From an uncultured Algibacter sp. (GTDB lineage Bacteria > Bacteroidota > Bacteroidia > Flavobacteriales > Flavobacteriaceae), in contig NZ_CANLGU010000002.1 of assembly GCF_947490405.1 (NCBI RefSeq), forward strand, positions 620,001-684,000: DNA of 64,000 nt, written 5' to 3'. The translations under genes were made by a program, and so were the position numbers. The notes beneath the pieces were generated by a model. The model saw nothing but the letters and a program-made list of their open reading frames with translations, searched no databases and was not told the origin of the DNA. Every line of letters begins with the position of its first letter. Within the stretch, counting starts at the first letter, position 1. Of the stretch, positions 1-64,000 are shown in pieces.

Positions 1-745
1 TATCTTTAATTTCTGGGTTTAGAATCATTTTTGGTAACGGACGAATATCTCTTGAAAGTTGTAATTCTAATTGCTCATAGTGGTTGCTGTAGATGTGTGC
101 ATCACCAAAAGTATGGATGAATTCTCCAGCTTCATAACCACATACTTGCGCCATCATCATGGTAAATAAGGCATAGGATGCGATATTAAAAGGAACGCCT
201 AAAAAAATATCTGCACTTCTTTGATAGAGTTGGCAAGATAATTTACCATTGGCTACATAAAATTGAAAAAATGCATGACAAGGTGGTAGAGCTGCCTTAC
301 CATTTGCTACGTTTTCACTAAAACTTTTAGAAGTGTCTGGTAACACCGAAGGATTCCAAGCAGATACTAACATTCTCCTACTATTAGGGTTGTTTTTTAG
401 TGCGTGAATAACTTCTTTTATTTGGTCAATTTCGTCATTATTCCAGTTGCGCCATTGATGCCCGTAGACAGGACCTAAATCGCCATTTTCATCTGCCCAT
501 TCATTCCAAATACGCACACCATTTTCTGTAAGATATTTAGTGTTTGTATCGCCTTTTAAAAACCAAAGTAATTCATATATAATAGATTTTAAATGAAGCT
601 TTTTGGTAGTTACCATAGGAAAACCTTCACTTAAATCGAAACGCATTTGGTAACCAAAAACACTTTTAGTTCCAGTACCAGTTCGGTCTCCTTTTTCATT
701 TCCGTTTTCTAAAACATGTTTTACTAGGTCGTGATATTGTTTCAT
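1..745 (-). CDS. thyA: thymidylate synthase, 3' end beyond window
   Basis: Methylates dUMP to dTMP with methylene-tetrahydrofolate; cytoplasmic. Translating the minus strand from the ATG at 745 gives about 248 residues with the family's hallmarks: GDRTGTGT near residue 20, [11 protein letters not shown], the catalytic-cysteine motif [23 protein letters not shown] and [10 protein letters not shown]. The frame is open to base 1, so the last few dozen residues lie outside the window. It is the last of five minus-strand genes (etfB, etfA, nuclease, transporter, thyA), but a gap of 174 bases separates it from the transporter. A palindromic ATTCCCC/GGGGAT repeat overlaps the base just upstream of the start codon. 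Identity is secure. Confidence 0.96.
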
Positions 746-772
746 AACATTCCCCATGAAAATGGGGATCTT
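735..772. repeat. short palindromic repeat (CATTCCC type) at thyA start
   Basis: ATTCCCC ATGAAAAT GGGGAT is an inverted repeat followed by a T run on the plus strand. It resembles the CATTCCYGCG...CGGGAATC palindromes seen at 13884, 41546, 41592, 44303 and 50464. It sits just upstream of thyA, so it may lie in its 5' leader. Confidence 0.45.
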
Positions 773-919
773 TTTTTAATTAAACTTGGATTTTTAAAAG
801 CAACGTAAAAATAAAAAATAGGTCGAAATGAAAAACTTTACCTATCAATATATTATAAGAAAGTTATTAACGAAATTTTCTGTTTTGTGATTAAACAACT
901 AATCTTTACTAATTTGTTT

Positions 920-2449
920 TTACCCAATAATCATTCCAGCTATATTAGCCGAAATTAAAGATGCAATTGTGCCACCAATAAGTGCTTTCATTCCAAACTT
1001 AGAAAGTGTTTTTCGTTGCCCTGGTGCTAGAGAACCAATACCGCCTATTTGGATGCCAATGGAAGCAAAATTCGCAAAACCACAGAGCATATAGGTGGCC
1101 ATAATTATAGACTTTTCGTAGCTAAGGTGAATCGCGCTTGAAACATCTTTTAAATCTCTAAGTTGGATATAACCTATAAATTCGCTTGCGGCTAATTTTA
1201 TTCCAAGCAGCTGCCCCATTAAAGCCATATCCTCTGAAGCTACACCAATAAGCCACATGAGTGGAGCAAAAATATATCCTAGTATAAGTTCTAGAGATAA
1301 ACTTTCGTAAGTTGTGTTAGATGCGATCCATCCATTTAACGAAGTTATGTCGCCAACCCAACCTAAAATACCATTAAACATGGCAATAAAAGCTACAAAT
1401 ACTAAAAGCATCGCTCCAACATTTACGGCAAGTTTTAAGCCTTCAGTAGTACCGTTTGCTATAGCATCTAAGAAATTTGAACCTATTTTTTCTTGTGATA
1501 CAGAAACATCTGTATTAACATTTTCTGTTTGTGGGTATAATATTTTAGAAATTACAATGGCACCAGGTGCAGCCATTACTGATGCAGCTAATAAATGCTT
1601 TGCATAAAATAATCGTAGCGTTGGGTCATCACCTCCAAGAAACCCAATGTAAGCTGCTAATACAGCGCCAGCAACGGTTGCCATACCGCCAATCATGACC
1701 AATAGCATCTCAGATTTATTCATTTTTTCTAAATAAGCCTTAATTAAAAGGGGGGCTTCCGTTTGTCCTAAAAATATATTTCCTGCAACGCTTAAACTTT
1801 CAGCACCAGAAATTTTTAAAGCCTTAGAAAGTAACCATGCCATTGCTTTTACTACTTTTTGAATAATTCCTAAATAAAAAAGGACTGAGGTTAAAGCAGA
1901 AAAGAATATAATAGTAGGTAATACTTGAAAAGCGAAAATAAATCCAAAAGTGTCCATGTCTACAACTAAACCTTCAAACAAAAATTTGCTTCCAGCTCTT
2001 GTGAAATCTAAAACACTTACAAATAAACTGCCAATAAATTCAAAAATAGTTTTTATAAACTCAACTTTTAAAACACCTATGGCTATTAAAAGTTGAAAAG
2101 CTAATCCAATACCAACAATTTTCCAATCTATGGCTTTTCTGTTACTACTAAAAACAAAGGCAATAAAGATTAATGAAACCATGCCTAAAGCACCTCGCCA
2201 TAGACTTTTAATAGAAAAACCTTGACTTGGAATAATAGTGTTTTTTGTTTTTTCTGAAGTAGAAGTTGAGGAGGTATTTTTTATTTCAGTATCCGAGAAA
2301 TTTATTTGAGTTGAATCGATTAAAATAGTTTCTGTTTGTGAAACAAGCTCAACGACTTCAGACGGGTCTGTTTTGTCTAAATCTTGCGCTGTAATGGTTG
2401 GAGAAAAACATAAGAAGATGGCAAGAATGAGCAAAAACAGCTTTTTCAT
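920..2449 (-). CDS. nupC: concentrative nucleoside transporter, NupC/CNT family, with signal-peptide extension
   Basis: Cation-coupled nucleoside uptake across the inner membrane. The 509-residue protein has the CNT core from about residue 75 onward: many hydrophobic helices, the FGFIFAFQVLPTIIFFSALTS segment, GQTEAPLLIKAYLEKM (substrate/cation-binding QTEAP motif) and GGMATVAGAVLAAYI. Ahead of this core is a typical signal peptide (about residues 1-22, ending TITAQ) and a roughly 50-residue Ser/Thr-rich polar stretch. Ordinary CNTs such as E. coli NupC (about 400 residues) lack such a head. It lies 14 bases downstream of the nuclease gene and probably shares its transcript. Family is certain; substrate range is inferred. 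Confidence 0.9.
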   Translation of the reverse strand: MKKLFLLILAIFLCFSPTITAQDLDKTDPSEVVELVSQTETILIDSTQINFSDTEIKNTSSTSTSEKTKNTIIPSQGFSIKSLWRGALGMVSLIFIAFVFSSNRKAIDWKIVGIGLAFQLLIAIGVLKVEFIKTIFEFIGSLFVSVLDFTRAGSKFLFEGLVVDMDTFGFIFAFQVLPTIIFFSALTSVLFYLGIIQKVVKAMAWLLSKALKISGAESLSVAGNIFLGQTEAPLLIKAYLEKMNKSEMLLVMIGGMATVAGAVLAAYIGFLGGDDPTLRLFYAKHLLAASVMAAPGAIVISKILYPQTENVNTDVSVSQEKIGSNFLDAIANGTTEGLKLAVNVGAMLLVFVAFIAMFNGILGWVGDITSLNGWIASNTTYESLSLELILGYIFAPLMWLIGVASEDMALMGQLLGIKLAASEFIGYIQLRDLKDVSSAIHLSYEKSIIMATYMLCGFANFASIGIQIGGIGSLAPGQRKTLSKFGMKALIGGTIASLISANIAGMIIG

Positions 2450-2463
2450 AATCTTAAATATGG

Positions 2464-3087
2464 TTATTCTCGTTTTGAGATTTCATCACGGATATGAGCT
2501 GCTTTTTCATAATCTTCGTTAGTAACGGCTTCTTCAAGTAATGTTTGGAGCTCTTCTAAAGTTTTACCTTTGAAATTTTCACGAGTTTCAGTGGGTTCTA
2601 ATTCATTGGCAACCAATTCGTCCATTAAAATACTATCTTGAGTTTCATCGTCTTCATCTTCCTTTTTTGGATTTACTTTTAAATAAATACCTGCTTTATC
2701 AAGAATGTTTTTATAAGTAAATATTGGCGCTTGAAAACGTAGCGCTAAAGCAATAGCATCACTTGTTCGTGCATCAATAATTTCTTCAATTTTATCGCGT
2801 TCGCAAATTAAACTAGAATAAAAAACGCCATCAACAAGTTTATGAATGATTACTTGTTTAACTACAATATCAAATCGGTCTGCAAAGTTTTTGAATAAAT
2901 CGTGAGTTAATGGTCTTGGAGGGCTAATTTCTTTTTCTAAAGCAATAGCAATAGATTGGGCTTCAAAAGCACCAATAACTATTGGGAGTTTTCGATCTCC
3001 ATCAACTTCATTTAAAATTAAGGCATAAGCGCCATTCTGTGTTTGGCTATAAGAAATGCCTTTTATATTTAATCTTACTAAACTCAT
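2464..3087 (-). CDS. bifunctional nuclease (DUF151) with C-terminal UVR motif
   Basis: The 207-residue protein has an N-terminal BFN/DUF151 domain (about residues 1-135; signatures LPIVIGAFEAQSIAIALE, ISPPRPLTHDL and DARTSDAIALALR), a family reported to have RNase and DNase activity. An acidic linker near 145-155 leads to a C-terminal UvrB/UvrC (UVR) helical hairpin at about 170-205 with LEELQTLLEEAVTNEDYEKA, a module that mediates protein contacts in excision repair and Clp/McsA systems. This BFN plus UVR arrangement is common in Bacteroidota. It lies 117 bases downstream of etfA and just upstream of the nucleoside transporter, which hints at nucleic-acid turnover and salvage, though that is inference. 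Confidence 0.88.
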   Translation of the reverse strand: MSLVRLNIKGISYSQTQNGAYALILNEVDGDRKLPIVIGAFEAQSIAIALEKEISPPRPLTHDLFKNFADRFDIVVKQVIIHKLVDGVFYSSLICERDKIEEIIDARTSDAIALALRFQAPIFTYKNILDKAGIYLKVNPKKEDEDDETQDSILMDELVANELEPTETRENFKGKTLEELQTLLEEAVTNEDYEKAAHIRDEISKRE

Positions 3088-3204
3088 AATTTAAAAAACG
3101 CAAAGAACTGCTTAAATTAGAACTTTACCAACTGCACAAGGCATATTTAAGTCAAAATGCTAATTTAAGCAGTTCTGTAGTACTAAACAATTTATAAATA
3201 TAAA

Positions 3205-4164
3205 TTATTGTTGTGCTTTAAATGCTTTTAATTTTTCGATAAGTTCTGGAACTACTTGAAATGCATCGCCAACAACACCATAGTCGGCAGCCTTAAAGAA
3301 AGGTGCTTCAGGGTCTGTATTTATTACAACTTTTACTTTTGAAGCATTAATTCCAGCTAAATGCTGAATAGCACCAGAAATCCCGATGGCTATATATAAG
3401 TTTGCGGCTACAGGTTTTCCTGTTTGTCCAACGTGTTCTCCATGTGGTCTCCAACCTAAGTCAGAAACAGGTTTTGAACACGCGGTAGCAGCACCTAAAA
3501 CATCAGCAAGTTCTTCAATCATTCCCCAGTTTTCAGGTCCTTTTAATCCACGACCAGCAGAAACTACAATTTCAGCATCAGCAATAGTAACTTTATCGGT
3601 TGCTTTATCAACAGATTCAACAGTAACACCTAACTCTGGAATTGAAGGAGAGAAGTCTTCCGCAGAAGCGCTACCATTTTGTTCAACCAAACCAAACGCA
3701 TTGTTAGAGACACCAACAATTTTTACATCGGTATTAATTTGAGTAGTTTCAAAAGCTTTATTTGTAAAAGCAGTACGTTTTACTGTAAAAGGGCTCGTGT
3801 TTAATGGCGCCTCAACAACATTTGAAGCATAACCAGCATTTAATCCAACTGCCAATAAAGGAGCTAGATACTTACTGTCTGCTGTAGAACTTACTACAAC
3901 AACCTGTGCGCTTTCATTCTCTGCTGCTTGTTTAATAACAGATGCGAATGCATTTGCATTAAAACTATCTAATTGAGAATTTGAAATAGTTAAAACTTTA
4001 TCTACTCCATAATTTCCTAATGCAGAAACATCATTTGCATTAATAGCAACTGCTATAACTGTTGTTCCTAATTGATTAGCAACTGCTTTGGCGTAAGAAG
4101 CTACTTCAAAAGCTGCTTTTTTAAAAGCACCTTGTTCTGATTCTGTATATACTAAAACTGACAT
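3205..4164 (-). CDS. etfA: electron transfer flavoprotein alpha subunit
   Basis: FAD-binding subunit of the ETF heterodimer, which takes electrons from acyl-CoA dehydrogenases and passes them to ETF:quinone oxidoreductase. The 319-residue length is normal. The C-terminal FAD domain carries SAGRGLKGPENWGMIEELA, GHVGQTGK-type sequence (GEHVGQTGKPVAANLYIAIG) and GISGAIQHLAG near residues 200-270, and ends with VVINTDPEAPFF. Its start lies 11 bases downstream of the etfB stop, so the two are co-transcribed from the promoter upstream of etfB. Confidence 0.96.
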   Translation of the reverse strand: MSVLVYTESEQGAFKKAAFEVASYAKAVANQLGTTVIAVAINANDVSALGNYGVDKVLTISNSQLDSFNANAFASVIKQAAENESAQVVVVSSTADSKYLAPLLAVGLNAGYASNVVEAPLNTSPFTVKRTAFTNKAFETTQINTDVKIVGVSNNAFGLVEQNGSASAEDFSPSIPELGVTVESVDKATDKVTIADAEIVVSAGRGLKGPENWGMIEELADVLGAATACSKPVSDLGWRPHGEHVGQTGKPVAANLYIAIGISGAIQHLAGINASKVKVVINTDPEAPFFKAADYGVVGDAFQVVPELIEKLKAFKAQQ

Positions 4165-4175
4165 ATGTATCTATT

Positions 4176-4922
4176 TTAAATCACCTTGGCTTCATTATGA
4201 AGCAAGCTTACTAATTCATCTATATTATCTGCAGAAACTAATGTAACTGCTCCTTTAGGCGTTGGTTTTTCAAATGAAACCGAAGTTGTTTCGGCACTAA
4301 CATCAACAGGATCAACAACATTTAATGGTTTTTTACGTGCCATCATAATCCCTCTCATATTTGGAATACGTAAATCGCTCTCTTCAACTAAGCCTTTTTG
4401 TCCACCAATAACTAACGGAAGCGATGTTTCAACAGTTTCTTTACCACCATCAATTTCTCTGGTAGCTTTTGCAGATGTACCATCAACCTCAAGTTCAATA
4501 CAATTATTTACAAAATTAGCATCAATTAAACCAGCTACCATGCCTGGTACCATGCCACCATTATAGTCTATAGATTCTCTACCAGCAATTACCAAATCGT
4601 AACCACCATTGTTAACAACGTTCGCTAATTGTTTAGCTACTGAAAATCCATCAGTAGCAGGCGTGTTTATTCTAATGGCTTCATCTGCACCAATTGCCAA
4701 AGCCTTGCGTAAAGTAGGTTCTGTTTCTGAGCCACCAACATTTACTACAGTAACTTGAGCACCTTGCTTTTCTTTAAACCACATAGCACGGGTTAAACCA
4801 AATTCATCATTTGGATTAATAACAAATTGAACACCATTGGTATCAAATTTAGTGTTATTATCACTAAAATTAATTTTTGAAGTGGTGTCTGGTACGTGAC
4901 TTATACACACTAATATTTTCAT
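4176..4922 (-). CDS. etfB: electron transfer flavoprotein beta subunit
   Basis: AMP-binding subunit of ETF, 248 residues, full length. The N-terminus MKILVCISHVPDTTSKI, the NPNDEFGLTRA segment and the signature AGRESIDYNGGMVPGMVA are diagnostic. It is the first gene of the minus-strand unit etfB-etfA, with the nuclease, transporter and thyA following downstream. A candidate operator (22-bp perfect palindrome) and a TAnnTTYG -7 box lie 40-90 bases upstream, so expression is probably regulated, fitting a role in acyl-CoA or branched-chain oxidation. Confidence 0.96.
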   Translation of the reverse strand: MKILVCISHVPDTTSKINFSDNNTKFDTNGVQFVINPNDEFGLTRAMWFKEKQGAQVTVVNVGGSETEPTLRKALAIGADEAIRINTPATDGFSVAKQLANVVNNGGYDLVIAGRESIDYNGGMVPGMVAGLIDANFVNNCIELEVDGTSAKATREIDGGKETVETSLPLVIGGQKGLVEESDLRIPNMRGIMMARKKPLNVVDPVDVSAETTSVSFEKPTPKGAVTLVSADNIDELVSLLHNEAKVI

Positions 4923-4960
4923 AATTTTTATGTATTAAAATGTCTTATTTTTTGAATTTA

Positions 4961-5008
4961 CGAAGTTAAATATTTTATTCTGAATATTTACTATGCATGC
5001 ATAGTAAA
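4961..5008 (-). promoter_or_regulatory. etfB promoter with 22-bp palindromic operator
   Basis: Positions 4987-5008 are a perfect 22-bp palindrome, TTTACTATGCA followed by its reverse complement. On the minus strand, TAACTTCG (4961-4968) fits the Bacteroidota -7 box TAnnTTTG, and the palindrome starts 18 bases upstream, exactly over the -33 position. This is the geometry of a repressor site. The core ATGCATGCAT suits a MarR- or TetR-type dimer, but the regulator is not in the window. Confidence 0.65.
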
Positions 5009-5217
5009 TTTAAAAAATTCTTTAATTTTATTGCTTTTATCGCTGATTAAGGGTTGGGTTTAAAAGTGTTTTCTCAATTTTAAATCGTTTTGTGAATGGT
5101 AAGAATTATGAATGTTTATCTGTGCATTTATGAATTTATTTAAAAATCGTTAAAAGATTAGTGTAATTTTTACATGATTAGAAATAACTTTTTATCAAAA
5201 GTGTTGTGAAATATTCC

Positions 5218-5225
5218 TATTTTTG
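5218..5225 (+). promoter_or_regulatory. pdhB -7 box
   Basis: TATTTTTG matches the Bacteroidota -7 consensus TAnnTTTG and ends 24 bases before the pdhB ATG. No convincing -33 TTTG is present at the usual 17-20 base distance, so this is a partial match. Confidence 0.45.
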
Positions 5226-5249
5226 CAACTCGATTTAAAATAAATTTTA

Positions 5250-6227
5250 ATGAAGACAATTCAATTTAGAGAAGCTATTTGCGAAGCAATGAGCGAGGAA
5301 ATGCGCAGAGACGAAAGCGTTTACTTAATGGGGGAAGAAGTAGCTGAATATAATGGTGCATACAAAGCATCCAAAGGCATGTTAGATGAATTTGGTGAAA
5401 AACGTGTTATTGATACACCAATTGCTGAACTTGGTTTTGCAGGTATAGCTATTGGTTCTACGATGACGGGAAACAGACCAATTGTAGAATACATGACTTT
5501 TAATTTCTCTTTAGTTGGGATTGATCAAATTATAAATAATGCTGCAAAAATCAGACAAATGTCTGGAGGGCAGTTTAAATGTCCGATTGTTTTTCGTGGT
5601 CCTACAGCTTCTGCTGGTCAATTAGGAGCAACTCACTCGCAGGCATTTGAGAATTGGTTTGCTAATACACCCGGATTAAAAGTTGTTGTGCCATCAAACC
5701 CTTATGACGCTAAAGGATTATTGAAAGCTGCAATTCGTGATGATGATCCAGTTATTTTTATGGAAAGTGAGCAAATGTATGGAGATAAAGGTGAGGTTCC
5801 TGAAGGGGAGTATGTTTTACCGATAGGCGTTGCTGATATTAAACGTGAAGGAACTGATGTAACAATTGTATCTTTTGGTAAAATTATAAAAGAAGCTTAC
5901 AAAGCTGCTGATGAATTAGAGAAAGAAGGTATTTCTTGTGAAATTATAGATTTACGTACGGTTCGTCCAATGGATAGAAAAGCCATTCTTGAGTCTGTTA
6001 AAAAAACAAATAGATTAGTAGTTTTAGAAGAAGCATGGCCTTTTGGGAATGTTGCTACTGAGATTACTTACCTAGTACAATCTGAGGCTTTTGATTATTT
6101 AGATGCTCCAGTTGTAAAAATTAATACTGCTGATACTCCAGCTCCATATTCTCCTGTTTTATTGAAAGAATGGTTACCTGATTATGAAGATGTGATCAAA
6201 GCAGTTAAAAAAGTGATGTATAAATAA
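5250..6227 (+). CDS. pdhB: pyruvate dehydrogenase E1 component beta subunit
   Basis: Beta chain of the thiamine-diphosphate E1 heterotetramer that decarboxylates pyruvate for acetyl-CoA formation. The 325-residue protein starts MKTIQFREAICEAMSEEM and has GEEVAEYNGAYKAS, DTPIAELGFAGIAIG (with the conserved catalytic-region Glu), FRGPTASAGQLGATHSQ and the C-terminal transketolase domain RTVRPMDRKAILESV. Close branched-chain E1 beta relatives exist, but the GAYKASKGMLDEFG segment favours pyruvate. The alpha subunit and E2 are not next to it here, as is usual in Flavobacteriia. A hairpin terminator follows directly. Confidence 0.93.
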   Translation: MKTIQFREAICEAMSEEMRRDESVYLMGEEVAEYNGAYKASKGMLDEFGEKRVIDTPIAELGFAGIAIGSTMTGNRPIVEYMTFNFSLVGIDQIINNAAKIRQMSGGQFKCPIVFRGPTASAGQLGATHSQAFENWFANTPGLKVVVPSNPYDAKGLLKAAIRDDDPVIFMESEQMYGDKGEVPEGEYVLPIGVADIKREGTDVTIVSFGKIIKEAYKAADELEKEGISCEIIDLRTVRPMDRKAILESVKKTNRLVVLEEAWPFGNVATEITYLVQSEAFDYLDAPVVKINTADTPAPYSPVLLKEWLPDYEDVIKAVKKVMYK

Positions 6228-6250
6228 ATCGTATTTTTTTACGTTATAGA

Positions 6251-6288
6251 AGCTTCATTAGCATAGTTGTTGATGAAGTTTTTTTTTA
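6251..6288 (+). terminator. pdhB terminator
   Basis: CTTCAT (6253-6258) pairs with ATGAAG (6273-6278), followed by nine T residues. It overlaps the TTG and ATG codons at 6267 and 6273, which argues that the next gene starts further on, at 6291. Confidence 0.6.
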
Positions 6289-6290
6289 TT

Positions 6291-8798
6291 ATGAATATAA
6301 GATTAATAGTTACCCTTTTTTTTCTCGGAATTTGTTCCGCATTTGCCCAAACCAAAGTAAGTGGCTTTGTGTTTGATGAGCTTAATGAACCTGTGCCTTT
6401 TGCAAATGTAATTTTTCAAGGCTCTACAGAAGGTACTATTACTAATGAAAACGGAAAGTTTTATTTAGAATCAGATGAAACTTGGAGTAGTATTACCGTA
6501 TCTTTTATTGGTTATGAAACTTTAGTTATTCCATTAGACAAGAAAGTTAACTACAATTTAAAATTTATACTCAAAGAAGAAGCTGCGCAGTTAGATGCTG
6601 TGTTAGTAGTTTCTGGAAAACAGCCAAAAAAGAATAATCCTGCCATAGATTTACTTCGAAAAATTTGGGCAAACAAACGTAGTAATGGTTTAAAACAATT
6701 CAATCAATATGAATATGATAAATATGAAAAAGTTGAGTTTGATTTAAATACCATTGATAGTGCTTTGATAAAAAGTAAACTATTTAAAGGTATGGAGTTT
6801 GTTTTTGAAGAAGTGGATACTTCCAATGTTACCGGAAAAACGTACTTGCCAATTTTTATTAACGAAGCAGTTTCTAAGGTTTATGGTAATAATGTTATCA
6901 ATAAAAAGAAAGAGGAATTATTAGGAAATAAAAATTCAGGCTTTAGCGATAATCAAGTGATTATTGACTTTGTTGACGATTTATATTCAGACTTTAGTGT
7001 ATATGATAACTACATGAAGTTTTTCGATAAGAGCTTTGTTAGTCCATTATCTAAAACAGGAATTAGCACTTACAATTATGTGTTGTCAGATAGTGCTTTT
7101 GTTGATAATAAGTGGTGTTATAATATTATTTACTATCCAAGGCGTAAAAATGAATTGACTTTTAAAGGCGACTTTTGGGTAGCAGATACCACTTATGCAA
7201 TTAAGGAAATTAATCTTCAAGCTTCAAAAAGCGCCAATATAAATTGGGTAAAAGAAATTTATATCGAGCAGGAGTTTGAAGTGTTGAATGACTCACTGTT
7301 TTTGGTAACTAGAGATTATATGTTATCAGACTTTGCATTTAATAAAAAAGAAAAGTCGCGAGGTGTTTATGGAAAACGCACCACGTTATATAATAATTAT
7401 AAATTTAATGTAAAGAAGGATGAGAAGTTTTACGAAACAGAAGTCTATAATTACGATAAAGATGTTTACGATAGAGACGATGAATTTTGGGCTAACAATC
7501 GTTTAGAGCAATTAAATAAAGACGAACAAGGTGTCTATAAAATGTTAGATACTCTTAAAACCGTAAAAAAGTTTAAGCGTTTATATAACCTAGGAAGTAT
7601 TTTGGCTTCGGGTTATATTGAATTTAATTCGTTACCGTTAGATTATGGCCCCATTTTTTCAACCTTTGGATTTAATGAGGTTGAAGGTTTGCGTTTGCGT
7701 ACTGGTGGACGAACCTATTTTGGTAGAAATGACTTGTGGCGTTTAGAAGGTTTTTTAGCTTACGGATTTAAAGACGATAAATTTAAATACGGTATTTCTG
7801 GAAAGTGGCTCCTAGATAAAAAGAGTCGATTAATTATTTCTGGAGGTAATAGGCGTGATGTAGAGCAAATAGGTGCAAGTTTAACAACAAGTACAGATGT
7901 TTTAGGTAGAAGCTTAGCGTCTTCAGCGGTTGTTGGTACTGGTGCTAATGATAAATTAACCAATATAAATTTAACGAGTTTATCCATTGAAGCAGAGCCT
8001 TGGCGCAATGTAATTTTTAGGTTAGGAGGAAACTATAGAACTTTAGAATCTGCATCACCAACTTTTAGTTTGGATTATAACACGCCAACAGGAATTGCAT
8101 CAGAAATTAAGCAGTTTGAGACTAGTTTATCTGCGTCCTATTTCCCAGGAAGAAAAATGACAGGTTTTGGTGTAGAACGAAAAATAGCTAATGATGATTT
8201 TGCTCGTATATTTGCTCAAGTAACTCGAGGCGATAAAACTATTTTTAATAGCGATTTTGACTATACAAAGGTTCAGCTTTCTTACACGCAACCATGGCAA
8301 ATTGGTGCTTTTGGACGTTTGTTTACTACATTTGAAGCTGGTAAAACTTTTGGAGAAGTACCTCTAGGTTTATTAAGTGTTATCCCAGGAAATCAAACCT
8401 ACTTTTCTATTTATAATACTTTTTCTCAACTCGATTTTTATGAGTTTGTGTCTGATACGTATGCATCATTTCATTTTGAGCATAATTTTAACGGACGTTT
8501 ATTTTCTAGAATTCCATTTTTACGGAAGTTTAATCTTCGTGAAATTGTAAGTGTACGTGGTGTTATAGCTGATATTTCAGCTGAAAATGTAGCCTTAAAC
8601 AATGTTCCGAGTAACCCAAATAACCTTCAATTAGTGGCGCCTTCTCAAGAGCCTTATTATGAGTATAGTTTAGGTATTGGTAATATCTTTAAAGTGTTCA
8701 GAATTGATTTTAATTTTAGGGGAAATTATAAAGATCGGGAGGCGTACCCTGATGCTAGAAAGTTTGGTGTTACGGGGAGTTTTGGGTTTTATTTTTAG
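6291..8798 (+). CDS. DUF5686/carboxypeptidase-regulatory-like outer membrane protein
   Basis: About 835 residues. The start at the ATG at 6291 gives a clean signal peptide (MNIRLIVTLFFLGICSAFAQ); earlier in-frame codons lie inside the pdhB terminator. Residues about 22-100 form a CarboxypepD_reg-like Ig-fold domain (VSGFVFDELNEPVPFANVIFQGS, then SFIGYET), as found at the N-terminus of TonB-dependent receptors. The rest, rich in aromatic beta-strands and ending in FGVTGSFGFYF, looks like an outer-membrane barrel of the DUF5686 family. There is no TonB box, plug or SusD partner, so it is not an ordinary SusC. Function is unknown. It ends against a GTTCGTTAAACG repeat element. Confidence 0.82.
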   Translation: MNIRLIVTLFFLGICSAFAQTKVSGFVFDELNEPVPFANVIFQGSTEGTITNENGKFYLESDETWSSITVSFIGYETLVIPLDKKVNYNLKFILKEEAAQLDAVLVVSGKQPKKNNPAIDLLRKIWANKRSNGLKQFNQYEYDKYEKVEFDLNTIDSALIKSKLFKGMEFVFEEVDTSNVTGKTYLPIFINEAVSKVYGNNVINKKKEELLGNKNSGFSDNQVIIDFVDDLYSDFSVYDNYMKFFDKSFVSPLSKTGISTYNYVLSDSAFVDNKWCYNIIYYPRRKNELTFKGDFWVADTTYAIKEINLQASKSANINWVKEIYIEQEFEVLNDSLFLVTRDYMLSDFAFNKKEKSRGVYGKRTTLYNNYKFNVKKDEKFYETEVYNYDKDVYDRDDEFWANNRLEQLNKDEQGVYKMLDTLKTVKKFKRLYNLGSILASGYIEFNSLPLDYGPIFSTFGFNEVEGLRLRTGGRTYFGRNDLWRLEGFLAYGFKDDKFKYGISGKWLLDKKSRLIISGGNRRDVEQIGASLTTSTDVLGRSLASSAVVGTGANDKLTNINLTSLSIEAEPWRNVIFRLGGNYRTLESASPTFSLDYNTPTGIASEIKQFETSLSASYFPGRKMTGFGVERKIANDDFARIFAQVTRGDKTIFNSDFDYTKVQLSYTQPWQIGAFGRLFTTFEAGKTFGEVPLGLLSVIPGNQTYFSIYNTFSQLDFYEFVSDTYASFHFEHNFNGRLFSRIPFLRKFNLREIVSVRGVIADISAENVALNNVPSNPNNLQLVAPSQEPYYEYSLGIGNIFKVFRIDFNFRGNYKDREAYPDARKFGVTGSFGFYF

Positions 8799-9138
8799 GG
8801 AGTTCGTTAAACGTTTTTGTGTATGAGTTTAGTTGCGTGTTTAAGTGACTAATTTTCCAAATATTGACTTACTTCTAGTATTTTTTTTATACATCTTTGT
8901 TATAATGCTTTTTTACTTTCCATTTGTTCGATATTTCTCTAAGTTAATTTTTGTTAAGTTGCACTCATTTTTGAAATATTCATGATAAGTAAATTTTGTT
9001 TACATTATCCTATGATTAACACCGCTCCAGCCATTTAAATCTGTTTTTGAAATAAAATTTCAGTTCAAGAACTGTAACTGCTTCTATAAATATGTGTTTT
9101 GGTTCGTTGAACTTTAGAAATTTCATAATACTAAAATA
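8799..9138. other. intergenic region with partial gene-end repeat
   Basis: The first 50 bases (GGAGTTCGTTAAACG ... TATGAGTTTAGTTGCGTG) closely match the start of the gene-end elements at 47354 and 48606, which likewise lie 3' of minus-strand unknown genes. The inner and 3' halves of the hairpin are not recognisable here. The remaining ~290 bases are AT-rich with no supported gene. Confidence 0.55.
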
Positions 9139-10161
9139 TCACTGTAGATTGTTTGTTTTATACCTATTGTGTAATAACTTTATGAATTGATTAAAGGTGG
9201 ATGCTTTTTTCTCATTATCTTTAAATATTATTGCTTTTTCACAATACTTATAGACATTATCCCAGTCCTTTAGCATAAAATAAGCATAAATAATGTTCAT
9301 ATAAATACCGCCTACATTCTTTATATTAATCTTTGCCTTTTTGGATTTATCGTTATATTCTTCGGTCACTTTTAACCAAGTTTTTATACAATCATTAAGA
9401 ACTTGTTTACCATTATCATCAGTTATGAATTCTTTTTTTGAAGTTACATCTTTAAAACGTTCAAAAGTTTTTTCTAAATTGGAATAGTCATACTTTTTTC
9501 CTTTACCTATTTCAATAGGTAATTTCTTTGTGAATTTTTGAAACGCAAATTTACTTTTAAAACTCTTATTCAAAGTATTTATTCGCAAACCAAAGGCTCG
9601 CTTATACATTTCTAGCCCAGTCTTATCCTTGGTTGCTAAAACAGCAAGAACTTCTTGTTTGGATTCATATCCTTGTGTAGATAAAAATTCTTTTTTTTCA
9701 TGGTTTTCCTCTGAAAATAAAATTTTATTATTTCTAAGGTCTTTAACATAAGTAGTAGAATTCAAAATGTACGTTTTATCTGCGTAATAAAGCGTAGTAT
9801 CGTATTCAGTCCCATCTTTCCTTTTTAATTTAGATTTTTGTGAAACAAACTCTATTTTATCAGTTAAAGAGTTTAATGCCATAGAAATAAGAATATCTGC
9901 TTCTTTTTCAGTATTTACTCTTGTTAAACCCCTTATCGTTAGAGATTCTTTAGGGTGCAATAACTCAGCTTCTTTCTTAAAAAAGCTAGGTTTGCAGCTA
10001 AATTTTATAAAATACTTAGTTAGATCCTTAGGAAGTGGTTCTGATGGTGGCATGACATATTTTACTATCACTGTCTTGGTCTTACTTTTTTGAGCAGAAA
10101 TGGTATGTTGAAAACTAAGCGTCAAACACAGGATGCAAAGTAGAGGTTTTAAGATTTTCAT
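9139..10161 (-). CDS. secreted protein of unknown function
   Basis: A 340-residue protein I do not recognise. It has a clear signal peptide (about residues 1-23, ending TISAQ), a lysine-rich mature part and a helical C-terminal third (about 265-335) with a TPR-like feel (NIIYAYFMLKDWDNVYKYCEKA). No catalytic motif is visible. It is monocistronic: upstream are a terminator for metK and a promoter repeat shared with the unknown genes at 48088 and 49986, and downstream is a gene-end element also shared with them. This flanking pattern suggests it arrived as a unit of its own. Confidence 0.7.
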   Translation of the reverse strand: MKILKPLLCILCLTLSFQHTISAQKSKTKTVIVKYVMPPSEPLPKDLTKYFIKFSCKPSFFKKEAELLHPKESLTIRGLTRVNTEKEADILISMALNSLTDKIEFVSQKSKLKRKDGTEYDTTLYYADKTYILNSTTYVKDLRNNKILFSEENHEKKEFLSTQGYESKQEVLAVLATKDKTGLEMYKRAFGLRINTLNKSFKSKFAFQKFTKKLPIEIGKGKKYDYSNLEKTFERFKDVTSKKEFITDDNGKQVLNDCIKTWLKVTEEYNDKSKKAKINIKNVGGIYMNIIYAYFMLKDWDNVYKYCEKAIIFKDNEKKASTFNQFIKLLHNRYKTNNLQ

Positions 10162-10217
10162 TTGATTTATTTTTTAATTGTTTTATGAAATCATTATAGT
10201 TGAGTTCCTAAAGGGAA

Positions 10218-10266
10218 ATATCCGATGTTAAACGAAGTTAGCTGAAAATTTTTACAAAGTCAAGTT
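10218..10266 (-). repeat. partial copy of promoter repeat upstream of secreted unknown
   Basis: These bases match the promoter-proximal part of the 257-bp element at 48108/48365/50032 (ATATCCG..GTTAAACGAAG.TAGCTG...). On the minus strand they supply TAACTTCG (10233-10240) as -7 box with TTGA about 19 bases upstream, placing the start of transcription roughly 65 bases before the gene at 10161. Confidence 0.65.
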
Positions 10267-10270
10267 TTGA

Positions 10271-10309
10271 TAATAAAAAAGACCACTCGTAAAAGCGGTC
10301 TTTTTTTTT
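10271..10309 (-). terminator. metK terminator
   Basis: AAAAAAGACC (10275-10284) and GGTCTTTTTT (10297-10306) form a stem around a short loop. The U tract for the minus-strand metK transcript is at the left. T and A runs on both sides make it usable in either direction. Confidence 0.75.
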
Positions 10310-10329
10310 ATGTGGCTAGGTTTTAAATT

Positions 10330-11583
10330 TTACAATTCAAAAGCTGTTTTAACTTTATCAACATAGTCTAATTTTTCCCATGTAAATAGCTCTACATCTA
10401 ATGTTTTACTATCTCCATTAGGTTGAGAAAAAGTTTTAGTTACTGTTTCGTTTTTTCGTCCCATATGGCCATAAGCAGCCGTTTCGCTATACATTGGCGA
10501 ACGTAATTTTAAACGTTCTTCAATAGCAAATGGGCGCATATCAAAAATTTCAGATACTTTTTCGGCAATTTCACCATCGGTCATGTTAAAAGCACATGTG
10601 CCGTAAGTGTCAACAAAAATCCCCATGGGTTCAACTACACCAATAGCATAACTCACTTGTACTAAAATTTCATCAGCAACACCAGCAGCTACTAAATTTT
10701 TAGCAATATGTCTTGTAGCATAAGCAGCACTTCTGTCTACTTTACTTGGGTCTTTTCCAGAAAAAGCACCACCACCATGCGCGCCTTTACCGCCATAGGT
10801 ATCTACAATTATTTTTCGTCCTGTTAATCCAGTATCTCCATGAGGGCCTCCAATTACAAATTTCCCAGTTGGATTAATGTGATATGTAATATCGTTATTA
10901 AATAATTTTTGAGCTGATTCAGGAAGCTTAGTTATAACTCTAGGAATTAAAATCTCAACAATATCTTTTCTGATTTTTGCAAGCATAGTATCATCATCAG
11001 CAAAATCATCGTGTTGTGTAGAAACCACAATGGCATCAATACGTTGCGGAACATTATCATCGCTGTACTCTATAGTAACTTGACTTTTAGAATCTGGTCT
11101 TAAGTAAGGAATATCTTTATTTTCTCGTCGTAATTCAGCAAGTTCTATTAAAATTCTATGCGATAAATCTAAGGCTAAAGGCATAAAATTTTCAGTTTCA
11201 TTTGTGGCGTAACCAAACATCATGCCTTGGTCTCCTGCACCTTGCTCTTCTTTACTACCTCTATCAACCCCTTGATTAATTTCTTCGGACTGCTCATGTA
11301 TTGCAGAAAGCACACCACAAGAATTACCATCAAACATATATTCGCCTTTAGTATACCCTATTTTGTTGATAGTGTCTCGCGCTATTTTTTGGACATCTAA
11401 ATATGTTTTGGATTTTACCTCGCCAGCAAGAACAACCTGTCCGGTGGTTACTAAAGTTTCACAAGCTACTTTAGAATCTACATCAAAAGCCAAAAAATTA
11501 TCAATTAAAGCATCACTAATCTGATCAGCAACTTTGTCCGGGTGTCCTTCAGAAACACTTTCTGAAGTAAATAAATAAGCCAT
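10330..11583 (-). CDS. metK: S-adenosylmethionine synthetase
   Basis: Makes S-adenosylmethionine from methionine and ATP; cytoplasmic. Starting at the ATG at 11583 gives 417 residues beginning [21 protein letters not shown], the canonical MetK N-terminus; an ATG seven codons further up adds only a lysine-rich run. Other hallmarks: [15 protein letters not shown], the P-loop-like [21 protein letters not shown] and [20 protein letters not shown]. The length is somewhat above the E. coli enzyme, normal for Bacteroidota. Transcription runs through a SAM-II-like aptamer in the 5' leader, so metK is probably repressed by its own product. Confidence 0.96.
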
Positions 11584-11631
11584 TTTTTTTATTTTTCGGG
11601 GCAAGATTTGACAGTAACGTCGAAGGAGTTT

Positions 11632-11712
11632 TCACTGCCTTTAGCATTTTTATTTTATACTTTTTTGTTATGTATAAAGAGGTTGCAATCAGTCAAATCT
11701 TTCCTCTTATTA
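11632..11712 (-). promoter_or_regulatory. SAM-II-like riboswitch in metK leader
   Basis: Read on the minus strand, stem AAGAGG/CCTCTT (11703-11708 with 11677-11682) closes a loop containing GATTTGACTGATTGCA, followed by an A/U-rich linker and AAAAATGCTAAAGGCAGT. These match the SAM-II layout (loop AUUUrAC..GAUUGCA, then a UGCUAAA-type 3' strand). The loop ACTG (11690-11693) can pair with CAGT (11634-11637) as the required pseudoknot. The same CAGT region can instead pair with ACTGTC (11610-11615), a possible switching partner. A -7 box lies about 10 bases upstream. Recognition is from memory of the consensus, not from a covariance-model score. Confidence 0.72.
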
Positions 11713-11722
11713 TTTGATTTGG

Positions 11723-11730
11723 CAAAAGTA
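11723..11730 (-). promoter_or_regulatory. metK -7 box
   Basis: On the minus strand TACTTTTG fits TAnnTTTG. A transcript would begin near 11716, a few bases before the SAM-II-like stem, so the aptamer would form the very 5' end of the mRNA. Confidence 0.55.
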
Positions 11731-11779
11731 AAAAAATAAAAGAATATGTACATGGATTTTTCTTTTTTTCAATATTAAG

Positions 11780-11810
11780 TTGGTTAATTAGTTTTAATTT
11801 AGAATATTTG
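11780..11810 (+). promoter_or_regulatory. ilv operon promoter
   Basis: TTGG (11780-11783), 19 bases, then AATATTTG (11803-11810), close to the Bacteroidota TTTG-N19-TAnnTTTG form. The leader-peptide ATG is only 8 bases further on, so the leader would be translated from an almost leaderless RNA. Confidence 0.45.
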
Positions 11811-11818
11811 TTGAGTAA

Positions 11819-11887
11819 ATGAAAAAACAATTTTTAAATAGTATCTCTGTCATTGTCAGTGTGATTATTTCACAAGGAAAAGGGTAG
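11819..11887 (+). CDS. ilv operon leader peptide (Ile/Val-rich)
   Basis: A 22-codon frame, MKKQFLNSISVIVSVIISQG then KG and stop, too short for usual gene finding. Four isoleucines, three valines and a leucine fall within 12 codons (FLNSISVIVSVII), and it lies just upstream of a Rho-independent terminator and then ilvD. This is the layout of translation-coupled attenuation: ribosomes stall at Ile/Val codons when these amino acids are scarce. The last codons (CAA GGA AAA GGG) contain AAGGAA, complementary to the 5' arm of the terminator, so the peptide's end seems to double as antiterminator. The residue bias and position are strong evidence; operation of the switch is inferred. Confidence 0.8.
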   Translation: MKKQFLNSISVIVSVIISQGKG

Positions 11888-11913
11888 GTGTATTTAAACT
11901 AATATAGATTTTT

Positions 11914-11943
11914 AAAGCCTTCCTTAAAACGGAAGGTTTTTTT
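11914..11943 (+). terminator. ilv attenuator terminator
   Basis: CCTTCC (11918-11923), loop TTAAAAC, GGAAGG (11931-11936) and seven T residues. The 5' arm TTCCTT (11920-11925) can instead pair with AAGGAA (11874-11879) at the end of the leader peptide frame, giving mutually exclusive structures. Confidence 0.82.
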
Positions 11944-12189
11944 ATGGACTATTTTTTCATTTTTGAACATCATAAAAAAACGAATCTAAATACTTGAAAA
12001 TAAGTTGTTTATATTGATATTTATAGCTATGAATTTAACCAAAAAAAAGAAACATTTATTCGTATAAGAAGCTAATAAATTAATTTCGATGACTTGTTTG
12101 AAGTAAAATGAGGAATTTTTGTTAAAAACCTTAAATTATTTAGAATCACAAATCAAAAAGGGAAAAGCACAAAGTTATCTACAATAAAA
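11944..12189 (+). other. ilvD leader beyond the attenuator
   Basis: About 246 AT-rich bases between attenuator and ilvD. I see no further hairpin or convincing reading frame here. Confidence 0.5.
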
Positions 12190-13869
12190 ATGAAAGAAAT
12201 TAATAAACATAGTAAAAGGCTAACGCAAGATGAATCTCAGCCAGCTTCACAGGCCATGCTTTATGCAGCAGGTTTAACGGATGAAGACATGAATAAAGCA
12301 CAAGTGGGTATTGCTAGTACGGGTTACGATGGTAATCCATGTAATATGCATTTAAATGGGTTGAAAGATGAGGTTAAAATTGAATGTAATATTGCTGGGT
12401 TAGTTGGTTTAGGTTTCAATACTATTGGTGTTAGTGATGGTATTTCTATGGGTACATCTGGTATGAATTACTCTTTAGCTTCTAGAGATATTATAGCTGA
12501 TTCTATAGAAACCGTTATGAATGCGCAAAGTTATGATGCATTAGTTGCTATTGTTGGTTGTGATAAAAATATGCCAGGATCTATTATGGCTATGTTGCGT
12601 TTAAATAGACCATCAATAATGATGTATGGTGGGTCTACTGCATCAGGGTCTTATAAAGGAAAAAAACTAAATATTGTTTCGGCATTTGAAGCTTTAGGGC
12701 AAAAAGTAGCTGGTGAGATTGATGAAGCCGAATATAAAGAAATTATAAAACGATCTATTCCTGGAGCAGGAGCTTGTGGTGGGATGTACACCGCAAACAC
12801 AATGGCTTCTGCAATAGAATGTATGGGTTTTGCATTGCCTTATAATTCATCAATTCCTGCTACAAACCCTAATAAATTATCAGAAAGTGAAAGAACAGCT
12901 AGGGCTATTAAAAACCTTTTAGAATTAGATTTAAAACCTCTAGATATCATTGAAAAAAAATCTATCGAAAATGCTATTACACTAGTAAATGCTTTAGGAG
13001 GTTCTACAAATGCAGTACTGCACTTTTTAGCAATTGCACATGCAGCTGATATTGAGTTTACTTTAGAAGATTTTCAAAGAGTAAGCGATAGAACACCTTT
13101 AATTGGTGATTTAAAACCTAGTGGTAAATATCTAATGGAAGATGTTCATAGTATTGGAGGTATTCCTGCAATCATGAAGTATTTACTAGAAAACGGTTAT
13201 TTACATGGCGACTGTATGACGGTTACAGGCAAAACATTAGCAGAAAATTTAGCTGATGTCGAAGCTATTGAGTTTGAAGAGCAAGATATTGTTTATCAAA
13301 AAGAAAACGCATTAAAGAAATCAGGAAACTTACAGATTCTATACGGAAACCTTGCTGAAGAAGGAGCTGTAGCCAAAATTTCAGGAAACGAAGGTTTGCT
13401 TTTTGAAGGTAAAGCTGTGGTTTATGATGGAGAACAAGCTGCAAATACAGGAATTTCTAACGGAGAAGTAGAAAAAGGAGATGTCGTCGTCATTCGTTAT
13501 GTAGGTCCTAGAGGAGGACCAGGGATGCCAGAAATGTTAAAGCCAACATCTCTAATTATGGGAGCAGGTTTAGGGAAATCTGTAGCGTTGATTACTGATG
13601 GTAGATTCTCAGGCGGGACACATGGTTTTGTTGTAGGACACATTACACCAGAAGCACAAAATGGTGGAGCTATTGGTTTGGTGAAAACAGGAGATAAAAT
13701 TAGAATAAGCGCAGAAGATAATTCTATTAACGTGTTGCTTTCTGATGAAGAATTAGCGGAAAGAAAAGCGCAATGGGTTCAACCAGACTTAAAACATAAA
13801 AAAGGAATATTGTATAAGTATGCAAAATCGGTAGCATCGGCTTCAAAAGGCTGTGTGACTGACGCATAA
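12190..13869 (+). CDS. ilvD: dihydroxy-acid dehydratase
   Basis: Dehydrates 2,3-dihydroxy-isovalerate and -methylvalerate in valine and isoleucine synthesis, using an iron-sulfur cluster. The 559 residues match the family length. Cluster and active-site motifs visible: [11 protein letters not shown] (near residue 120), [17 protein letters not shown] (near 195), GGSTNAVLH, and [15 protein letters not shown] with [13 protein letters not shown] near the C-terminus. First enzyme gene of ilvD-ilvB-ilvN-ilvC, and the gene directly controlled by the Ile/Val attenuator. A 52-base gap holding a short palindromic repeat separates it from ilvB. Confidence 0.97.
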
Positions 13870-13877
13870 GACATAAA

Positions 13878-13905
13878 AATTTTCATTTCTGCAAATGCGG
13901 AAATC
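13878..13905. repeat. short palindromic repeat between ilvD and ilvB
   Basis: ATTTCTGC AAAT GCGGAAAT is an inverted repeat of the CATTCCYGC...GCRGGAAT family. An in-frame ATG of the next gene at 13895 lies inside it, which argues against that codon as the real ilvB start. Confidence 0.5.
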
Positions 13906-13921
13906 TCAAAACATTGAGGAT

Positions 13922-15655
13922 ATGAAAACACAAACAATTAATAATAAACAAGACGTGGCAAATAAAACGGAACGTATAACAGGTAGTGAAGCTATTGTAA
14001 AGAGTTTGATAGCTGAAGGTGTTGATATTCTTTACGGGTATCCAGGAGGTGCTATTATGCCAGTTTATGATGAATTATATAAATTTCAAGACCAAATTCA
14101 TCATGTTTTAACGCGTCATGAACAAGGTGCAGCACATGCTGCTCAAGGATATGCAAGAATCTCTGGTAAAGTAGGTGTTGCTATGGCTACTTCAGGCCCA
14201 GGTGCAACCAATTTAATTACTGGAATTGCAGATGCTCAAATTGATTCTACACCCTTAGTATGCATTACAGGGCAAGTGTTTTCTCATTTATTAGGGAGTG
14301 ATGCGTTCCAAGAAACAGATATTGTTGGTATTTCAACACCAGTAACAAAATGGAATTGTCAGGTTACCAAAGCTGAAGATATACCACAAGCTATTGCTAA
14401 AGCATTTTATATTGCTAAAAGTGGAAGACCAGGACCAGTATTAGTAGATATAACTAAAGATGCTCAAGTTTCTGAATTAGATTTTAAATACGAAAAATGT
14501 AAAGGAGTAAGGAGTTATTATCCCATACCTAAAACAAATCAAAAGTCAGTTGATGCAGCAGCAGAATTAATTAACAATGCAAAAAAACCATTGATTGTTT
14601 GGGGGCAAGGAGTAATTTTAGGTCAAGCTGAAGAGGAACTTAAAGCGGTAATTGAAAAATCTGGAACTCCTGCTGCTTGGACTATTTTAGGAGCGTCTGC
14701 TTTACCAACCTCACATCCATTAAACGTTGGTATGGTAGGGATGCATGGTAATTATGCGCCTAACAAATTAACCAACGAGTGTGATGTTTTAATTGCTATT
14801 GGAATGCGTTTTGATGATCGCGTAACGGGTAGCTTAGATACTTATGCTAAACAAGCTAAAATTATTCATTTTGATATAGATCCAGCTGAAATTGATAAAA
14901 ATGTTAAAACGGATGTTGCTGTTCTTGGTAATTCAAAAGAGAGTTTAGCAATGCTTTTTGATGCATTAAATGAAAATACTCACGAATCTTGGTTGCAAGA
15001 ATTTAAAGATTTATATGATATAGAATTTGAAAAAGTAATTAATGACGATATTAATCCAACGAAAGAAGGATTGACAATGGGTGAGGTTTTAAAACAAATA
15101 AATATAGAAAGTAAAGGTAACGCTGCCATTGTTTCAGATGTTGGTCAACATCAAATGATAGCTTGCAGATACGCTGATTTTAATGTTACAAAAAGTAATA
15201 TTACTTCAGGAGGTTTAGGTACTATGGGATTTGCACTTCCTGCAGCCATTGGAGCGAAAATGGCTGCGCCAGAACGCGAAGTTGTTGCTATTATTGGAGA
15301 TGGTGGATATCAAATGAATATTCAAGAATTAGGAACCATTTTTCAGCAAAAAGCAGCAGTAAAAATTGTAGTGCTAAACAATGAGTTTTTAGGTATGGTA
15401 CGTCAATGGCAACAGTTGTTTTTTGATAAACGTTATGCGTCTACAGAAATGACAAACCCAAACTTTGTAGCTATTGCTGAGGGGTATTACATTAAAGCGC
15501 GAAAAGTAACTAAGCGTGATGAATTGGAAGATGCCGTAAAAGAAATGATGGCTTCAAAAGAATCATATTTCCTAGAAGTTTGTGTGGAAAAAGAAGATAA
15601 TGTATTTCCAATGATTCCTTCAGGAGCATCGGTTTCAGATATCCGTTTAAGCTAA
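13922..15655 (+). CDS. ilvB: acetolactate synthase, large catalytic subunit
   Basis: Thiamine-diphosphate enzyme that condenses pyruvate to acetolactate or acetohydroxybutyrate. I start it at the ATG at 13922 (MKTQTINNKQ), because the ATG at 13895 is inside a palindromic repeat; this gives 577 residues. Domains in order: N-terminal TPP-binding (GYPGGAIMPVYDEL, then the catalytic Glu in RHEQGAAHAAQGYAR), central FAD/Rossmann-like domain (GMRFDDRVTGSLD), and C-terminal TPP domain with GDGGYQMNIQELGT then NNEFLGMVRQWQ. Followed at once by ilvN, its regulatory partner. Confidence 0.96.
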   Translation: MKTQTINNKQDVANKTERITGSEAIVKSLIAEGVDILYGYPGGAIMPVYDELYKFQDQIHHVLTRHEQGAAHAAQGYARISGKVGVAMATSGPGATNLITGIADAQIDSTPLVCITGQVFSHLLGSDAFQETDIVGISTPVTKWNCQVTKAEDIPQAIAKAFYIAKSGRPGPVLVDITKDAQVSELDFKYEKCKGVRSYYPIPKTNQKSVDAAAELINNAKKPLIVWGQGVILGQAEEELKAVIEKSGTPAAWTILGASALPTSHPLNVGMVGMHGNYAPNKLTNECDVLIAIGMRFDDRVTGSLDTYAKQAKIIHFDIDPAEIDKNVKTDVAVLGNSKESLAMLFDALNENTHESWLQEFKDLYDIEFEKVINDDINPTKEGLTMGEVLKQINIESKGNAAIVSDVGQHQMIACRYADFNVTKSNITSGGLGTMGFALPAAIGAKMAAPEREVVAIIGDGGYQMNIQELGTIFQQKAAVKIVVLNNEFLGMVRQWQQLFFDKRYASTEMTNPNFVAIAEGYYIKARKVTKRDELEDAVKEMMASKESYFLEVCVEKEDNVFPMIPSGASVSDIRLS

Positions 15656-15668
15656 ATTGAAAAAAGAC

Positions 15669-16202
15669 ATGAGCGAAGATATAAAGACATTCACAATATC
15701 TGTTTATACAGAAAACAACATAGGGTTGCTAAATAGAATTTCAGCAATTTTTCAACGTAGACACATCAATATAGAAAGTTTAACAACTTCACAGTCAGAG
15801 ATTGATGGTGTAAATAGATTTGTAATTGTAGTTAACATTACAGAAACTAATGCTATTAAGATTGTTAAGCAAATTGAAAAACAGGTTGAAACTATTAGAG
15901 CATATTATCATACAGATGAAGAAACTATTTTTACTGAATCATGTATGTTTAAAATAAAATCTGAGTTATTATTTGATGAACCTCAAATTCAAAATATAAT
16001 AAAGGAAAGTGACTCTAACATCGTTACCGTAAACAAACAATTTTTTGTGCTTGAAAAATCAGGTAGAAGACATGAGATAGAATCTTTAAGGCGTGATTTA
16101 AATGTCTTTGGAATCATGCAGTTTGTGCGCTCAGGTCGTATTGCGGTCACAAAAGACGAAATGAAAATAACTGAAATGCTATCAGCATTCAATAACCAAT
16201 AA
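15669..16202 (+). CDS. ilvN: acetolactate synthase, small regulatory subunit
   Basis: ACT-domain subunit that gives valine feedback and activates IlvB. The ATG at 15669 (MSEDIKTFTISVY) is preferred over a TTG four codons upstream; it lies 13 bases after the ilvB stop. The ACT domain spans about residues 5-80 (TENNIGLLNRISAIFQRRHINIESL). The C-terminal half (about 90-170) is the ALS_ss_C-type domain. At 177 residues it is in the normal range. It clearly belongs to the same transcript as ilvB and ilvC. Confidence 0.94.
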   Translation: MSEDIKTFTISVYTENNIGLLNRISAIFQRRHINIESLTTSQSEIDGVNRFVIVVNITETNAIKIVKQIEKQVETIRAYYHTDEETIFTESCMFKIKSELLFDEPQIQNIIKESDSNIVTVNKQFFVLEKSGRRHEIESLRRDLNVFGIMQFVRSGRIAVTKDEMKITEMLSAFNNQ

Positions 16203-16223
16203 TAATTACAATTAAATATAACA

Positions 16224-17699
16224 ATGGGAAATTATTTTAACACACTATCTTTAAGAGATAAATTAGATCAATTATCGAAGTGTAGATTTATGGACGCTTC
16301 AGAATTTACAGATGGCGTAAACGCATTAAAAGGTAAAAAAATAGTTATCGTAGGCTGCGGTGCTCAAGGTTTAAACCAAGGGTTAAATATGAGAGATTCT
16401 GGTCTAGATATTTCTTATACATTGCGTGATGCTGCCATTGCTGAAAAGCGTCAGTCTTTTATTAATGCTACAGAAAATGGATTTAATGTTGGTACTTACC
16501 AAGAGTTAATTCCTACTGCAGATTTAGTTTTAAACTTAACACCAGACAAACAGCATACAAGTGTAGTAGGTGCAGTTATGCCTTTAATGAAAAAAGGAGC
16601 AACCTTATCTTATTCTCATGGTTTTAATATTGTAGAAGAAGGAACTCAAGTAAGAGAAGACCTTACGGTTATTATGGTAGCGCCTAAGTGCCCAGGAACA
16701 GAAGTAAGAGAGGAATATAAAAGAGGTTTTGGTGTCCCAACATTAATAGCGGTTCATGACGAAAATGATCCAGAAGGAAAAGGTTGGGCTCAAGCAAAAG
16801 CTTATGCAGTTGCTACTGGTGGAGATAAAGCTGGTGTTTTAGCATCGTCTTTTATTGCTGAAGTGAAGTCTGATTTAATGGGAGAGCAAACTATTCTTTG
16901 TGGGTTATTACAAACAGGTTCAATCCTTTGTTTCGATAAAATGGTTGAAGAAGGTATTGACGCAGGTTATGCTTCAAAATTAATTCAATACGGATGGGAA
17001 ACTGTAACAGAAGGTCTTAAATATGGTGGTGTTACTAACATGATGGATCGTCTTTCTAATCCAGCAAAAATTAAAGCGTTTGAATTATCTGAAGAGTTAA
17101 AAGATATTATGCGTCCATTATTCCAAAAGCATATGGATGATATTATTGAAGGTCGTTTCTCTGCTGGTATGATGGCAGATTGGGCTAATGATGATAAAGA
17201 TTTATTAGGATGGAGAGCTGCTACAGCTGAAACTAACTTCGAAAAAACACCTGCAGGAGATATTGAAATATCAGAGCAAGAGTATTACGACAATGGGGTT
17301 TTAATGGTAGCTATGGTGAGAGCTGGTGTGGAATTAGCTTTTGAAGCGATGACAGATTCTGGAATTATTGATGCATCTGCATATTATGAGTCTTTACACG
17401 AAACACCGCTTATTGCAAACACTATTGCAAGACGTAAATTGTACGAAATGAATTCTGTTATTTCTGATACAGCTGAGTACGGATGCTACTTATTCGATCA
17501 TGCATGTAAGCCTTTATTAACAGATTTCATGAAGAATATAAAAACAGATGTTATTGGAAAGCCTTACGCTAAAGATAATGGTGAAGGTGTTGATAATGCA
17601 AAACTTATTGAGGTAAATGCGGCTTTAAGAAATCATCCTGTTGAAAAAGTAGGTGAATTTTTAAGATCGTCTATGACGGCAATGAAACCTATAGTATAG
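16224..17699 (+). CDS. ilvC: ketol-acid reductoisomerase (class II, long form)
   Basis: Isomerises and reduces acetolactate and acetohydroxybutyrate with NAD(P)H. At 491 residues this is the long class II form (as in E. coli), with two knotted C-terminal domains, not the ~330-residue class I form. Visible: nucleotide-binding [17 protein letters not shown] (about residues 45-61), [20 protein letters not shown], and metal-binding acidic residues in [11 protein letters not shown]. It ends the ilvDBNC unit, followed by a strong terminator. Confidence 0.97.
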
Positions 17700-17739
17700 T
17701 ACAAAACAACTAAACTAAACTATAATTACTTTGTACTAT

Positions 17740-17777
17740 TAAGCCTGTTAGACTTTAAACCTGACAGGCTTTTTTTA
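17740..17777 (+). terminator. terminator after ilvC
   Basis: AAGCCTGTTAG (17741-17751) pairs with CTGACAGGCTT (17761-17771), one G-U pair, then a T run. The sequence belongs to the same CCTGTCAGG family as the terminators at 28134 and 51804. Confidence 0.88.
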
Positions 17778-17822
17778 TTCTTATAATGTTTAATTCTATA
17801 ACTTTTTAAAAAATAAAAAAAG

Positions 17823-19088
17823 ATGAATAAGGAAAAAAACACATATTTTCCTGAAATTGAAGATATCAAAAGAGCAGCTGAAAACATAAAAAAGGTTTCA
17901 GAAGTAACCCCTTTAGGCTACAGTTTAAGATATTCAAAGCAATTTCAATCTAATATTTTTTTTAAAAGAGAAGACTTGCAACAAGTTCGTTCTTATAAAA
18001 TTAGAGGTGCTTACAATAAAATAAGTTCTTTAAATACAAGTCAATCATCTTGTGGTGTTGTTTGTGCTAGTGCGGGTAATCATGCACAAGGTGTTGCTTT
18101 GTCATGTAAATTACTAGAGATAAAAGGAACTATTTATATGCCTGCACCAACTCCAAATCAAAAAGTGGAGCAAGTTAAAATGTTTGGGGAAGATTATATA
18201 GATATTAAATTAGAAGGCGATACTTTTGATGATGCTTACCATGCAGCCATGATTGAATGTAGCGAGTTAGGAAAAACATTTATTCATCCTTTTAACGACG
18301 AAAAAGTTATTGAAGGTCAAGCAACAATAGGTCTAGAAATTATACAACAATCTGACATCCCAATTGATTATGTTTTTATAGCCATAGGAGGCGGAGGGTT
18401 AGCTGCTGGATTATCAACGGTTTTTAAAATACTATCTCCAAACACAAAAATTATTGGGGTTGAGCCTGAAGGTGCGCCTTCAATGAAAACTTCTATTCAG
18501 AATAATAAAAATACAACGCTAACAACTATTGAAAAATTTATCGATGGGGCCGCCGTAAAACGTGTAGGAGATTTAAATTTTGAGATTTGTAAAGAAAACC
18601 TAGATGGTATAATAACCGTTCCAGAAGGTAAAGTTTGTGAGACTATTTTAGAACTTTATAACAAAGATGCTATTGTCGTTGAACCCGCTGGTGCTTTAAG
18701 TATTTCTGCATTAGATTTTTATAAAGATGAGATAAAAGGAAAGCATGTTGTTTGCGTAGTTAGTGGAAGTAATAACGACATAACAAGAACACCAGAAATT
18801 AAAGAACGTGCTCTACTATACGCTAATTTAAAACACTATTTTATTATTAATTTTCCCCAAAGAGCTGGGGCTTTAAAGGAGTTTGTTGTTGATATTTTAG
18901 GCGAAAATGATGATATTACATATTTTCAATATGCCAAAAAAACTAATCGCGAAAATGGATCTGCTGTTGTAGGAGTACAATTAAAATCAGCTTCAGATTT
19001 AAAACCGCTAATTGATAAAATGAAGCATCATAAATTTTTTGGTGATTACCTTAACGACAAGCCAGATTTATTTCAGTTTTTAGTTTAA
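17823..19088 (+). CDS. ilvA: threonine dehydratase (biosynthetic)
   Basis: PLP enzyme making 2-oxobutyrate from threonine, the first step toward isoleucine. The 421-residue protein has the PLP lysine motif RSYKIRGAYNKI (near residue 60), ASAGNHAQGVALSC, the glycine loop AIGGGGLAAGLSTVF and, from about 335, a short ACT-like domain (NFPQRAGALKEFVVDILGE). E. coli IlvA (514 residues) has a larger two-part regulatory domain, so this is the short single-ACT form. It follows the ilvC terminator by about 45 bases, so it is read either by readthrough or from its own promoter. Confidence 0.94.
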   Translation: MNKEKNTYFPEIEDIKRAAENIKKVSEVTPLGYSLRYSKQFQSNIFFKREDLQQVRSYKIRGAYNKISSLNTSQSSCGVVCASAGNHAQGVALSCKLLEIKGTIYMPAPTPNQKVEQVKMFGEDYIDIKLEGDTFDDAYHAAMIECSELGKTFIHPFNDEKVIEGQATIGLEIIQQSDIPIDYVFIAIGGGGLAAGLSTVFKILSPNTKIIGVEPEGAPSMKTSIQNNKNTTLTTIEKFIDGAAVKRVGDLNFEICKENLDGIITVPEGKVCETILELYNKDAIVVEPAGALSISALDFYKDEIKGKHVVCVVSGSNNDITRTPEIKERALLYANLKHYFIINFPQRAGALKEFVVDILGENDDITYFQYAKKTNRENGSAVVGVQLKSASDLKPLIDKMKHHKFFGDYLNDKPDLFQFLV

Positions 19089-19155
19089 TTAGGGTTTTAT
19101 TTTACACTTTTTAACTAAAACGTTTGCGTTTTAATTTCTATTAATTCTAATATAA

Positions 19156-19186
19156 AGTATGCGGTTTTTTTTATTAGAACCGTATA
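19156..19186 (+). terminator. possible weak terminator after ilvA
   Basis: CGGTT and AACCG flank a T-rich loop about 70 bases downstream of ilvA. No T run follows the 3' arm, so this is a weak call. Confidence 0.3.
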
Positions 19187-19251
19187 TTACAGGATAGTTG
19201 TCAATTAACTTAAAGGTAGTTTAGCTAAATTATTAACAAAAATTTCACCTC

Positions 19252-20844
19252 ATGAAAGTAAAGTTTCAAGATATTCCAGAAGCATACAAAATAGATTCGC
19301 TTTTACACCAAAAAACATATTTAGTAAATGGAGAGTTGAAAAATTGGAATGGGGATACGGCAGAAGTATACTCAACCATTTCATCAACATCAAAATATAA
19401 GCAAACACTTTTAGGGACTATACCTCAATTAGGAGAAAAAGAAGCATTACAAGTATTGGATTCTGCAACTCAAGCTTATGATAATGGAAAAGGTCTGTGG
19501 CCAACTATGAAAGTTGCTGACAGAATTGCTTGTATGGAATCTTTTGTAGAACAAATGAAAACTAAACGTGAAGAAGTTGTAAAACTTTTAATGTGGGAGA
19601 TTGGTAAAAATCTTCCTGATTCGCAAAAGGAGTTTGATAGAACAGTCGATTATATATATGATACTATTGAGGCTTATAAACAAATAGATAGAGACTCTGC
19701 TAAGTTTGAAAAAAACTCTGGAGTTTATGCACATATTCGTCGCGGGCCGCTCGGTGTTGTACTATGTTTAGGGCCTTATAATTATCCTTTAAACGAGACA
19801 TTTACTTTACTTATTCCTGCATTAATTATGGGGAACCCCGTAATTTTTAAGCCTGCAAAGTTGGGTGTTTTATTAATCTCTCCTTTGCTAGAGGCATTCC
19901 AAAGTAGTTTTCCTGAAGGTGTAGTAAATATTGTATATGGTCGCGGTCGTGTTTTAGCGACACCTATAATGCAATCAGGAAAAATTGATGTGCTAGCACT
20001 AATAGGAAATAGTAAATCTGCTAATGCATTACAAGCGCAACACCCAAAAGGAAATAGGCTTAGGATGGTTTTAGGTTTAGAAGCTAAAAATCCAGCTATT
20101 GTATTACCTGATGCCGATTTAGATTTAGCCGTAGACGAGTGTATTGCAGGTACATTGTCTTTTAATGGACAGCGTTGTACAGCCTTAAAAGTGTTATATG
20201 TTCATGAGTCTATTGTGGAAGAGTTTAACAGACGATTTGCTTATAAAATTGATCAGTTAAAATTTGGAAACCCTTGGGATGATGGTGCAAAATTAACACC
20301 ACTTCCTGAAACAGATAAACCAGCTTATATTCAAGAATTAATTGATGACGCTATTGAAAAAGGCGCTAAAATTTTAAATAAAAAAGGGGGAGAGACTTCT
20401 GAAAATTTTATCTTTCCTGCTGCTTTATATCCAGTGAATAAAGGGATGCGAGTTTTTGAAGAAGAGCAATTTGGACCAGTAATACCTATAGTGTCTTTTT
20501 CAGATATTGAAGAACCTCTTGACGATATGGCTGAATCCAATTATGGGCAGCAAGTGAGTTTATTTGGTAAGAATATCCAGACTTTATCGCCATTAATTGA
20601 TACTTTAGTTAACTTAGTCTGTCGTGTGAATTTGAATAGCTCTTGCCAGCGTGGACCAGATGTTTATCCATTCACTGGTAGAAAAGATTCTGCATTTGGT
20701 ACCTTAAGTGTACATGATGCATTACGTTCGTTTTCAATAAGAACCTTTGTGGCTTCAAAAGACAATGAATATAATAATGCGATTCTTGAGGAATTATTAG
20801 ATAAGAAAACTTCAAATTTCATAAGTACGGATTATATTTTATAG
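19252..20844 (+). CDS. gapN: NADP-dependent glyceraldehyde-3-phosphate dehydrogenase (GapN-type)
   Basis: Aldehyde dehydrogenase superfamily member that would oxidise glyceraldehyde 3-phosphate to 3-phosphoglycerate irreversibly, yielding NADPH without ATP. The 530 residues include [31 protein letters not shown] (shown in two parts: NYPLNETF and NPVIFKPAK), the catalytic Glu in [16 protein letters not shown], catalytic Cys in [14 protein letters not shown] (about residue 310), and the GapN-like tail [19 protein letters not shown]. The aldehyde-specificity assignment rests on that tail and is likely, not certain. The azurin gene follows, with its start 39 bases downstream. Confidence 0.85.
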
Positions 20845-20883
20845 TTGAAATTATTTAATTTTACATATAAAATCTATACAGAT

Positions 20884-21390
20884 ATGAAAGTAATAAGAAT
20901 AACTACTCTACTCATTTTTTCAATGTTTCTAGTTGCTTGTGGAGGAAAAGAGGAAAAAAAGAAAGAAGGATTTAGTTACGAGAATACATCTGAAGTTTCG
21001 AAAGAGGTAGAAAATAATCCGAATGATGTTACCATTACAGGTAATGACGCCATGCAATTCAACAAAAAAGAAATTAAAGTTGAAGCAGGAAAGAAGGTTA
21101 AAATCACATTAAGACACATTGGAAAAATGAATAAAAATGTGATGGGACATAATGTTGTTATTTTGGAGCAAGGTGTAAATCTTACTGCATTTGGTAATAA
21201 AGCTGCTACTGCAGCAGCAAATGGTTACATACCAAAAGGTACAACAGATGTAATTGCGCATACAAAAATGATTGGAGGAGGAGAAACTGCTGTTATAGAA
21301 TTTGATGCTCCAGCACCAGGAACTTATGATTTTTTATGTAGTTTCCCTGGGCATTATGCTTTAATGAAAGGAAAGTTTATTGTAGAGTAA
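20884..21390 (+). CDS. azurin-like blue copper lipoprotein
   Basis: Periplasmic electron carrier anchored to the membrane. The ATG at 20884 gives MKVIRITTLLIFSMFLVAC with a lipobox cysteine at residue 19; an upstream TTG would spoil the signal peptide. The type I copper ligands are visible: His in MGHNVVIL, and Cys, His, Met in DFLCSFPGHYALMKG close to the C-terminus. A charged linker (about residues 22-45) separates the lipid anchor from the cupredoxin fold. Lies just after gapN and before a bidirectional terminator. Confidence 0.93.
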   Translation: MKVIRITTLLIFSMFLVACGGKEEKKKEGFSYENTSEVSKEVENNPNDVTITGNDAMQFNKKEIKVEAGKKVKITLRHIGKMNKNVMGHNVVILEQGVNLTAFGNKAATAAANGYIPKGTTDVIAHTKMIGGGETAVIEFDAPAPGTYDFLCSFPGHYALMKGKFIVE

Positions 21391-21420
21391 AAAACACACT
21401 AAGATTGACATGTAATCCAA

Positions 21421-21455
21421 AAATCTCAGTTCAACATTGAACTGAGATTTTTTTT
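21421..21455. terminator. bidirectional terminator between azurin and DUF1080 genes
   Basis: AAATCTCAGTTCAA and its exact reverse complement face each other across a 2-base centre, followed by T residues on the plus strand. The two genes converge here. Confidence 0.88.
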
Positions 21456-22257
21456 ATTTTAATTCCAATAATTCAATATTTTTAAACTCAACAGGATGGC
21501 TTTCACTTTGTAATGAAATATAACCGCCTTTTAAAGAATGGTTCTGTTTTGGTTTCCATTTGTCTCCTGTGTTAACAGCGCCACCACCAATGTGAGGTTT
21601 GTTGTATTGTAAAACTTCCTTCCCGTTGATAAAATGTTTGATGATAGAATCGTTTCTTACTTCAATTTCAACATGCACCCATTGGTTGCCATGATATGTT
21701 TTTGAGGATGATTTTATAATATGCTCAGTAACTAAAGTGTCTTTGTAAAATACATGCGTTCCGGGAGTACATAAATTTCCAGTAGAGCGTTCATCTTCAC
21801 CATTTCCGCCTAAAAGTTGTACTTCTATACTAACAGGAAAGTTTTGGTCTAGCTCCATATTTTTAGGATCTTCACAATGAATCATAATGCCACTATTTCG
21901 TAATGCCCATGGTCTTCCTCCTGCTATCTGCTCACCTGTAAAACGATAGTCCATTCTAAATTTATAATTACTGTAAGGGCTTTTGTAAAACAAATGGCCG
22001 AAAGCATTGTTAAAGGAATCGTAGGCTTTGTAACTTACTTTTAGAATACCATCTTCTACTACAAATGTATTATTGTGATTATCTCCATAGGTATAACCCT
22101 TTATTTTTGGTGACCATTCCTCTAAATCTTTTCCGTTAAATAGTTTAATCCATTGTTCCTTTTCAAAAGAAGGTATTTTGCTTTGCCTTTGTTTACAAGA
22201 ATGTGTAGTGAATAGCAACAAGATAAAAACCAGCAATATTTTATTTAAAAATTTCAT
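21454..22257 (-). CDS. DUF1080 (3-keto-disaccharide hydrolase/lyase-like) lipoprotein
   Basis: The ATG at 22257 gives a lipoprotein signal (MKFLNKILLVFILLLFTTHSC, Cys at residue 21); an upstream in-frame ATG lacks this. The 267-residue protein is a DUF1080 beta-jelly-roll: WIKLFNGKDLEEWSPK opening, then NSGIMIHCEDP and WVHVEIEVRNDSIIKHFING, ending in SLQSESHPVEFKNIELLEL. Family members act on 3-keto-glycosides, either by hydrolysis or by beta-elimination. It is 8 bases downstream of the small dehydrogenase subunit, so the same operon would make the 3-keto sugar and cleave it. The exact reaction is inferred. Confidence 0.85.
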   Translation of the reverse strand: MKFLNKILLVFILLLFTTHSCKQRQSKIPSFEKEQWIKLFNGKDLEEWSPKIKGYTYGDNHNNTFVVEDGILKVSYKAYDSFNNAFGHLFYKSPYSNYKFRMDYRFTGEQIAGGRPWALRNSGIMIHCEDPKNMELDQNFPVSIEVQLLGGNGEDERSTGNLCTPGTHVFYKDTLVTEHIIKSSSKTYHGNQWVHVEIEVRNDSIIKHFINGKEVLQYNKPHIGGGAVNTGDKWKPKQNHSLKGGYISLQSESHPVEFKNIELLELK

Positions 22258-22264
22258 TACGCTT

Positions 22265-22900
22265 TCATTTATATAAAGACCAAGCATTACCATTAGGTAC
22301 ATCTTCAATAGGAATACATCCTTTTTGATTCCCTGGAATAGGGTCGTAGTTTAGAACTGTTTCTCCAACCTTTTCTGAAGTATAATATCCAAATAATGTA
22401 TATCGCCTAACAGAAAGTAAAAATTTATAAAGTAAATAACTGTCCATTTCAGCACTAGTGATATTTTCTATTGGTTGATTCTGCAATTTTAAAACTGATG
22501 TTTCTGTTGCTTCGGAAATCTTAAAATAAGATGCAAAAAGGGTTTCATATTGCACTTTAGTTCCTTCAGAAACTTCTATATTAAACTTCGCTTTAAAGGC
22601 TTCAGCGAATAATAAAGCGCCTTTTTTAAAGATGTTTTGATTATACTCTTTTTCAATATCGGCATACATCAAATCTAAAAATTGTGGCACATTAACATCT
22701 AGAGCTCCAGGAGTATCCGTAACAGGTAAAATAATATCAGCTAAATGCGTTATCATATGTTTCTCATCAGCCGATAAAAATAAAGGCTTCCATCCACTAG
22801 CCTCAGCAGTGCATGACGATAACATATTAAAAATAGTTGGAGCTGCAACGGTATAACCCAAACTAATACTTAAATTTTTTAAAGCAGTTCTTCTATCCAT
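22265..22900 (-). CDS. gluconate 2-dehydrogenase subunit 3-family protein (GMC partner)
   Basis: Small subunit that helps export and mature an FAD-dependent GMC sugar dehydrogenase. Starting at the ATG at 22900 gives MDRRTALKNLSISLGY, a twin-arginine-type export signal, and places the gene 4 bases after the GMC stop. The 211-residue protein has the subunit-3 pattern: LSADEKHMITHLADIILPVTDTPGALDVNVPQFLDLM and later LLYKFLLSVRRYTLFGYYTSE. In related glucoside 3-dehydrogenases this subunit carries the Tat signal for the complex, which otherwise lacks one. Confidence 0.86.
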   Translation of the reverse strand: MDRRTALKNLSISLGYTVAAPTIFNMLSSCTAEASGWKPLFLSADEKHMITHLADIILPVTDTPGALDVNVPQFLDLMYADIEKEYNQNIFKKGALLFAEAFKAKFNIEVSEGTKVQYETLFASYFKISEATETSVLKLQNQPIENITSAEMDSYLLYKFLLSVRRYTLFGYYTSEKVGETVLNYDPIPGNQKGCIPIEDVPNGNAWSLYK

Positions 22901-22904
22901 AATC

Positions 22905-24617
22905 TTAGGCTTTTTTGTTCTTTTTAAATTCCTTTGCTGCATGATTAGCAGCTCTAGCAGTAATGGCCATATAGGTTAAAGACGGGTTTTGGCAAGCAGA
23001 AGATGTCATACAAGCACCATCGGTTACATATACATTAGGCACTGCATGTATTTGGTTGTGTTTATTTAGTACAGAGGTTTTTGGGTCGTGTCCCATTCTT
23101 GCCGCACCCATTTCATGAATGGCTATTCCAGGAGTGCTTTCGGGATTTTTACCTACTACATCTTTAAATCCAGCAGCTTTTAACATAACCACAGCTTGTT
23201 CTGTAATATCTTCTTTCATCTTTATTTCGTTATTCCTAAAAGTAACATCAAAGTCTACTGTTGGTAAGCCCCAGTCGTCTAGCTTTTCATAATTTAAAGT
23301 CATTTTATTATCATGGTAGGGTAAACATTCTCCAAAACCTCCCATCCCAATTCGCCAATGTCCAGGCTTCATCAAGTCTTCTTTTAAATCTTCACCATAA
23401 CTAAGTTCTCCTAAACCGCTTTTCCAACTTGTTCTGCTAGCGCTTCCTTGATAACCATAGCCGCGTAAAAAGTCTTTGTGCTGCGTTTTTTTATCTAAAT
23501 TTCTAAAACGTGGAATATAAAATCCATTAGGACGCCGCCCTTTATAATAAAACTCCTCAAAACCTTCTACTTTGGCAGAAGCACCAGATTTGGACATGTG
23601 ATCCATAATATTATGCCCCAATTCTCCACTGTCATTGCCTAAGCCGTTAGGGAATCTTTCAGATTTTGATTGCATCAAGATACTAGCTGATCCTATTGTA
23701 GATGCACAACTAAAAATTATAGAAGCTCTAAAGAAAATTTTTTCTCGGGTTTCAGCATCAATAATTCTAACTCCTGAAGCTACACCATTTTGATCATCAT
23801 AAACTATTTCATAAGCAATAGAGTTGGGTCTCAAATGCATATTGCCTGTACGTTCTGCAGCAGGAAGTGTTGAAGAGTTACTACTAAAATACCCACCAAA
23901 TGGGCATCCTCTAACACATCTATTTCTAAATTGACAATTGGAACGTCCCTCATGTACGGCATCACCTGTTTTGTGAGCTGTTCGCCCTATGGTTAGTAAA
24001 CGGTCATCAAAATTTTCTTCTAATTTTTTTTGAAAATCAAGTTCCACACAATTTAGCTCCATGGGTTTTGTTAATTTACCATCAGGCAATTGTGAAAGCC
24101 CTAAATTTTGCCCCGATACACCAATAAAAGTTTCTACTTTGTCATACCAAGGCGAAATATCTTTGTAGCGTATAGGCCAATCTACACCATGCCCATCTTT
24201 TTTATTGGCTTCAAAATCCAAATCGCTTAGGCGGTACGATTGTCTTGCCCACATTAACGATCTGCCTCCCACATGATAACCTCTAATCCAATCAAAGGGT
24301 TTTACTTGATTATAAGGATGCTTAAAATCATTAACGAACCAATGTTGACTTGTAGGACCTAGTATGTACGACTTGTTTTGTATGGGTTGTTTTGCTACAT
24401 CTAAAGGGTTTTTAGCACCTCTGTATTTAAGATCCCAGGGGTCATCATACATAGTAGGATAATCTTCAATATGTTTTACCATGCGGCCCCTATCTAAAAC
24501 AAGCGTTTTTAGTCCGTTTTCACAAAGCTCTTTAGCTGCCCAACCTCCACTTATGCCTGTGCCAATTACAATGGCGTCATAGGCGGTAGGGTATTCGGTT
24601 ATCTTATCTTCGGTCAT
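22905..24617 (-). CDS. GMC-family FAD sugar dehydrogenase (glucoside 3-dehydrogenase-like)
   Basis: Large catalytic subunit, 570 residues. N-terminal FAD-binding AIVIGTGISGGWAAKELCENG (residues about 15-35, shown here as VIGTGISGGWAAKEL), GYHVGGRSLMWARQSYR, a cysteine cluster CQFRNRCVRGCPFGG (C-x5-C-x3-C) that resembles the 3Fe-4S site of FAD glucose dehydrogenases, and the C-terminal active site IHEMGAARMGHDP with CQNPSLTYMAITARA. No signal peptide, so export would rely on the small subunit. Likely oxidises a hydroxyl (C3) of glycosides in the periplasm. A cytochrome c partner is not encoded nearby. First gene of the minus-strand unit. Confidence 0.88.
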   Translation of the reverse strand: MTEDKITEYPTAYDAIVIGTGISGGWAAKELCENGLKTLVLDRGRMVKHIEDYPTMYDDPWDLKYRGAKNPLDVAKQPIQNKSYILGPTSQHWFVNDFKHPYNQVKPFDWIRGYHVGGRSLMWARQSYRLSDLDFEANKKDGHGVDWPIRYKDISPWYDKVETFIGVSGQNLGLSQLPDGKLTKPMELNCVELDFQKKLEENFDDRLLTIGRTAHKTGDAVHEGRSNCQFRNRCVRGCPFGGYFSSNSSTLPAAERTGNMHLRPNSIAYEIVYDDQNGVASGVRIIDAETREKIFFRASIIFSCASTIGSASILMQSKSERFPNGLGNDSGELGHNIMDHMSKSGASAKVEGFEEFYYKGRRPNGFYIPRFRNLDKKTQHKDFLRGYGYQGSASRTSWKSGLGELSYGEDLKEDLMKPGHWRIGMGGFGECLPYHDNKMTLNYEKLDDWGLPTVDFDVTFRNNEIKMKEDITEQAVVMLKAAGFKDVVGKNPESTPGIAIHEMGAARMGHDPKTSVLNKHNQIHAVPNVYVTDGACMTSSACQNPSLTYMAITARAANHAAKEFKKNKKA

Positions 24618-24810
24618 TTAAATGTTTAAGTATTTTAAGGGTAAATTGATAATTAAATATTTCAAAATTTAAGGAATTAATAATTAAATTCTTAATTATT
24701 CGAAAATTAATTAATTTGCATGAATTAAAAGTTTATTTTTCTACTAAATAAAATGGATTATGATATTTTCTGTTTAGAAAATATTCAATAAATTACTAAC
24801 GAATCAATTT

Positions 24811-25773
24811 ATGAAAAGACGCGATTTTGTAAAACAAACATCTAAAGCAAGTATAGGAATAGCTGCATTAGGCATGTATGCTTGTAAAAATGCAACAAAA
24901 CAACAGGTACAAGAAGCTATTATGGTGGAGAAAGAAGAAGCGGATTTGTTTTTCAAAATATCACTAGCGCAATGGTCGTTACATAATGCTTTGTTTGATA
25001 AGAAGATGAATAATCTTGATTTTGCTGCTGCTTCCAGAGGTTTTGGGTGTGAAGGTTTGGAGTATGTGAATGCTTTTTTTAAAGATAAAGCGACAGACAA
25101 GGCGTATTTAAAAGAGATGAATAATAGGGCAGATGCTGAAGGGCAACAAAACGTGTTAATTATGATTGATGGTGAAGGTAAGTTAGCGCACCCTGATGCA
25201 AAAGCACGATTACAGGCCATTGAAAACCATCATAAATGGGTAGATGCGGCTCACTTTTTAGGTTGTCATGCCATTCGTGTTAATTTAGCGGGAGGCGTTA
25301 ATAAGGTAGATGCAGCAAAAGCTGCAGTAGATTCCTTAGAGCGACTCTCAGCGTATGCAAAAGATTCTAATATTAATATTTTAGTTGAAAACCACGGTGG
25401 CTTTTCTTCAAATGGTGAATGGATGTCTGGCGTGTTTTCAAATGTGAAAAGTGAAAATTGTGGCACCTTGCCAGATTTTGGAAATTTCTGTATCACCAAA
25501 GATAAAGATCGTAATTGTTTAGAGGCTTACGATAGGTATAAAGGTATGGAAGCATTGCTCCCTTTTGCTAAAGCGGTAAGCGCAAAGTCTTATGATTTTG
25601 ATGCTAATGGTAACGAAACCACTATAGATTTTATGAAAGTGATGAACATGGTAAAGGACGCAAATTATACAGGATTTGTAGGTGTTGAATATGAAGGTAA
25701 GCGTTTACCCGAAGATGAAGGTATAAAAGCAACCAGAGATTTATTGCTTAAAGTGGGGAAACAACTGTCTTAA
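24811..25773 (+). CDS. secreted TIM-barrel sugar isomerase/epimerase-like protein
   Basis: 320 residues. N-terminus MKRRDFVKQTSKASIGIAAL has the twin-arginine motif and a possible lipobox Cys at 25 (GMYACKN), so it is exported. The rest is an AP-endonuclease-2/xylose-isomerase-like barrel: ISLAQWSLHNALF, FGCEGLEYVNAFF, INILVENHGG, TLPDFGNFCI, KSYDFDANGNET and FVGVEYEGKRLPEDEG, giving the Glu/Asp/His/Glu metal-binding set expected in this fold. Members of this family act on 3-keto sugars in oxidation-based glycoside pathways. Divergent from the GMC gene and first of the plus-strand unit. Substrate is inferred from context. Confidence 0.82.
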   Translation: MKRRDFVKQTSKASIGIAALGMYACKNATKQQVQEAIMVEKEEADLFFKISLAQWSLHNALFDKKMNNLDFAAASRGFGCEGLEYVNAFFKDKATDKAYLKEMNNRADAEGQQNVLIMIDGEGKLAHPDAKARLQAIENHHKWVDAAHFLGCHAIRVNLAGGVNKVDAAKAAVDSLERLSAYAKDSNINILVENHGGFSSNGEWMSGVFSNVKSENCGTLPDFGNFCITKDKDRNCLEAYDRYKGMEALLPFAKAVSAKSYDFDANGNETTIDFMKVMNMVKDANYTGFVGVEYEGKRLPEDEGIKATRDLLLKVGKQLS

Positions 25774-25801
25774 AAATAAAACCAACCAAACCAAATAAAT
25801 T

Positions 25802-26971
25802 ATGGAACATATTAATAAAAATAGACTGTTTTTAGCAAGTTGTTTAGCCTTAATTACTACAGCAATGACGTTTGCCATTCGAGCACGATTGGAAACCGTT
25901 TTTGGTCCCGAAGGCGTTGGTTTAACTTTAGAGCAAATTGGTTATGCTTTTGCACCAGCATTTTTTGGATTTACAATAGCCATGATTATTGGTGGACCGT
26001 TAGTAGATTTATTAGGTATAAAAAAAATAACGTGGATGGCGTTTATAACGCATGCTGTTGGTATTGTGTTAACGTTGATGGCAGATTCCATGACGTCACT
26101 ATTTATTGCAACACTTTTTATAGGTATTGGTAATGGTTTTGTGGAGGCTGCTTTAAACCCCATGGTAGCATCAATGTATCCTGAGGAAAAAACTAAAATG
26201 CTAAATCGGTTTCATGTATGGTTTCCTGGAGGTATCGTAATTGGTGCATTGGTGGGTTGGCTTGTTATGGATGTTTTAGGGTTAAGTTGGCAAGTTATGG
26301 TAGGCACTTTGTTTGTGCCTTTAGCAATTTATGGATTTTTGTTTTTAGGGCAAACTATTCCAGTAACAGAGCGTGTGCAGTTGGGTATTAGTAATAAAAA
26401 AATGTTTTCAAGTATTTTAAAGCCTTTGTTTTTATTCATGGTAGCTTGTATGTTTTTAACTGCAGCTTCAGAATTGGGAACTACACAACGTATAGAATCT
26501 TTGTTGAAAGCATCGGTAGCTAAACCTTTGTTAGTACTAGCATTTATTAATGGTATTATGGCTTTGGGACGTTTATTTGCAGGTAAGGTTGTGCATAAAT
26601 TAAGTCCTTCTGGAATGTTGTTGTATTCGGCAATATTTACGTTTGCAGGCTTGTGGTTGCTCACCATATCTAGTGGTGGAATGACGTTTGTTGCAGCCGC
26701 AGTTTTTGCGGTAGGTGTTACCTTTTTCTGGCCAACAATGCTCGGTTTTGTAGCAGAGTATTTACCAGAAACTGGTGCTTTAGGACTTTCCATTATGGGA
26801 GGTGCAGGTATGTTTTCAGTATCAATTGTGCTCCCTGTAATGGGTAATTTAATGGATAATGCAAGTGCTGCGGAAGCGTTACGAACCATGTCTATCTTAC
26901 CTGCAATACTTATTGTAGCGTTTTTAGGATTACATATGTATATGAAAAAAAGAAATAAAGTAGAAGCTTAA
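25802..26971 (+). CDS. MFS sugar permease
   Basis: Inner-membrane transporter of the major facilitator superfamily, 389 residues with about 12 hydrophobic segments. The inter-helix features are typical: GGPLVDLLGIKK after TM2, PMVASMYPEEKTKMLNRFHVWFPGG mid-N-half (seen as YPEEKTKMLNRFHVWFPGG), and ALGRLFAGKVVHKLSP in the second half. Lies 28 bases after the isomerase and 8 bases before the Gfo/Idh gene, so it most likely imports the product of the periplasmic steps for cytoplasmic reduction. Exact substrate cannot be read from the sequence. Confidence 0.86.
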   Translation: MEHINKNRLFLASCLALITTAMTFAIRARLETVFGPEGVGLTLEQIGYAFAPAFFGFTIAMIIGGPLVDLLGIKKITWMAFITHAVGIVLTLMADSMTSLFIATLFIGIGNGFVEAALNPMVASMYPEEKTKMLNRFHVWFPGGIVIGALVGWLVMDVLGLSWQVMVGTLFVPLAIYGFLFLGQTIPVTERVQLGISNKKMFSSILKPLFLFMVACMFLTAASELGTTQRIESLLKASVAKPLLVLAFINGIMALGRLFAGKVVHKLSPSGMLLYSAIFTFAGLWLLTISSGGMTFVAAAVFAVGVTFFWPTMLGFVAEYLPETGALGLSIMGGAGMFSVSIVLPVMGNLMDNASAAEALRTMSILPAILIVAFLGLHMYMKKRNKVEA

Positions 26972-26978
26972 ATAGAAT

Positions 26979-28124
26979 ATGAGTAGGAAATTAAGAATGG
27001 GAATGGTTGGCGGTGGCGCTGGCTCATTTATAGGCGATGTACATAGAAAGGCTGCGGCCATTGATGGGATGATTGAATTGGTATGTGGTGCATTTAGTAG
27101 TACTGCAGAAAAGTCTATTGCATCTGGTATAGCACTTGGCTTAGACGAAAGCCGATGTTATGGTACGTTTGAAGACATGATTGAAAAGGAAAAAGCATTG
27201 CCTGAGGATGTGAGAATGGATTTTGTGGCTATTGTAACGCCTAATCATATGCACTTTCCACCAGCAAAAATGGCTTTAGAGCATGGGTTTCATGTGGTTT
27301 CAGATAAACCTGTAACTTTAACTTTAGAAGAAGCCGAAGCACTGGAAAAGATTGTTGGAAAAAGCGGAAAGCTATTTGCACTTACACATAATTACACTGG
27401 TAATTCTATGGTAAAACAAGCCAGAGCTATGGTAGCAAAAGGTGAATTGGGAAGTATTAGAAAAATACAAGCGCAATATTTGCAAGGGTGGTTATCTACA
27501 CCTTTGGAGAAAACCGAGCAAAAGCAAGCAGCGTGGAGAGTAGACCCCAAACGTTCTGGTATTGGTGGTGCTTTAGGCGATATTGGTACGCATGCCGAAA
27601 ACCTAATTGAATACATTACTGGATTAAAAATAGAGGAAATTGCGGCCGATTTAGGTCGATTTGGCGAAGGTCGTATTTTAGACGACGATGGCAATATGTT
27701 GATACGTATGGAAAATGGTGCGAAAGGCACAATGTCTATTTCGCAAATTGCTTTAGGTGAAGAAAATAATTTAGGTATTAAAGTGTACGGTACAAAAGGC
27801 AGCTTGGAATGGTATCAAGAAAATCCGAATGAATTGATTACGCGTTGGCTGGAAGCACCCAAAAAAATATACACACCAAACGGCAATGGTTTGCATGATG
27901 AAGCTTTGGCGGTTTCTAGAATTCCTGCGGGACACCCTGAAGGGTATTTAGAGGCTTTTGCTACTATTTATAAAAATTTTGCAACACATGTTAATGCTGT
28001 TTACGAAGGAAAATCTAGTGATACACCAGATTATCCTACGATTGCCGATGGTGTTCGTGGGATGAAATTTATTTACGCTGCTGTGAAAAGTGATACCAAT
28101 AATGCAGCTTGGACAAAAATTTAA
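26979..28124 (+). CDS. Gfo/Idh/MocA-family NAD(P)-dependent oxidoreductase
   Basis: 381-residue cytoplasmic dehydrogenase. N-terminal Rossmann fold MGMVGGGAGSFIGDVHRKAA, the family's (E/D)KP motif in HVVSDKPVTLTLEEAE, and the C-terminal alpha/beta domain with GDIGTHAENLIEYITG, which contains the conserved catalytic Asp and His. No signal peptide. In 3-keto-glycoside pathways enzymes of this family reduce the 3-keto sugar back to the plain sugar, which fits the upstream permease. It is followed by a perfect hairpin terminator. Confidence 0.88.
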   Translation: MSRKLRMGMVGGGAGSFIGDVHRKAAAIDGMIELVCGAFSSTAEKSIASGIALGLDESRCYGTFEDMIEKEKALPEDVRMDFVAIVTPNHMHFPPAKMALEHGFHVVSDKPVTLTLEEAEALEKIVGKSGKLFALTHNYTGNSMVKQARAMVAKGELGSIRKIQAQYLQGWLSTPLEKTEQKQAAWRVDPKRSGIGGALGDIGTHAENLIEYITGLKIEEIAADLGRFGEGRILDDDGNMLIRMENGAKGTMSISQIALGEENNLGIKVYGTKGSLEWYQENPNELITRWLEAPKKIYTPNGNGLHDEALAVSRIPAGHPEGYLEAFATIYKNFATHVNAVYEGKSSDTPDYPTIADGVRGMKFIYAAVKSDTNNAAWTKI

Positions 28125-28133
28125 TCTATATCT

Positions 28134-28171
28134 AGACCTGTCAGGTTTTTAAAACCTGACAGGTCTTTTTT
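28134..28171 (+). terminator. perfect 16-bp hairpin terminator
   Basis: AGACCTGTCAGGTTTT and its exact reverse complement meet around a single T (28150), then a run of T. Same sequence as the hairpin at 51804; related copies at 17740 and 55773. Confidence 0.85.
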
Positions 28172-28231
28172 GAATTAAAGGTATTTGATAATAAGTTAAC
28201 TAGCGGATAAAACAAAAATTGGCAAACACAC

Positions 28232-28321
28232 CCGCGTTAGGGATTGCAGTGGAAAGCCCACAGCCCGACGTAGGAGGTGCGAGGACTTGCAACGTAAAGC
28301 CCGACCCTTGTGGTAACGCCC
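28232..28321 (+). repeat. structured dispersed repeat, copy A
   Basis: One of five full copies of a ~90-bp element. It starts GCGTTAGGGATTGCAG and ends CCGACCCTTGTGGTAACGCC. The ends pair (GCGTTA with TAACGC), and ACC-CTTGT-GGT forms a 3' hairpin. Lies between a terminator and the next gene. Confidence 0.8.
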
Positions 28322-28348
28322 AAATAAAAAATAATTGAGTTCTCAATT

Positions 28349-28380
28349 TCTCCCTTCTGGAGAGGTTAGGAGGGGCTCAT
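28349..28380 (+). repeat. CTCCC...GAGAGGTTAGGAGGGG dispersed repeat
   Basis: A short palindrome followed by TTAGGAGGGGCT; similar copies at 51855 and 55829 and a shorter relative at 33985. Confidence 0.6.
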
Positions 28381-28392
28381 AAACAATATTTT

Positions 28393-29445
28393 ATGAAAAC
28401 TATAAAAGGACCAGCAGTATTTTTAGCGCAATTTGCAGGAAGTGAAGCGCCGTTTAACAGTTTGGATGGCATGTGCAAATGGGCTTCAGATTTAGGATAT
28501 AAAGGGATACAAATACCAACTTGGGAAACGGGATTAATTGACATTGAGAAGGCCGCGGATAGCCAAACGTATTGTGATGATTTGAAAGGAAAAGTGGCGT
28601 CGTACGGCTTGGAAATCACAGAATTATCGACACACTTGCAAGGGCAATTGGTGGCTGTAAACCCTGCGTATAACACCATGTTTGATGGGTTTGCGCCAGA
28701 AGCCGTAAGAGGCAACCCAAAAGCTAGAACGGAATGGGCGATAGATTTTGTAAAAAAATCTGGAACAGCAAGCGCACGTTTGGGCTTAAAGGCGCATGCT
28801 ACGTTTTCGGGAGCGTTAATGTGGCACACCGTGTACCCATGGCCGCAGCGTCCTAACGGATTGGTAGAGATGGGTTTTAAGGAATTGGCGGCGCGTTGGC
28901 TACCTATTTTAAATCATTTTGATGCACAAGGTGTGGATGTGTGTTACGAGATTCATCCTGGAGAGGATTTGCATGATGGGATTTCGTATGAGCGGTTTCT
29001 AGACGCTACAGGAAACCATTCGCGTGCTAATTTGTTGTACGACCCAAGTCATTTTGTATTGCAGCAGTTAGATTATTTAGCGTTTATAGATATTTATCAT
29101 GAGCGTATTAGAGCATTTCATGTTAAGGATGCAGAGTTTAATCCAACGGGTAAACAAGGTGTTTATGGTGGTTATGCCGATTGGAAAGACCGTGCTGGGC
29201 GTTTTAGAAGTTTGGGCGATGGACAAGTAGATTTTAGTGGTATTTTTTCAAAACTGACTAAATACGGGTTAGATTTATGGGCGGTTATGGAATGGGAATG
29301 CTGCATAAAATCTTCAGAACAAGGCGCAAGAGAAGGCGCACCATTTATTCAAAAACATATTATTGAAGCGGCAACACGTAGTTTTGATGATTTTGCTGGT
29401 GGTGCTATTGATGCCGATTATTTAAAAGGTATTTTGGGAATTTAG
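28393..29445 (+). CDS. cytoplasmic TIM-barrel sugar isomerase/epimerase-like protein
   Basis: 350 residues, xylose-isomerase-like barrel without a signal peptide. Metal-site motifs are plain: CYEIHPGEDLHDGISYERF, LLYDPSHFVLQQLDY, AFHVKDAEFNPTGKQGVYGG and WAVMEWECCIKS. Because it lacks the export signal of the relative at 24811, it would act on imported sugars or intermediates in the cytoplasm. It sits between the Gfo/Idh oxidoreductase and a ThuA protein, but a terminator and two repeats separate it from the former. GC content appears higher than in neighbouring genes. Confidence 0.85.
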   Translation: MKTIKGPAVFLAQFAGSEAPFNSLDGMCKWASDLGYKGIQIPTWETGLIDIEKAADSQTYCDDLKGKVASYGLEITELSTHLQGQLVAVNPAYNTMFDGFAPEAVRGNPKARTEWAIDFVKKSGTASARLGLKAHATFSGALMWHTVYPWPQRPNGLVEMGFKELAARWLPILNHFDAQGVDVCYEIHPGEDLHDGISYERFLDATGNHSRANLLYDPSHFVLQQLDYLAFIDIYHERIRAFHVKDAEFNPTGKQGVYGGYADWKDRAGRFRSLGDGQVDFSGIFSKLTKYGLDLWAVMEWECCIKSSEQGAREGAPFIQKHIIEAATRSFDDFAGGAIDADYLKGILGI

Positions 29446-29455
29446 GAACAATTAA

Positions 29456-30457
29456 ATGAAAATAGTAAACTGTAAATCAACTATGTTAAAATCAACATTT
29501 TATTTATTATTGGGATTTGTCTTTTTTGCAAGTATATCCTGCCAGTCTAAAGACGAAAAAATTAAAGTTTTAATTGTTGATGGACAAAATAATCACGTAG
29601 TGTGGCCTAAATCAACAATAATGATGAAGCAATATTTGGAAGAAACTGGTGTGTTTCAAGTTGATATTTCTAGGACTCAATTCTTGAATAAAAGTGAAAC
29701 GTTTAGTGAATGGTTAGCATTAGCTGATGTTCCTAAAGGTGTTGAAGGTAAACCGAAAACGGATCCAGGTTTTAATCCAGATTTTTCAAAATATGATGTT
29801 GTTATTTCTAATTTTGGCTGGCAGGCAGCATCTTGGTCTGAGAAAACAAAGGCGGAATTTGAGACTTATGTGAATAATGGTGGCGGTTTTGTTAGTGTCC
29901 ATGCTGCTGATAATAGTTTCCCAGAATGGAAAGCATATAATAAAATGATTGCTATTGGTGGTTGGGGAAATAGAAATGAAAAAGATGGGCCTTATTTATA
30001 CGTGGATAAAGATAATATGCCTAAAAGAGATTATACTGAAGGGGCTGCAGGTAGTCATGGTCCCAAAGAACCATTTCTTGTGACTACTTACAATAAAGAA
30101 CATCCAATTACAAAAGATATGCCTGATTCATGGATGCACACCAGTGATGAATGTTATGCGTTTTTAAGAGGACCTGCTGAGAATGTAACTATTTTGGCTA
30201 CAGCGGTATCAAGTAAAAAAGCACCAGAGTTAGAACAAAAAGAACCCGTAGTAATGGCCATAGATTATGGTAAAGGCAGAGTTTTTCACACAACTCTTGG
30301 TCACGATACAACATCATTTGAATGTGTTGGTTTTATAACGCTTTTAAGACGAGGCGTTGAATGGGCAGCTACAGGGCAAGTTGTTAATAATGAGATGCCT
30401 GAAGATTTTCCTACTGCTCAAAAAACAGCTTCTAGGTCTTTTAAAGTACAGAAATGA
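29456..30457 (+). CDS. ThuA-domain lipoprotein
   Basis: 333 residues; lipoprotein signal ending FASISCQS (Cys at residue 29 from this start; a second ATG nine codons on would also work). The mature part is a ThuA-like class I glutamine amidotransferase fold: KVLIVDGQNNHVVWPKST, then YDVVISNFGWQAASWSEKT, GGGFVSVHAADNSFPEW, and HTSDECYAF and GRVFHTTLGHD near the C-terminus. ThuA proteins were named from trehalose utilisation and recur beside DUF1080 and Gfo/Idh genes in Bacteroidota. Ten bases after the isomerase gene, so co-transcribed. Biochemical role unknown. Confidence 0.85.
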   Translation: MKIVNCKSTMLKSTFYLLLGFVFFASISCQSKDEKIKVLIVDGQNNHVVWPKSTIMMKQYLEETGVFQVDISRTQFLNKSETFSEWLALADVPKGVEGKPKTDPGFNPDFSKYDVVISNFGWQAASWSEKTKAEFETYVNNGGGFVSVHAADNSFPEWKAYNKMIAIGGWGNRNEKDGPYLYVDKDNMPKRDYTEGAAGSHGPKEPFLVTTYNKEHPITKDMPDSWMHTSDECYAFLRGPAENVTILATAVSSKKAPELEQKEPVVMAIDYGKGRVFHTTLGHDTTSFECVGFITLLRRGVEWAATGQVVNNEMPEDFPTAQKTASRSFKVQK

Positions 30458-30609
30458 TTATAGGAACTGCCATTTTTATTAACTTTCAAAGTAAAATTTG
30501 CTAAAAATCCGTTATAAAATTAAGTTTTTTGAAATAAAAGCATGAAATAATAGAAATTTCTATAATTGTTGTTAAAAACTCTATGATTTTTAATCATTTA
30601 AAAAAATAA

Positions 30610-30617
30610 TATCTTAG
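30610..30617 (+). promoter_or_regulatory. candidate arg operon -7 box
   Basis: TATCTTAG is one base off TAnnTTTG. It ends 9 bases before the GTG of the first leader frame, the same close spacing as at the ilv leader. No clear -33 box is visible. Confidence 0.35.
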
Positions 30618-30626
30618 TTTTACACT

Positions 30627-30698
30627 GTGAAAAATTTAAAAAATAAAATACGTTGTTCTACTCCCGGTTTGCCCGTGCGCAATCGCCGCCGCTTCTAA
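30627..30698 (+). CDS. arg operon leader peptide 1 (Arg-rich)
   Basis: A 23-codon frame from GTG: MKNLKNKIRCSTPGLPVR then NRRRF and stop. It ends CGC AAT CGC CGC CGC TTC, four arginines in six codons, with GC-rich codons unusual in this genome. An alternative start at the internal GTG (30675) would give the 7-residue MRNRRRF. Its place upstream of the arginine operon fits a regulatory leader sensing charged tRNA-Arg. No strong terminator follows it directly, so the mechanism is open. Confidence 0.6.
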   Translation: MKNLKNKIRCSTPGLPVRNRRRF

Positions 30699-30811
30699 TG
30701 CTCCAATATTAGTAAAAACCAAACGTAATTTTAATTTTTCAAAAAGTGTCTAAAAATTTTCTCATAGTATTTCAAAATAAAGTTAATTCGATAATTAACA
30801 ACAGTTCTATT

Positions 30812-30841
30812 ATGCGCCGTAAATTTCCACGTCGCCCGTAA
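30812..30841 (+). CDS. arg operon leader peptide 2 (MRRKFPRRP)
   Basis: A nine-codon frame from ATG, MRRKFPRRP, with four arginines and a lysine. It lies 20 bases upstream of a terminator-like hairpin and 83 bases upstream of the first enzyme gene of the arginine operon. The frame can also fold on itself (GCGCCGT with ACGTCGC). Two Arg-rich mini-frames in one leader make chance unlikely, but translation is not shown. Confidence 0.6.
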   Translation: MRRKFPRRP

Positions 30842-30860
30842 GGGTATGCTTCAATTTATT

Positions 30861-30887
30861 GAACTAGGTGAGTCCAGTTCAGCTTTT
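30861..30887 (+). terminator. candidate arg attenuator hairpin
   Basis: GAACTAGG pairs with CCAGTTC (one bulged A), loop TGAGT, then CTTTT. TTCAA (30850-30854) can pair with TTGAA (30859-30863), overlapping the 5' arm, an alternative fold. The T run is short, so termination strength is uncertain. A GTG at 30868 lies inside this hairpin. Confidence 0.45.
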
Positions 30888-30924
30888 AAAAAATAAAATA
30901 ATTGACAATAATACAAGTAAGGAA

Positions 30925-31557
30925 ATGAAGGTTGTAATAGCCGATAAATCACATATAAAATACGCTAATGCCATTTGCGAAACCATTGAAGCTTCTGCTC
31001 AGGTTAGAGGTACTGGTATAGCGAAGCGTACGCCTGAATATATATCTGCAAAGATTGAAAATGGTAATGCTGTTATTGCTCTTGATGGTGATACATTTGC
31101 AGGGTTTTGCTATATAGAAAAATGGGGACATGGTAAATTTGTAGCCAATTCTGGTTTAATTGTTCATCCAGATTACAGAGGTAAAGGTCTTGCTAAAAAA
31201 ATTAAGCATAAAGTTTTCGAGCATTCACGACATAAATTTCCAGATGCCAAAGTGTTTAGTATTACAACAGGTTTACCTGTTATGAAAATGAATAGCGATT
31301 TGGGTTATAAACCTGTTACATTTTCTGAACTTACTGACGATCAAACGTTTTGGGATGGTTGCCAAACTTGTAAAAATTATGATGTATTAACGCGTACAAA
31401 CAGAAAAATGTGTTTGTGTACAGGTATGCTTTACGATCCTAAAAAAGTTGGTAAGGAAGAAGAAGATACCAAAGAGGTAAAGGAGAAAGTATTTAAAAGA
31501 TTAAAAAGAATAAAACAAGCATTGTTTTTAAGAAAAGATAAAAAAGTAAAAAAATGA
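30925..31557 (+). CDS. GNAT N-acyltransferase, first gene of arg operon
   Basis: 210 residues from the ATG at 30925 (MKVVIADKSHIKYANAIC); a GTG 19 codons upstream lies in the attenuator hairpin. The GNAT fold is seen in SGLIVHPDYRGKGLAKKIKHKVF (acetyl-CoA loop RGKGLA). Residues about 145-170 carry a cysteine cluster, GCQTCKNYDVLTRTNRKMCLCTGMLYDP (pattern CxxC...CxC), unusual for GNATs and possibly metal-binding. The tail is lysine-rich. As head of the operon and in the absence of argA or argJ here, it is the best candidate for the glutamate N-acylating step. Its stop overlaps the argG start (ATGA). Confidence 0.8.
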   Translation: MKVVIADKSHIKYANAICETIEASAQVRGTGIAKRTPEYISAKIENGNAVIALDGDTFAGFCYIEKWGHGKFVANSGLIVHPDYRGKGLAKKIKHKVFEHSRHKFPDAKVFSITTGLPVMKMNSDLGYKPVTFSELTDDQTFWDGCQTCKNYDVLTRTNRKMCLCTGMLYDPKKVGKEEEDTKEVKEKVFKRLKRIKQALFLRKDKKVKK

Positions 31558-32729
31558 AAAAGTTAGTAATAGCCTATAGTGGTGGATTAGATACCTCATA
31601 TTGTGCGGTAAGTTTATCAAAAGAATATGATGTACATGCGGTAAGTGTAAACACTGGAGGTTTTACACAAGAAGAAATTAAACATATAGAAATCAACGCC
31701 TATAAAATGGGGGTTTCTACATATAAAAATATTGATGCGGTTTCTACATTTTATCAAAAAGTAGTAAAGTATTTAATATTTGGTAATGTTTTAAAAAACA
31801 GTACGTATCCACTCTCTGTAAGCGCAGAGCGTATTATTCAAGCTATTGAAATTATAGAATACGCTAAAAGTATTGGTGCAGAATATATAGCTCATGGTAG
31901 TACGGGTGCTGGAAATGACCAAGTGCGTTTTGATATGATTTTTCAAACCTTGGCTCCAGGGATTGAAATTATTACACCTATTAGAGATCAAAAATTAACA
32001 AGACAAGAAGAAATTGACTATTTAAAGTCTGAAGGTATTGATATGCCTTGGGAAAAATCTAAATACTCTGTAAACAAAGGGCTTTGGGGAACAAGTGTTG
32101 GTGGTGTTGAGACTTTAAAGTCTGAAAAGCCTCTACCAAGTGAAGCGTATCCATCGCAGTTAGAAAAAGAAGGTGAAGAAAAAGTTACCTTGACTTTTGA
32201 AAACGGTGAATTTGTAGCACTAAATGGAGACGCTAATAAACCAGAAGTGAATATTGAAAAATTAAATGATATAGCTTCCGCCTATGCTATTGGTAGAGAT
32301 ATTCATGTAGGCGATACTATTGTTGGTACTAAGGGGCGTGTTGGTTTTGAAGCTGCTGCTGCCTTAATTACAGTAAAAGCACATCATTTATTAGAGAAGC
32401 ATACACTTACGAAATGGCAATTACAGCATAAAGAATATGTGTCTAGTTTTTATGGCATGCATTTACATGAAGGTCAATATTTAGATCCAGTGATGAGAGA
32501 TATTGAAGCGTTTTTACAAAGTTCTCAAAAGATGGTTTCGGGTAATGTAGTGGTGAGTTTAAAGCCTTACCATTTTTCTCTAGATGGTATTGTTTCAGAC
32601 CATGATTTAATGTCGAGTAAGTTTAGTACTTATGGTGAAGAAAATAAAGCTTGGACAGCTGATGACGCTAAAGGATTTATTAAAATTCTAGGAAACCAGA
32701 ATAAAATATACAAACAAGTAAACTCGTAA
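31554..32729 (+). CDS. argG: argininosuccinate synthase
   Basis: Joins citrulline and aspartate with ATP. 391 residues, starting MKKLVIAYSGGLDTSYCAVS with the N-type ATP pyrophosphatase loop AYSGGLDTS. Later YIAHGSTGAGNDQVRF, IITPIRDQKLTRQEEIDYL and SVNKGLWGTSVGGVE are family signatures. The start overlaps the stop of the GNAT gene by four bases (ATGA), showing translational coupling. A 125-base gap with a dispersed repeat separates it from argC. Confidence 0.95.
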   Translation: MKKLVIAYSGGLDTSYCAVSLSKEYDVHAVSVNTGGFTQEEIKHIEINAYKMGVSTYKNIDAVSTFYQKVVKYLIFGNVLKNSTYPLSVSAERIIQAIEIIEYAKSIGAEYIAHGSTGAGNDQVRFDMIFQTLAPGIEIITPIRDQKLTRQEEIDYLKSEGIDMPWEKSKYSVNKGLWGTSVGGVETLKSEKPLPSEAYPSQLEKEGEEKVTLTFENGEFVALNGDANKPEVNIEKLNDIASAYAIGRDIHVGDTIVGTKGRVGFEAAAALITVKAHHLLEKHTLTKWQLQHKEYVSSFYGMHLHEGQYLDPVMRDIEAFLQSSQKMVSGNVVVSLKPYHFSLDGIVSDHDLMSSKFSTYGEENKAWTADDAKGFIKILGNQNKIYKQVNS

Positions 32730-32756
32730 TGGGTCTAAAATAAATATAAAATGAAA

Positions 32757-32850
32757 TTATTTTAGTCATTTCGACGATAGGAGAAATCACATAATTTGAG
32801 AAAGGTTATTTTATGAGTTGTCTCAATCGTTCCTTATTTCGACATGACAC
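32757..32850. repeat. TCATTTCGACGA...GAGAAATCAC repeat pair
   Basis: Between argG and argC, TCATTTCGACGATAGGAGAAATC and, facing it, ATTTCGACATGACA about 60 bases later form a loosely inverted pair (shown in parts: ATTTCGACGA, GGAGAAAT, ATTTCGACATGACA). This wording is common in flavobacterial spacers; function is unknown. Confidence 0.4.
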
Positions 32851-32854
32851 ATAA

Positions 32855-33850
32855 ATGAATAAAAGGATGGGAAATATAAAAGTTGGAATTATTGGGGGTG
32901 CGGGTTATACCGCAGGCGAATTAATTAGATTACTAATTAATCATCCTGAAGCTGAGATAGATTTTGTTTTTAGTACAAGTAACGCTGGAAACAAAATTAG
33001 TAAGGTGCACCAAGACTTAGTGGGGAGTTTAGAGTTGAAATTTACCGATACGGTAAACCCTAATATTGATGTGTTGTTTTTATGCTTAGGGCATGGTAAT
33101 TCTGTGAAATTTTTGTCTGCAAACACGTTTTCTGATGCTACTAAAATTATAGATTTAGGTAACGATTTTAGACTGGAAGCAGATAAAATTTTTGAAGGTA
33201 AAACGTTTGTGTATGGTTTGCCAGAATTGAATAAAGCGGCTATTACAAAGGCTAAATATATTGCAAACCCTGGGTGTTTTGCTACAGCGATTCAATTGGG
33301 GGTATTGCCATTGGCAGATGCTGGTTTGATAAAAAGAGATGTGCATATTAATGCGGTAACTGGTGCTACTGGCGCTGGAACATCATTATCTGCTACAACG
33401 CATTATACGTGGCGAGATAATAATTTTTCGTATTACAAACCCTTTACGCACCAGCATTTAGGTGAAATCAATCAGTCTGTGAATCAATTACAATCTGATT
33501 TTTCTTCTGAAATTATTTTTATGCCAAATAGGGGTAATTTTTCCAGAGGTATTTTTGCAACAATTTATACTGATTTTGAGGGCGATGTTGAAGATGCTAA
33601 AGCGATTTATAAATCGTTTTACAAGGATGCGAAGTTTACCTTTGTGTCACATGAGTTTTTACATATGAAACAAGTAGTGAATACCAATAAATGTTTGGTG
33701 CATCTACATAAGCATAATGGTAAATTATTAATTACAAGTACTATTGATAATTTATTGAAAGGCGCATCTGGACAAGCGGTACAGAACATGAATTTGATGT
33801 TTGGTTTAGAAGAAACGACTGGACTAGGATTAAAAGGGACTTACTTTTAA
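32855..33850 (+). CDS. argC: N-acyl-gamma-glutamyl-phosphate reductase
   Basis: NADPH-dependent reduction of N-acyl-glutamyl phosphate. 331 residues from the first ATG; the ATG at 32867 (MGNIKVGIIGGAGYTAG) is an equally likely start. The dinucleotide-binding GIIGGAGYTAGELIRLL, active-site cysteine in YIANPGCFATAIQLG and VTGATGAGTSLSATTHY are all present. Followed by a dispersed structured repeat and then proC. Confidence 0.95.
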   Translation: MNKRMGNIKVGIIGGAGYTAGELIRLLINHPEAEIDFVFSTSNAGNKISKVHQDLVGSLELKFTDTVNPNIDVLFLCLGHGNSVKFLSANTFSDATKIIDLGNDFRLEADKIFEGKTFVYGLPELNKAAITKAKYIANPGCFATAIQLGVLPLADAGLIKRDVHINAVTGATGAGTSLSATTHYTWRDNNFSYYKPFTHQHLGEINQSVNQLQSDFSSEIIFMPNRGNFSRGIFATIYTDFEGDVEDAKAIYKSFYKDAKFTFVSHEFLHMKQVVNTNKCLVHLHKHNGKLLITSTIDNLLKGASGQAVQNMNLMFGLEETTGLGLKGTYF

Positions 33851-33875
33851 AAATTTGAGTAAGCACATAAGAGTG

Positions 33876-33961
33876 GCGCGTTAGGGATTGCAGAGGAAAG
33901 CCCACAGCGACGCAGGAGCGAGGACTTGTAACGTAAAGCCCGACCCCTTGTGGGTAACGCC
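33876..33961 (+). repeat. structured dispersed repeat, copy B
   Basis: Same element as copy A, here inside the arginine operon between argC and proC. Ends pair GCGTTA/TAACGC; the 3' hairpin is one pair longer (ACCC-CTTGT-GGGT). The middle segment is shorter than in copy A. Confidence 0.8.
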
Positions 33962-33984
33962 ATAAAAAAAGAATAATAAAATAA

Positions 33985-34010
33985 GATTCCCTCCTTTGAG
34001 GGGATGACAA
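33985..34010 (+). repeat. short CCCTCC/GAGGGG palindrome
   Basis: CCCTCCTTTGAGGGG followed by ATGACAAAAG. It appears to combine the CCCCTCC repeat with the GGGAATGAC end of the CATTCCC repeat. Lies just before proC. Confidence 0.4.
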
Positions 34011-34022
34011 AAGTATTTAGAC

Positions 34023-34817
34023 ATGAAAATAGCCATTATTGGAACTGGGAATTTGGGGAGTTCGATTGCGAAAGGACTTATTAGTAACAAGTCGTTTAGC
34101 TCATTATACCTAAGTGATAGAAATACTAAGGCGGTGGATGCCTTTGAAACTCTTGAAAATGTAGAAGTTACTAGCGATAATGTTTTGGCGATAGAGCAAT
34201 CGGATATCGTTATTTTTGCATTACAACCTAAACATATTGATGGTGTTTTAGAAAGCGTAAAATCTAAAATAAGCCATAACCATATTATAATGTCTGTTGC
34301 AGCTGGTGTAGAGATAAATAGGATAGAAAATATTTTAGGCGATGACAAAAATATAATAAGGGTTATGCCTAATACAGCAATTTCTATAGGAAAATCTATG
34401 ACTTGTATTGCTGCTAATGAAACAGGGAAAGATAAGGTGCCTGTTGCAGAAGGGATTTTTGGGCAATTGGGAACAACTATGGTAATTCCTGAAGATTTAG
34501 TGCAGGCTGCTACCGTGATTTGTGCTAGTGGTATTGCTTTTTGGATGCGTTTGGTTAGAGCTACAACACAAGGCGCGATTCAATTAGGTTTTGAAGCTGA
34601 AGAGGCACATGAATTGGCTGTACAAACATGTTTTGGTTCAGCTAGCTTATTAATAGAATCTGGTAGACACCCCGAGCAGGAAATTGATAGAGTAACCACA
34701 CCAAGTGGATGCACTATTGAAGGCTTAAATGAAATGGAGCACCAAGGATTAAGCTCTGCTTTAATACAAGGGATTGTGGCTTCGTTTGAAAAAATCAATC
34801 AATTAAAAACTAAATAA
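34023..34817 (+). CDS. proC: pyrroline-5-carboxylate reductase
   Basis: Last step of proline synthesis, NAD(P)H-dependent. 264 residues, opening MKIAIIGTGNLGSSIAKGLI, then IFALQPKHIDGVLES, RVMPNTAISIGKSMTCIA and, near the C-terminus, VTTPSGCTIEGLNEMEHQG, the ProC signature region. Two bases separate it from argD, so the genes are tightly coupled. Having proC within the arginine operon is a Flavobacteriia habit. Confidence 0.94.
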   Translation: MKIAIIGTGNLGSSIAKGLISNKSFSSLYLSDRNTKAVDAFETLENVEVTSDNVLAIEQSDIVIFALQPKHIDGVLESVKSKISHNHIIMSVAAGVEINRIENILGDDKNIIRVMPNTAISIGKSMTCIAANETGKDKVPVAEGIFGQLGTTMVIPEDLVQAATVICASGIAFWMRLVRATTQGAIQLGFEAEEAHELAVQTCFGSASLLIESGRHPEQEIDRVTTPSGCTIEGLNEMEHQGLSSALIQGIVASFEKINQLKTK

Positions 34818-34818
34818 A

Positions 34819-35964
34819 ATGCCGTTATTTAATGTATATCCGTTGTATGATGTAACGCCTGTTTCTGGGAAAGGGGTTTATGTTTATGATGACCAAGGAA
34901 CTGAATATTTAGACCTTTACGGAGGGCATGCTGTGATTTCTATTGGGCATGCACATCCTAATTACGTTGAGGCTGTTACGGAACAAGTGTCAAAACTTGG
35001 TTTTTATTCTAACGCCATTCAAAATCCTTTACAAAAAGAATTAGCAGATAAGATTGAAACACTTTCTGGCTGTAAGGACTACGAATTATTTTTATGTAAT
35101 TCTGGTGCAGAAGCTAATGAGAATGCCTTAAAATTAGCATCTTTTAAAACAGGGAAATCTAGGGTTGTTGCATTTAGAAATGGTTTCCATGGGCGTACTT
35201 CTGCTGCTGTGGCTGCAACCGATAATAAAAAGATTATTGCTCCAATTAACGCGCAACAAAAAGTTACGATTCTTGATTTGAATGATATAGCTGGTGTAAA
35301 GCAAGAGCTTGAAAAAGGTGATGTATGTGCAGTTATAGTAGAGTTTATTCAGGGAGTAGGCGGTTTGGATCAAGGAACTACAGATTTCTTTGAGCAAGTT
35401 TATGCCTTGTGTAAAGCGAATAATACTATGTTTGTCGCAGATGAGATACAATCTGGTTACGGACGATCAGGTAAATTCTTTGCATTTCAACATTATAATG
35501 TAACGCCAGATATTATCTCTATAGCTAAGGGCATGGGTAACGGATTTCCTATTGGTGGGATTTTAATTCATCCAGATATTGAGGCGAAATTTGGAATGTT
35601 AGGTACTACTTTTGGAGGTAATCATTTAGCATGTGCTGCGGGTTTATCGGTTTTAAATGTAATTGAGAAACAAAAACTTATTGATAATACGAACATGATG
35701 TCTGAGTATTTTGTTCAGATAGCAAAAACAATTCCGCAGATAAAAACAATTAAAGGAAGAGGTTTAATGCTTGGATTGGAGTTCGATTTTGAAGTTGGTG
35801 AATTGAGAAAACAATTGATTTATAAATATCATATTTTCACAGGAGGAGCTGCTAACAAAAACTTGTTAAGAATTCTGCCACCATTAACGGTAAGAAAAGA
35901 GCATATAACTATGTTTTTTGAAGCTCTTATCGAAGCTTTAGCCGAAGTTGAAACAACTGTATAG
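34819..35964 (+). CDS. argD: acylornithine aminotransferase
   Basis: PLP class III aminotransferase, 381 residues. Motifs: YLDLYGGHAVISIGHAHPNYV, CNSGAEANENALKLASF, FHGRTSAAVAAT, the VADEIQSGYGRSGKFFAF segment before the PLP lysine, and SIAKGMGNGFPIGG containing that lysine. It would convert N-acyl-glutamate semialdehyde to N-acyl-ornithine; whether the acyl group is acetyl or succinyl cannot be told from this gene. Packed between proC and proA. Confidence 0.93.
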   Translation: MPLFNVYPLYDVTPVSGKGVYVYDDQGTEYLDLYGGHAVISIGHAHPNYVEAVTEQVSKLGFYSNAIQNPLQKELADKIETLSGCKDYELFLCNSGAEANENALKLASFKTGKSRVVAFRNGFHGRTSAAVAATDNKKIIAPINAQQKVTILDLNDIAGVKQELEKGDVCAVIVEFIQGVGGLDQGTTDFFEQVYALCKANNTMFVADEIQSGYGRSGKFFAFQHYNVTPDIISIAKGMGNGFPIGGILIHPDIEAKFGMLGTTFGGNHLACAAGLSVLNVIEKQKLIDNTNMMSEYFVQIAKTIPQIKTIKGRGLMLGLEFDFEVGELRKQLIYKYHIFTGGAANKNLLRILPPLTVRKEHITMFFEALIEALAEVETTV

Positions 35965-35972
35965 TAATAAAC

Positions 35973-37166
35973 ATGAATACACTTTTATCTATAGAAACAA
36001 GAAACGCTGTTTTACTTAAAATGGCAGTGCTTTTAGAACAAGAACGACAGGCGATAATCGCTATTAATAAAGCCGATTTAGATGCTTACAGTGGTGATGA
36101 TATTTCGATGTTTGACCGTTTGAAAGTTGACGATGCTAAAGTTGATGAGATGATTAATGCGGTAACGCATTTAGCATCTCAAGATGATCCTGTTGGTGTG
36201 GAGCGTTTTAGCTTTAAACACGATAACGGTATGCAGGTATATAACAAAACAGCATCGTTTGGTACGGTGTTAATTATTTATGAATCGCGTCCTGATGTAA
36301 CGGTTGAAGCTGCTGGTATTGCGTTTAAATCTGGAAACAAAATATTACTAAAAGGTGGTAAAGAGTCATTACGATCTAACCTTAAAATTGTAGAATTATG
36401 GCACCAAGCTTTGGAGGAAGAAGGCGAATCTACTGATTGGGTAGCGTATTTGCAATTTAATAGAACAGAAACACAAGCGTTTTTAGAAAAGCCAACGCAA
36501 AAAGTAGATTTAATTGTACCACGAGGCGGCGAACGTTTAATTGCTTTTGTGAAGCAACACGCTATGTGTCCTGTTATTATTAGTGGTCGTGGTAATAACT
36601 TTGTGTACGTTCATAAAGATGCAGATGTAGATATTGCTGCAGACGTGATTATGAATGGAAAATCAAAAATATCAGCTTGTAATGCTGTTGATAAGGTTTT
36701 AATAGATGAAAATCTTCCAAATAAGCAGGCGTTTGTAAACACGTTGATTTCAAAATTAAAAGACTATAAGATTGAAGTTTTAGGTGATGAAATCATTTCA
36801 AAAACAAACGGATTAGAATCTATAACATCTGATGATATTTGGTACGAGGAGTTCTTAGATTATAAGATTCTTATAGGTGAAATTGCATCAAACCAAGATA
36901 CTATTGCTATGATTAATAAGTATTCTGGTGGGCATTCGTCTTCCATCATTACAAACAATGATGCCGAAGCAAAACTGTTTATGGAAAATGTAGATACAGC
37001 AGCAGTGTATCATAACGCATCAACGCGATTTACCGATGGCGGACAATTAGGATTAGGTGGCGAATTAGCCATAAGTACAGATAAACTACACCAACGCGGG
37101 CCAATTGGTTTGCAGCATTTGGTGACGAATAAATGGTATGTTCATGGTAACGGACAAATACGATAA
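35973..37166 (+). CDS. proA: glutamate-5-semialdehyde dehydrogenase
   Basis: NADPH-dependent reduction of glutamyl 5-phosphate for proline. 397 residues with FGTVLIIYESRPDVTVEAAG, LLKGGKESLRSNLK, the active-site cysteine in KISACNAVDKVLID and the C-terminal DGGQLGLGGELAISTDKLHQRGPIG (seen in parts). Eight bases after argD and 41 before proB; the order proA-proB is reversed compared with E. coli proBA. Confidence 0.95.
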   Translation: MNTLLSIETRNAVLLKMAVLLEQERQAIIAINKADLDAYSGDDISMFDRLKVDDAKVDEMINAVTHLASQDDPVGVERFSFKHDNGMQVYNKTASFGTVLIIYESRPDVTVEAAGIAFKSGNKILLKGGKESLRSNLKIVELWHQALEEEGESTDWVAYLQFNRTETQAFLEKPTQKVDLIVPRGGERLIAFVKQHAMCPVIISGRGNNFVYVHKDADVDIAADVIMNGKSKISACNAVDKVLIDENLPNKQAFVNTLISKLKDYKIEVLGDEIISKTNGLESITSDDIWYEEFLDYKILIGEIASNQDTIAMINKYSGGHSSSIITNNDAEAKLFMENVDTAAVYHNASTRFTDGGQLGLGGELAISTDKLHQRGPIGLQHLVTNKWYVHGNGQIR

Positions 37167-37207
37167 ATCCATAATAAGTATTTTGAGAAATAGCTTGTGA
37201 TAACAAG

Positions 37208-37969
37208 ATGAAGAAAAAACGCATATTACTAAAAATGGGGTCTAATACCCTTACCAAGGAAACCGATAATATTTCTAGAGGTAAAATTGAAGATATGGCA
37301 AGTCAAATTGCCAAACTTCAAAATACCTGTGAGTTTATTATTGTAAGTTCTGGTGCTATAGCGGTGGCAAAACAGTTTGTAAAATTAGAAAGTAAGCAAG
37401 AGGATATTTTTGTAAAGCAAGCATTGGCTTCTATTGGTCAGCCCCATTTAATACGTATTTATCAGGAGATTTTTAGGGAATATGGTTTACTAACATCGCA
37501 ATGTTTATTGTCGTATTCAGATTTTGAAAAAGAAGAAAGTAAACTTAATATATCCAATACCATTAATGTATTAGTAAATAATAATTACATACCAATTATT
37601 AATGAAAATGATACGGTAGCTACTGATGAAATCAAGTTTGGTGATAATGATAAATTAGGAGCTTTAACGGCATCACTTTTGGATGTTGATTTGTTTATTA
37701 TTGCTACCAACACGAACGGTATTTATACCAAAGCTTCTATGGAGAACGGTACACCAAAAACCATTGCAGAAGTCACTGATTTTACAGCGTTGGCAGATGA
37801 GGTAGTAAGCTCTAAATCCTCGCACGGAAGTGGCGGTATGCAGAGTAAAATTGAAGCAGCTCAAGTTACTAAAGGTGCTAATATAGAAACATGGATTGTA
37901 AACGGACTAGAAGATAATTTTATAGTGAATGCTATGGAAAACAAGGTAGCGTTTACAAAAATAAAATAA
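37208..37969 (+). CDS. proB: glutamate 5-kinase, short form without PUA domain
   Basis: Phosphorylates glutamate for proline synthesis. 253 residues cover only the amino-acid kinase fold: KKRILLKMGSNTLTKE, IIVSSGAIAVAKQF, PIINENDTVATDEIKFGDND and GSGGMQSKIEAAQVTKGANIE (parts of). The C-terminal PUA domain of E. coli ProB (367 residues) is absent, a known shorter class. Five bases later a small GNAT gene begins. Confidence 0.93.
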   Translation: MKKKRILLKMGSNTLTKETDNISRGKIEDMASQIAKLQNTCEFIIVSSGAIAVAKQFVKLESKQEDIFVKQALASIGQPHLIRIYQEIFREYGLLTSQCLLSYSDFEKEESKLNISNTINVLVNNNYIPIINENDTVATDEIKFGDNDKLGALTASLLDVDLFIIATNTNGIYTKASMENGTPKTIAEVTDFTALADEVVSSKSSHGSGGMQSKIEAAQVTKGANIETWIVNGLEDNFIVNAMENKVAFTKIK

Positions 37970-37973
37970 GTGA

Positions 37974-38417
37974 TTGTCTGAGTTTGAGTTAAAATATGTT
38001 GCCATTAACACGCCCTTTTACAAAGCGGCTGTTACGATTAGAGAAAAACTATTTTTTAAAGATATGACCAATAGTTTAGATTTAATTAATGATGAATTTG
38101 AAACAACGGCTTTACATGTAGTGTGTTTAAAGGGAAATGAAGTGATTGGAACTGGGCGTTTGCACACAGAAGGTAAAAAAAACATCATATCTCAAATGGC
38201 AGTTAAAGCTGTTTATCAAAAAAAAGGCGTTGGTGCTAAAATATTGAATGAACTGGTTGGATATAGTAGAAAAAACGGAATTTCTAATATCGAACTTAGT
38301 GCAAGGGCAACAGCAATACATTTTTATAAGAAGCATGATTTTATAGCTTTTGGAGCTAAATATCCGTCACAAAAAACAGGAATTATGCATCAACAAATGG
38401 TGTTGATGCCGCAATAA
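37974..38417 (+). CDS. small GNAT acetyltransferase
   Basis: 147 residues, read from a TTG at 37974; the first in-frame ATG is some 30 codons on and would cut the fold. Acetyl-CoA loop in ISQMAVKAVYQKKGVGAKIL (Q/KKKGVG), then IELSARATAIHFYKKHDFIAFG, an ElaA/YjcF-like ending. It is the second GNAT in the operon. Either of the two could supply N-acylglutamate, but the role here is not shown. Confidence 0.75.
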   Translation: MSEFELKYVAINTPFYKAAVTIREKLFFKDMTNSLDLINDEFETTALHVVCLKGNEVIGTGRLHTEGKKNIISQMAVKAVYQKKGVGAKILNELVGYSRKNGISNIELSARATAIHFYKKHDFIAFGAKYPSQKTGIMHQQMVLMPQ

Positions 38418-38471
38418 AATTAGACCTCTCTGATTTAAAAAAATTACAGGTCTGGAAAAGAATAAAAAAGT

Positions 38472-39410
38472 ATGAAACATTACACATCAATACACGATAT
38501 AGATAATATTAAGGCTTGGATTGAAGATGCAAAAGCATTAAAAGCAAATCCATTACAGCATGTTGCTTTAGGAAAAGATAAAACCATAGGGTTATTATTC
38601 TTTAATTCTAGTTTGCGTACACGTTTAAGCACGCAAAAAGCAGCTTTAAACTTAGGGATGAATCCTATTGTAATGAATGTGTCTGGTGATGCTTGGGGTA
38701 TTGAATTTGGTGACGGTACGGTTATGGACGGCACTACTGCAGAACATATTAAAGAAGCAGCAGCTGTGGTATCTCAATATTGCGATATTATTGCAGTGCG
38801 TGCATTTCCAACCTTAACTGATAAGGCAAAAGACGAGAGCGAGCACGTTTTAAAGTCTTTTACTAAATATGCCTCTGTACCTATTGTAAATATGGAAAGC
38901 GCTACAGGGCATCCATTACAAGGATTAACAGATGCTTTAACTATTTCAGAACATGCTAAAACCAAGCGTCCAAAAGTAGTGTTAAGTTGGGCGCCGCATA
39001 TAAAAGCCTTACCGCATGCGGTGGCCAATAGCTTTACTCAAGCCATGCAAAAAATGGATGTGGAATTTGTAATTGCAAACCCCGAAGGTTATAATTTGAA
39101 TCCTGAAATTATAGGTGATACACCTGTTTGTCACAATCAAGAAGACGCGTTTAAGGATGCCGATTTTGTATATACCAAAAATTGGAGTTCTTATGAAGAC
39201 TATGGTAAAGTTGTAAATAAAGATGCGAATTGGATGATTACTAAAGAAAAATTAGGGCATGCAAAATTTATGCATTGTTTGCCCGTAAGACGTAATGTGG
39301 TTGTTGAAGATGCGGTTTTAGATAGCGATAGTTCCATAGTAATAGCACAAGCTAATAACAGAACTTATGCGGCACAATTAGTGCTTAAAAAGATATTAGA
39401 AGATTTATAG
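38472..39410 (+). CDS. argF: N-acyl-ornithine carbamoyltransferase (SOTCase/AOTCase type)
   Basis: Carbamoylates an N-acylated ornithine, not free ornithine. 312 residues. The carbamoyl-phosphate loop reads SSLRTRLST (residues 46-54), as in the Bacteroides succinylornithine enzyme, not STRTR. ESATGHPLQGLTDALTI and the C-terminal FMHCLPVRRNVVVEDAVLDS follow. The residue known to separate acetyl from succinyl specificity (Glu in Xanthomonas, Pro in Bacteroides) is Ala90 here in DGTTAEHIKEA, by my alignment from memory. Two bases separate it from the next small gene. Confidence 0.9.
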   Translation: MKHYTSIHDIDNIKAWIEDAKALKANPLQHVALGKDKTIGLLFFNSSLRTRLSTQKAALNLGMNPIVMNVSGDAWGIEFGDGTVMDGTTAEHIKEAAAVVSQYCDIIAVRAFPTLTDKAKDESEHVLKSFTKYASVPIVNMESATGHPLQGLTDALTISEHAKTKRPKVVLSWAPHIKALPHAVANSFTQAMQKMDVEFVIANPEGYNLNPEIIGDTPVCHNQEDAFKDADFVYTKNWSSYEDYGKVVNKDANWMITKEKLGHAKFMHCLPVRRNVVVEDAVLDSDSSIVIAQANNRTYAAQLVLKKILEDL

Positions 39411-39412
39411 GG

Positions 39413-39700
39413 ATGTTAGATTTTCTAAAGAAAAATAAAGCCTTTCAATATGAAAAGGAAAATAGTTTTAAAAATTCTAATCATCCTTGTTTATATATAA
39501 AAAAACAAAATGGTTACGTAGTTTTTTTTATTATTCAAGATGATATTATAGATTTTGGTGTTTACACTTTAAGAAAAAAGTTAATTACTTTTATTTCGAA
39601 TATTAATTTCTTATTAAATGATGATTCTAAGAGTAATTTTATAAATGAAAATATTATTGAAAATTATATAAATTATCTCTTGAAGAAAAACATTAGATAA
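39413..39700 (+). CDS. very AT-rich small protein of unknown function
   Basis: 95 residues, not recognised: lysine-, asparagine- and isoleucine-rich (KKNIR tail, NYVVFF-like hydrophobic patch GYVVFFIIQDDIIDFGVYTL near residue 45). No signal peptide or motif. It fits exactly between argF (2 bases) and argB (starts on the next base), so it is co-transcribed, yet its base composition is far lower in GC than its neighbours. It could be a recent insertion or a fast-evolving small partner. Confidence 0.6.
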   Translation: MLDFLKKNKAFQYEKENSFKNSNHPCLYIKKQNGYVVFFIIQDDIIDFGVYTLRKKLITFISNINFLLNDDSKSNFINENIIENYINYLLKKNIR

Positions 39701-40480
39701 ATGAAAGAACAACTATCCATAGTAAAAATCGGTGGGAATGTTATTGAGGATGCAGTAGCACTTCAATCTTTTTTAGAGCATTTCTCTAAAATAGAAGGAA
39801 AGAAGATTTTGGTACATGGTGGTGGCAAACGTGCAACACATGTGGCTTCAAAATTGGGTATAGCATCAAATATGGTGAATGGGCGTCGTATTACTGATGC
39901 CGATACTTTAGAGGTAATTACTATGGTTTACGGCGGTTTAGTAAATAAAAATATCGTCGCTAAACTTCAAGGACTGCAGGTTGATGCTATTGGTTTAACA
40001 GGAGCAGATGTTAATAGTATTTATTCCGAAAAACGACCAGTTAAAGACATTGATTATGGTTTTGTAGGTGATGTAAAAAAAGTAAATCACAAATCTATAA
40101 ACAAGTTAATTGAAGCAGATTTTACACCCGTATTTTGCGCGATTACGCATGATAAAAACGGACAATTATTCAATACCAATGCAGATACTATTGCATCTGA
40201 ATTGGCTATAGGCCTTTCAGAATTATACAATGTAGAGTTGTATTTTTGTTTTGAAAAAAACGGTGTACTAAAATCTGTTGAGGATGATAATTCGGTAATA
40301 GAATATATGGATTACGGTACTTATGAGCAGTTAAAACACCAAGGTGTATTTCATGATGGGATGTTGCCCAAACTTGCCAATAGTTTTCATGCGATAGCAT
40401 CTGGTGTGTCTAGGGTATTTATAGGAAATCCTACGGTAATCAGTAATAAAAATCAAAAGTTTACTACCTTGTATTTATGA
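39701..40480 (+). CDS. argB: N-acylglutamate kinase
   Basis: 259-residue amino-acid kinase. Motifs: VKIGGNVIEDAVAL, ILVHGGGKRATHVASKLG, VNGRRITDADTLEVITMVYGG and VFHDGMLPKLANSFHAI. The N-terminal KIGGNVI fits the NAGK family. It overlaps argE by four bases (ATGA), implying coupled translation. Whether it prefers N-acetyl- or N-succinyl-glutamate is not visible. Confidence 0.93.
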   Translation: MKEQLSIVKIGGNVIEDAVALQSFLEHFSKIEGKKILVHGGGKRATHVASKLGIASNMVNGRRITDADTLEVITMVYGGLVNKNIVAKLQGLQVDAIGLTGADVNSIYSEKRPVKDIDYGFVGDVKKVNHKSINKLIEADFTPVFCAITHDKNGQLFNTNADTIASELAIGLSELYNVELYFCFEKNGVLKSVEDDNSVIEYMDYGTYEQLKHQGVFHDGMLPKLANSFHAIASGVSRVFIGNPTVISNKNQKFTTLYL

Positions 40481-41541
40481 TAGAGCAACTTACAAAAGAC
40501 GCTATAACATTACTCAAAACTTTGATTGAAACACAGTCGTTTTCATCAGAAGAGGATAACACTGCTACACATATTGAAACGTGGTTTAGGCGTTGCGATA
40601 TTGATTTTAAACGTACTAAGAATAACGTTTGGGCGGTAAACAAACATTTTGAAGCAGGCAAACCAACCTTGTTGCTAAACTCGCATCACGATACGGTTAA
40701 ACCAAATTCGGCTTATACCAACGATCCTTTTAAGGCTTTTGTAGAAGATGGTAAGTTATATGGTTTAGGAAGTAATGATGCTGGAGGTTGCTTGGTTTCG
40801 TTAATAGCAACGTTTACATATTTTTACAACCACGAAAATTTAAAATATAATTTAGTTGTTGTCGCTTCTGCGGAAGAAGAAAGCAGTGGGCCTAATGGGT
40901 TAAATAGTATGTTACCTATCATCCCGAAAATTGATGTGGCTATAGTGGGCGAACCCACTTTAATGGATCTCGCCGTAGCTGAAAAAGGTTTAGTAGTCTT
41001 TGATGCGGTTATTGAAGGCACACCAAGTCATGCGGCACATCCTAATAACAACAACGCTATTTATAATAGTATTGAAGCTTTGCAGTGGTTTAAAGATTTT
41101 AAGTTTGAAAAAGGCTCTGAAGCCTTAGGAGATGTAAAGTTAACCGTAACACAAATAAATGCAGGTTCGCAACATAATGTGGTGCCCGGGCATGTGGATT
41201 TGGTGATTGATGTTCGTGTGAATGACGCCTATAGCAATGCTGAAATTGCCAAAATATTAGAAGAAAAAGCACCAGTTACTAAAATTACACCACGTAGTTT
41301 ACGTTTAAATTCATCGTCTATTCCTGTGAATCATGATTTGGTAAAGGCAGGTTTATCCATGGGAAGAACGAGTTATGGGTCGCCAACATTGTCTGATCAA
41401 GCGGTATTGTCTTGCCCTAGTTTAAAATTAGGACCTGGTGATAGTACAAGATCGCATTCGGCCAATGAATTTATTTATGTAAATGAAATTGAAGAAGGTA
41501 TTAAAATATATGTTGAATTGTTGAATCGGGTAATTGTTTAG
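40477..41541 (+). CDS. argE: M20-family N-acyl-citrulline/ornithine deacylase
   Basis: 354-residue M20 metallopeptidase that removes the acyl group after carbamoylation. Metal ligands lie in LLNSHHDTVKP (His, Asp), GLGSNDAGGCLVS (Asp), ASAEEESSGPNG (catalytic and metal Glu) and KLGPGDSTRSHSANEF (His). The dimerisation domain is about residues 165-270. In this pathway type its substrate is expected to be acyl-citrulline, since argF acts on acyl-ornithine. Starts within the argB stop. Confidence 0.9.
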   Translation: MIEQLTKDAITLLKTLIETQSFSSEEDNTATHIETWFRRCDIDFKRTKNNVWAVNKHFEAGKPTLLLNSHHDTVKPNSAYTNDPFKAFVEDGKLYGLGSNDAGGCLVSLIATFTYFYNHENLKYNLVVVASAEEESSGPNGLNSMLPIIPKIDVAIVGEPTLMDLAVAEKGLVVFDAVIEGTPSHAAHPNNNNAIYNSIEALQWFKDFKFEKGSEALGDVKLTVTQINAGSQHNVVPGHVDLVIDVRVNDAYSNAEIAKILEEKAPVTKITPRSLRLNSSSIPVNHDLVKAGLSMGRTSYGSPTLSDQAVLSCPSLKLGPGDSTRSHSANEFIYVNEIEEGIKIYVELLNRVIV

Positions 41542-41545
41542 CAAT

Positions 41546-41613
41546 TCTGTTATTCCTGCGTAGGCAGGAATCCAACCAATAAAATAAAATAGATTCCCGC
41601 CTTCGCGGGAATG
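41546..41613. repeat. pair of CATTCC-type palindromes between argE and argH
   Basis: ATTCCTGCGTAGGCAGGAAT (41548-41567) and ATTCCCGCCTTCGCGGGAAT (41593-41612) are two perfect or near-perfect palindromes 25 bases apart. The ATG at 41611 belongs to the second repeat, so it is not a likely start for argH. Confidence 0.7.
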
Positions 41614-41628
41614 ACAAAAAACTTTAGA

Positions 41629-42903
41629 ATGAAACTCTGGGATAAAGGCATATCAATAGATAAAAAAATAGAAAATTTTACCGTTGGGAACGATCGTGAA
41701 ATTGACATACATATTGCGAAGTATGATGTTATAGCATCAAAAGCACACGCTAAAATGCTTCAAAAAATCGGTATTATTACGGTTGAAGAATTGGTTGATT
41801 TATTAAGAGGATTAAAAACCTTAGAGACGCAAATTGAAAACGGAACGTTTGTTATAGAAGAACAGTTTGAAGATGTGCATTCTAAAATTGAGTTTGAATT
41901 AACGAAGTCTTTAGGCGAGGTTGGAAAAAAAATCCATACCGCACGTTCTAGAAACGATCAAGTGCTTGTGGCTTGCCATTTGTATTATAAGGATAGTTTA
42001 AGTTTAATTAGAACTAAAACAAGAACACTTTTTGATACGCTTTTAAATTTAGCAGATGGTTATAAAGATAAAGTTTTACCAGGATATACGCATTTACAAG
42101 TGGCAATGCCATCCTCATTTGGTTTATGGTTTTCAGCTTACGCTGAGTTAATGATTGATGATGTGTTTTTATTGGATGCTGCCATTAAAACGGTAGACCA
42201 AAACCCTTTAGGTTCGGCGGCAGGTTACGGTAGTTCGTTTCCAATAGATAGAGAATTGACTACGAAAGAAATGGATTTTTCAACCTTAAAATACAATGTT
42301 GTTGCAGCACAAATGGGTCGCGGTAAAAACGAGCGTACTATTGCTGCAGCTTTAGGAAGTTTAAGTAATACTTTGGCGCGTTTTGCAATGGATACTTGTT
42401 TGTACATGAGTCAGAATTTTGGGTTTATTTCGTTCCCGGATGAGTTAACTACAGGAAGTAGTATTATGCCACATAAAAAGAATCCGGATGTATTTGAGCT
42501 AATTCGCGGAAAGTGTAACAAAATACAAGCGTTACAAACCGAAATGGTTTTAATTACCAACAATTTACCTAGCGGTTATCACAGAGATTTTCAGTTATTA
42601 AAAGAAAATATGATTGCTGCTTTTGAAGAGTTAAAAGATATTTTAGATATTTTTAATTATTCTATTCAACAAATTATTGTGAAAGATATTGATATTCATG
42701 ATGATAAGTATAAGTATTTGTTTACTGTAGATAACATTAACACCCTTGTTGTTGAAGGGCAGAGTTTTAGAGAAGCTTACCAAAAAATTGGTGGACAAGT
42801 GCAAGACGGTACCTATGTTCCTGATACTTCAAAACAACATACCCATGTTGGTAGTATTCATAATTTGAGTTTAGATAAAATTCGCGAGAAGTTTCCAAGT
42901 TAA
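41629..42903 (+). CDS. argH: argininosuccinate lyase
   Basis: Splits argininosuccinate to arginine and fumarate; last step of the pathway and last gene of the operon. I start it at the ATG at 41629 (MKLWDKGISIDKKIENFTVG) because the ATG six codons upstream is within a repeat. 424 residues, with TARSRNDQVLVACHLYY, LPGYTHLQVAMPSSFGLWF and the fumarase/lyase signature TGSSIMPHKKNPDVFELIRG (near residue 280). Confidence 0.95.
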   Translation: MKLWDKGISIDKKIENFTVGNDREIDIHIAKYDVIASKAHAKMLQKIGIITVEELVDLLRGLKTLETQIENGTFVIEEQFEDVHSKIEFELTKSLGEVGKKIHTARSRNDQVLVACHLYYKDSLSLIRTKTRTLFDTLLNLADGYKDKVLPGYTHLQVAMPSSFGLWFSAYAELMIDDVFLLDAAIKTVDQNPLGSAAGYGSSFPIDRELTTKEMDFSTLKYNVVAAQMGRGKNERTIAAALGSLSNTLARFAMDTCLYMSQNFGFISFPDELTTGSSIMPHKKNPDVFELIRGKCNKIQALQTEMVLITNNLPSGYHRDFQLLKENMIAAFEELKDILDIFNYSIQQIIVKDIDIHDDKYKYLFTVDNINTLVVEGQSFREAYQKIGGQVQDGTYVPDTSKQHTHVGSIHNLSLDKIREKFPS

Positions 42904-42956
42904 ATTATATCAAAAATAAACTAACTCCCGATTTATTACCCAACATTAGCAAACAG

Positions 42957-43052
42957 GCGCGTTAGGGATAGCAGTGGAAAGCCCACAGCTTTTGCGCCTT
43001 AGCGCATAAGCGAGGACTTGTAACGTATAGCCCGACCCTTGTGGTAACGCCC
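42957..43052 (+). repeat. structured dispersed repeat, copy C
   Basis: Copy lying 3' of argH. Ends GCGTTA/TAACGC and 3' hairpin ACC-CTTGT-GGT as in copy A. The variable middle has become a strong hairpin, GCTTTTGCGC with GCGCATAAGC. Confidence 0.8.
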
Positions 43053-43084
43053 AAATAATAATTAACAGAAAAAAGTAACGCATT

Positions 43085-43116
43085 AAAAAAGCGCATTTGT
43101 TACAATGCGCTTTTAA
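43085..43116. terminator. bidirectional terminator between argH and leuB
   Basis: AAAAGCGCATT (43087-43097) pairs with AATGCGCTTTT (43104-43114). A and T runs on both sides suit termination of both converging operons. Confidence 0.85.
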
Positions 43117-43170
43117 GGACTCTCCAAAAAAAATATAAAGTTTAATTTGTTTGATGACTAACTCAAATAA

Positions 43171-44292
43171 TTAAATAATGGTGGATTGCCCTAAATGTAT
43201 ATTAGTAAAGTTTAGATTAGTTTCATCTGGATTTTGTATAAAATCTTCTATAAAATCACCCACTTTTGTTGTGGTTATATTGTCGTATTTGGTATTTAAA
43301 TCTGGTGTTGTAATATGTAGTTTTAAAGACTTGTCTACACCATCTCTAACTAATGCAGCTTCCTCATATAGCCCAAAATGGTCGAGTAACATGGCTGCTG
43401 ATAAAATAGAAGCAATTGGGTTGGCGATACCTTTGTTTGCTGCTTTTGTATAAGCACCGTGTATGGGTTCAAACATGGCATGTTTATCGCCAATTGATGC
43501 GGACGCTAACAACCCAATGGAACCTACAATAACACTGGCTTCTTCTGATAGAATATCGCCAAACATATTTTCGGTTAAAATAACATCAAATTGCCTTGGT
43601 TTTATAATGAGTTCCATGGCTGCATTATCGATGTACATGTAGTTAACCTTCACGTTTGGATATTGTGGTGCAATTTCTTTTACCACACGTCTCCATAGGC
43701 GCGAGCTTTCTAGTACATTGGCTTTATCTACAAGGGTTAATTTGCTTTTTCTGGACAAGGCTGCTTTAAAGGCTTGGTGTGTAATACGTTCGATTTCGAA
43801 ACGTTCGTATTTGCATACATCTGAAGCAATGTTTCCATCATCACTTAAATAACGTTCGCCAAAATAAATACCACCTGTTAACTCACGGTAAATAAGAATA
43901 TTGGTGTCTTTTATTTGCTTGACTTTAAGTGAAGATTTGTTTAGTAAATCTTCATAGGCGATAATGGGTCTAATGTTGGTGTGTAAGCCTAGTTCTTTTC
44001 GGATTCCTAGAAGTCCTTGTTCTGGACGTATTTTAGCATCAGGATCTTCATCATATTTTGTGTCGCCTATAGCTCCGAATAAAACAGCATCAGCTTTTTT
44101 ACACATGCTGATGGTTTCTTCTGGTAATGGATGTCCTTTTTTATCAATGGCACTGGCTCCAATCAACCCTTTTTGAAATGTAAATATATGATTGAATTCC
44201 ATAGCTATTGCTTTCAAAACCTTTACGGCTTGAGCAGTAACTTCTGGCCCTATACCATCGCCTTCTAATACGGCAATATTTAATTTCATCAA
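43171..44292 (-). CDS. leuB: 3-isopropylmalate dehydrogenase
   Basis: Oxidative decarboxylation in leucine synthesis. 373 residues, beginning MMKLNIAVLEGDGIGPEVT; the second Met is an equally good start. Substrate and metal motifs: RPEQGLLGIRKELGLHTNIRP, RELTGGIYFGER, and NMFGDILSEEASVIVGSIGLLASAS (parts). It is 41 bases downstream of leuA and shares its transcript; the gap contains a short CATTTCCGC...GCAGAAAT palindrome. leuC and leuD are not in the window. Confidence 0.95.
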   Translation of the reverse strand: MMKLNIAVLEGDGIGPEVTAQAVKVLKAIAMEFNHIFTFQKGLIGASAIDKKGHPLPEETISMCKKADAVLFGAIGDTKYDEDPDAKIRPEQGLLGIRKELGLHTNIRPIIAYEDLLNKSSLKVKQIKDTNILIYRELTGGIYFGERYLSDDGNIASDVCKYERFEIERITHQAFKAALSRKSKLTLVDKANVLESSRLWRRVVKEIAPQYPNVKVNYMYIDNAAMELIIKPRQFDVILTENMFGDILSEEASVIVGSIGLLASASIGDKHAMFEPIHGAYTKAANKGIANPIASILSAAMLLDHFGLYEEAALVRDGVDKSLKLHITTPDLNTKYDNITTTKVGDFIEDFIQNPDETNLNFTNIHLGQSTII

Positions 44293-44299
44293 TCTCGTT

Positions 44300-44326
44300 T
44301 TTACATTTCCGCAAAGGCAGAAATCT
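44300..44326. repeat. short palindromic repeat between leuA and leuB
   Basis: ATTTCCGC AAAGG CAGAAAT, a degenerate member of the CATTCCYGC...GCRGGAAT family. Confidence 0.4.
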
Positions 44327-44333
44327 AATTTAT

Positions 44334-45509
44334 TTAAGCAGAAGTAATCTCGTTATATACTTTGCTGTTTTCTATAATTTGATGGATGTCGTTATCATCA
44401 ACTTCCTTTTTCTTATCAGCAAAATCTAAGAAATTTGTGTAGATCTCGTCTAATTGAAGTTTTGTTAATTCATATCCAATATTCTTTGCTCTATAAGCTA
44501 ATGCAGCTCTTCCACTTCTTGCTGTTAATACAATGGCAGATTCTGTTACACCAACATCTTTAGGGTCTATAATTTCGTAAGTTTCACGATTTTTTATAAC
44601 ACCATCTTGATGGATTCCAGAACTATGTGCAAATGCATTAGCGCCAACAATAGCTTTATTTGGTTGTGTATAGATACCCATACTATCTGATACTAATTGG
44701 CTAATACCATATAACATTTCGGTTTGAATACCAGTATCCAGATTTAAATATGGGTGTTGTTTTAAAATCATTACTACTTCCTCCAAAGCGGTATTTCCAG
44801 CACGTTCTCCAATACCATTGATGGTACATTCAATTTGACGCGCGCCATTAATAACCCCTTCAATAGAGTTTGCAGTTGCTAATCCTAAATCGTTATGGCA
44901 ATGGCAAGATAAAATAGCTTTATCAATCCCTTTTACGTTTTCTTTTAAATATTTAATTTTTGCACCATATTCGTGAGGAAGACAATATCCAGTTGTGTCT
45001 GGTATGTTTAATACTGTTGCTCCAGCTTTTATAACTGCTTCGCAAACTCTGGCTAAATATGCATTGTCTGTTCTACCAGCATCTTCCGCATAAAACTCTA
45101 CATCTTCAACAAAAGATTTCGCATAACTCACAGCTTTAACTGCACGTTCTATAATAGCGTCTTGGGTCGATTTAAATTTGAATTTTATATGAGATTCTGA
45201 AGTGCCAATTCCAGTGTGTATTCTTGGGGTTTTAGCATGTTTTAATGCCTCTCCAGCTACTTTTATGTCGTTTTCAACCGAGCGAGTTAAACCGCAAACC
45301 GTAGCATGCTTTACTATTTTAGAAATTTCTTCAACTGATTTAAAATCACCAGGACTAGACACAGGAAAACCAGCTTCAATGATATCTACACCTAATAAGT
45401 CAAGCTGTTCAGCAATGACTAATTTTTGCTCAGTGTTCAATTTACAACCAGGGACTTGCTCACCATCTCTTAGCGTTGTATCAAAAATTTGGACTTTATT
45501 ATCAGACAT
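44334..45509 (-). CDS. leuA: 2-isopropylmalate synthase, short form
   Basis: Condenses 2-oxoisovalerate with acetyl-CoA, first committed step to leucine. 391 residues: HMGL-like barrel with [56 protein letters not shown] and a linker region [17 protein letters not shown]. The C-terminal LeuA allosteric dimer domain (about 130 residues in E. coli LeuA, 523 residues) is missing, so leucine feedback through that domain cannot occur. A citramalate or homocitrate synthase is a less likely reading, since leuB follows. Confidence 0.9.
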
Positions 45510-45652
45510 TTATTAAAATATATTTTCTTATTCCTATACGAATTTATATTTTGGTTTCGTAAAAGCTACTATTCATCTCATTTTTTTTACGATGTTTAAC
45601 CATGGTGTTAAAGGTTTAATTAATTGAAAATCAAGACAATGAGACTTATTTT

Positions 45653-47203
45653 GTGACTATGACAAAAGAGCAAAAAGATAATTTATTCATATTAATAAAA
45701 TCATTGTCTAAATCAGAAAAAAGACAATTCAAGCTTTATGTGGGTCGATTAGGTGTTAATGAGGAATCAAAATTTTTGAAACTCTTTAATATTCTTGACA
45801 AACTTTTGGTTTACAATGAAGCCGTAATCCTCAAAAAAGGCATTGTTAAGAAACAGCAACTTTCAAACCTTAAAGCACACTTATACAAGCAAATTTTAAT
45901 CAGTTTGCGTTTAAACCCTTCGCATCAAGATATCAGGATTCAAATTCGCGAGCAACTCGATTTTGCAACCATTTTGTACCATAAAGGGCTTTATAAACAA
46001 AGCTTAAAAATTCTTGATAAGGCCAAAAATTTGGCTATTTCAAATGAGGAGAAAAATGTTGCTTATGAAATTGTAGAGCTTGAAAAAATAATTGAATCTC
46101 AGTATATTACAAGAAGTATTAGTAATCGAGCTGATGAATTAACTATTCAAGCCAAAGCGTTGAGTTTACAAAATGTTTTGGCAAGCAAACTGTCTAATTT
46201 ATCACTACAATTATACGGCTTGTTTTTAAAAACAGGCTATGTCAAGAATGATGAGGAATATCAAATTATAGATAAGTATTATCACGATAGATTACCAAAA
46301 TACGATATCAATAAACTCGGTTTTCGAGAAAAATTGTGGTTATACAAAGCAAAACTGTGGTATAGCTTTTTAACCGTAGATTTTTTGTCTTGTTACAAAT
46401 TTGCTTCTAAATGGGTAGATTTATTTTACGAAAATCAAGACATGATAAAGCTAAATCCAGTCTTTTTCCTTCGTGGAAATCATTATTTGTTAGAAGCCTT
46501 GTTTTATTTAAGGCAGTATGATAAGTTTAAAGAAACCCTATCAAAATTCGAAGTGGTAACTCAAGAAAAATGGTTTCCTCTAGACGATAATACAGAGTCC
46601 TTAGCCTTTTTGTACATTTATAACAACAAGTTTAATTTACACTTTATTGAAGGTAGTTTTGAAAACGGTTTGCCATTAATAGAAGAGGTTTTAGAAAAAC
46701 TAAAAAATTACAAAAACCGTATAGATGAGCATCATATTATGGTGTTCTATTACAAAATGGCGAGTATGTATTTTGGTGCTGGTGATAGTCGAAAATGCAT
46801 CTACTACCTCGATAAAATAATAAGTAACAAATCATTGCAAATGCGCGAAGATTTGCTCTGTTTTTCTCGAATATTAAACCTGGTGGCACATTACGAGGCA
46901 GGTTTAGATTATAATTTAGACGTACTTATAAGAAGCACATACAAGTTCCTAATAAAAATGGAAGACTTATACGAAGTGCAAAAAGAATTCATTAAATTTT
47001 TACGTGGTTTGGGCGACATCTACCCGCACGAGGTAAAAGGTGAATTTAACAAGTTGCACAAAAAATTAAAAGAGTTTGAAAACGATCCCTACCAAAGTCG
47101 CGCATTTTTGTATCTAGACATCATTTCGTGGCTAGAATCTAAGATAGAAAACAGACCCATTGGCGATATTATTCGCGATAAATTTAAAGCAACAACCGTA
47201 TAA
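45653..47203 (+). CDS. helical-repeat protein of unknown function
   Basis: 516 residues with no signal peptide or enzyme motif. Predicted all-helical and TPR-like from repeated patterns such as ILYHKGLYKQSLKILDKAK, LLEALFYLRQYDKFKETLSKF and FYYKMASMYFGAGDSRKCIYYLDKI. The N-terminal LIKSLSKSEKRQFKLYVGR resembles a conserved flavobacterial hypothetical. It is divergent from leuA, sharing a 140-base intergenic region, with no partner genes. I do not assign a function. Confidence 0.75.
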   Translation: MTMTKEQKDNLFILIKSLSKSEKRQFKLYVGRLGVNEESKFLKLFNILDKLLVYNEAVILKKGIVKKQQLSNLKAHLYKQILISLRLNPSHQDIRIQIREQLDFATILYHKGLYKQSLKILDKAKNLAISNEEKNVAYEIVELEKIIESQYITRSISNRADELTIQAKALSLQNVLASKLSNLSLQLYGLFLKTGYVKNDEEYQIIDKYYHDRLPKYDINKLGFREKLWLYKAKLWYSFLTVDFLSCYKFASKWVDLFYENQDMIKLNPVFFLRGNHYLLEALFYLRQYDKFKETLSKFEVVTQEKWFPLDDNTESLAFLYIYNNKFNLHFIEGSFENGLPLIEEVLEKLKNYKNRIDEHHIMVFYYKMASMYFGAGDSRKCIYYLDKIISNKSLQMREDLLCFSRILNLVAHYEAGLDYNLDVLIRSTYKFLIKMEDLYEVQKEFIKFLRGLGDIYPHEVKGEFNKLHKKLKEFENDPYQSRAFLYLDIISWLESKIENRPIGDIIRDKFKATTV

Positions 47204-47209
47204 TTTTTT

Positions 47210-47306
47210 AGGGCGCAACCCACAAGGGGTCGGGCTTTCCGTTAATAGTTTTGGCTCGATGCACGCCTCGCCAAAAGCTGCCACTGCAATCCCTTGCGCG
47301 GGGCCT
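47210..47306 (-). repeat. structured dispersed repeat, copy D (inverted)
   Basis: The element on the minus strand. The closing stem is GCGCAA with TTGCGC in place of GCGTTA with TAACGC, so two base pairs changed on both sides at once. The 3' hairpin is ACCC-CTTGT-GGGT. The middle forms AGCTTTTGGC with GCCAAAACT. Confidence 0.8.
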
Positions 47307-47353
47307 GTTTGCTTGGGTTAGTACTTTTACTGTTGTAAAGTGGTTGTTTGTGG

Positions 47354-47491
47354 AGGTTCGTTTAACGGTTGCGTATATGGAAAGTTGCGTGTTTGTGTGC
47401 GAGGATTTTCCGAAGGAAAATCAGAAGCTAGCAAACAAATCAACTTACATTGATTAGGCACAAAATAGCAATTTTTTATATACAATGTTAC
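47354..47491. repeat. gene-end palindromic element (first of two long copies)
   Basis: Starts GGTTCGTTTAACGGTTGCG, contains the hairpin GATTTTCC-GAA-GGAAAATC (47404-47422) and ends GTATAT-complementary ATATACAATGTTACC. Shares its opening words with the elements at 8799 and 48606. It lies at the 3' end of the minus-strand gene that ends at 47492. Confidence 0.6.
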
Positions 47492-48088
47492 CTACAGTTT
47501 TTTATTTATTAATTCGCTCGTCACTATTTCATTTTCATCGTAGATTATATGCTTTATAATTCCAATTCCTAATTCAATATAGATAGTTATTTTATAATTT
47601 TCTATTTCGCCAGTATCTATGTCAATAGGGCTAATATCATATTGATGACAATGATGAATTTGATTATCAATCTTAATTTCAATGTTTTTAGAAACTAAAT
47701 TTATTCTATTCGTTTCTATATTAGGAATATTTGAATTCTCATTGAGGTCGTTTTGCTTAACAATTTCAGAGTATTCAAAAGGAGTAGTTTTAACCGAATT
47801 AGGGTGTTTTAAATATAATGAAGTTTGAATTAAATCTTTTTTTTCAAATTCCGCACAATGTTGTCCGTTTTCAGAATTTCGCAGATAAAACTCATCCCCA
47901 AATTCTCTTACCAAAAACCAAGTTTGTCCCATATAATTCAATGAGTCGATAACTTTGTTTATCACAGTCGTTTCTTTTGACCTAGAAGTTCCTTTGTCAA
48001 AAGTTGTTTGTCTATAAGTCCATTCATTATTGACTTTTAATGGAGTCAAATCTTTCAAGGTAGTTTCTTTAGTTGTGGTTGAGTTCAA
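47492..48088 (-). CDS. unknown protein, probably 5'-truncated
   Basis: 198 residues from a TTG at 48088. No ATG or GTG lies between it and an in-frame stop upstream, and the first internal ATG is about 50 codons in. No signal peptide, although the composition (VNNEWTYRQTTFDKG, WFLVREFGDEFYLRNSENGQHC) is like periplasmic lipoproteins of Bacteroidota, which normally have one. The promoter repeat begins only 20 bases upstream and its own left arm is broken at this junction. A truncated gene or pseudogene joined to a foreign promoter is likely. Function unknown. Confidence 0.5.
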   Translation of the reverse strand: MNSTTTKETTLKDLTPLKVNNEWTYRQTTFDKGTSRSKETTVINKVIDSLNYMGQTWFLVREFGDEFYLRNSENGQHCAEFEKKDLIQTSLYLKHPNSVKTTPFEYSEIVKQNDLNENSNIPNIETNRINLVSKNIEIKIDNQIHHCHQYDISPIDIDTGEIENYKITIYIELGIGIIKHIIYDENEIVTSELINKKL

Positions 48089-48107
48089 ATTGTAGGTAAT
48101 GGATTAC

Positions 48108-48364
48108 CGGATATGCGCCGTTCTTTAATGGCTTATATCCGCAGTTAAACGAAGGTAGCTGAAAATTTTTACAAAATCAAGTGTGTCATTCGCAGTTTTC
48201 TATAACTAGCTACTTGCAATTACTAAGAAAACAAAAATAGTATCCCAAAAAATTTGCAGATTAACTTTTCTATACGGTATTCATAATCCCTTGCGCGGGT
48301 GTGTTTAATTTAGTCTGTGTTTTTGAGGACTTAGAGTGGTTTATTTGAGGAGTTCGTTTAACGG
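48108..48364 (-). repeat. 257-bp promoter repeat, tandem unit 1
   Basis: Direct repeat of the next unit at exactly 257-base spacing. On the minus strand it carries TTGA-N19-TACCTTCG (-7 at 48150-48157), then GTTTAACTGCGGATATAAGCC. Its left arm (ATTACCGGATAT) differs from unit 2 where it meets the unknown gene. It also contains a truncated end of the structured repeat (CCCTTGCGCGGGTGT). Confidence 0.8.
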
Positions 48365-48408
48365 CGGATATGCGCCGTTCTTTAATGGCTTATATCCGCC
48401 GTTAAACG
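48355..48408. repeat. 54-bp palindrome with GTTTAAC/GTTAAAC ends
   Basis: Arms CGTTTAACGGCGGATAT (48355-48371) and ATATCCGCCGTTAAACG (48392-48408) are exact reverse complements, 17 bp, around a 20-base loop that can pair further (GCCGTT with AATGGC). The end boxes GTTTAAC and GTTAAAC fit the RYYYAAC and GTTRRRY boxes of integron attC sites. It could equally be the 5'-leader hairpin of the promoter repeat. Confidence 0.7.
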
Positions 48409-48621
48409 AAGGTAGCTGAAAATTTTTACAAAATCAAGTGCGTTATTCGCAGTTTTCTATAACTAGCTACTTGCAATTACTAAGAAAACAAAAATAGTAT
48501 CCCAAAAAATTTGCAGATTAACTTTTCTATACGGTATTCGTAATCCCTTGCGCAGGTGTATTTACTTGGGTTAGTGCTTTTGTGGACTTAGAGTTGTTTA
48601 TTTGAGGAGTTCGTTTAACGG
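48365..48621 (-). repeat. 257-bp promoter repeat, tandem unit 2
   Basis: Second unit of the tandem pair, about nine in ten bases identical to unit 1 by eye. Contains the same TACCTTCG promoter, the conserved block ending TATACGGTATT, a truncated structured-repeat end (CCCTTGCGCAGGTGT) and GAGGAGTTCGTTTAACGG. Confidence 0.8.
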
Positions 48622-48750
48622 TCTAGGCTATGAGTAGTTGCGTGGTTTAGCACTTAACTTTACAAGTACACACCAAACTGAAAATCCGCGAGGATTTTCA
48701 GAAGTAGGCGAGAACAAGCAATTACTTATAGCCATTGTTGTAAGTAGTGT
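48606..48750. repeat. gene-end palindromic element (second long copy)
   Basis: GGCTATGAGTAGTTGC (48626-48641) pairs along 16 bases with GCAATTACTTATAGCC (48718-48733), with G-U pairs only on the plus strand. Inside is a perfect hairpin CTGAAAATCC-GCGA-GGATTTTCAG (48678-48701). It starts with the GTTTAAC box and lies at the 3' end of the gene ending at 48758. Confidence 0.7.
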
Positions 48751-48757
48751 TTTTTTA

Positions 48758-49219
48758 TTAAATACTCAAAATAAAGTCTAACATTTTGGCTCGACCAACG
48801 TTTGTATGCGAAGCACTATATAAAACTTTCATATCTGAATCTCTAACAATAATAGTTGTGTTTCTGTCATCGTGGTCTGCCGAACGATTCCAAAAAAAGT
48901 ATAAAGTGTCACTATTCATTTTGGTTTTCCCCTTTTTGTAATCTTTCTTTTCAACGATAAAAATTGATTGTTTTAAAGCATTTCGAATATCTTTTTCATT
49001 TGCCTTTTTTGCCCAACCCTCTACACTTAAAACAATTTTTTTGTATTTAGTTAAATCAGTTTCCAAAGGAATATTTATTATTGAAGATTCAGGTTTCAAT
49101 ACCAAATCTCTTTGTTTGGTAATGTTCACATTTGTTTTTACTGCTTGACCTTGAACTTGCTGAGAATAAGATTTAAAGCAAAAGGTAAGAAACAATGAGA
49201 CGATGATAATTTTTTTCAT
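48758..49219 (-). CDS. small secreted protein of unknown function
   Basis: 153 residues with a signal peptide (about 1-19, ending SYSQ). The mature part, including LTKYKKIVLSVEGWAKKANEKDIRNA and NTTIIVRDSDMKVLYSASHTN, resembles no family I can name. It starts 2 bases after the stop of the coiled-coil membrane gene, so the two form a small operon. Flanked by the promoter repeat upstream of the pair and a gene-end hairpin downstream. Confidence 0.7.
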   Translation of the reverse strand: MKKIIIVSLFLTFCFKSYSQQVQGQAVKTNVNITKQRDLVLKPESSIINIPLETDLTKYKKIVLSVEGWAKKANEKDIRNALKQSIFIVEKKDYKKGKTKMNSDTLYFFWNRSADHDDRNTTIIVRDSDMKVLYSASHTNVGRAKMLDFILSI

Positions 49220-49221
49220 TT

Positions 49222-49986
49222 TTATTTTGTTTTGATGGTATCTGTTTTTTTAGTTGATTGTTCTTTCAAGTTATTTTTGAGTTCAGAATTTTCTTTTTCC
49301 AATATAATTATTTTGTCCTCTAAATTTTGGTTTGAATTTTCGATGTTGTTTAACTTTTCTCGTAATTCAAATTCGTCATCCATATTTGATTTTTCTTGGA
49401 TTAATGTTCCAAAATAAAAAGCAAAACCAATAATTGCGAAAATTGAACCAAAAAGTGCAACAACTTGTCCAATAGGAAGATTTTTTAAAAGTCCGAAAAG
49501 TTTATTTATCGTGATTTCTGACAATTGTACTGTATTTTCTTTGAGGTTTATTACTTCTTTGTTTTTGTCATTTAGTTCTGATAGAATTTGGTTTCTATCT
49601 TCTAAAATTACGTTCGCACTCGAAATGGCTTCTGAAAGTTGTTTTTTTAACCCTCGATTTTGATTTTCAAAGTATTTCTCATTTTCTTCGTGTTGAATAT
49701 TTTGAATTTCGGAATACTCTTTAATTTGTTCTATATATGATTCTAAATATTGATTTGCTTGTTTTTTTCCTTTTTCAAGTACTTCATATTTCACATCAGA
49801 AAATGGGGTGTCAAAATTAATTTGACTTATTTGTAGCCACTTTGTATCAAAACCATCAAATATTTCTCTTAAATCATTTTCCGTTTTTCCTTTCCAGACT
49901 TTGGGTTCAAAGTCAAACGTTCCGATTTCAGATTTTCTTTTTTTTAAAATTTCAATTGCTTTATCTGTTGGTATTTTTAATTGCAT
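49222..49986 (-). CDS. coiled-coil membrane protein of unknown function
   Basis: 254 residues. An N-terminal polar part (about 1-65) precedes a long coiled coil (about 70-155, heptad-like with EIQNIQHEENEKYFENQNRGL), one transmembrane helix at about 170-195 (GQVVALFGSIFAIIGFAFYFG) and a second coiled coil (about 205-245, NIENSNQNLEDKIIILEKEN). No catalytic motif. First gene of a two-gene unit, with the promoter repeat 45 bases upstream. The topology suggests a membrane-anchored sensor or scaffold, but that is a guess. Confidence 0.7.
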   Translation of the reverse strand: MQLKIPTDKAIEILKKRKSEIGTFDFEPKVWKGKTENDLREIFDGFDTKWLQISQINFDTPFSDVKYEVLEKGKKQANQYLESYIEQIKEYSEIQNIQHEENEKYFENQNRGLKKQLSEAISSANVILEDRNQILSELNDKNKEVINLKENTVQLSEITINKLFGLLKNLPIGQVVALFGSIFAIIGFAFYFGTLIQEKSNMDDEFELREKLNNIENSNQNLEDKIIILEKENSELKNNLKEQSTKKTDTIKTK

Positions 49987-50031
49987 ATAGAAATTATCTT
50001 GGTTTGGTCAACATTACTTACAACGAATTAA

Positions 50032-50205
50032 CGGATATGTGCCGTTGGAATGGCTTATATCCGCCGTTAAACGAAGGTAGCTGAAAATTTTTACAAAATC
50101 AAGTGTGTCATTCGCAGTTTTCTATAACTAGCAACTTGCAATTACTAAGAAAACAAAAATAGTATCCCAAAAAATTTGCAGATTAACTTTTCTATACGAT
50201 ATTTG
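50032..50205 (-). repeat. promoter repeat, third copy (~174 bp)
   Basis: Matches the promoter half of the 257-bp units up to TCTATACGATATT. Minus-strand -7 box TACCTTCG at 50072-50079 drives the gene at 49986. Hairpin arms ATATCCGCCGTTAAACG and ATTAACGGATAT flank a shortened loop. Its far end abuts the leader of the metY transcript. Confidence 0.75.
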
Positions 50206-50233
50206 CAGTCATAAAGTTCAAACACTTATTGAA

Positions 50234-50358
50234 ATGTTATCAAGAAAGGTGGAGGGATTAGACCCCGTGAAGCCTTAGCAACCCTTTAAACTTATTAAAG
50301 AAGGTGCTAAATTCTACTTAAACACCGATTCATTTATCGGCGTTTGGATAGATAACCC
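50234..50358 (+). promoter_or_regulatory. SAM-I (S-box) riboswitch upstream of metY
   Basis: The S-box core is plain: GTTATCAAGAAAGGTGGAGG, GATTAGACCCCGTGAAGCC, TTAGCAACC, AAGGTGCTAAATTC, and closing GATAAC. P1 pairs GTTATC (50236-50241) with GATAAC (50351-50356). It would turn off metY and the genes after it when SAM is high. Confidence 0.95.
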
Positions 50359-50363
50359 CAAAG

Positions 50364-50386
50364 AAATTACTTTTTGTAATTTTAAT
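50364..50386 (+). terminator. possible SAM-I expression-platform hairpin
   Basis: AAATTAC and GTAATTT pair around a T-rich loop just after P1 of the riboswitch, followed by T residues. The stem is short and AU-only apart from one pair, so this is tentative. Confidence 0.35.
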
Positions 50387-50462
50387 AATTCTTTATAACA
50401 TTTTTCTATTAAGTCAAAAAAGTACTCTGAAATGCTTTTGCATTGAAGTTTCGATTGAATTT

Positions 50463-50487
50463 GTCATTCTCGCGAACGCGGGAATCT
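50463..50487. repeat. short CATTCTCGCG...CGCGGGAAT palindrome
   Basis: Member of the CATTCCYGCG family lying about 30 bases before metY. Confidence 0.55.
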
Positions 50488-50516
50488 TTAAGTTTAACTA
50501 AATAAGATATAGAAAA

Positions 50517-51791
50517 ATGAGCGATCAAAAATTAGCAACAAACGCATTACACGCAGGTCATGATGTAACAGCAAACGGAGGAGCAAGAGCAGTTCCTATT
50601 TACCAAACTACATCGTATGTATTTAACAATTCAGACCACGCAGCAAACCTTTTCTCTTTACAAGAATTAGGGTTTATTTACACACGTTTAAACAACCCAA
50701 CCAACCAAATTTTACAAGAGCGTTTAGCAGCTGTAGAAGGTGGTATTGGTGCCGTAGTTTTTGCTTCAGGAACAGCAGCTATTGCCACAGGGTTATTAAC
50801 ATTATTAAAGGCAGGTGACCATGTTGTGGCGTCAAGTAGTTTATACGGTGGTACGTATAATTTATTAAGTGTTACGCTTCCAAGATTGGGTATTACAACA
50901 ACATTTGTGGATGCTTCAAACCCTGATAATTTCAAAGATGCTGTGCAAGATAATACTAGAGCATTTTTTGTGGAGTCTTTAGGGAATCCAAAACTTGATG
51001 TTTTAGATTTAGAAGCTATTGCTGCACATTCTAAAGCGGCAGAAGTGCCTTTTATTGTTGATAATACGGTGGCAACACCAGCATTATTAAATCCAATTAA
51101 ACACGGGGCAAACATTGTTATACACTCATTAACTAAATATATTGGCGGACAAGGCACATCTTTAGGCGGCGCCATTATTGACGCTGGTACTTTCAATTGG
51201 GCAAACGGGAAATTCCCAGAATTTACTGAGCCATCTGCGGGTTACCACGGTTTAAAATACCATGAAGTTTTAGGTGCAGCATCTTACACATTCAAATTAA
51301 TTTTAGAAGGTTTAAGAGATTTTGGTGGCGCTATGAGTCCAACAAATGCATTCAACATCATTCAAGGGTTAGAAACATTACCAGTTAGAATTAAGCAACA
51401 CAGTGAAAACGCTTTAGAATTGGCAAAATGGTTAGAAGCACAAGACGAAGTGGCTTGGGTAAATTATCCTGGGTTAGAGAGTAGTAAATACAATGCTTTG
51501 GCTAAGAAATATTTACCAAACGGACAAAGTGGTATTGTAACCTTTGGACATAAAGGTGGATTCGATGCTGCTAAAACCATTGCAGATGAAACTCAAATAT
51601 TCTCTTTATTAGCCAATATTGGAGATACTAAATCATTGATTATTCACCCATCAAGTACCACACACCAACAATTGGATGAAGCAGAACAAGCTTCGGCAGG
51701 TGTGTCTACAGACTTAATACGTTTGTCTGTTGGTATTGAAGATATTGAAGATTTAAAAGCCGATTTAAAACAAGCATTTGCTAAGATATAA
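50517..51791 (+). CDS. metY: O-acetylhomoserine sulfhydrylase (MetY)
   Basis: PLP enzyme that makes homocysteine from O-acetylhomoserine and sulfide. 424 residues, the longer MetY subtype within the Cys/Met metabolism family. Motifs: QTTSYVFNNSDHAANLF, FIYTRLNNPTNQILQERLA, the PLP lysine in HSLTKYIGGQGTSLGG and SLLANIGDTKSLIIHPSSTTH. The insertion after the lysine (GKFPEFTEPSAGYHGLKYHEV) marks MetY as distinct from MetZ/MetB. Directly under the SAM-I riboswitch; followed by a terminator hairpin and the MetX fusion gene. Confidence 0.94.
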   Translation: MSDQKLATNALHAGHDVTANGGARAVPIYQTTSYVFNNSDHAANLFSLQELGFIYTRLNNPTNQILQERLAAVEGGIGAVVFASGTAAIATGLLTLLKAGDHVVASSSLYGGTYNLLSVTLPRLGITTTFVDASNPDNFKDAVQDNTRAFFVESLGNPKLDVLDLEAIAAHSKAAEVPFIVDNTVATPALLNPIKHGANIVIHSLTKYIGGQGTSLGGAIIDAGTFNWANGKFPEFTEPSAGYHGLKYHEVLGAASYTFKLILEGLRDFGGAMSPTNAFNIIQGLETLPVRIKQHSENALELAKWLEAQDEVAWVNYPGLESSKYNALAKKYLPNGQSGIVTFGHKGGFDAAKTIADETQIFSLLANIGDTKSLIIHPSSTTHQQLDEAEQASAGVSTDLIRLSVGIEDIEDLKADLKQAFAKI

Positions 51792-51803
51792 TTGATTGAA
51801 ACA

Positions 51804-51836
51804 AGACCTGTCAGGTTTTTAAAACCTGACAGGTTT
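51804..51836 (+). terminator. CCTGTCAGG hairpin terminator after metY
   Basis: ACCTGTCAGGTTTT and its reverse complement around one T (51806-51834). Nearly identical to the hairpin at 28134. The T run after it is short, so partial readthrough into the next gene is possible. Confidence 0.7.
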
Positions 51837-51854
51837 AAAAATAACACGAGTTAG

Positions 51855-51889
51855 TATTCCTCTCTTTCGGGGAGGTTAGGAGGGGCTTT
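51855..51889 (+). repeat. CCTCTC...GGGGAGGTTAGGAGGGG repeat abutting a start codon
   Basis: Palindrome followed by TTAGGAGGGGCTTT, ending on the base before the ATG at 51890. AGGAGG is placed 6 bases before that ATG, so the repeat gives this gene a Shine-Dalgarno-like site. Confidence 0.6.
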
Positions 51890-54800
51890 ATGAAACACGA
51901 ATTACAACATATTACCATTGCCAATTACATTACTGAAAGTGGTGCGCGTAACCCTGAAATTAAATTAAGCTACCAAGTTTTTGGTAAGGCTTTGGGAAGT
52001 GCGCCCATTGTGTTGGTTAATCATGCATTGACAGGAAATAGTGAGGTGGCTGGTGCCAACGGATGGTGGAAAGATTTAATTGGTGATGATAAGGTTATTG
52101 ATACCAAATTGTATTCGGTGTTGGCGTTTAATATTCCAGGGAACGGTTTTGATGGTTTTGTGATTGATAATTATAAAGATTTTGTGGCACGCGATGTGGC
52201 AAAGTTATTTTTACAAGGCTTAAAAGCGCTAGGTACTGGCAAATTATTCGCCACAATTGGCGGCTCTTTAGGCGGTGGCATTGCTTGGGAAATGGCGGTG
52301 TTACAACCTGATTTCACAGAGCATTTGGTAGTTGTGGCTACCGATTGGAAATCTACCGATTGGTTGATTGCCAACTGCCAAATACAAGAACAATTCTTAT
52401 TAAACTCTAAGCATCCTGTACACGATGCGCGTATGCATGCTATGTTGTGTTACCGCACGCCAGAGTCGTTTAAAGAACGTTTTAAGCGTTCTAAAAATGA
52501 TGATTTAGAAATTTTTAATGTCGAAAGTTGGTTGTTGCATCATGGAAAAAAATTGCAGGAACGGTTTCAGTTATCAGCTTATAAATTGATGAATCAGTTA
52601 TTAAAGTCTATTGATGTGACTAAAGGTCGTTCTAGTAACTTTAATGTGCTTGAAAATATAGAAGCCAAAATCCATATTGTAGGTGTAGATTCTGATTTAT
52701 TTTTTACTGCTGAAGAAAACCGTGAAACCCATAAACAGTTGGCCTTAACACATCCTAATGTGACGTATAACGAAATACATTCGGTGCACGGGCACGATGC
52801 ATTTTTAATGGAATACGATCAACTTGAAAAAATTGTAGAAGGCATTTTTGTACCACATTCTAAAAGAAAACCAATGAAGGTATTAAAATTTGGAGGTAAA
52901 TCTTTAGCCAACGGAAAAGGCTTAGAAACAGTACTTTCAATTATAAAAAATAAAGTGGAAGCTGGCGATAGAATTTCTGTTGTGGTTTCTGCAAGAGGTT
53001 CAGCAACAGATGCTTTAGATGCTATTTTGAATAAAGCGCTAAAAGGAGCGTCGTATCAAGAGGATTTAGAAGCGTTTAAAGCATATCAAATTGAGCCTTT
53101 AAAAACCATAGATTTTTCTGAAGAATTTTCAGTTTTAGATAAGTTGTTTGAAGGAGTTAGCCTGTTACGAGATTACAGTAAAAAAACCAAGGATAATATA
53201 TTGGCGCAAGGCGAATTGTTATCTATCAAACTGATTGCAAATTTATTGAATGCGCATGGAGTAAAAGCTCAAGCAACTGACGCGCGAGAACTTATAAAAA
53301 CGGATGAATCTTTTGGCAATGCACAACCATTATCAAAAATTTCAAAAGAAAATACACAGGCTTATTTTAATGCAAATAAAGGTGTGGTTAATGTAGTGGC
53401 TGGTTTTATAGCGTCTAATTTAAAGAATGAAACAACCACTTTAGGACGTAACGGTAGTAATTATACTGCTGCTTTAATCGCAAATTTTTTAGATGCTGAA
53501 GAATTACAAAACTATACGCATGTTAGTGGAATTTATACCGCAGACCCTGGATTGGTTCCTGATGCAAAACAAATTAGAGAATTATCTTTTAGTGAAGCTA
53601 ATGAACTAGCCAATTTTGGAACGTCTGTGTTACATGCTAAAACCATTATTCCTTTAGTTGAGAAAAATATCAACTTACGTATTTTAAATACGTTTAATGC
53701 TGATGACGAGGGGACGCTAATTACTGCAAGACCAAGCACTAAAGAAGTGACGTCGTTATCTATTTTAGATAATGTGGCCTTGTTGAATTTAGAAGGGCGC
53801 GGTTTACTCGGAAAAATTGGTGTAGATGCCCGAATTTTTGGAGCGTTAAGCAAATACGGTATTAGCGTGAGCATTGTGTCTCAGGGTTCTTCAGAAAGAG
53901 GCATCGGATTGATTATTGATGCAGACCAAGCTACCCAAGCAGTTATTGCTTTAGAGCGAGAGTTTGAAAGCGATTTCTATTCGCAAGATGTGAATAAAAT
54001 TGATGTTATTGATGATGTTGCGGTTATTTCGATTATTGGAATTGAGTTAAGTTCGTTTCATAAACCGTTTAATGCTTTAATTAAAAACCAGATTACACCC
54101 TTATTATTTAATAATACGGTTACGGGCAAGAATGTGAGTTTGGTGGTGAAGAAATCGCAATTACACAAAGCAGTAAACGTAGTTCATGGTGAAGTTTTCG
54201 GGATTTCTAAAAAGATAAATATTGCCATTTTTGGACACGGTGGTGTTGGTGGCGCATTGATTAATCAGATATTAAAATCGAAAGACGATATTGAAAAGCG
54301 TAAAGGCATCAATTTGAATGTGTTTGCCATTGCGAATTCTAGAAAATTGGTATTGGATAAAAATGGCGCGAATGCCAATTGGGAAACTGCTATTGCTTCG
54401 AGTACGTATAAGAGTTCGATTGAAGATGTTATTACTTATGCAAAAAATCATCATTTAGAGAATTTGATAGCGGTAGATAATACGGCGAGTTCGGAGTTTT
54501 ATACCAATTATATTCCGTTAGTTGAAGCGGGATTCGATTTGGTATCGTCCAACAAAATAGCGAATACCATTTCGCATGCGTTTTATACTGAATTACGAGT
54601 ACAATTAGCCAAAAACAACAAACAGTATTTATACGAAACAACGGTTGGTGCGGGTTTACCGTTAATTGATACGATTAAATTATTGCACGAATCTGGAGAA
54701 AATATCACACGAATTAGAGGTGTGTTTTCGGGGACGTTGAGTTATTTGTTTAATAATTTTTCTGTGGAAGACAAGCCGTTTAGTGCCATTATTCAAGAAA

Positions 54801-55288
54801 CGGTGGATAAAGGATTTACAGAACCCGACCCGCGAGAAGATTTCTCTGGAAACGACGTGGCGAGAAAACTGTTAATTCTTGCAAGAGAATTAGATTTACA
54901 AAATGAGTTTGAAGATGTTGAAGTGTTGAATTTGATTCCTGAGGCGTATAGAGATATTTCGGTGGAAGACTTTTTGAGTCAGTTAGAGGTTTTAGATGCG
55001 CAATATCAGAAGTTGAAAGACGAGCAAAAGGAAGGGCATGTGCTAAGATATGTTGGTGATTTATCGGGAGATTTATCACAAGATAAAGGGAATCTGGAAG
55101 TAAAATTAGTATCTATTCCAGAGGATAGTACGTTGGGCCACGTAAAAGGCTCTGATGCTATTTTTGAAATATTTACCGAAAGTTATGGCGAGCAACCTAT
55201 AGTAATTCAAGGAGCGGGCGCTGGTGCTGAGGTTACCGCACGCGGAGTTTTTGGTGATATTTTGCGGTTGAGTAAGCATATTAATTAG
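51890..55288 (+). CDS. thrA: MetX-aspartokinase-homoserine dehydrogenase triple fusion
   Basis: 1132 residues in three parts. Residues 1-325: homoserine O-acetyltransferase-like alpha/beta hydrolase, with LVNHALTGNSEVAGANGWW, the nucleophile motif TIGGSLGGGIAWE, the acid in VGVDSDLFFTAEENRE and the histidine in SVHGHDAFLME. Residues 329-about 770: aspartokinase (starts MKVLKFGGKSLANGKG) with ACT domains. Residues about 775-1132: homoserine dehydrogenase (IAIFGHGGVGGALINQIL, DNTASSEFYTNY, VGAGLPLIDTIKLL). The kinase part departs from consensus: KFGGKS for KFGGTS, GRNGSNYTAA for GRNGSDYTAA, THVSGIYT for TDVDGVYT. So it can turn semialdehyde into acetylhomoserine, but the kinase activity is doubtful. 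Confidence 0.9.
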   Translation: MKHELQHITIANYITESGARNPEIKLSYQVFGKALGSAPIVLVNHALTGNSEVAGANGWWKDLIGDDKVIDTKLYSVLAFNIPGNGFDGFVIDNYKDFVARDVAKLFLQGLKALGTGKLFATIGGSLGGGIAWEMAVLQPDFTEHLVVVATDWKSTDWLIANCQIQEQFLLNSKHPVHDARMHAMLCYRTPESFKERFKRSKNDDLEIFNVESWLLHHGKKLQERFQLSAYKLMNQLLKSIDVTKGRSSNFNVLENIEAKIHIVGVDSDLFFTAEENRETHKQLALTHPNVTYNEIHSVHGHDAFLMEYDQLEKIVEGIFVPHSKRKPMKVLKFGGKSLANGKGLETVLSIIKNKVEAGDRISVVVSARGSATDALDAILNKALKGASYQEDLEAFKAYQIEPLKTIDFSEEFSVLDKLFEGVSLLRDYSKKTKDNILAQGELLSIKLIANLLNAHGVKAQATDARELIKTDESFGNAQPLSKISKENTQAYFNANKGVVNVVAGFIASNLKNETTTLGRNGSNYTAALIANFLDAEELQNYTHVSGIYTADPGLVPDAKQIRELSFSEANELANFGTSVLHAKTIIPLVEKNINLRILNTFNADDEGTLITARPSTKEVTSLSILDNVALLNLEGRGLLGKIGVDARIFGALSKYGISVSIVSQGSSERGIGLIIDADQATQAVIALEREFESDFYSQDVNKIDVIDDVAVISIIGIELSSFHKPFNALIKNQITPLLFNNTVTGKNVSLVVKKSQLHKAVNVVHGEVFGISKKINIAIFGHGGVGGALINQILKSKDDIEKRKGINLNVFAIANSRKLVLDKNGANANWETAIASSTYKSSIEDVITYAKNHHLENLIAVDNTASSEFYTNYIPLVEAGFDLVSSNKIANTISHAFYTELRVQLAKNNKQYLYETTVGAGLPLIDTIKLLHESGENITRIRGVFSGTLSYLFNNFSVEDKPFSAIIQETVDKGFTEPDPREDFSGNDVARKLLILARELDLQNEFEDVEVLNLIPEAYRDISVEDFLSQLEVLDAQYQKLKDEQKEGHVLRYVGDLSGDLSQDKGNLEVKLVSIPEDSTLGHVKGSDAIFEIFTESYGEQPIVIQGAGAGAEVTARGVFGDILRLSKHIN

Positions 55289-55296
55289 GTAAAAAT

Positions 55297-55758
55297 ATGA
55301 AAAAAGCAACCTTTGGATTAATTTTAATATTTCTCACTTTGTTTTCTTCTTGTAATAAAGAGAAAATTTTGGAACTAAATACTCGAATCGCTGAGCTTGA
55401 AATTCAAAATAAAAAACTCGTTGATTCGATTTCTAAATCGGCGTATAATAAAGTTTTAAATTCGAATATTATCGGGCTGACTGCTAAGTCTGAGTTTATT
55501 ATACACGAAGAAAGTGAAGTGAAATTCTGTTTTAACTATCTTGAAAAGTTGCCGAATTATGATGTTTATACAACTACTAGGGATGGTAAACTTGATAAGC
55601 TGATTTACGAAAGCCTCACAGATAATGAATTCATATATAATTTTGTTCCAGAAAAAGTAGGAAAGTACAATATTAAGTTGGTAGCTGTTTTTAAAATTAA
55701 TAACAAAGAAAATGAAGAAATACAGGTTCCAACAAATTTATATGTTAGCGTAAAATAA
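55297..55758 (+). CDS. small lipoprotein of unknown function
   Basis: 153 residues. Lipoprotein signal MKKATFGLILIFLTLFSSC (Cys at 19), a short coiled coil at about 24-50 (ILELNTRIAELEIQNKKLVDS), then a beta-rich domain ending in KYNIKLVAVF and a C-terminal strand, possibly Ig-like. It is 8 bases after the fusion gene, so co-transcribed, but has no clear link to methionine. Not recognised. Confidence 0.7.
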   Translation: MKKATFGLILIFLTLFSSCNKEKILELNTRIAELEIQNKKLVDSISKSAYNKVLNSNIIGLTAKSEFIIHEESEVKFCFNYLEKLPNYDVYTTTRDGKLDKLIYESLTDNEFIYNFVPEKVGKYNIKLVAVFKINNKENEEIQVPTNLYVSVK

Positions 55759-55772
55759 TCAAAAGATTAAAT

Positions 55773-55787
55773 AGACCTGACAGGTCT
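55773..55787. repeat. short CCTGACAGG palindrome
   Basis: AGACCTG-A-CAGGTCT, the two outer ends of the larger hairpins at 28134 and 51804 with the middle missing. Confidence 0.5.
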
Positions 55788-55828
55788 TATTGAAATCTCG
55801 CGTTTTAAATAAATTAAAGCGTATGAGT

Positions 55829-55860
55829 GCCCCTCCTTGGAGGGGTTAGGGGTGGGTTAA
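55829..55860 (+). repeat. CCCCTCCTTGGAGGGG repeat
   Basis: Palindrome CCCCTCC TT GGAGGGG followed by TTAGGGGTGGG, same family as 28349 and 51855. Confidence 0.6.
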
Positions 55861-55917
55861 TAGAACTAAAGCTTACAAAAAATAAGCTTAGGTTTAAAAC
55901 TAAACCCCAGCAAACAA

Positions 55918-56011
55918 GTGCATTAGGGATTGCAGAGGAAAGCCCACAGCCCGACGAAGGAGGTGCGAGGACTTGGAACGGAAAGCCCGACCCGATAGGG
56001 AAATGCTCAAA
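55918..56011 (+). repeat. structured dispersed repeat, copy E
   Basis: Closing stem GCATT with AATGC, where copies A-C have GCGTT with AACGC: a third compensated pair. The 3' hairpin is CCC-GATA-GGG, with a changed loop. Lies just upstream of metZ. Confidence 0.8.
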
Positions 56012-56036
56012 TAATAAAATAAAAAAAAGAATTAAA

Positions 56037-57203
56037 GTGAGCCATAAAAAATTTGAAACCGACGCGATAAGAACGCAGAGTGAACGCACTCAGTTTTCGG
56101 AACATTCTGTACCCCTGTACTTAACGTCGGGGTTTGTATTTGACGATGCGGAGGACATGAGAGCTTCTTTCGCGGAGGAAAAACAGCGCGATTTATACAG
56201 CCGATACAGCAACCCGAATGTAAACGAATTTGTAGATAAAGTGTGCGCGATGGAAGGTGCTGAGGCAGGATTTGCCTTTGCGAGTGGAATGGCTGCGGTG
56301 TTTTCAACATTCGCGACCTTGCTTGATGCAGGCGACCATGTGGTGTCTTGTAGCTCTGTATTTGGGGCAACCCACGGGTTGTTTACTAAGTACTTTCCCA
56401 AATGGAATATTGAATGTTCGTATTTTGGTATTAATGATGTTGAAGCGATTGAGGATTTAATACAGCCCAATACCAAGTTTATTTATGCAGAAACGCCAAC
56501 AAATCCTGGGGTTGATGTTTTAGATATGGAAGCGTTGAGTGCTATTTGTAAAAAGCACGATTTGCTATTGGTGATTGATAATTGTTTTGCGACACCGTAT
56601 TTACAAAATCCTATAAAGTTTGGGGCAGATTTGGTGATACATTCGGCTACAAAATTAATGGACGGCCAAGGGCGTGTTTTAGGTGGTGTTACGGTTGGTA
56701 AAGCGGACTTGATTCGCGAGATTTATTTGTTTTCTAGATTAACAGGGCCAGCTATGAGTCCGTTTAACGCATGGGTACTATCTAAATCGTTAGAAACATT
56801 AGCCATTCGTGTAGATAAACATTGTGAGAATGCTCTAAAATTAGCTGAATTTTTAGAAGCGCATCCTAAAGTAACATGGGTGAAGTATCCGTTTTTAAAA
56901 TCGCATCCTAAATATGCGATTGCTAAAAAGCAAATGCGCTTAGGTGGTAATATAGTGGCTTTTGAAGTGGAAGGTGGTTTAGATGGTGGTAGAGCATTTT
57001 TAAATGCTGTAAAAATGTGTTCGCTTTCTGCTAATTTGGGTGATACGAGAACTATTGTGACGCATCCTGCAAGTACCACGCATGCTAAGGTTGAAGCCGA
57101 TGTGAAAGCTGCTGCGGGCATTACGGATGGAATGGTGCGTTGCTCGTTAGGGTTAGAACATATTGATGATATTATTGCCGATATTGAGCAGGCTTTGTCT
57201 TAA
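56037..57203 (+). CDS. metZ: O-succinyl/acetylhomoserine sulfhydrylase (MetZ type)
   Basis: Second Cys/Met-metabolism PLP enzyme in this cluster. The GTG at 56037 (MSHKKFETDAIRTQSERTQF) gives 388 residues, the usual MetZ length; the frame stays open upstream through repeat DNA, which should not be counted as protein. Motifs: HSVPLYLTSGFVFDDAEDM, DLYSRYSNPNVNEFVDKV, the PLP lysine in IHSATKLMDGQGRVLGG and SLSANLGDTRTIVTHPASTTH. Compared with metY it lacks the insertion after the lysine. It would make homocysteine directly from an acylhomoserine and sulfide. Confidence 0.9.
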   Translation: MSHKKFETDAIRTQSERTQFSEHSVPLYLTSGFVFDDAEDMRASFAEEKQRDLYSRYSNPNVNEFVDKVCAMEGAEAGFAFASGMAAVFSTFATLLDAGDHVVSCSSVFGATHGLFTKYFPKWNIECSYFGINDVEAIEDLIQPNTKFIYAETPTNPGVDVLDMEALSAICKKHDLLLVIDNCFATPYLQNPIKFGADLVIHSATKLMDGQGRVLGGVTVGKADLIREIYLFSRLTGPAMSPFNAWVLSKSLETLAIRVDKHCENALKLAEFLEAHPKVTWVKYPFLKSHPKYAIAKKQMRLGGNIVAFEVEGGLDGGRAFLNAVKMCSLSANLGDTRTIVTHPASTTHAKVEADVKAAAGITDGMVRCSLGLEHIDDIIADIEQALS

Positions 57204-57250
57204 TTTTATAGGTGTATAGCATGTTTTTTCAAGGTTTTACAAAGAATTTT

Positions 57251-57268
57251 AAATTGGTTAACCAATTT
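57251..57268. promoter_or_regulatory. 18-bp palindromic operator upstream of alginate lyase
   Basis: AAATTGGTTAACCAATTT is a perfect palindrome 36 bases before the ATG and 15 bases before a -7 box. TTGGTnnACCAA-type sites are typical of FCD-class GntR repressors. Confidence 0.65.
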
Positions 57269-57282
57269 AGAGGTTAAGTTAC

Positions 57283-57290
57283 TATTTTTG
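57283..57290 (+). promoter_or_regulatory. alginate lyase -7 box
   Basis: TATTTTTG matches TAnnTTTG exactly. The ATG is only 13 bases further on, so the 5' leader would be very short. Confidence 0.55.
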
Positions 57291-57303
57291 TAAAAAACAT
57301 GTT

Positions 57304-58506
57304 ATGAAGCTAATAAAAATCATTTTTACATTTCTAATTTTTATAGCAATAATTAGTTGTAGTTCAGAAGATTCAAATGAAGAGAAAGCTGTAGAATTGA
57401 GTTTGTCTTCAGTTTCTGAATTTTCTGCAAACCAAGAAACACAATCACTTGCAGTAACTGCTAATTTATACTGGTATACTGAGAATAACAATGATTGGAT
57501 TACCCTTACTCCAACAAACGGCACAAATAATGGAACTATAAATATTGCTGTGTCTTCAAACACAACGGAAGTTAAACGTACTGGAATAATTAGTGTTATA
57601 GGCGGAGATGTATCAAGAGATTTAACCATTACCCAGGCGGGAAAAGAGCCAAATACAGGAGGATTAGATGCTAGTAAAACACCTTCAGAAAATTTTGATT
57701 TATCTACTTGGAATTTAAGTATTCCAGAAGATAAAGGGAATGGTACAGCAACTACAATTACCGTTAGCCAGATTAATAATAATTATGAAAACAGTAACTA
57801 TTTTTATACTGGTGATGATGGCGGCATGGTGTTTAAATGTCCAGTTGATGGTTTTAAAACTTCTGCTAATACAAGTTATGTAAGAGTAGAACTGCGTGAA
57901 ATGTTAAGAGGTACTAATACAAGTATAAGTACGCAAGGTGTAAATAAGAACAACTGGGTTTTTGGTACTGCTTCAGAAGCTGATAAAAATGCGGCTTATG
58001 GTTATGATGGTGAGATGAATGCTACCGTGGCCGTAAATCATGTTACTACCACAGGAAATAGTAATCAAGTGGGTAGGGTAATTATAGGACAAATACATGC
58101 CAATGATGATGAGCCTATACGTTTGTATTATAGAAAGTTACCAGACAACTCGCTTGGATCAATTTACTTTGCTCATGAACCCACAGATGGTAATGGAAAT
58201 GAACAATGGCACGAAATGATTGGATCAAGAAGTAGTTCTGCTTCGAACCCTACAGACGGTATCGCTCTTAATGAAAAATTTAGCTACCGTATTAGGACTG
58301 TTGGAGATGTACTTACGGTTATTATCTTTAGGGAAGGAAAAGATAACGTGGTTAAAACTATAAATATGGCCAGCAGTGGATTTAATATTGGAGGGCAATA
58401 TATGTATTTTAAGGCTGGAGTTTATAACCAAAATAATTCTGGCGATGCAGACGATTATGTTCAAGCTACGTTTTATGACTTAGATAAGTCTCATACTACA
58501 TTGTAA
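57304..58506 (+). CDS. PL7-family alginate lyase lipoprotein with BACON domain
   Basis: 400 residues. Lipoprotein signal ending FIAIISC (Cys 19), then a BACON Ig-like carbohydrate-associated domain (about 33-112: ANLYWYTENNNDWITLTPTNG ... ITQAGKEP), and a PL7 catalytic beta-jelly-roll from about 125. The three PL7 motifs are clear: YVRVELREM, GQIHANDDEP and YMYFKAGVYNQN. QIH (not QVH) at the second motif is linked in the literature to guluronate-containing alginate. Surface-anchored, cleaving alginate by beta-elimination. It is alone, without SusC/SusD partners, under its own palindromic operator. Confidence 0.92.
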   Translation: MKLIKIIFTFLIFIAIISCSSEDSNEEKAVELSLSSVSEFSANQETQSLAVTANLYWYTENNNDWITLTPTNGTNNGTINIAVSSNTTEVKRTGIISVIGGDVSRDLTITQAGKEPNTGGLDASKTPSENFDLSTWNLSIPEDKGNGTATTITVSQINNNYENSNYFYTGDDGGMVFKCPVDGFKTSANTSYVRVELREMLRGTNTSISTQGVNKNNWVFGTASEADKNAAYGYDGEMNATVAVNHVTTTGNSNQVGRVIIGQIHANDDEPIRLYYRKLPDNSLGSIYFAHEPTDGNGNEQWHEMIGSRSSSASNPTDGIALNEKFSYRIRTVGDVLTVIIFREGKDNVVKTINMASSGFNIGGQYMYFKAGVYNQNNSGDADDYVQATFYDLDKSHTTL

Positions 58507-58615
58507 CTTTATTTTGCAGACATTATACTTGAAACTGTTTTTTGCTAATTTGAAATAATAATCAGTTATCAAGTAATTTCTTTTTAACTATCTCGACTTA
58601 CAATCTTAAAAAAAA

Positions 58616-59917
58616 ATGATTGTGATATCTAGATATAAAAGCATTCTTATAATTCTTCTATTAGTTTGCTCAAGTCTTCAAAGTTTAGCCCAAACTAAAT
58701 TCAAGGTAGAAAGTTTAAATTTCGAAGGCCTTAAAAAAACTAAAGCCAGTTTTTTAACCAGAATAGCAAAAGTAAAAGCAGGACAGGAAACGGATAGTGT
58801 TGTAGTAGTAACAGATATAGAACGTTTTAAACGTTTAGATGGTATTGCGTTTGCCGATTACAAAGTGGAATCTGTTGGTGATGCAGGCTATAAAATCACA
58901 TATATAGTTGAAGAGAATTTTAGTATCATTCCTGGTATTAGAGCTGGACAAGCTGCAGATGATAGCTTTTCGTATAGATTTTCAGCATTTGAATTTAATG
59001 GATTAGGTAGAAATATAATTTTTGGAGGGTTTTTTAAAAAGGAAGTTTTTAATGCTTTTGGTGTGTTTCTAGAACACCCATATTTGTTTACAAACAAGTT
59101 AGGTTTAGGGATTAATTATATGGACGATAGTACGCAACAGCCTCTTTTTTTCGACCCTAATAATAGTGATAACGCCACAGATTATGTTTTTACCAACAAA
59201 GGTTTTGAAACCATATTATTTTATGAATTAAACTTTAACAACAGGTTTGAGTTTGGTGTAAGAACTTCTGAAGAAAGCTATGTGTTTTTGTCTGAAGATG
59301 ATGCAGGTGTATCTAACGCAGCAGAACCAAACATAAGAAGAACAGCTTTTAGAGGTTCTCATGAATATGTAGATTTAGATATTGAATACCAGAATGTTTC
59401 CGGGTTTAGAAATCTTTTTGAAACAACTGTATTTAATAAAAGTAATACATTGCTACAAACAGATTTTATTATTAATAATACAATACAATATTTTAAAAGA
59501 ATGGGCAGTAAGGGTAATTTTGCAAGCCAACTGCAAATACAATTTAGTAACCCTATAGAAAATAGTGCTTTCGCACCTTTAATTATAGATAACCAATTAA
59601 ACACACGAGGTGTTGGGAATATTGTTGATAGAGGTTCTGCTATTGTTAGTTTAAACAGTGAATATAGACACACACTTTTAGAAAAAGGTTGGTTCGTTAT
59701 ACAAGGCAACAGTTTTATGGATGTTAGTGGTGTGCAACGACCAGATACTAATTTTAATGATGTCTTTTCAAAAAACACAACCCGATTTTATTCTGGTTTA
59801 GGAGTTCGCTTTATTCATAAATATATCTTTAATGCTGTTTTACGTTTTGATTATGGCATTAATTTAACAGGAAATGGAGGTAATGGATTTGTATTTGGGA
59901 TTGGGCAGTATTTTTAA
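58616..59917 (+). CDS. outer membrane POTRA/beta-barrel protein (Omp85-like)
   Basis: 433 residues with a signal peptide (about 1-25, ending SLAQ). Residues about 28-100 form one POTRA domain (FKVESLNFEGLKKTKASFLTRIA ... YKITYIVEEN), followed by an aromatic-rich barrel with alternating strands and a C-terminus GNGFVFGIGQYF typical of outer-membrane proteins. Much shorter than BamA, with a single POTRA, so more like a minimal Omp85/ShlB relative. It precedes the Rrf2 gene and sulfate-reduction operon by chance or design; no link is shown. Confidence 0.78.
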   Translation: MIVISRYKSILIILLLVCSSLQSLAQTKFKVESLNFEGLKKTKASFLTRIAKVKAGQETDSVVVVTDIERFKRLDGIAFADYKVESVGDAGYKITYIVEENFSIIPGIRAGQAADDSFSYRFSAFEFNGLGRNIIFGGFFKKEVFNAFGVFLEHPYLFTNKLGLGINYMDDSTQQPLFFDPNNSDNATDYVFTNKGFETILFYELNFNNRFEFGVRTSEESYVFLSEDDAGVSNAAEPNIRRTAFRGSHEYVDLDIEYQNVSGFRNLFETTVFNKSNTLLQTDFIINNTIQYFKRMGSKGNFASQLQIQFSNPIENSAFAPLIIDNQLNTRGVGNIVDRGSAIVSLNSEYRHTLLEKGWFVIQGNSFMDVSGVQRPDTNFNDVFSKNTTRFYSGLGVRFIHKYIFNAVLRFDYGINLTGNGGNGFVFGIGQYF

Positions 59918-59967
59918 ATGTTTCTGTAGTTTTATTGTGCAAAAACTAAATTATCTATATTAGCATA

Positions 59968-60381
59968 ATGCTATCTAAAAAAACCAAATACGGACTAAAA
60001 GCCTTGACCTTCATCGCAAGAAGTGAAAGCGATATGCCTGTTCAGGTTAGTGTTATAGCAAAGAGTGAGCAAATTCCACAGAAGTTTTTAGAAGGTATTC
60101 TTTTAACTTTAAGGAAGTCTGGAATTTTGGGTTCAAAAAAAGGAAAACATGGTGGCTACTATCTAAGAAGTTTGCCTTCTGAAATAAAAATGACTGATGT
60201 TATGCGAGTTCTTGAAGGTCCAATCGCCATGGTTCCTTGTGTAAGTTTAAATTATTACGAAAAGTGCGACGATTGCCCTGACGAACATAAATGTAGTGTG
60301 CATAAACTCATGATTGAGGTGAGAGATAACACACTTAAAGTCTTTAGAAATACAACATTAGCAGATCTTTCTGGTATCTAA
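59968..60381 (+). CDS. Rrf2-family transcriptional regulator
   Basis: 137 residues. Winged helix at the N-terminus (MLSKKTKYGLKALTFIARS, then IAKSEQIPQKFLEGILLTLRKSG and GSKKGKHGGYYLRS). The C-terminal part carries five cysteines, PCVSLNYYEKCDDCPDEHKCSVHK, in the zone where IscR holds its iron-sulfur cluster. Family members CymR and IscR control sulfur or Fe-S metabolism. Located directly upstream of the cysteine-pathway operon, so it is probably its regulator, acting at the palindrome at 60511. Confidence 0.88.
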   Translation: MLSKKTKYGLKALTFIARSESDMPVQVSVIAKSEQIPQKFLEGILLTLRKSGILGSKKGKHGGYYLRSLPSEIKMTDVMRVLEGPIAMVPCVSLNYYEKCDDCPDEHKCSVHKLMIEVRDNTLKVFRNTTLADLSGI

Positions 60382-60475
60382 TGATTAAAAGATTCACAGT
60401 TTACACGAAAACCCTGTAAGTTTTCTTCAATTTATCGTCAAAATACTTCATTATTCAAAAAAATAAGTTTGATAG

Positions 60476-60505
60476 TTTGTAGAGTGGAAAAAAGTATTAC
60501 TTTTG
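60476..60505 (+). promoter_or_regulatory. promoter of the sulfate-reduction operon
   Basis: TTTG (60476-60479), 18 bases, TACTTTTG (60498-60505): a full match to the Bacteroidota TTTG-N17-20-TAnnTTTG promoter. Transcription would start near 60511, on the candidate operator. Confidence 0.75.
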
Positions 60506-60510
60506 TAATC

Positions 60511-60527
60511 CCTACTAAATTGATAGG
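60511..60527. promoter_or_regulatory. candidate Rrf2 operator
   Basis: CCTACTAAATTGATAGG is an imperfect palindrome (CCTA..AA and TT..TAGG arms match) at the predicted transcription start of the operon, next to the Rrf2 gene. Assignment to that regulator is inferred. Confidence 0.45.
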
Positions 60528-60548
60528 ATTAATATAAAATAACAACAA

Positions 60549-60806
60549 ATGATAGCGCAAATGTTATTAAAGAGTAAACAAAAGTCCACTTACAAGGAAG
60601 ATAGTGTTGGAGAAAAACCAATACGAAGTGTTGCTAAGGCTTTAAGTTGGAGAGTAGTAGGGACTTTAGATACTCTGGTAGTTTCTTATGTGTTAACTGG
60701 CGAAATTTCAGTTGCAGCATCCATTGCATCAGTAGATTTTTTAACAAAATTAGTATTGTACTTTTTCCATGAGCGTATTTGGAATGCTATAAAATGGGGA
60801 AAATAA
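60549..60806 (+). CDS. DUF2061 membrane protein
   Basis: 85 residues. DUF2061 core EKPIRSVAKALSWRVVGTLD, followed by a hydrophobic segment SYVLTGEISVAASIASVDF and KLVLYFFHERIWNAIKWG. Two short membrane helices are likely. In Flavobacteriia it is a regular member of the sulfate-assimilation operon, and other bacteria fuse or neighbour it to CysN/CysC proteins, so a role in sulfate entry or activation is plausible but unproven. Twelve bases before cysH. Confidence 0.85.
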   Translation: MIAQMLLKSKQKSTYKEDSVGEKPIRSVAKALSWRVVGTLDTLVVSYVLTGEISVAASIASVDFLTKLVLYFFHERIWNAIKWGK

Positions 60807-60818
60807 ATAGATAAGGTT

Positions 60819-61439
60819 ATGTTTACAGACAATCAAATAGAAGCATTAAACAAAGACTTTGAAAAAGCTAAACCTTCTGAAATTATTCAGAAAGCTTTTG
60901 AGCTTAATAATAATGCTGTAGTTACAACTAACTTTAGACCTTATGAAGCTGCAATTCTTCATGCGGTAAGTAAAGTAGAATCAAACATTCCTGTGGTTTG
61001 GTGTGATACGGGTTACAATACACCTCAAACATACAAGCACGCAGAACAAGTGATTAAAGATTTGAGTTTAAATGTACATTTGTATGTTCCAAAACAAACG
61101 TCTTCCCACAGAGATGTGGTTATGGGAATTCCTAGTATTGATGCGCCAGAACACGCTTTGTTTACTGAGCAAGTAAAGTTAGAGCCTTTTAAAAGAGCCA
61201 TGGAAGAGCATAAACCAAACGTGTGGTTCACAAATTTACGTCAAGGACAAACAGCTTTTAGAAACAGTATCGGTATTTTTAGCTTAAGTAAAGATGGCGT
61301 TTTAAAAGTGAGTCCGTTTTACTATTGGTCTGATGAAAAATTAGATACGTATTTAGAAGACAATAATTTACCTAACGAATTCAAATATTTCGATCCAACA
61401 AAAGCATTAGAAAATAGAGAGTGTGGCTTACACGCTTAA
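60819..61439 (+). CDS. cysH: phosphoadenylyl-sulfate reductase
   Basis: Reduces activated sulfate to sulfite with thioredoxin. 206 residues: phosphate-binding TNFRPYEAAILHAVSKV-type segment, VVWCDTGYNTPQTYKHAEQ, WFTNLRQGQTAFR and the catalytic C-terminal ECGLHA. It lacks the CC...CxxC cysteines of iron-sulfur APS reductases, so it should use PAPS and needs an APS kinase (CysC), which is not in the window. Eleven bases before cysD. Confidence 0.9.
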   Translation: MFTDNQIEALNKDFEKAKPSEIIQKAFELNNNAVVTTNFRPYEAAILHAVSKVESNIPVVWCDTGYNTPQTYKHAEQVIKDLSLNVHLYVPKQTSSHRDVVMGIPSIDAPEHALFTEQVKLEPFKRAMEEHKPNVWFTNLRQGQTAFRNSIGIFSLSKDGVLKVSPFYYWSDEKLDTYLEDNNLPNEFKYFDPTKALENRECGLHA

Positions 61440-61449
61440 ATAAGATATT

Positions 61450-62355
61450 ATGAAGAAAGATACATCACATATCAATTCGCTCGAAAATGAAGCGATTTAC
61501 ATCATGAGAGAAGTAGCAGCACAGTTTGAAAAACCTGTATTGTTATTCTCTGGAGGAAAAGATTCAATTACTTTGGTAAGACTTGCAGTAAAGGCATTCT
61601 ATCCTGCAAAAGTACCTTTTCCTTTAATGCATATTGATACAGGACACAACTTCCCTGAAACGATTGAATTCAGAGATCGTTTGGTTAAAGAATTAGGTTT
61701 AGAATTAATCGTAAGGAATGTGCAAGATTCTATTGATCAAGGTAAAGTAAAAGAAGAATCTGGGCGTTACGCTAGTAGAAACATGTTACAAACCACAACA
61801 CTTTTAGATGCTTTAGAAGAATTTAAATTTGATGCAGCTATTGGTGGTGCACGTCGTGATGAAGAAAAGGCAAGAGCAAAAGAGCGTATTTTTTCAGTTC
61901 GTGATGATTTTGGGCAATGGGATGAGAAAAACCAAAGACCAGAATTATTTGATATGTTGAATGGTGAGATAGATCATGGTCAAAATGTACGTGTATTTCC
62001 AATTTCAAATTGGACAGAATTAGATGTTTGGTCTTATATAGAAAGAGAAAATATTGAAATTCCATCTATTTATTTTGCACACAAACGTAAGGTGTTCTTA
62101 AGAGATGGTATGATATGGTCTGCCGAAGACGGTGTGGTTTACAGAGATGAGGATGAAGAAGTAATTGAAGAAATGGTTCGTTTTAGAACTGTTGGAGATA
62201 TGAGTTGTACAGCAGCTGTATTATCTGATGCGGTGTCAATTGATAAAGTAGTAGAAGAAATTAGAGATTCTACAATTTCAGAGCGTGGTGCAAGGATTGA
62301 TGATAAACGATCTGAAGCAGCCATGGAAAAACGTAAACAACAGGGGTATTTTTAA
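61450..62355 (+). CDS. cysD: sulfate adenylyltransferase subunit 2
   Basis: Forms APS from ATP and sulfate as partner of the CysN GTPase. 301 residues with PP-loop LLFSGGKDSITLVRLAVKAF, HIDTGHNFPETIEFRDRL, IGGARRDEEKARAKER and FPISNWTELDVWSYIE, ending in RKQQGYF, all canonical. Followed by a 139-base gap before cysN that contains loosely repeated GGTTA/TTAGT words and no recognisable site. Confidence 0.96.
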   Translation: MKKDTSHINSLENEAIYIMREVAAQFEKPVLLFSGGKDSITLVRLAVKAFYPAKVPFPLMHIDTGHNFPETIEFRDRLVKELGLELIVRNVQDSIDQGKVKEESGRYASRNMLQTTTLLDALEEFKFDAAIGGARRDEEKARAKERIFSVRDDFGQWDEKNQRPELFDMLNGEIDHGQNVRVFPISNWTELDVWSYIERENIEIPSIYFAHKRKVFLRDGMIWSAEDGVVYRDEDEEVIEEMVRFRTVGDMSCTAAVLSDAVSIDKVVEEIRDSTISERGARIDDKRSEAAMEKRKQQGYF

Positions 62356-62494
62356 AATGGTTAATAGTTGTTAGTTACTGGTTATTAGTAATTATCAGCA
62401 TATAAATGTTCAAAAGAATAAAAAATAAGTTGTTGAATTTATAGGGAATGTGTGATAAATCAAAAACTAAAAACCAACAACCAATAACAAAAAC
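62356..62494 (+). other. cysD-cysN spacer
   Basis: GGTTAATAGTTGTTAGTTACTGG at the left and ACCAACAACCAATAAC at the right are loosely inverted and could form a long weak stem (shown in parts: TAGTTGTTAG, CCAACAACCAATAAC). Such TTAGTT/AACTAA wording is common filler in these genomes. No gene is seen. Confidence 0.35.
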
Positions 62495-63742
62495 ATGGAA
62501 GTATTAAAAATAGCAACAGCAGGAAGTGTAGATGATGGAAAAAGTACGTTGATTGGACGTATTCTTTACGATACAAAGTCATTAACTACAGATAAGTTAG
62601 AAGCCATTGAGAAAACAAGTAAACAACGTGGATACGATTATTTAGATTTTTCTTTAGCTACGGATGGTTTAGTTGCAGAAAGGGAACAAGGTATTACTAT
62701 TGATGTTGCGCATATTTATTTTTCAACAAAAAAGAAAAGTTACATTATTGCAGATACACCTGGGCATGTAGAGTATACTAGAAACATGGTAACTGGAGCT
62801 TCAACTTCGCAAGCTTCTATCATTTTAATTGATGCTAGAAAAGGTGTGATTGAACAAACTAATCGTCATTTCTTCATCAATAATTTATTGAGAATTAAAG
62901 ATGTGGTTGTTGCTATCAATAAAATGGATTTGGTAGATTACTCTGAAGAAGTTTACAATAAGATTAAAGCTGATTTTTCTGAATTGATGAGTAAAAGAGA
63001 TTATCAAGATCAAAAAATCACATTCATTCCTGTAAGTGCTTTAAAAGGTGATAATGTTGTAAATAAATCTGAAGCAATGCCTTGGTATGAAGGTGAAGCA
63101 TTATTGGAACATTTAGAGCAATTAGACAAAGCTGATATTTTCAATGCTGGTACACCACGTTTTCCTGTGCAATATGTAATTCGTCCAAAAACGGAAGATT
63201 TTCATGATTACAGAGGCTATGCTGGAAAGGTATATGGAGGTGATTTAAGTGTTGGTGATGATATTATTGTGTTACCATCTAAAACACGTTCAAAAATTAA
63301 AGATATTTATTTCTATGATGAAAAGTATGAAACGGCTTCAAGACGTTCTTCGGTAACCATTACTTTGGAAAATGATATCAATGTGAGCCGTGGTGATATG
63401 ATTGTAAAGGAGAATGATTTGCCAACTATTGATAAGCAATTTACTGCTAACGTGTGTTGGATGGATTCAGATCAATTAAACCCTGGAGGAAAGTATATTG
63501 TTCAACATGGTATTAATAAAGTATTAGCTAAAGTAGATAGAATCAATCATAAAATTAATCCTGACTATTCAGGTATTGAAAAGGATGTTACTGGTTTAGG
63601 TATTAATGATATTGCTTCAGTAACATTTAAATTGAATAAGCCTATTTTTTACGATCAGTTTAAAAATCATAGAACTAATGGATCTTTTATTTTAATTGAT
63701 CCACAGTCAAATAATACGGTTGGAGCCGGATTTATCCAATAA
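62495..63742 (+). CDS. cysN: sulfate adenylyltransferase subunit 1 (GTPase)
   Basis: EF-Tu-like GTPase that drives APS formation. 415 residues: P-loop GSVDDGKSTLIGRILYDTK, switch II DTPGHVEYTRNMVTGAS, NKMD at about 148, and beta-barrel domains 2 and 3 after about 225. There is no C-terminal CysC (APS kinase) fusion, unlike longer CysNC proteins. Thirteen bases before the sulfite reductase gene. Confidence 0.96.
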   Translation: MEVLKIATAGSVDDGKSTLIGRILYDTKSLTTDKLEAIEKTSKQRGYDYLDFSLATDGLVAEREQGITIDVAHIYFSTKKKSYIIADTPGHVEYTRNMVTGASTSQASIILIDARKGVIEQTNRHFFINNLLRIKDVVVAINKMDLVDYSEEVYNKIKADFSELMSKRDYQDQKITFIPVSALKGDNVVNKSEAMPWYEGEALLEHLEQLDKADIFNAGTPRFPVQYVIRPKTEDFHDYRGYAGKVYGGDLSVGDDIIVLPSKTRSKIKDIYFYDEKYETASRRSSVTITLENDINVSRGDMIVKENDLPTIDKQFTANVCWMDSDQLNPGGKYIVQHGINKVLAKVDRINHKINPDYSGIEKDVTGLGINDIASVTFKLNKPIFYDQFKNHRTNGSFILIDPQSNNTVGAGFIQ

Positions 63743-63755
63743 AAAGAAAAAGAAG

Positions 63756-64000
63756 ATGAGAAGTTTCGAAACAGAAATAGAAAATCCGATTGTCCAAAAA
63801 GACATTATCGAATTAGCTCAAAAAATTGAGTTATTCCATAACGGTAAAATCGACGAGGAAAAATTTAGAAGTCTGCGTTTAGCACGTGGTGTTTACGGTC
63901 AGCGTCAAGAAGGCGTACAAATGATTCGTATTAAAGTGCCTTACGGAAAGCTAAAGAGCAACCAATTACGCAGAATTGCTGCAGTATCAGATGAGTATTC
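63756..64000 (+). CDS. nitrite/sulfite reductase, 5' end only
   Basis: The first 81 residues of a gene running off the window. MRSFETEIENPIVQKDIIEL, then LARGVYGQRQEGVQMIRIKVPYGK, which is the ferredoxin-like half-domain typical of haem/siroheme nitrite and sulfite reductases (residues about 35-80). As the last visible gene of the cys operon it would reduce sulfite to sulfide. The 4Fe-4S/siroheme cysteines are beyond the edge, so the call rests on the N-terminus and context. Confidence 0.82.
   Translation, partial: MRSFETEIENPIVQKDIIELAQKIELFHNGKIDEEKFRSLRLARGVYGQRQEGVQMIRIKVPYGKLKSNQLRRIAAVSDEY

Follow-up and report, generated by a model that had tools for sequence, protein, structure and literature searches.

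Five copies of a folded element in the window

The window (the whole stretch of 64,000 nucleotides that was analysed) carries five full copies and two truncated ends of a repeated element, dispersed among genes that include argC, proC and argH. In the layout used here, each copy has a frame, formed by the outer stem P1 together with the small P3 hairpin and with CAAAT behind it. Inside the frame sits a hairpin arm (P2) built from two similar words, with GNA-type 3x3 internal loops and a head that varies. Matches to covariance model R1 begin within 2 nt of the five starts given in the preliminary description, which had also placed truncated ends near 48285 and 48540. The features are listed with their scores against R1 and against RF01705, the Rfam model of Flavo-1.

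28219..28232 (+): 5' box TTGGCAAACACACC, directly upstream of P1 of copy A
28233..28320 (+): copy A, with the 5' strand of P1 at 28234-28239, a Z-type arm and P3; 75.9 bits R1, 32.2 bits RF01705
28321..28325 (+): conserved 3' boundary CAAAT, which follows directly on copy A's closing stem and sits at the same place in most copies
33877..33961 (+): copy B, with a Z-type arm and an upstream box of the GCACATAAGAGTGG kind; 76 bits R1, 26.2 bits RF01705
42958..43051 (+): copy C, with a Z-type arm and an extra apical hairpin CTTTTGCGC..GCGCA; 74.4 bits R1, 35.3 bits RF01705
47212..47300 (-): copy D, with a W-type arm AGCTTTTGGC..GCCAAAACT and P1 GCGCAA/TTGCGC; 72.2 bits R1, 34.2 bits RF01705
48285..48297 (-): truncated 5' end, GCGCAA plus GGGATT, with the P1 variant of copy D
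48542..48554 (-): a further truncated 5' end, within the tandem duplicate
55919..56007 (+): copy E, with a Z-type arm and P1 GCATT/AATGC; 64.4 bits R1, 29.4 bits RF01705

Copy B has argC on one side and proC on the other, and copy C follows argH. The statement that all copies are intergenic needs a qualification at copy E, which shares sequence with a longer open frame (55827-57203); the conserved protein is nonetheless readable from 56046. Both truncated ends (GCGCA(A)GGGATT, minus strand) fall within a 257-nt tandem repeat. The closing stem is GCGTTA/TAACGC in copies A, B and C and takes the forms listed above in D and E, so that at three pairs of P1 both partners have changed, and the 3' hairpin varies in length in step across the five copies. 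The repeats and their compensatory changes, as first described, are confirmed.

Among 95 copies from the same genome, the commonest letters of the CAAAT 3' flank occur 79 (C), 80 (A), 91 (A), 93 (A) and 54 (T) times, and flank conservation declines within ~11 nt. Reading the 95 upstream flanks by eye, we saw a loose relative of the 5' box upstream of many copies; it is absent from the column profile because its spacing to P1 varies.

Copy number, orientation and kinship with Flavo-1

The genome search with a covariance model that the preliminary description had proposed returned 119 matches at E<=1 in the window's own genome, which holds more than 100 copies. Within the genus, copies are dispersed and number ~100 per genome, and outside it their occurrence is patchy. 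The congener G007 (99% complete) gave 97 copies in one search and 118 in another, and genomes G002 and G005 gave 101 and 107 matches at E<=1e-4. Flavo-1-type matches were present in 24 of 40 relatives examined and in 35 of 149 genomes of the class, the own genome being counted in both. Many of the weak Flavo-1 matches (E up to 10) may be chance, since 10 of 14 control genomes gave matches at this threshold too, none of them above the Flavo-1 cut-off.

In the own genome the family is a high-copy, mostly intergenic palindrome, with 14 of 95 copies lying under an open frame of at least 70 aa as drawn by a crude ORF caller. Gene orientation around the element is near random both there (flanking genes relative to the element: ++ 26, -- 22, +- 25 and -+ 21 among 95 copies, one more being without assignment) and in G007 (31, 22, 23 and 16 among 93 copies, again with one unassigned), where a mild sense excess is seen (31 of 53 codirectional).

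The suspected kinship with Flavo-1 was borne out. The window copies score 26.2-35.3 bits against RF01705, under its curated cut-off of 42 bits, and all five align to model positions 1-76 with the full-length stem and two 3x3 loops; the best 30 RF01705 matches in the own genome all exceed the cut-off, and 25 of these have the same outer frame. The window copies are thus an extended relative of Flavo-1, in which P1 and P3 surround the Flavo-1 arm. P2 is common to both, whereas the outer stem, the 3' hairpin and additional head types are found in the window family. The Flavo-1 motif derives from Weinberg et al. 2010 (excerpts of PMC2864571). In the searchable portions of the open-licence literature we found neither a function for Flavo-1 nor a flavobacterial repeat of this form.

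Strong covariation with scarce G-U pairs

We quantified pairing in alignments of the own genome (A4: 94 of the 119 matches plus one further copy from locus L041) and of relatives (A7: 97 rows out of 118 matches in its genome, with five dropped as duplicate or truncated; A8: 51 rows; A9: 60 rows). Pairing exceeds chance: in the own genome, 88.6% of cells are paired, against 29-50% for slid structures, and P1 cells are paired in 98.1% (own genome) and 98.6% (G007) of cases. Double-sided changes affect 18 of 24 pairs in each of these genomes (249 and 206 cells, respectively), and the covariation score was reached by 0 of 500 shuffles in either. Selection on the folded form, as originally proposed, agrees with these data: compensation keeps the fold, and covariation remains significant in the larger alignments and is strong in two genomes.

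The changes that maintain pairing are nearly purely Watson-Crick. G-U pairs make up 10 of 2004 standard cells in the own genome (0.5%) and 20 of ~1931 in G007 (1.0%; hand count), compared with 35 of 750 cells (4.7%) in 31 SAM riboswitches, whose structure we drew ourselves, and 13 of 196 (6.6%) in a sample of nine distinct tRNAs found by aragorn in related genomes. The ratio of one-sided to double-sided cells is 7/249 in the own genome, 16/206 in G007 and 26/26 in the SAM set; the cells counted are not independent. A4 and A7-A9 were fitted to R1, itself built from few G-U pairs, and the MAFFT alignment A3 agrees on the scarcity (3 G-T among 497 standard cells). Across A4 as a whole there are more A-C than G-T cells (56 and 10), so that unlike heads in common columns blur the count; the base of the element alone is clean (4 G-T, 2 A-C and 1184 Watson-Crick). 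Between the close pair G002 and G005, we counted six one-sided G-T states, nine Watson-Crick-to-mismatch changes and two double changes, indicating that G-T pairs can persist temporarily.

Folding energies of the five window copies were not convincingly better than those of shuffled sequences, either as RNA (z from +0.62 to -1.06) or as the DNA plus strand (z from -0.10 to -1.86). The DNA z lay below the RNA z in 9 of 9 copies, the ends of the window copies differing by a few nucleotides between the two.

Frames tend to stay while arms are often replaced

Frames persist across species with site and orientation unchanged. The copy B site is occupied too in G007 (L291), Flavivirga (L154) and Algibacter (L156), and a near-identical element lies at the site of copy E in G007 (L340). 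At the 45 sites common to the own genome and G007, P1 is identical in 266 of 270 cells, and rare P1 forms are identical at 11 of 13 shared sites, as they are between G002 and G005 (11 of 13). For four more distant pairs the corresponding fractions are 3/6, 3/6, 4/10 and 2/8. For G002 and G005, only matches at E<=1e-10 (51 and 85) were used, of which 51 and 59 were taken.

The arm is the part that changes. Its type was replaced at 15 of 44 shared sites between the own genome and G007, at 1 of 28 between two close species, and at 8/14, 10/16, 5/15 and 6/16 in the other four genome pairs, one of the 17 G007/G005 pairs being left out for an unclassified head and the other comparisons being complete. 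In the four more distant pairs, P2 identity is low also where the arm type is the same. Own arms are nearer to another own copy than to their ortholog in 33 of 45 cases; own frames are nearest to another own copy in 24, to the ortholog in 12 and tied in 9, the first figure reflecting how frequent the common frame is. The frame thus tends to stay at shared sites and the arm is often replaced, and the presence of elements varies as well, with related species having sites with and without one.

Several candidate arrangements were set aside. L116 and L115 form a near-identical inverted pair with a spacing of 3.2 kb; among the ORFs listed between them, from which frames open at the locus end had been left out, we recognised no transposase by eye, and a 285-aa ORF between the L041 pair was not recognised by eye as one either. 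A search for inverted shared sites gave three cross-matches only, all at loci with two neighbouring elements in at least one genome, which were therefore not taken as inversions. Read 5' to 3', integron attC sites begin with RYYYAAC and finish with GTTRRRY; the window copies, read by eye, have the ends GCGTTA... and ...TAACGC, the reverse order.

Alternative explanations

A structured RNA, either a small RNA or an mRNA element, would explain the strong compensatory covariation and fit the Rfam type of Flavo-1 ('Gene; sRNA'), and the purine-rich GNA internal loops of the plus strand would suit sheared G-A pairs. G-U scarcity would then come from composition or recent copying. The excerpts of a Flavobacterium psychrophilum transcriptome study (PMC9723704) report several 5' transcribed regions that coincide with Flavo-1 hits, but also hits that seemed to lie in sense or antisense without distinction, many outside transcribed regions, and no consistent relation to transcripts. 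Set against the RNA claim of the preliminary description are also the scarce G-U pairs, the near-random orientation to genes, the poor RNA folding of the window copies, the dispersal of ~100 copies in each genome of the genus with patchy occurrence elsewhere, and the differences between species in presence and arm. We consider an RNA unlikely, and the initial interpretation is partly supported: the fold and the Flavo-1 kinship are supported, an RNA is not. A different question is whether arm replacement means that one element was lost and another re-inserted at a preferred spot. Sites without an element exist, and where heads differ the upstream 60 nt show lower similarity (0.655 vs 0.787), as does, at 0.819 vs 0.844, the downstream sequence. 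Such turnover would not readily explain why rare P1 forms are kept with a different arm (GCGCTA and GCGCAA between the own genome and G007, GCATTA in other pairs), or why a long site-specific P3 is kept with a different arm at L098/L313, and we rate it as rather unlikely.

Two classes of mobile repeat share features with the family. The element resembles bacterial MITEs and small mobile repeats in being short, non-coding and dispersed with inverted ends (see PMC2229807), and P1 (GCGTTA/TAACGC) could represent short terminal inverted repeats from a transposon of the cut-and-paste type, in keeping with the sites with and without element in related species. However, no target-site duplication beyond permutation was found in 95 copies, nor in 301 copies of four genomes (which are not independent), the P1 sequence differs between sites yet stays paired, and the changing part is the arm rather than the ends, making this origin very improbable. 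An element of the REP/REPIN type would move as a single-stranded hairpin, either through a Y1 (RAYT) transposase or as CGTC REPs do. Like the family, REP/REPIN sequences are imperfect palindromes present in many copies, their stems have alternative residues that keep complementarity, and their loops are modular (PMC3733652, in part; see also PMC3116915 and PMC8266576); the family further shares with them its mostly intergenic position, genus-level amplification and modular heads. CGTC REPs have been reported from Bacteroidetes, apparently without a dedicated transposase (PMC3733652, in part), and a missing transposase therefore does not by itself exclude the class. The family differs from it in that Y1_Tnp gave no match at E<=0.001 in two high-copy congeners (G006 and G007) and one broken fragment in the own genome, that the 95-copy flank profile (60 nt upstream, 40 nt downstream) contains only CAAAT and no GTAG or CGTC tag, although a tag at variable distance could escape it, and that GT is scarce, whereas GT pairs are often observed in GTAG REP stems (PMC3733652, in part). 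With its P1-P2-P3 layout and an arm replaced inside a kept frame, membership of this class seems quite improbable. According to a RepRanger table, predicted REPs number in the thousands in two Flavobacterium genomes (PMC12306157, in part).

A proposed DNA hairpin under selection

We think it somewhat probable that the family is a non-coding repeat of dispersed DNA copies, extended in form and related to Flavo-1, with selection acting on a folded DNA strand; the constraint is thereby read at the level of DNA, whereas Rfam classes Flavo-1 as RNA. The selected form would be a hairpin that one strand of the DNA adopts, either while single-stranded during replication or by extrusion, and that a putative protein recognises. 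Short-tract conversion or template switching, starting near the arm base, may copy arms from one dispersed element to another. No recombinase or transposase was tied to the element, which may be a long-lived selfish repeat. More tentatively, Flavo-1 as a whole could be a widespread Bacteroidota DNA hairpin system rather than an RNA. Its fixed frames at chromosomal sites would serve as docks and dispersed copies would trade arms as whole units, through an undescribed single-strand-DNA process giving concerted arm evolution as well as covariation that is almost entirely Watson-Crick.

If the DNA reading is true, the catalogued RNA family Flavo-1 should be reclassed, covariation alone is insufficient to call an RNA, and a G-U deficit offers a simple means of sorting other computationally found motifs. 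Replacement of the arm within its frame would allow short-tract exchange among dispersed bacterial hairpins to be tracked. In a by-eye survey of 32 + 101 rows for arm-less frames, five different places had a single word left, and the remaining rows carried V-type arms or parts of Z-type arms.

Anatomy of the element and its place within Flavo-1

Re-inspection of the window confirmed the positions that the preliminary description had given for five full copies and two truncated ends. The full copies, A to E, lie as follows:

28233-28320, plus strand, copy A
33877-33961, plus strand, copy B
42958-43051, plus strand, copy C
47212-47300, minus strand, copy D
55919-56007, plus strand, copy E

From 5' to 3', the element consists of a loose TTGGCAAAYA-kind box, an outer stem P1 (consensus GCGTTA/TAACGC), an inner hairpin P2 (the arm), a small hairpin P3 (CCC..GGG) enclosed by P1, with which it forms the frame, and CAAAT, which directly follows the closing stem and beyond which sequence conservation fades. 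P2 reads GGG-A-TT-GNA-GY-GNA-head with AA-G-CCC on its closing side, and is made from two similar words, in agreement with the repeated word noticed earlier in each half. We distinguish five head types (X, Y, Z, W, and V); copies A, B, C, and E carry Z, and copy D carries W. The apical loops of some elements hold long inserts, and by eye another palindromic repeat, of the CGTCATTGCGAGGAG..CGTGGCAATCT kind, lies within the apical loop in several elements (loci L005, L024, L026, L041 at 2617-2774, L115, and L116).

None of the five copies matched any Rfam family at or above its cut-off, and the only over-cut-off matches in the window were two riboswitches:

11631-11712, minus strand, SAM-II riboswitch (52.3 bits, above cut-off)
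50234-50358, plus strand, SAM riboswitch (71 bits), upstream of ORF 50517-51791

The window thus holds two SAM riboswitch classes. A link to Flavo-1 (RF01705) had been raised with doubt; all five copies do align full-length to this model at a permissive threshold, but their scores (35.3, 34.2, 32.2, 29.4, and 26.2 bits) fall below its cut-off of 42. The source genome (3.69 Mb, 23 contigs) contains 97 Flavo-1 matches at E<=10, 44 of them above cut-off; at the same threshold, matches occur in 10 of 14 control genomes, above cut-off in none, so the weak matches in the source genome may include chance ones. Among its best 30 matches, an outer frame like that of the window copies is present in 25 and, judged by eye, absent in 5. 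The window copies are therefore low-scoring members of one continuous population of the extended form.

Using R1, a covariance model of this extended form built from 22 copies, we found 119 matches in the source genome at E<=1. At E<=1e-4, R1 matched 26 of 40 genomes, the source included; copy number ranged from 39 to 107 among the ten genomes of the source's own genus and from 0 to 24 in the others. RF01705 matched 24 of the same 40. In a survey of 149 genomes of the class, where only 29 candidates per genome were scored under stricter filters, RF01705 matched 35 at E<=1e-7, 11 of these by a single match.

Pairing is maintained with few G-U pairs

The covariation proposed from the five copies was borne out at genome scale. 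Across 95 aligned copies of the source genome, 18 of 24 pairs are double-changed, 88.6% of cells pair (29-50% in slid-structure controls), and double-changed cells outnumber one-sided ones by 249 to 7. The congener G007 replicates this pattern (86.2% paired, 18 of 24 pairs double-changed, 206 versus 16 cells). G-U accounts for 10 of 2004 standard cells in the source genome and about 20 of 1931 in G007, compared with 35 of 750 in 31 SAM riboswitch sequences from related genomes, which have 26 one-sided and 26 double-sided cells, and 13 of 196 in nine distinct tRNAs. Fisher tests of the source genome gave 1.6e-12 against SAM and 7.8e-9 against tRNA, values that are descriptive because cells are not independent.

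At the element base (13 pairs), we counted 1184 Watson-Crick, 4 G-T, 2 A-C, and 43 other cells; G-T is thus hardly favored over A-C, as would be predicted for an element that is selected as RNA on neither strand. Counted across the full structure, A-C exceeds G-T (56 versus 10) because unlike heads are forced into common columns. The closest genome pair, G002/G005, shows 6 one-sided G-T changes, 9 mismatches, and 2 double changes; G-T states arise there but seem not to be long-lived. RNA folding of the window copies was no better than that of shuffles (z +0.62 to -1.06), and DNA parameters gave a lower z than RNA in all nine copies compared, under -2 in only one.

Flanking genes, called with a crude ORF caller, occur in all orientations: 26 ++, 22 --, 25 +-, and 21 -+ for the 95 source-genome copies, and 31, 22, 23, and 16 in the same order for 93 G007 copies, with one undetermined in each. 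This mix does not fit a leader, terminator, or 3'-UTR element. By the same caller, 14 of the 95 source-genome copies lie beneath an open frame of at least 70 aa. According to the passages on Flavo-1 in Guerin et al. 2021 (PMC9723704), hits in F. psychrophilum are seemingly sense or antisense of transcribed regions indistinctly, and many fall outside such regions. In the source genome and G007, where the downstream gene is antisense, its stop codon often lies 0-15 nt from the element's 3' end.

Frames persist at shared sites while arms are replaced

At site A, the element is present in Algibacter L156 and L157 and Mariniflexile L159, decayed by eye in Jejuia L150, and absent from L153, L154, L155, and L160. 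At site B, it is present in Flavivirga L154 and Algibacter L156, degenerate by eye in L157, and absent from L150, L153, L155, L159, and L160. Heads at the same site are unlike between these species.

Counterparts in G007 with both flanks and orientation matching exist for 45 of the 95 source-genome copies (95 distinct G007 matches); one-to-one matching against 92 G007 copies gave 44 shared sites. Over the 45 sites, 266 of 270 P1 cells are identical, and a rare P1 is kept at 11 of the 13 sites that have one. Arm type changed at 15 of 44 sites, and head type was retained at 29 of 45 versus 18.7 expected from random pairing, indicating that arm replacement is partial. Arms changed at 1 of 28 sites in the close pair G002/G005, and at 8/14, 10/16, 5/15, and 6/16 in four other pairs. 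The arm at one shared site is of type Y in the source genome and G008, of type Z in both G002 and G007, and of type V in G005; G001, matched by its downstream flank only, has a single word there.

Between the source genome and G007, P1 pair identity at replaced sites remains 0.93-1.0, whereas identity of the second TT/AA pair is only 0.47, against 0.97 where the arm type was kept, and that of P2b is 0.67 and 0.27, against 0.90 and 0.69, placing the start of the replaced tract near the arm base; this contrast is blurred in more distant pairs. In four such pairs, which share branches, a rare P1 is identical at 3/6, 3/6, 4/10, and 2/8 shared sites, and P1 shows 3, 3, 5, and 6 double Watson-Crick changes, with 0, 0, 1, and 0 one-sided G-T changes and 2, 4, 4, and 2 one-sided mismatches. 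Compensation therefore also occurs in place, beyond subfamily differences.

These comparisons show that the element is a dispersed hairpin set in a frame, that its pairing is constrained, and that its arm undergoes replacement. The selected form would be the folded DNA strand, and arms may be exchanged by short-tract conversion or template switching. If it were instead a RAYT-driven REP element, a cognate transposase would be expected, but we found none in G006 or G007, and the tag is missing from the flank profile; a missing transposase is compatible with the REP class as such, as CGTC REPs are also said to be without a dedicated one (PMC3733652). Against a MITE, no target-site duplications were found. 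The Flavo-1 motif family is already known; in the passages retrieved from open-licence papers, we found no mention of the outer frame, the G-U deficit, or arm replacement of our framed hairpin.

Other repeats in the window and congeners

A second repeat family, reminiscent of attC-like sites, comprises imperfect long palindromes ending in CGTTAAACGAACCT (47301-47480, 48108-48621, and 50030-50286). A 257-nt tandem is made up of two of its copies, and a third copy of the 257-nt repeat, 69% identical, overlaps the SAM riboswitch start. By eye, about 10 of the 95 source-genome elements have a CGTTAAACGAACCT-like word ~60 nt upstream. A short palindrome repeat, AGACCTGTCAGGT..ACCTGACAGGTCT, lies between genes:

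28134-28164, short palindrome repeat
51804-51834, short palindrome repeat
55764-55787, short palindrome repeat

Y1_Tnp domain matches occur in four congeners (L266 in G003, L268 in G005, L269 in G002, and L270 in G004), all within very long open frames of 1074-1302 aa.
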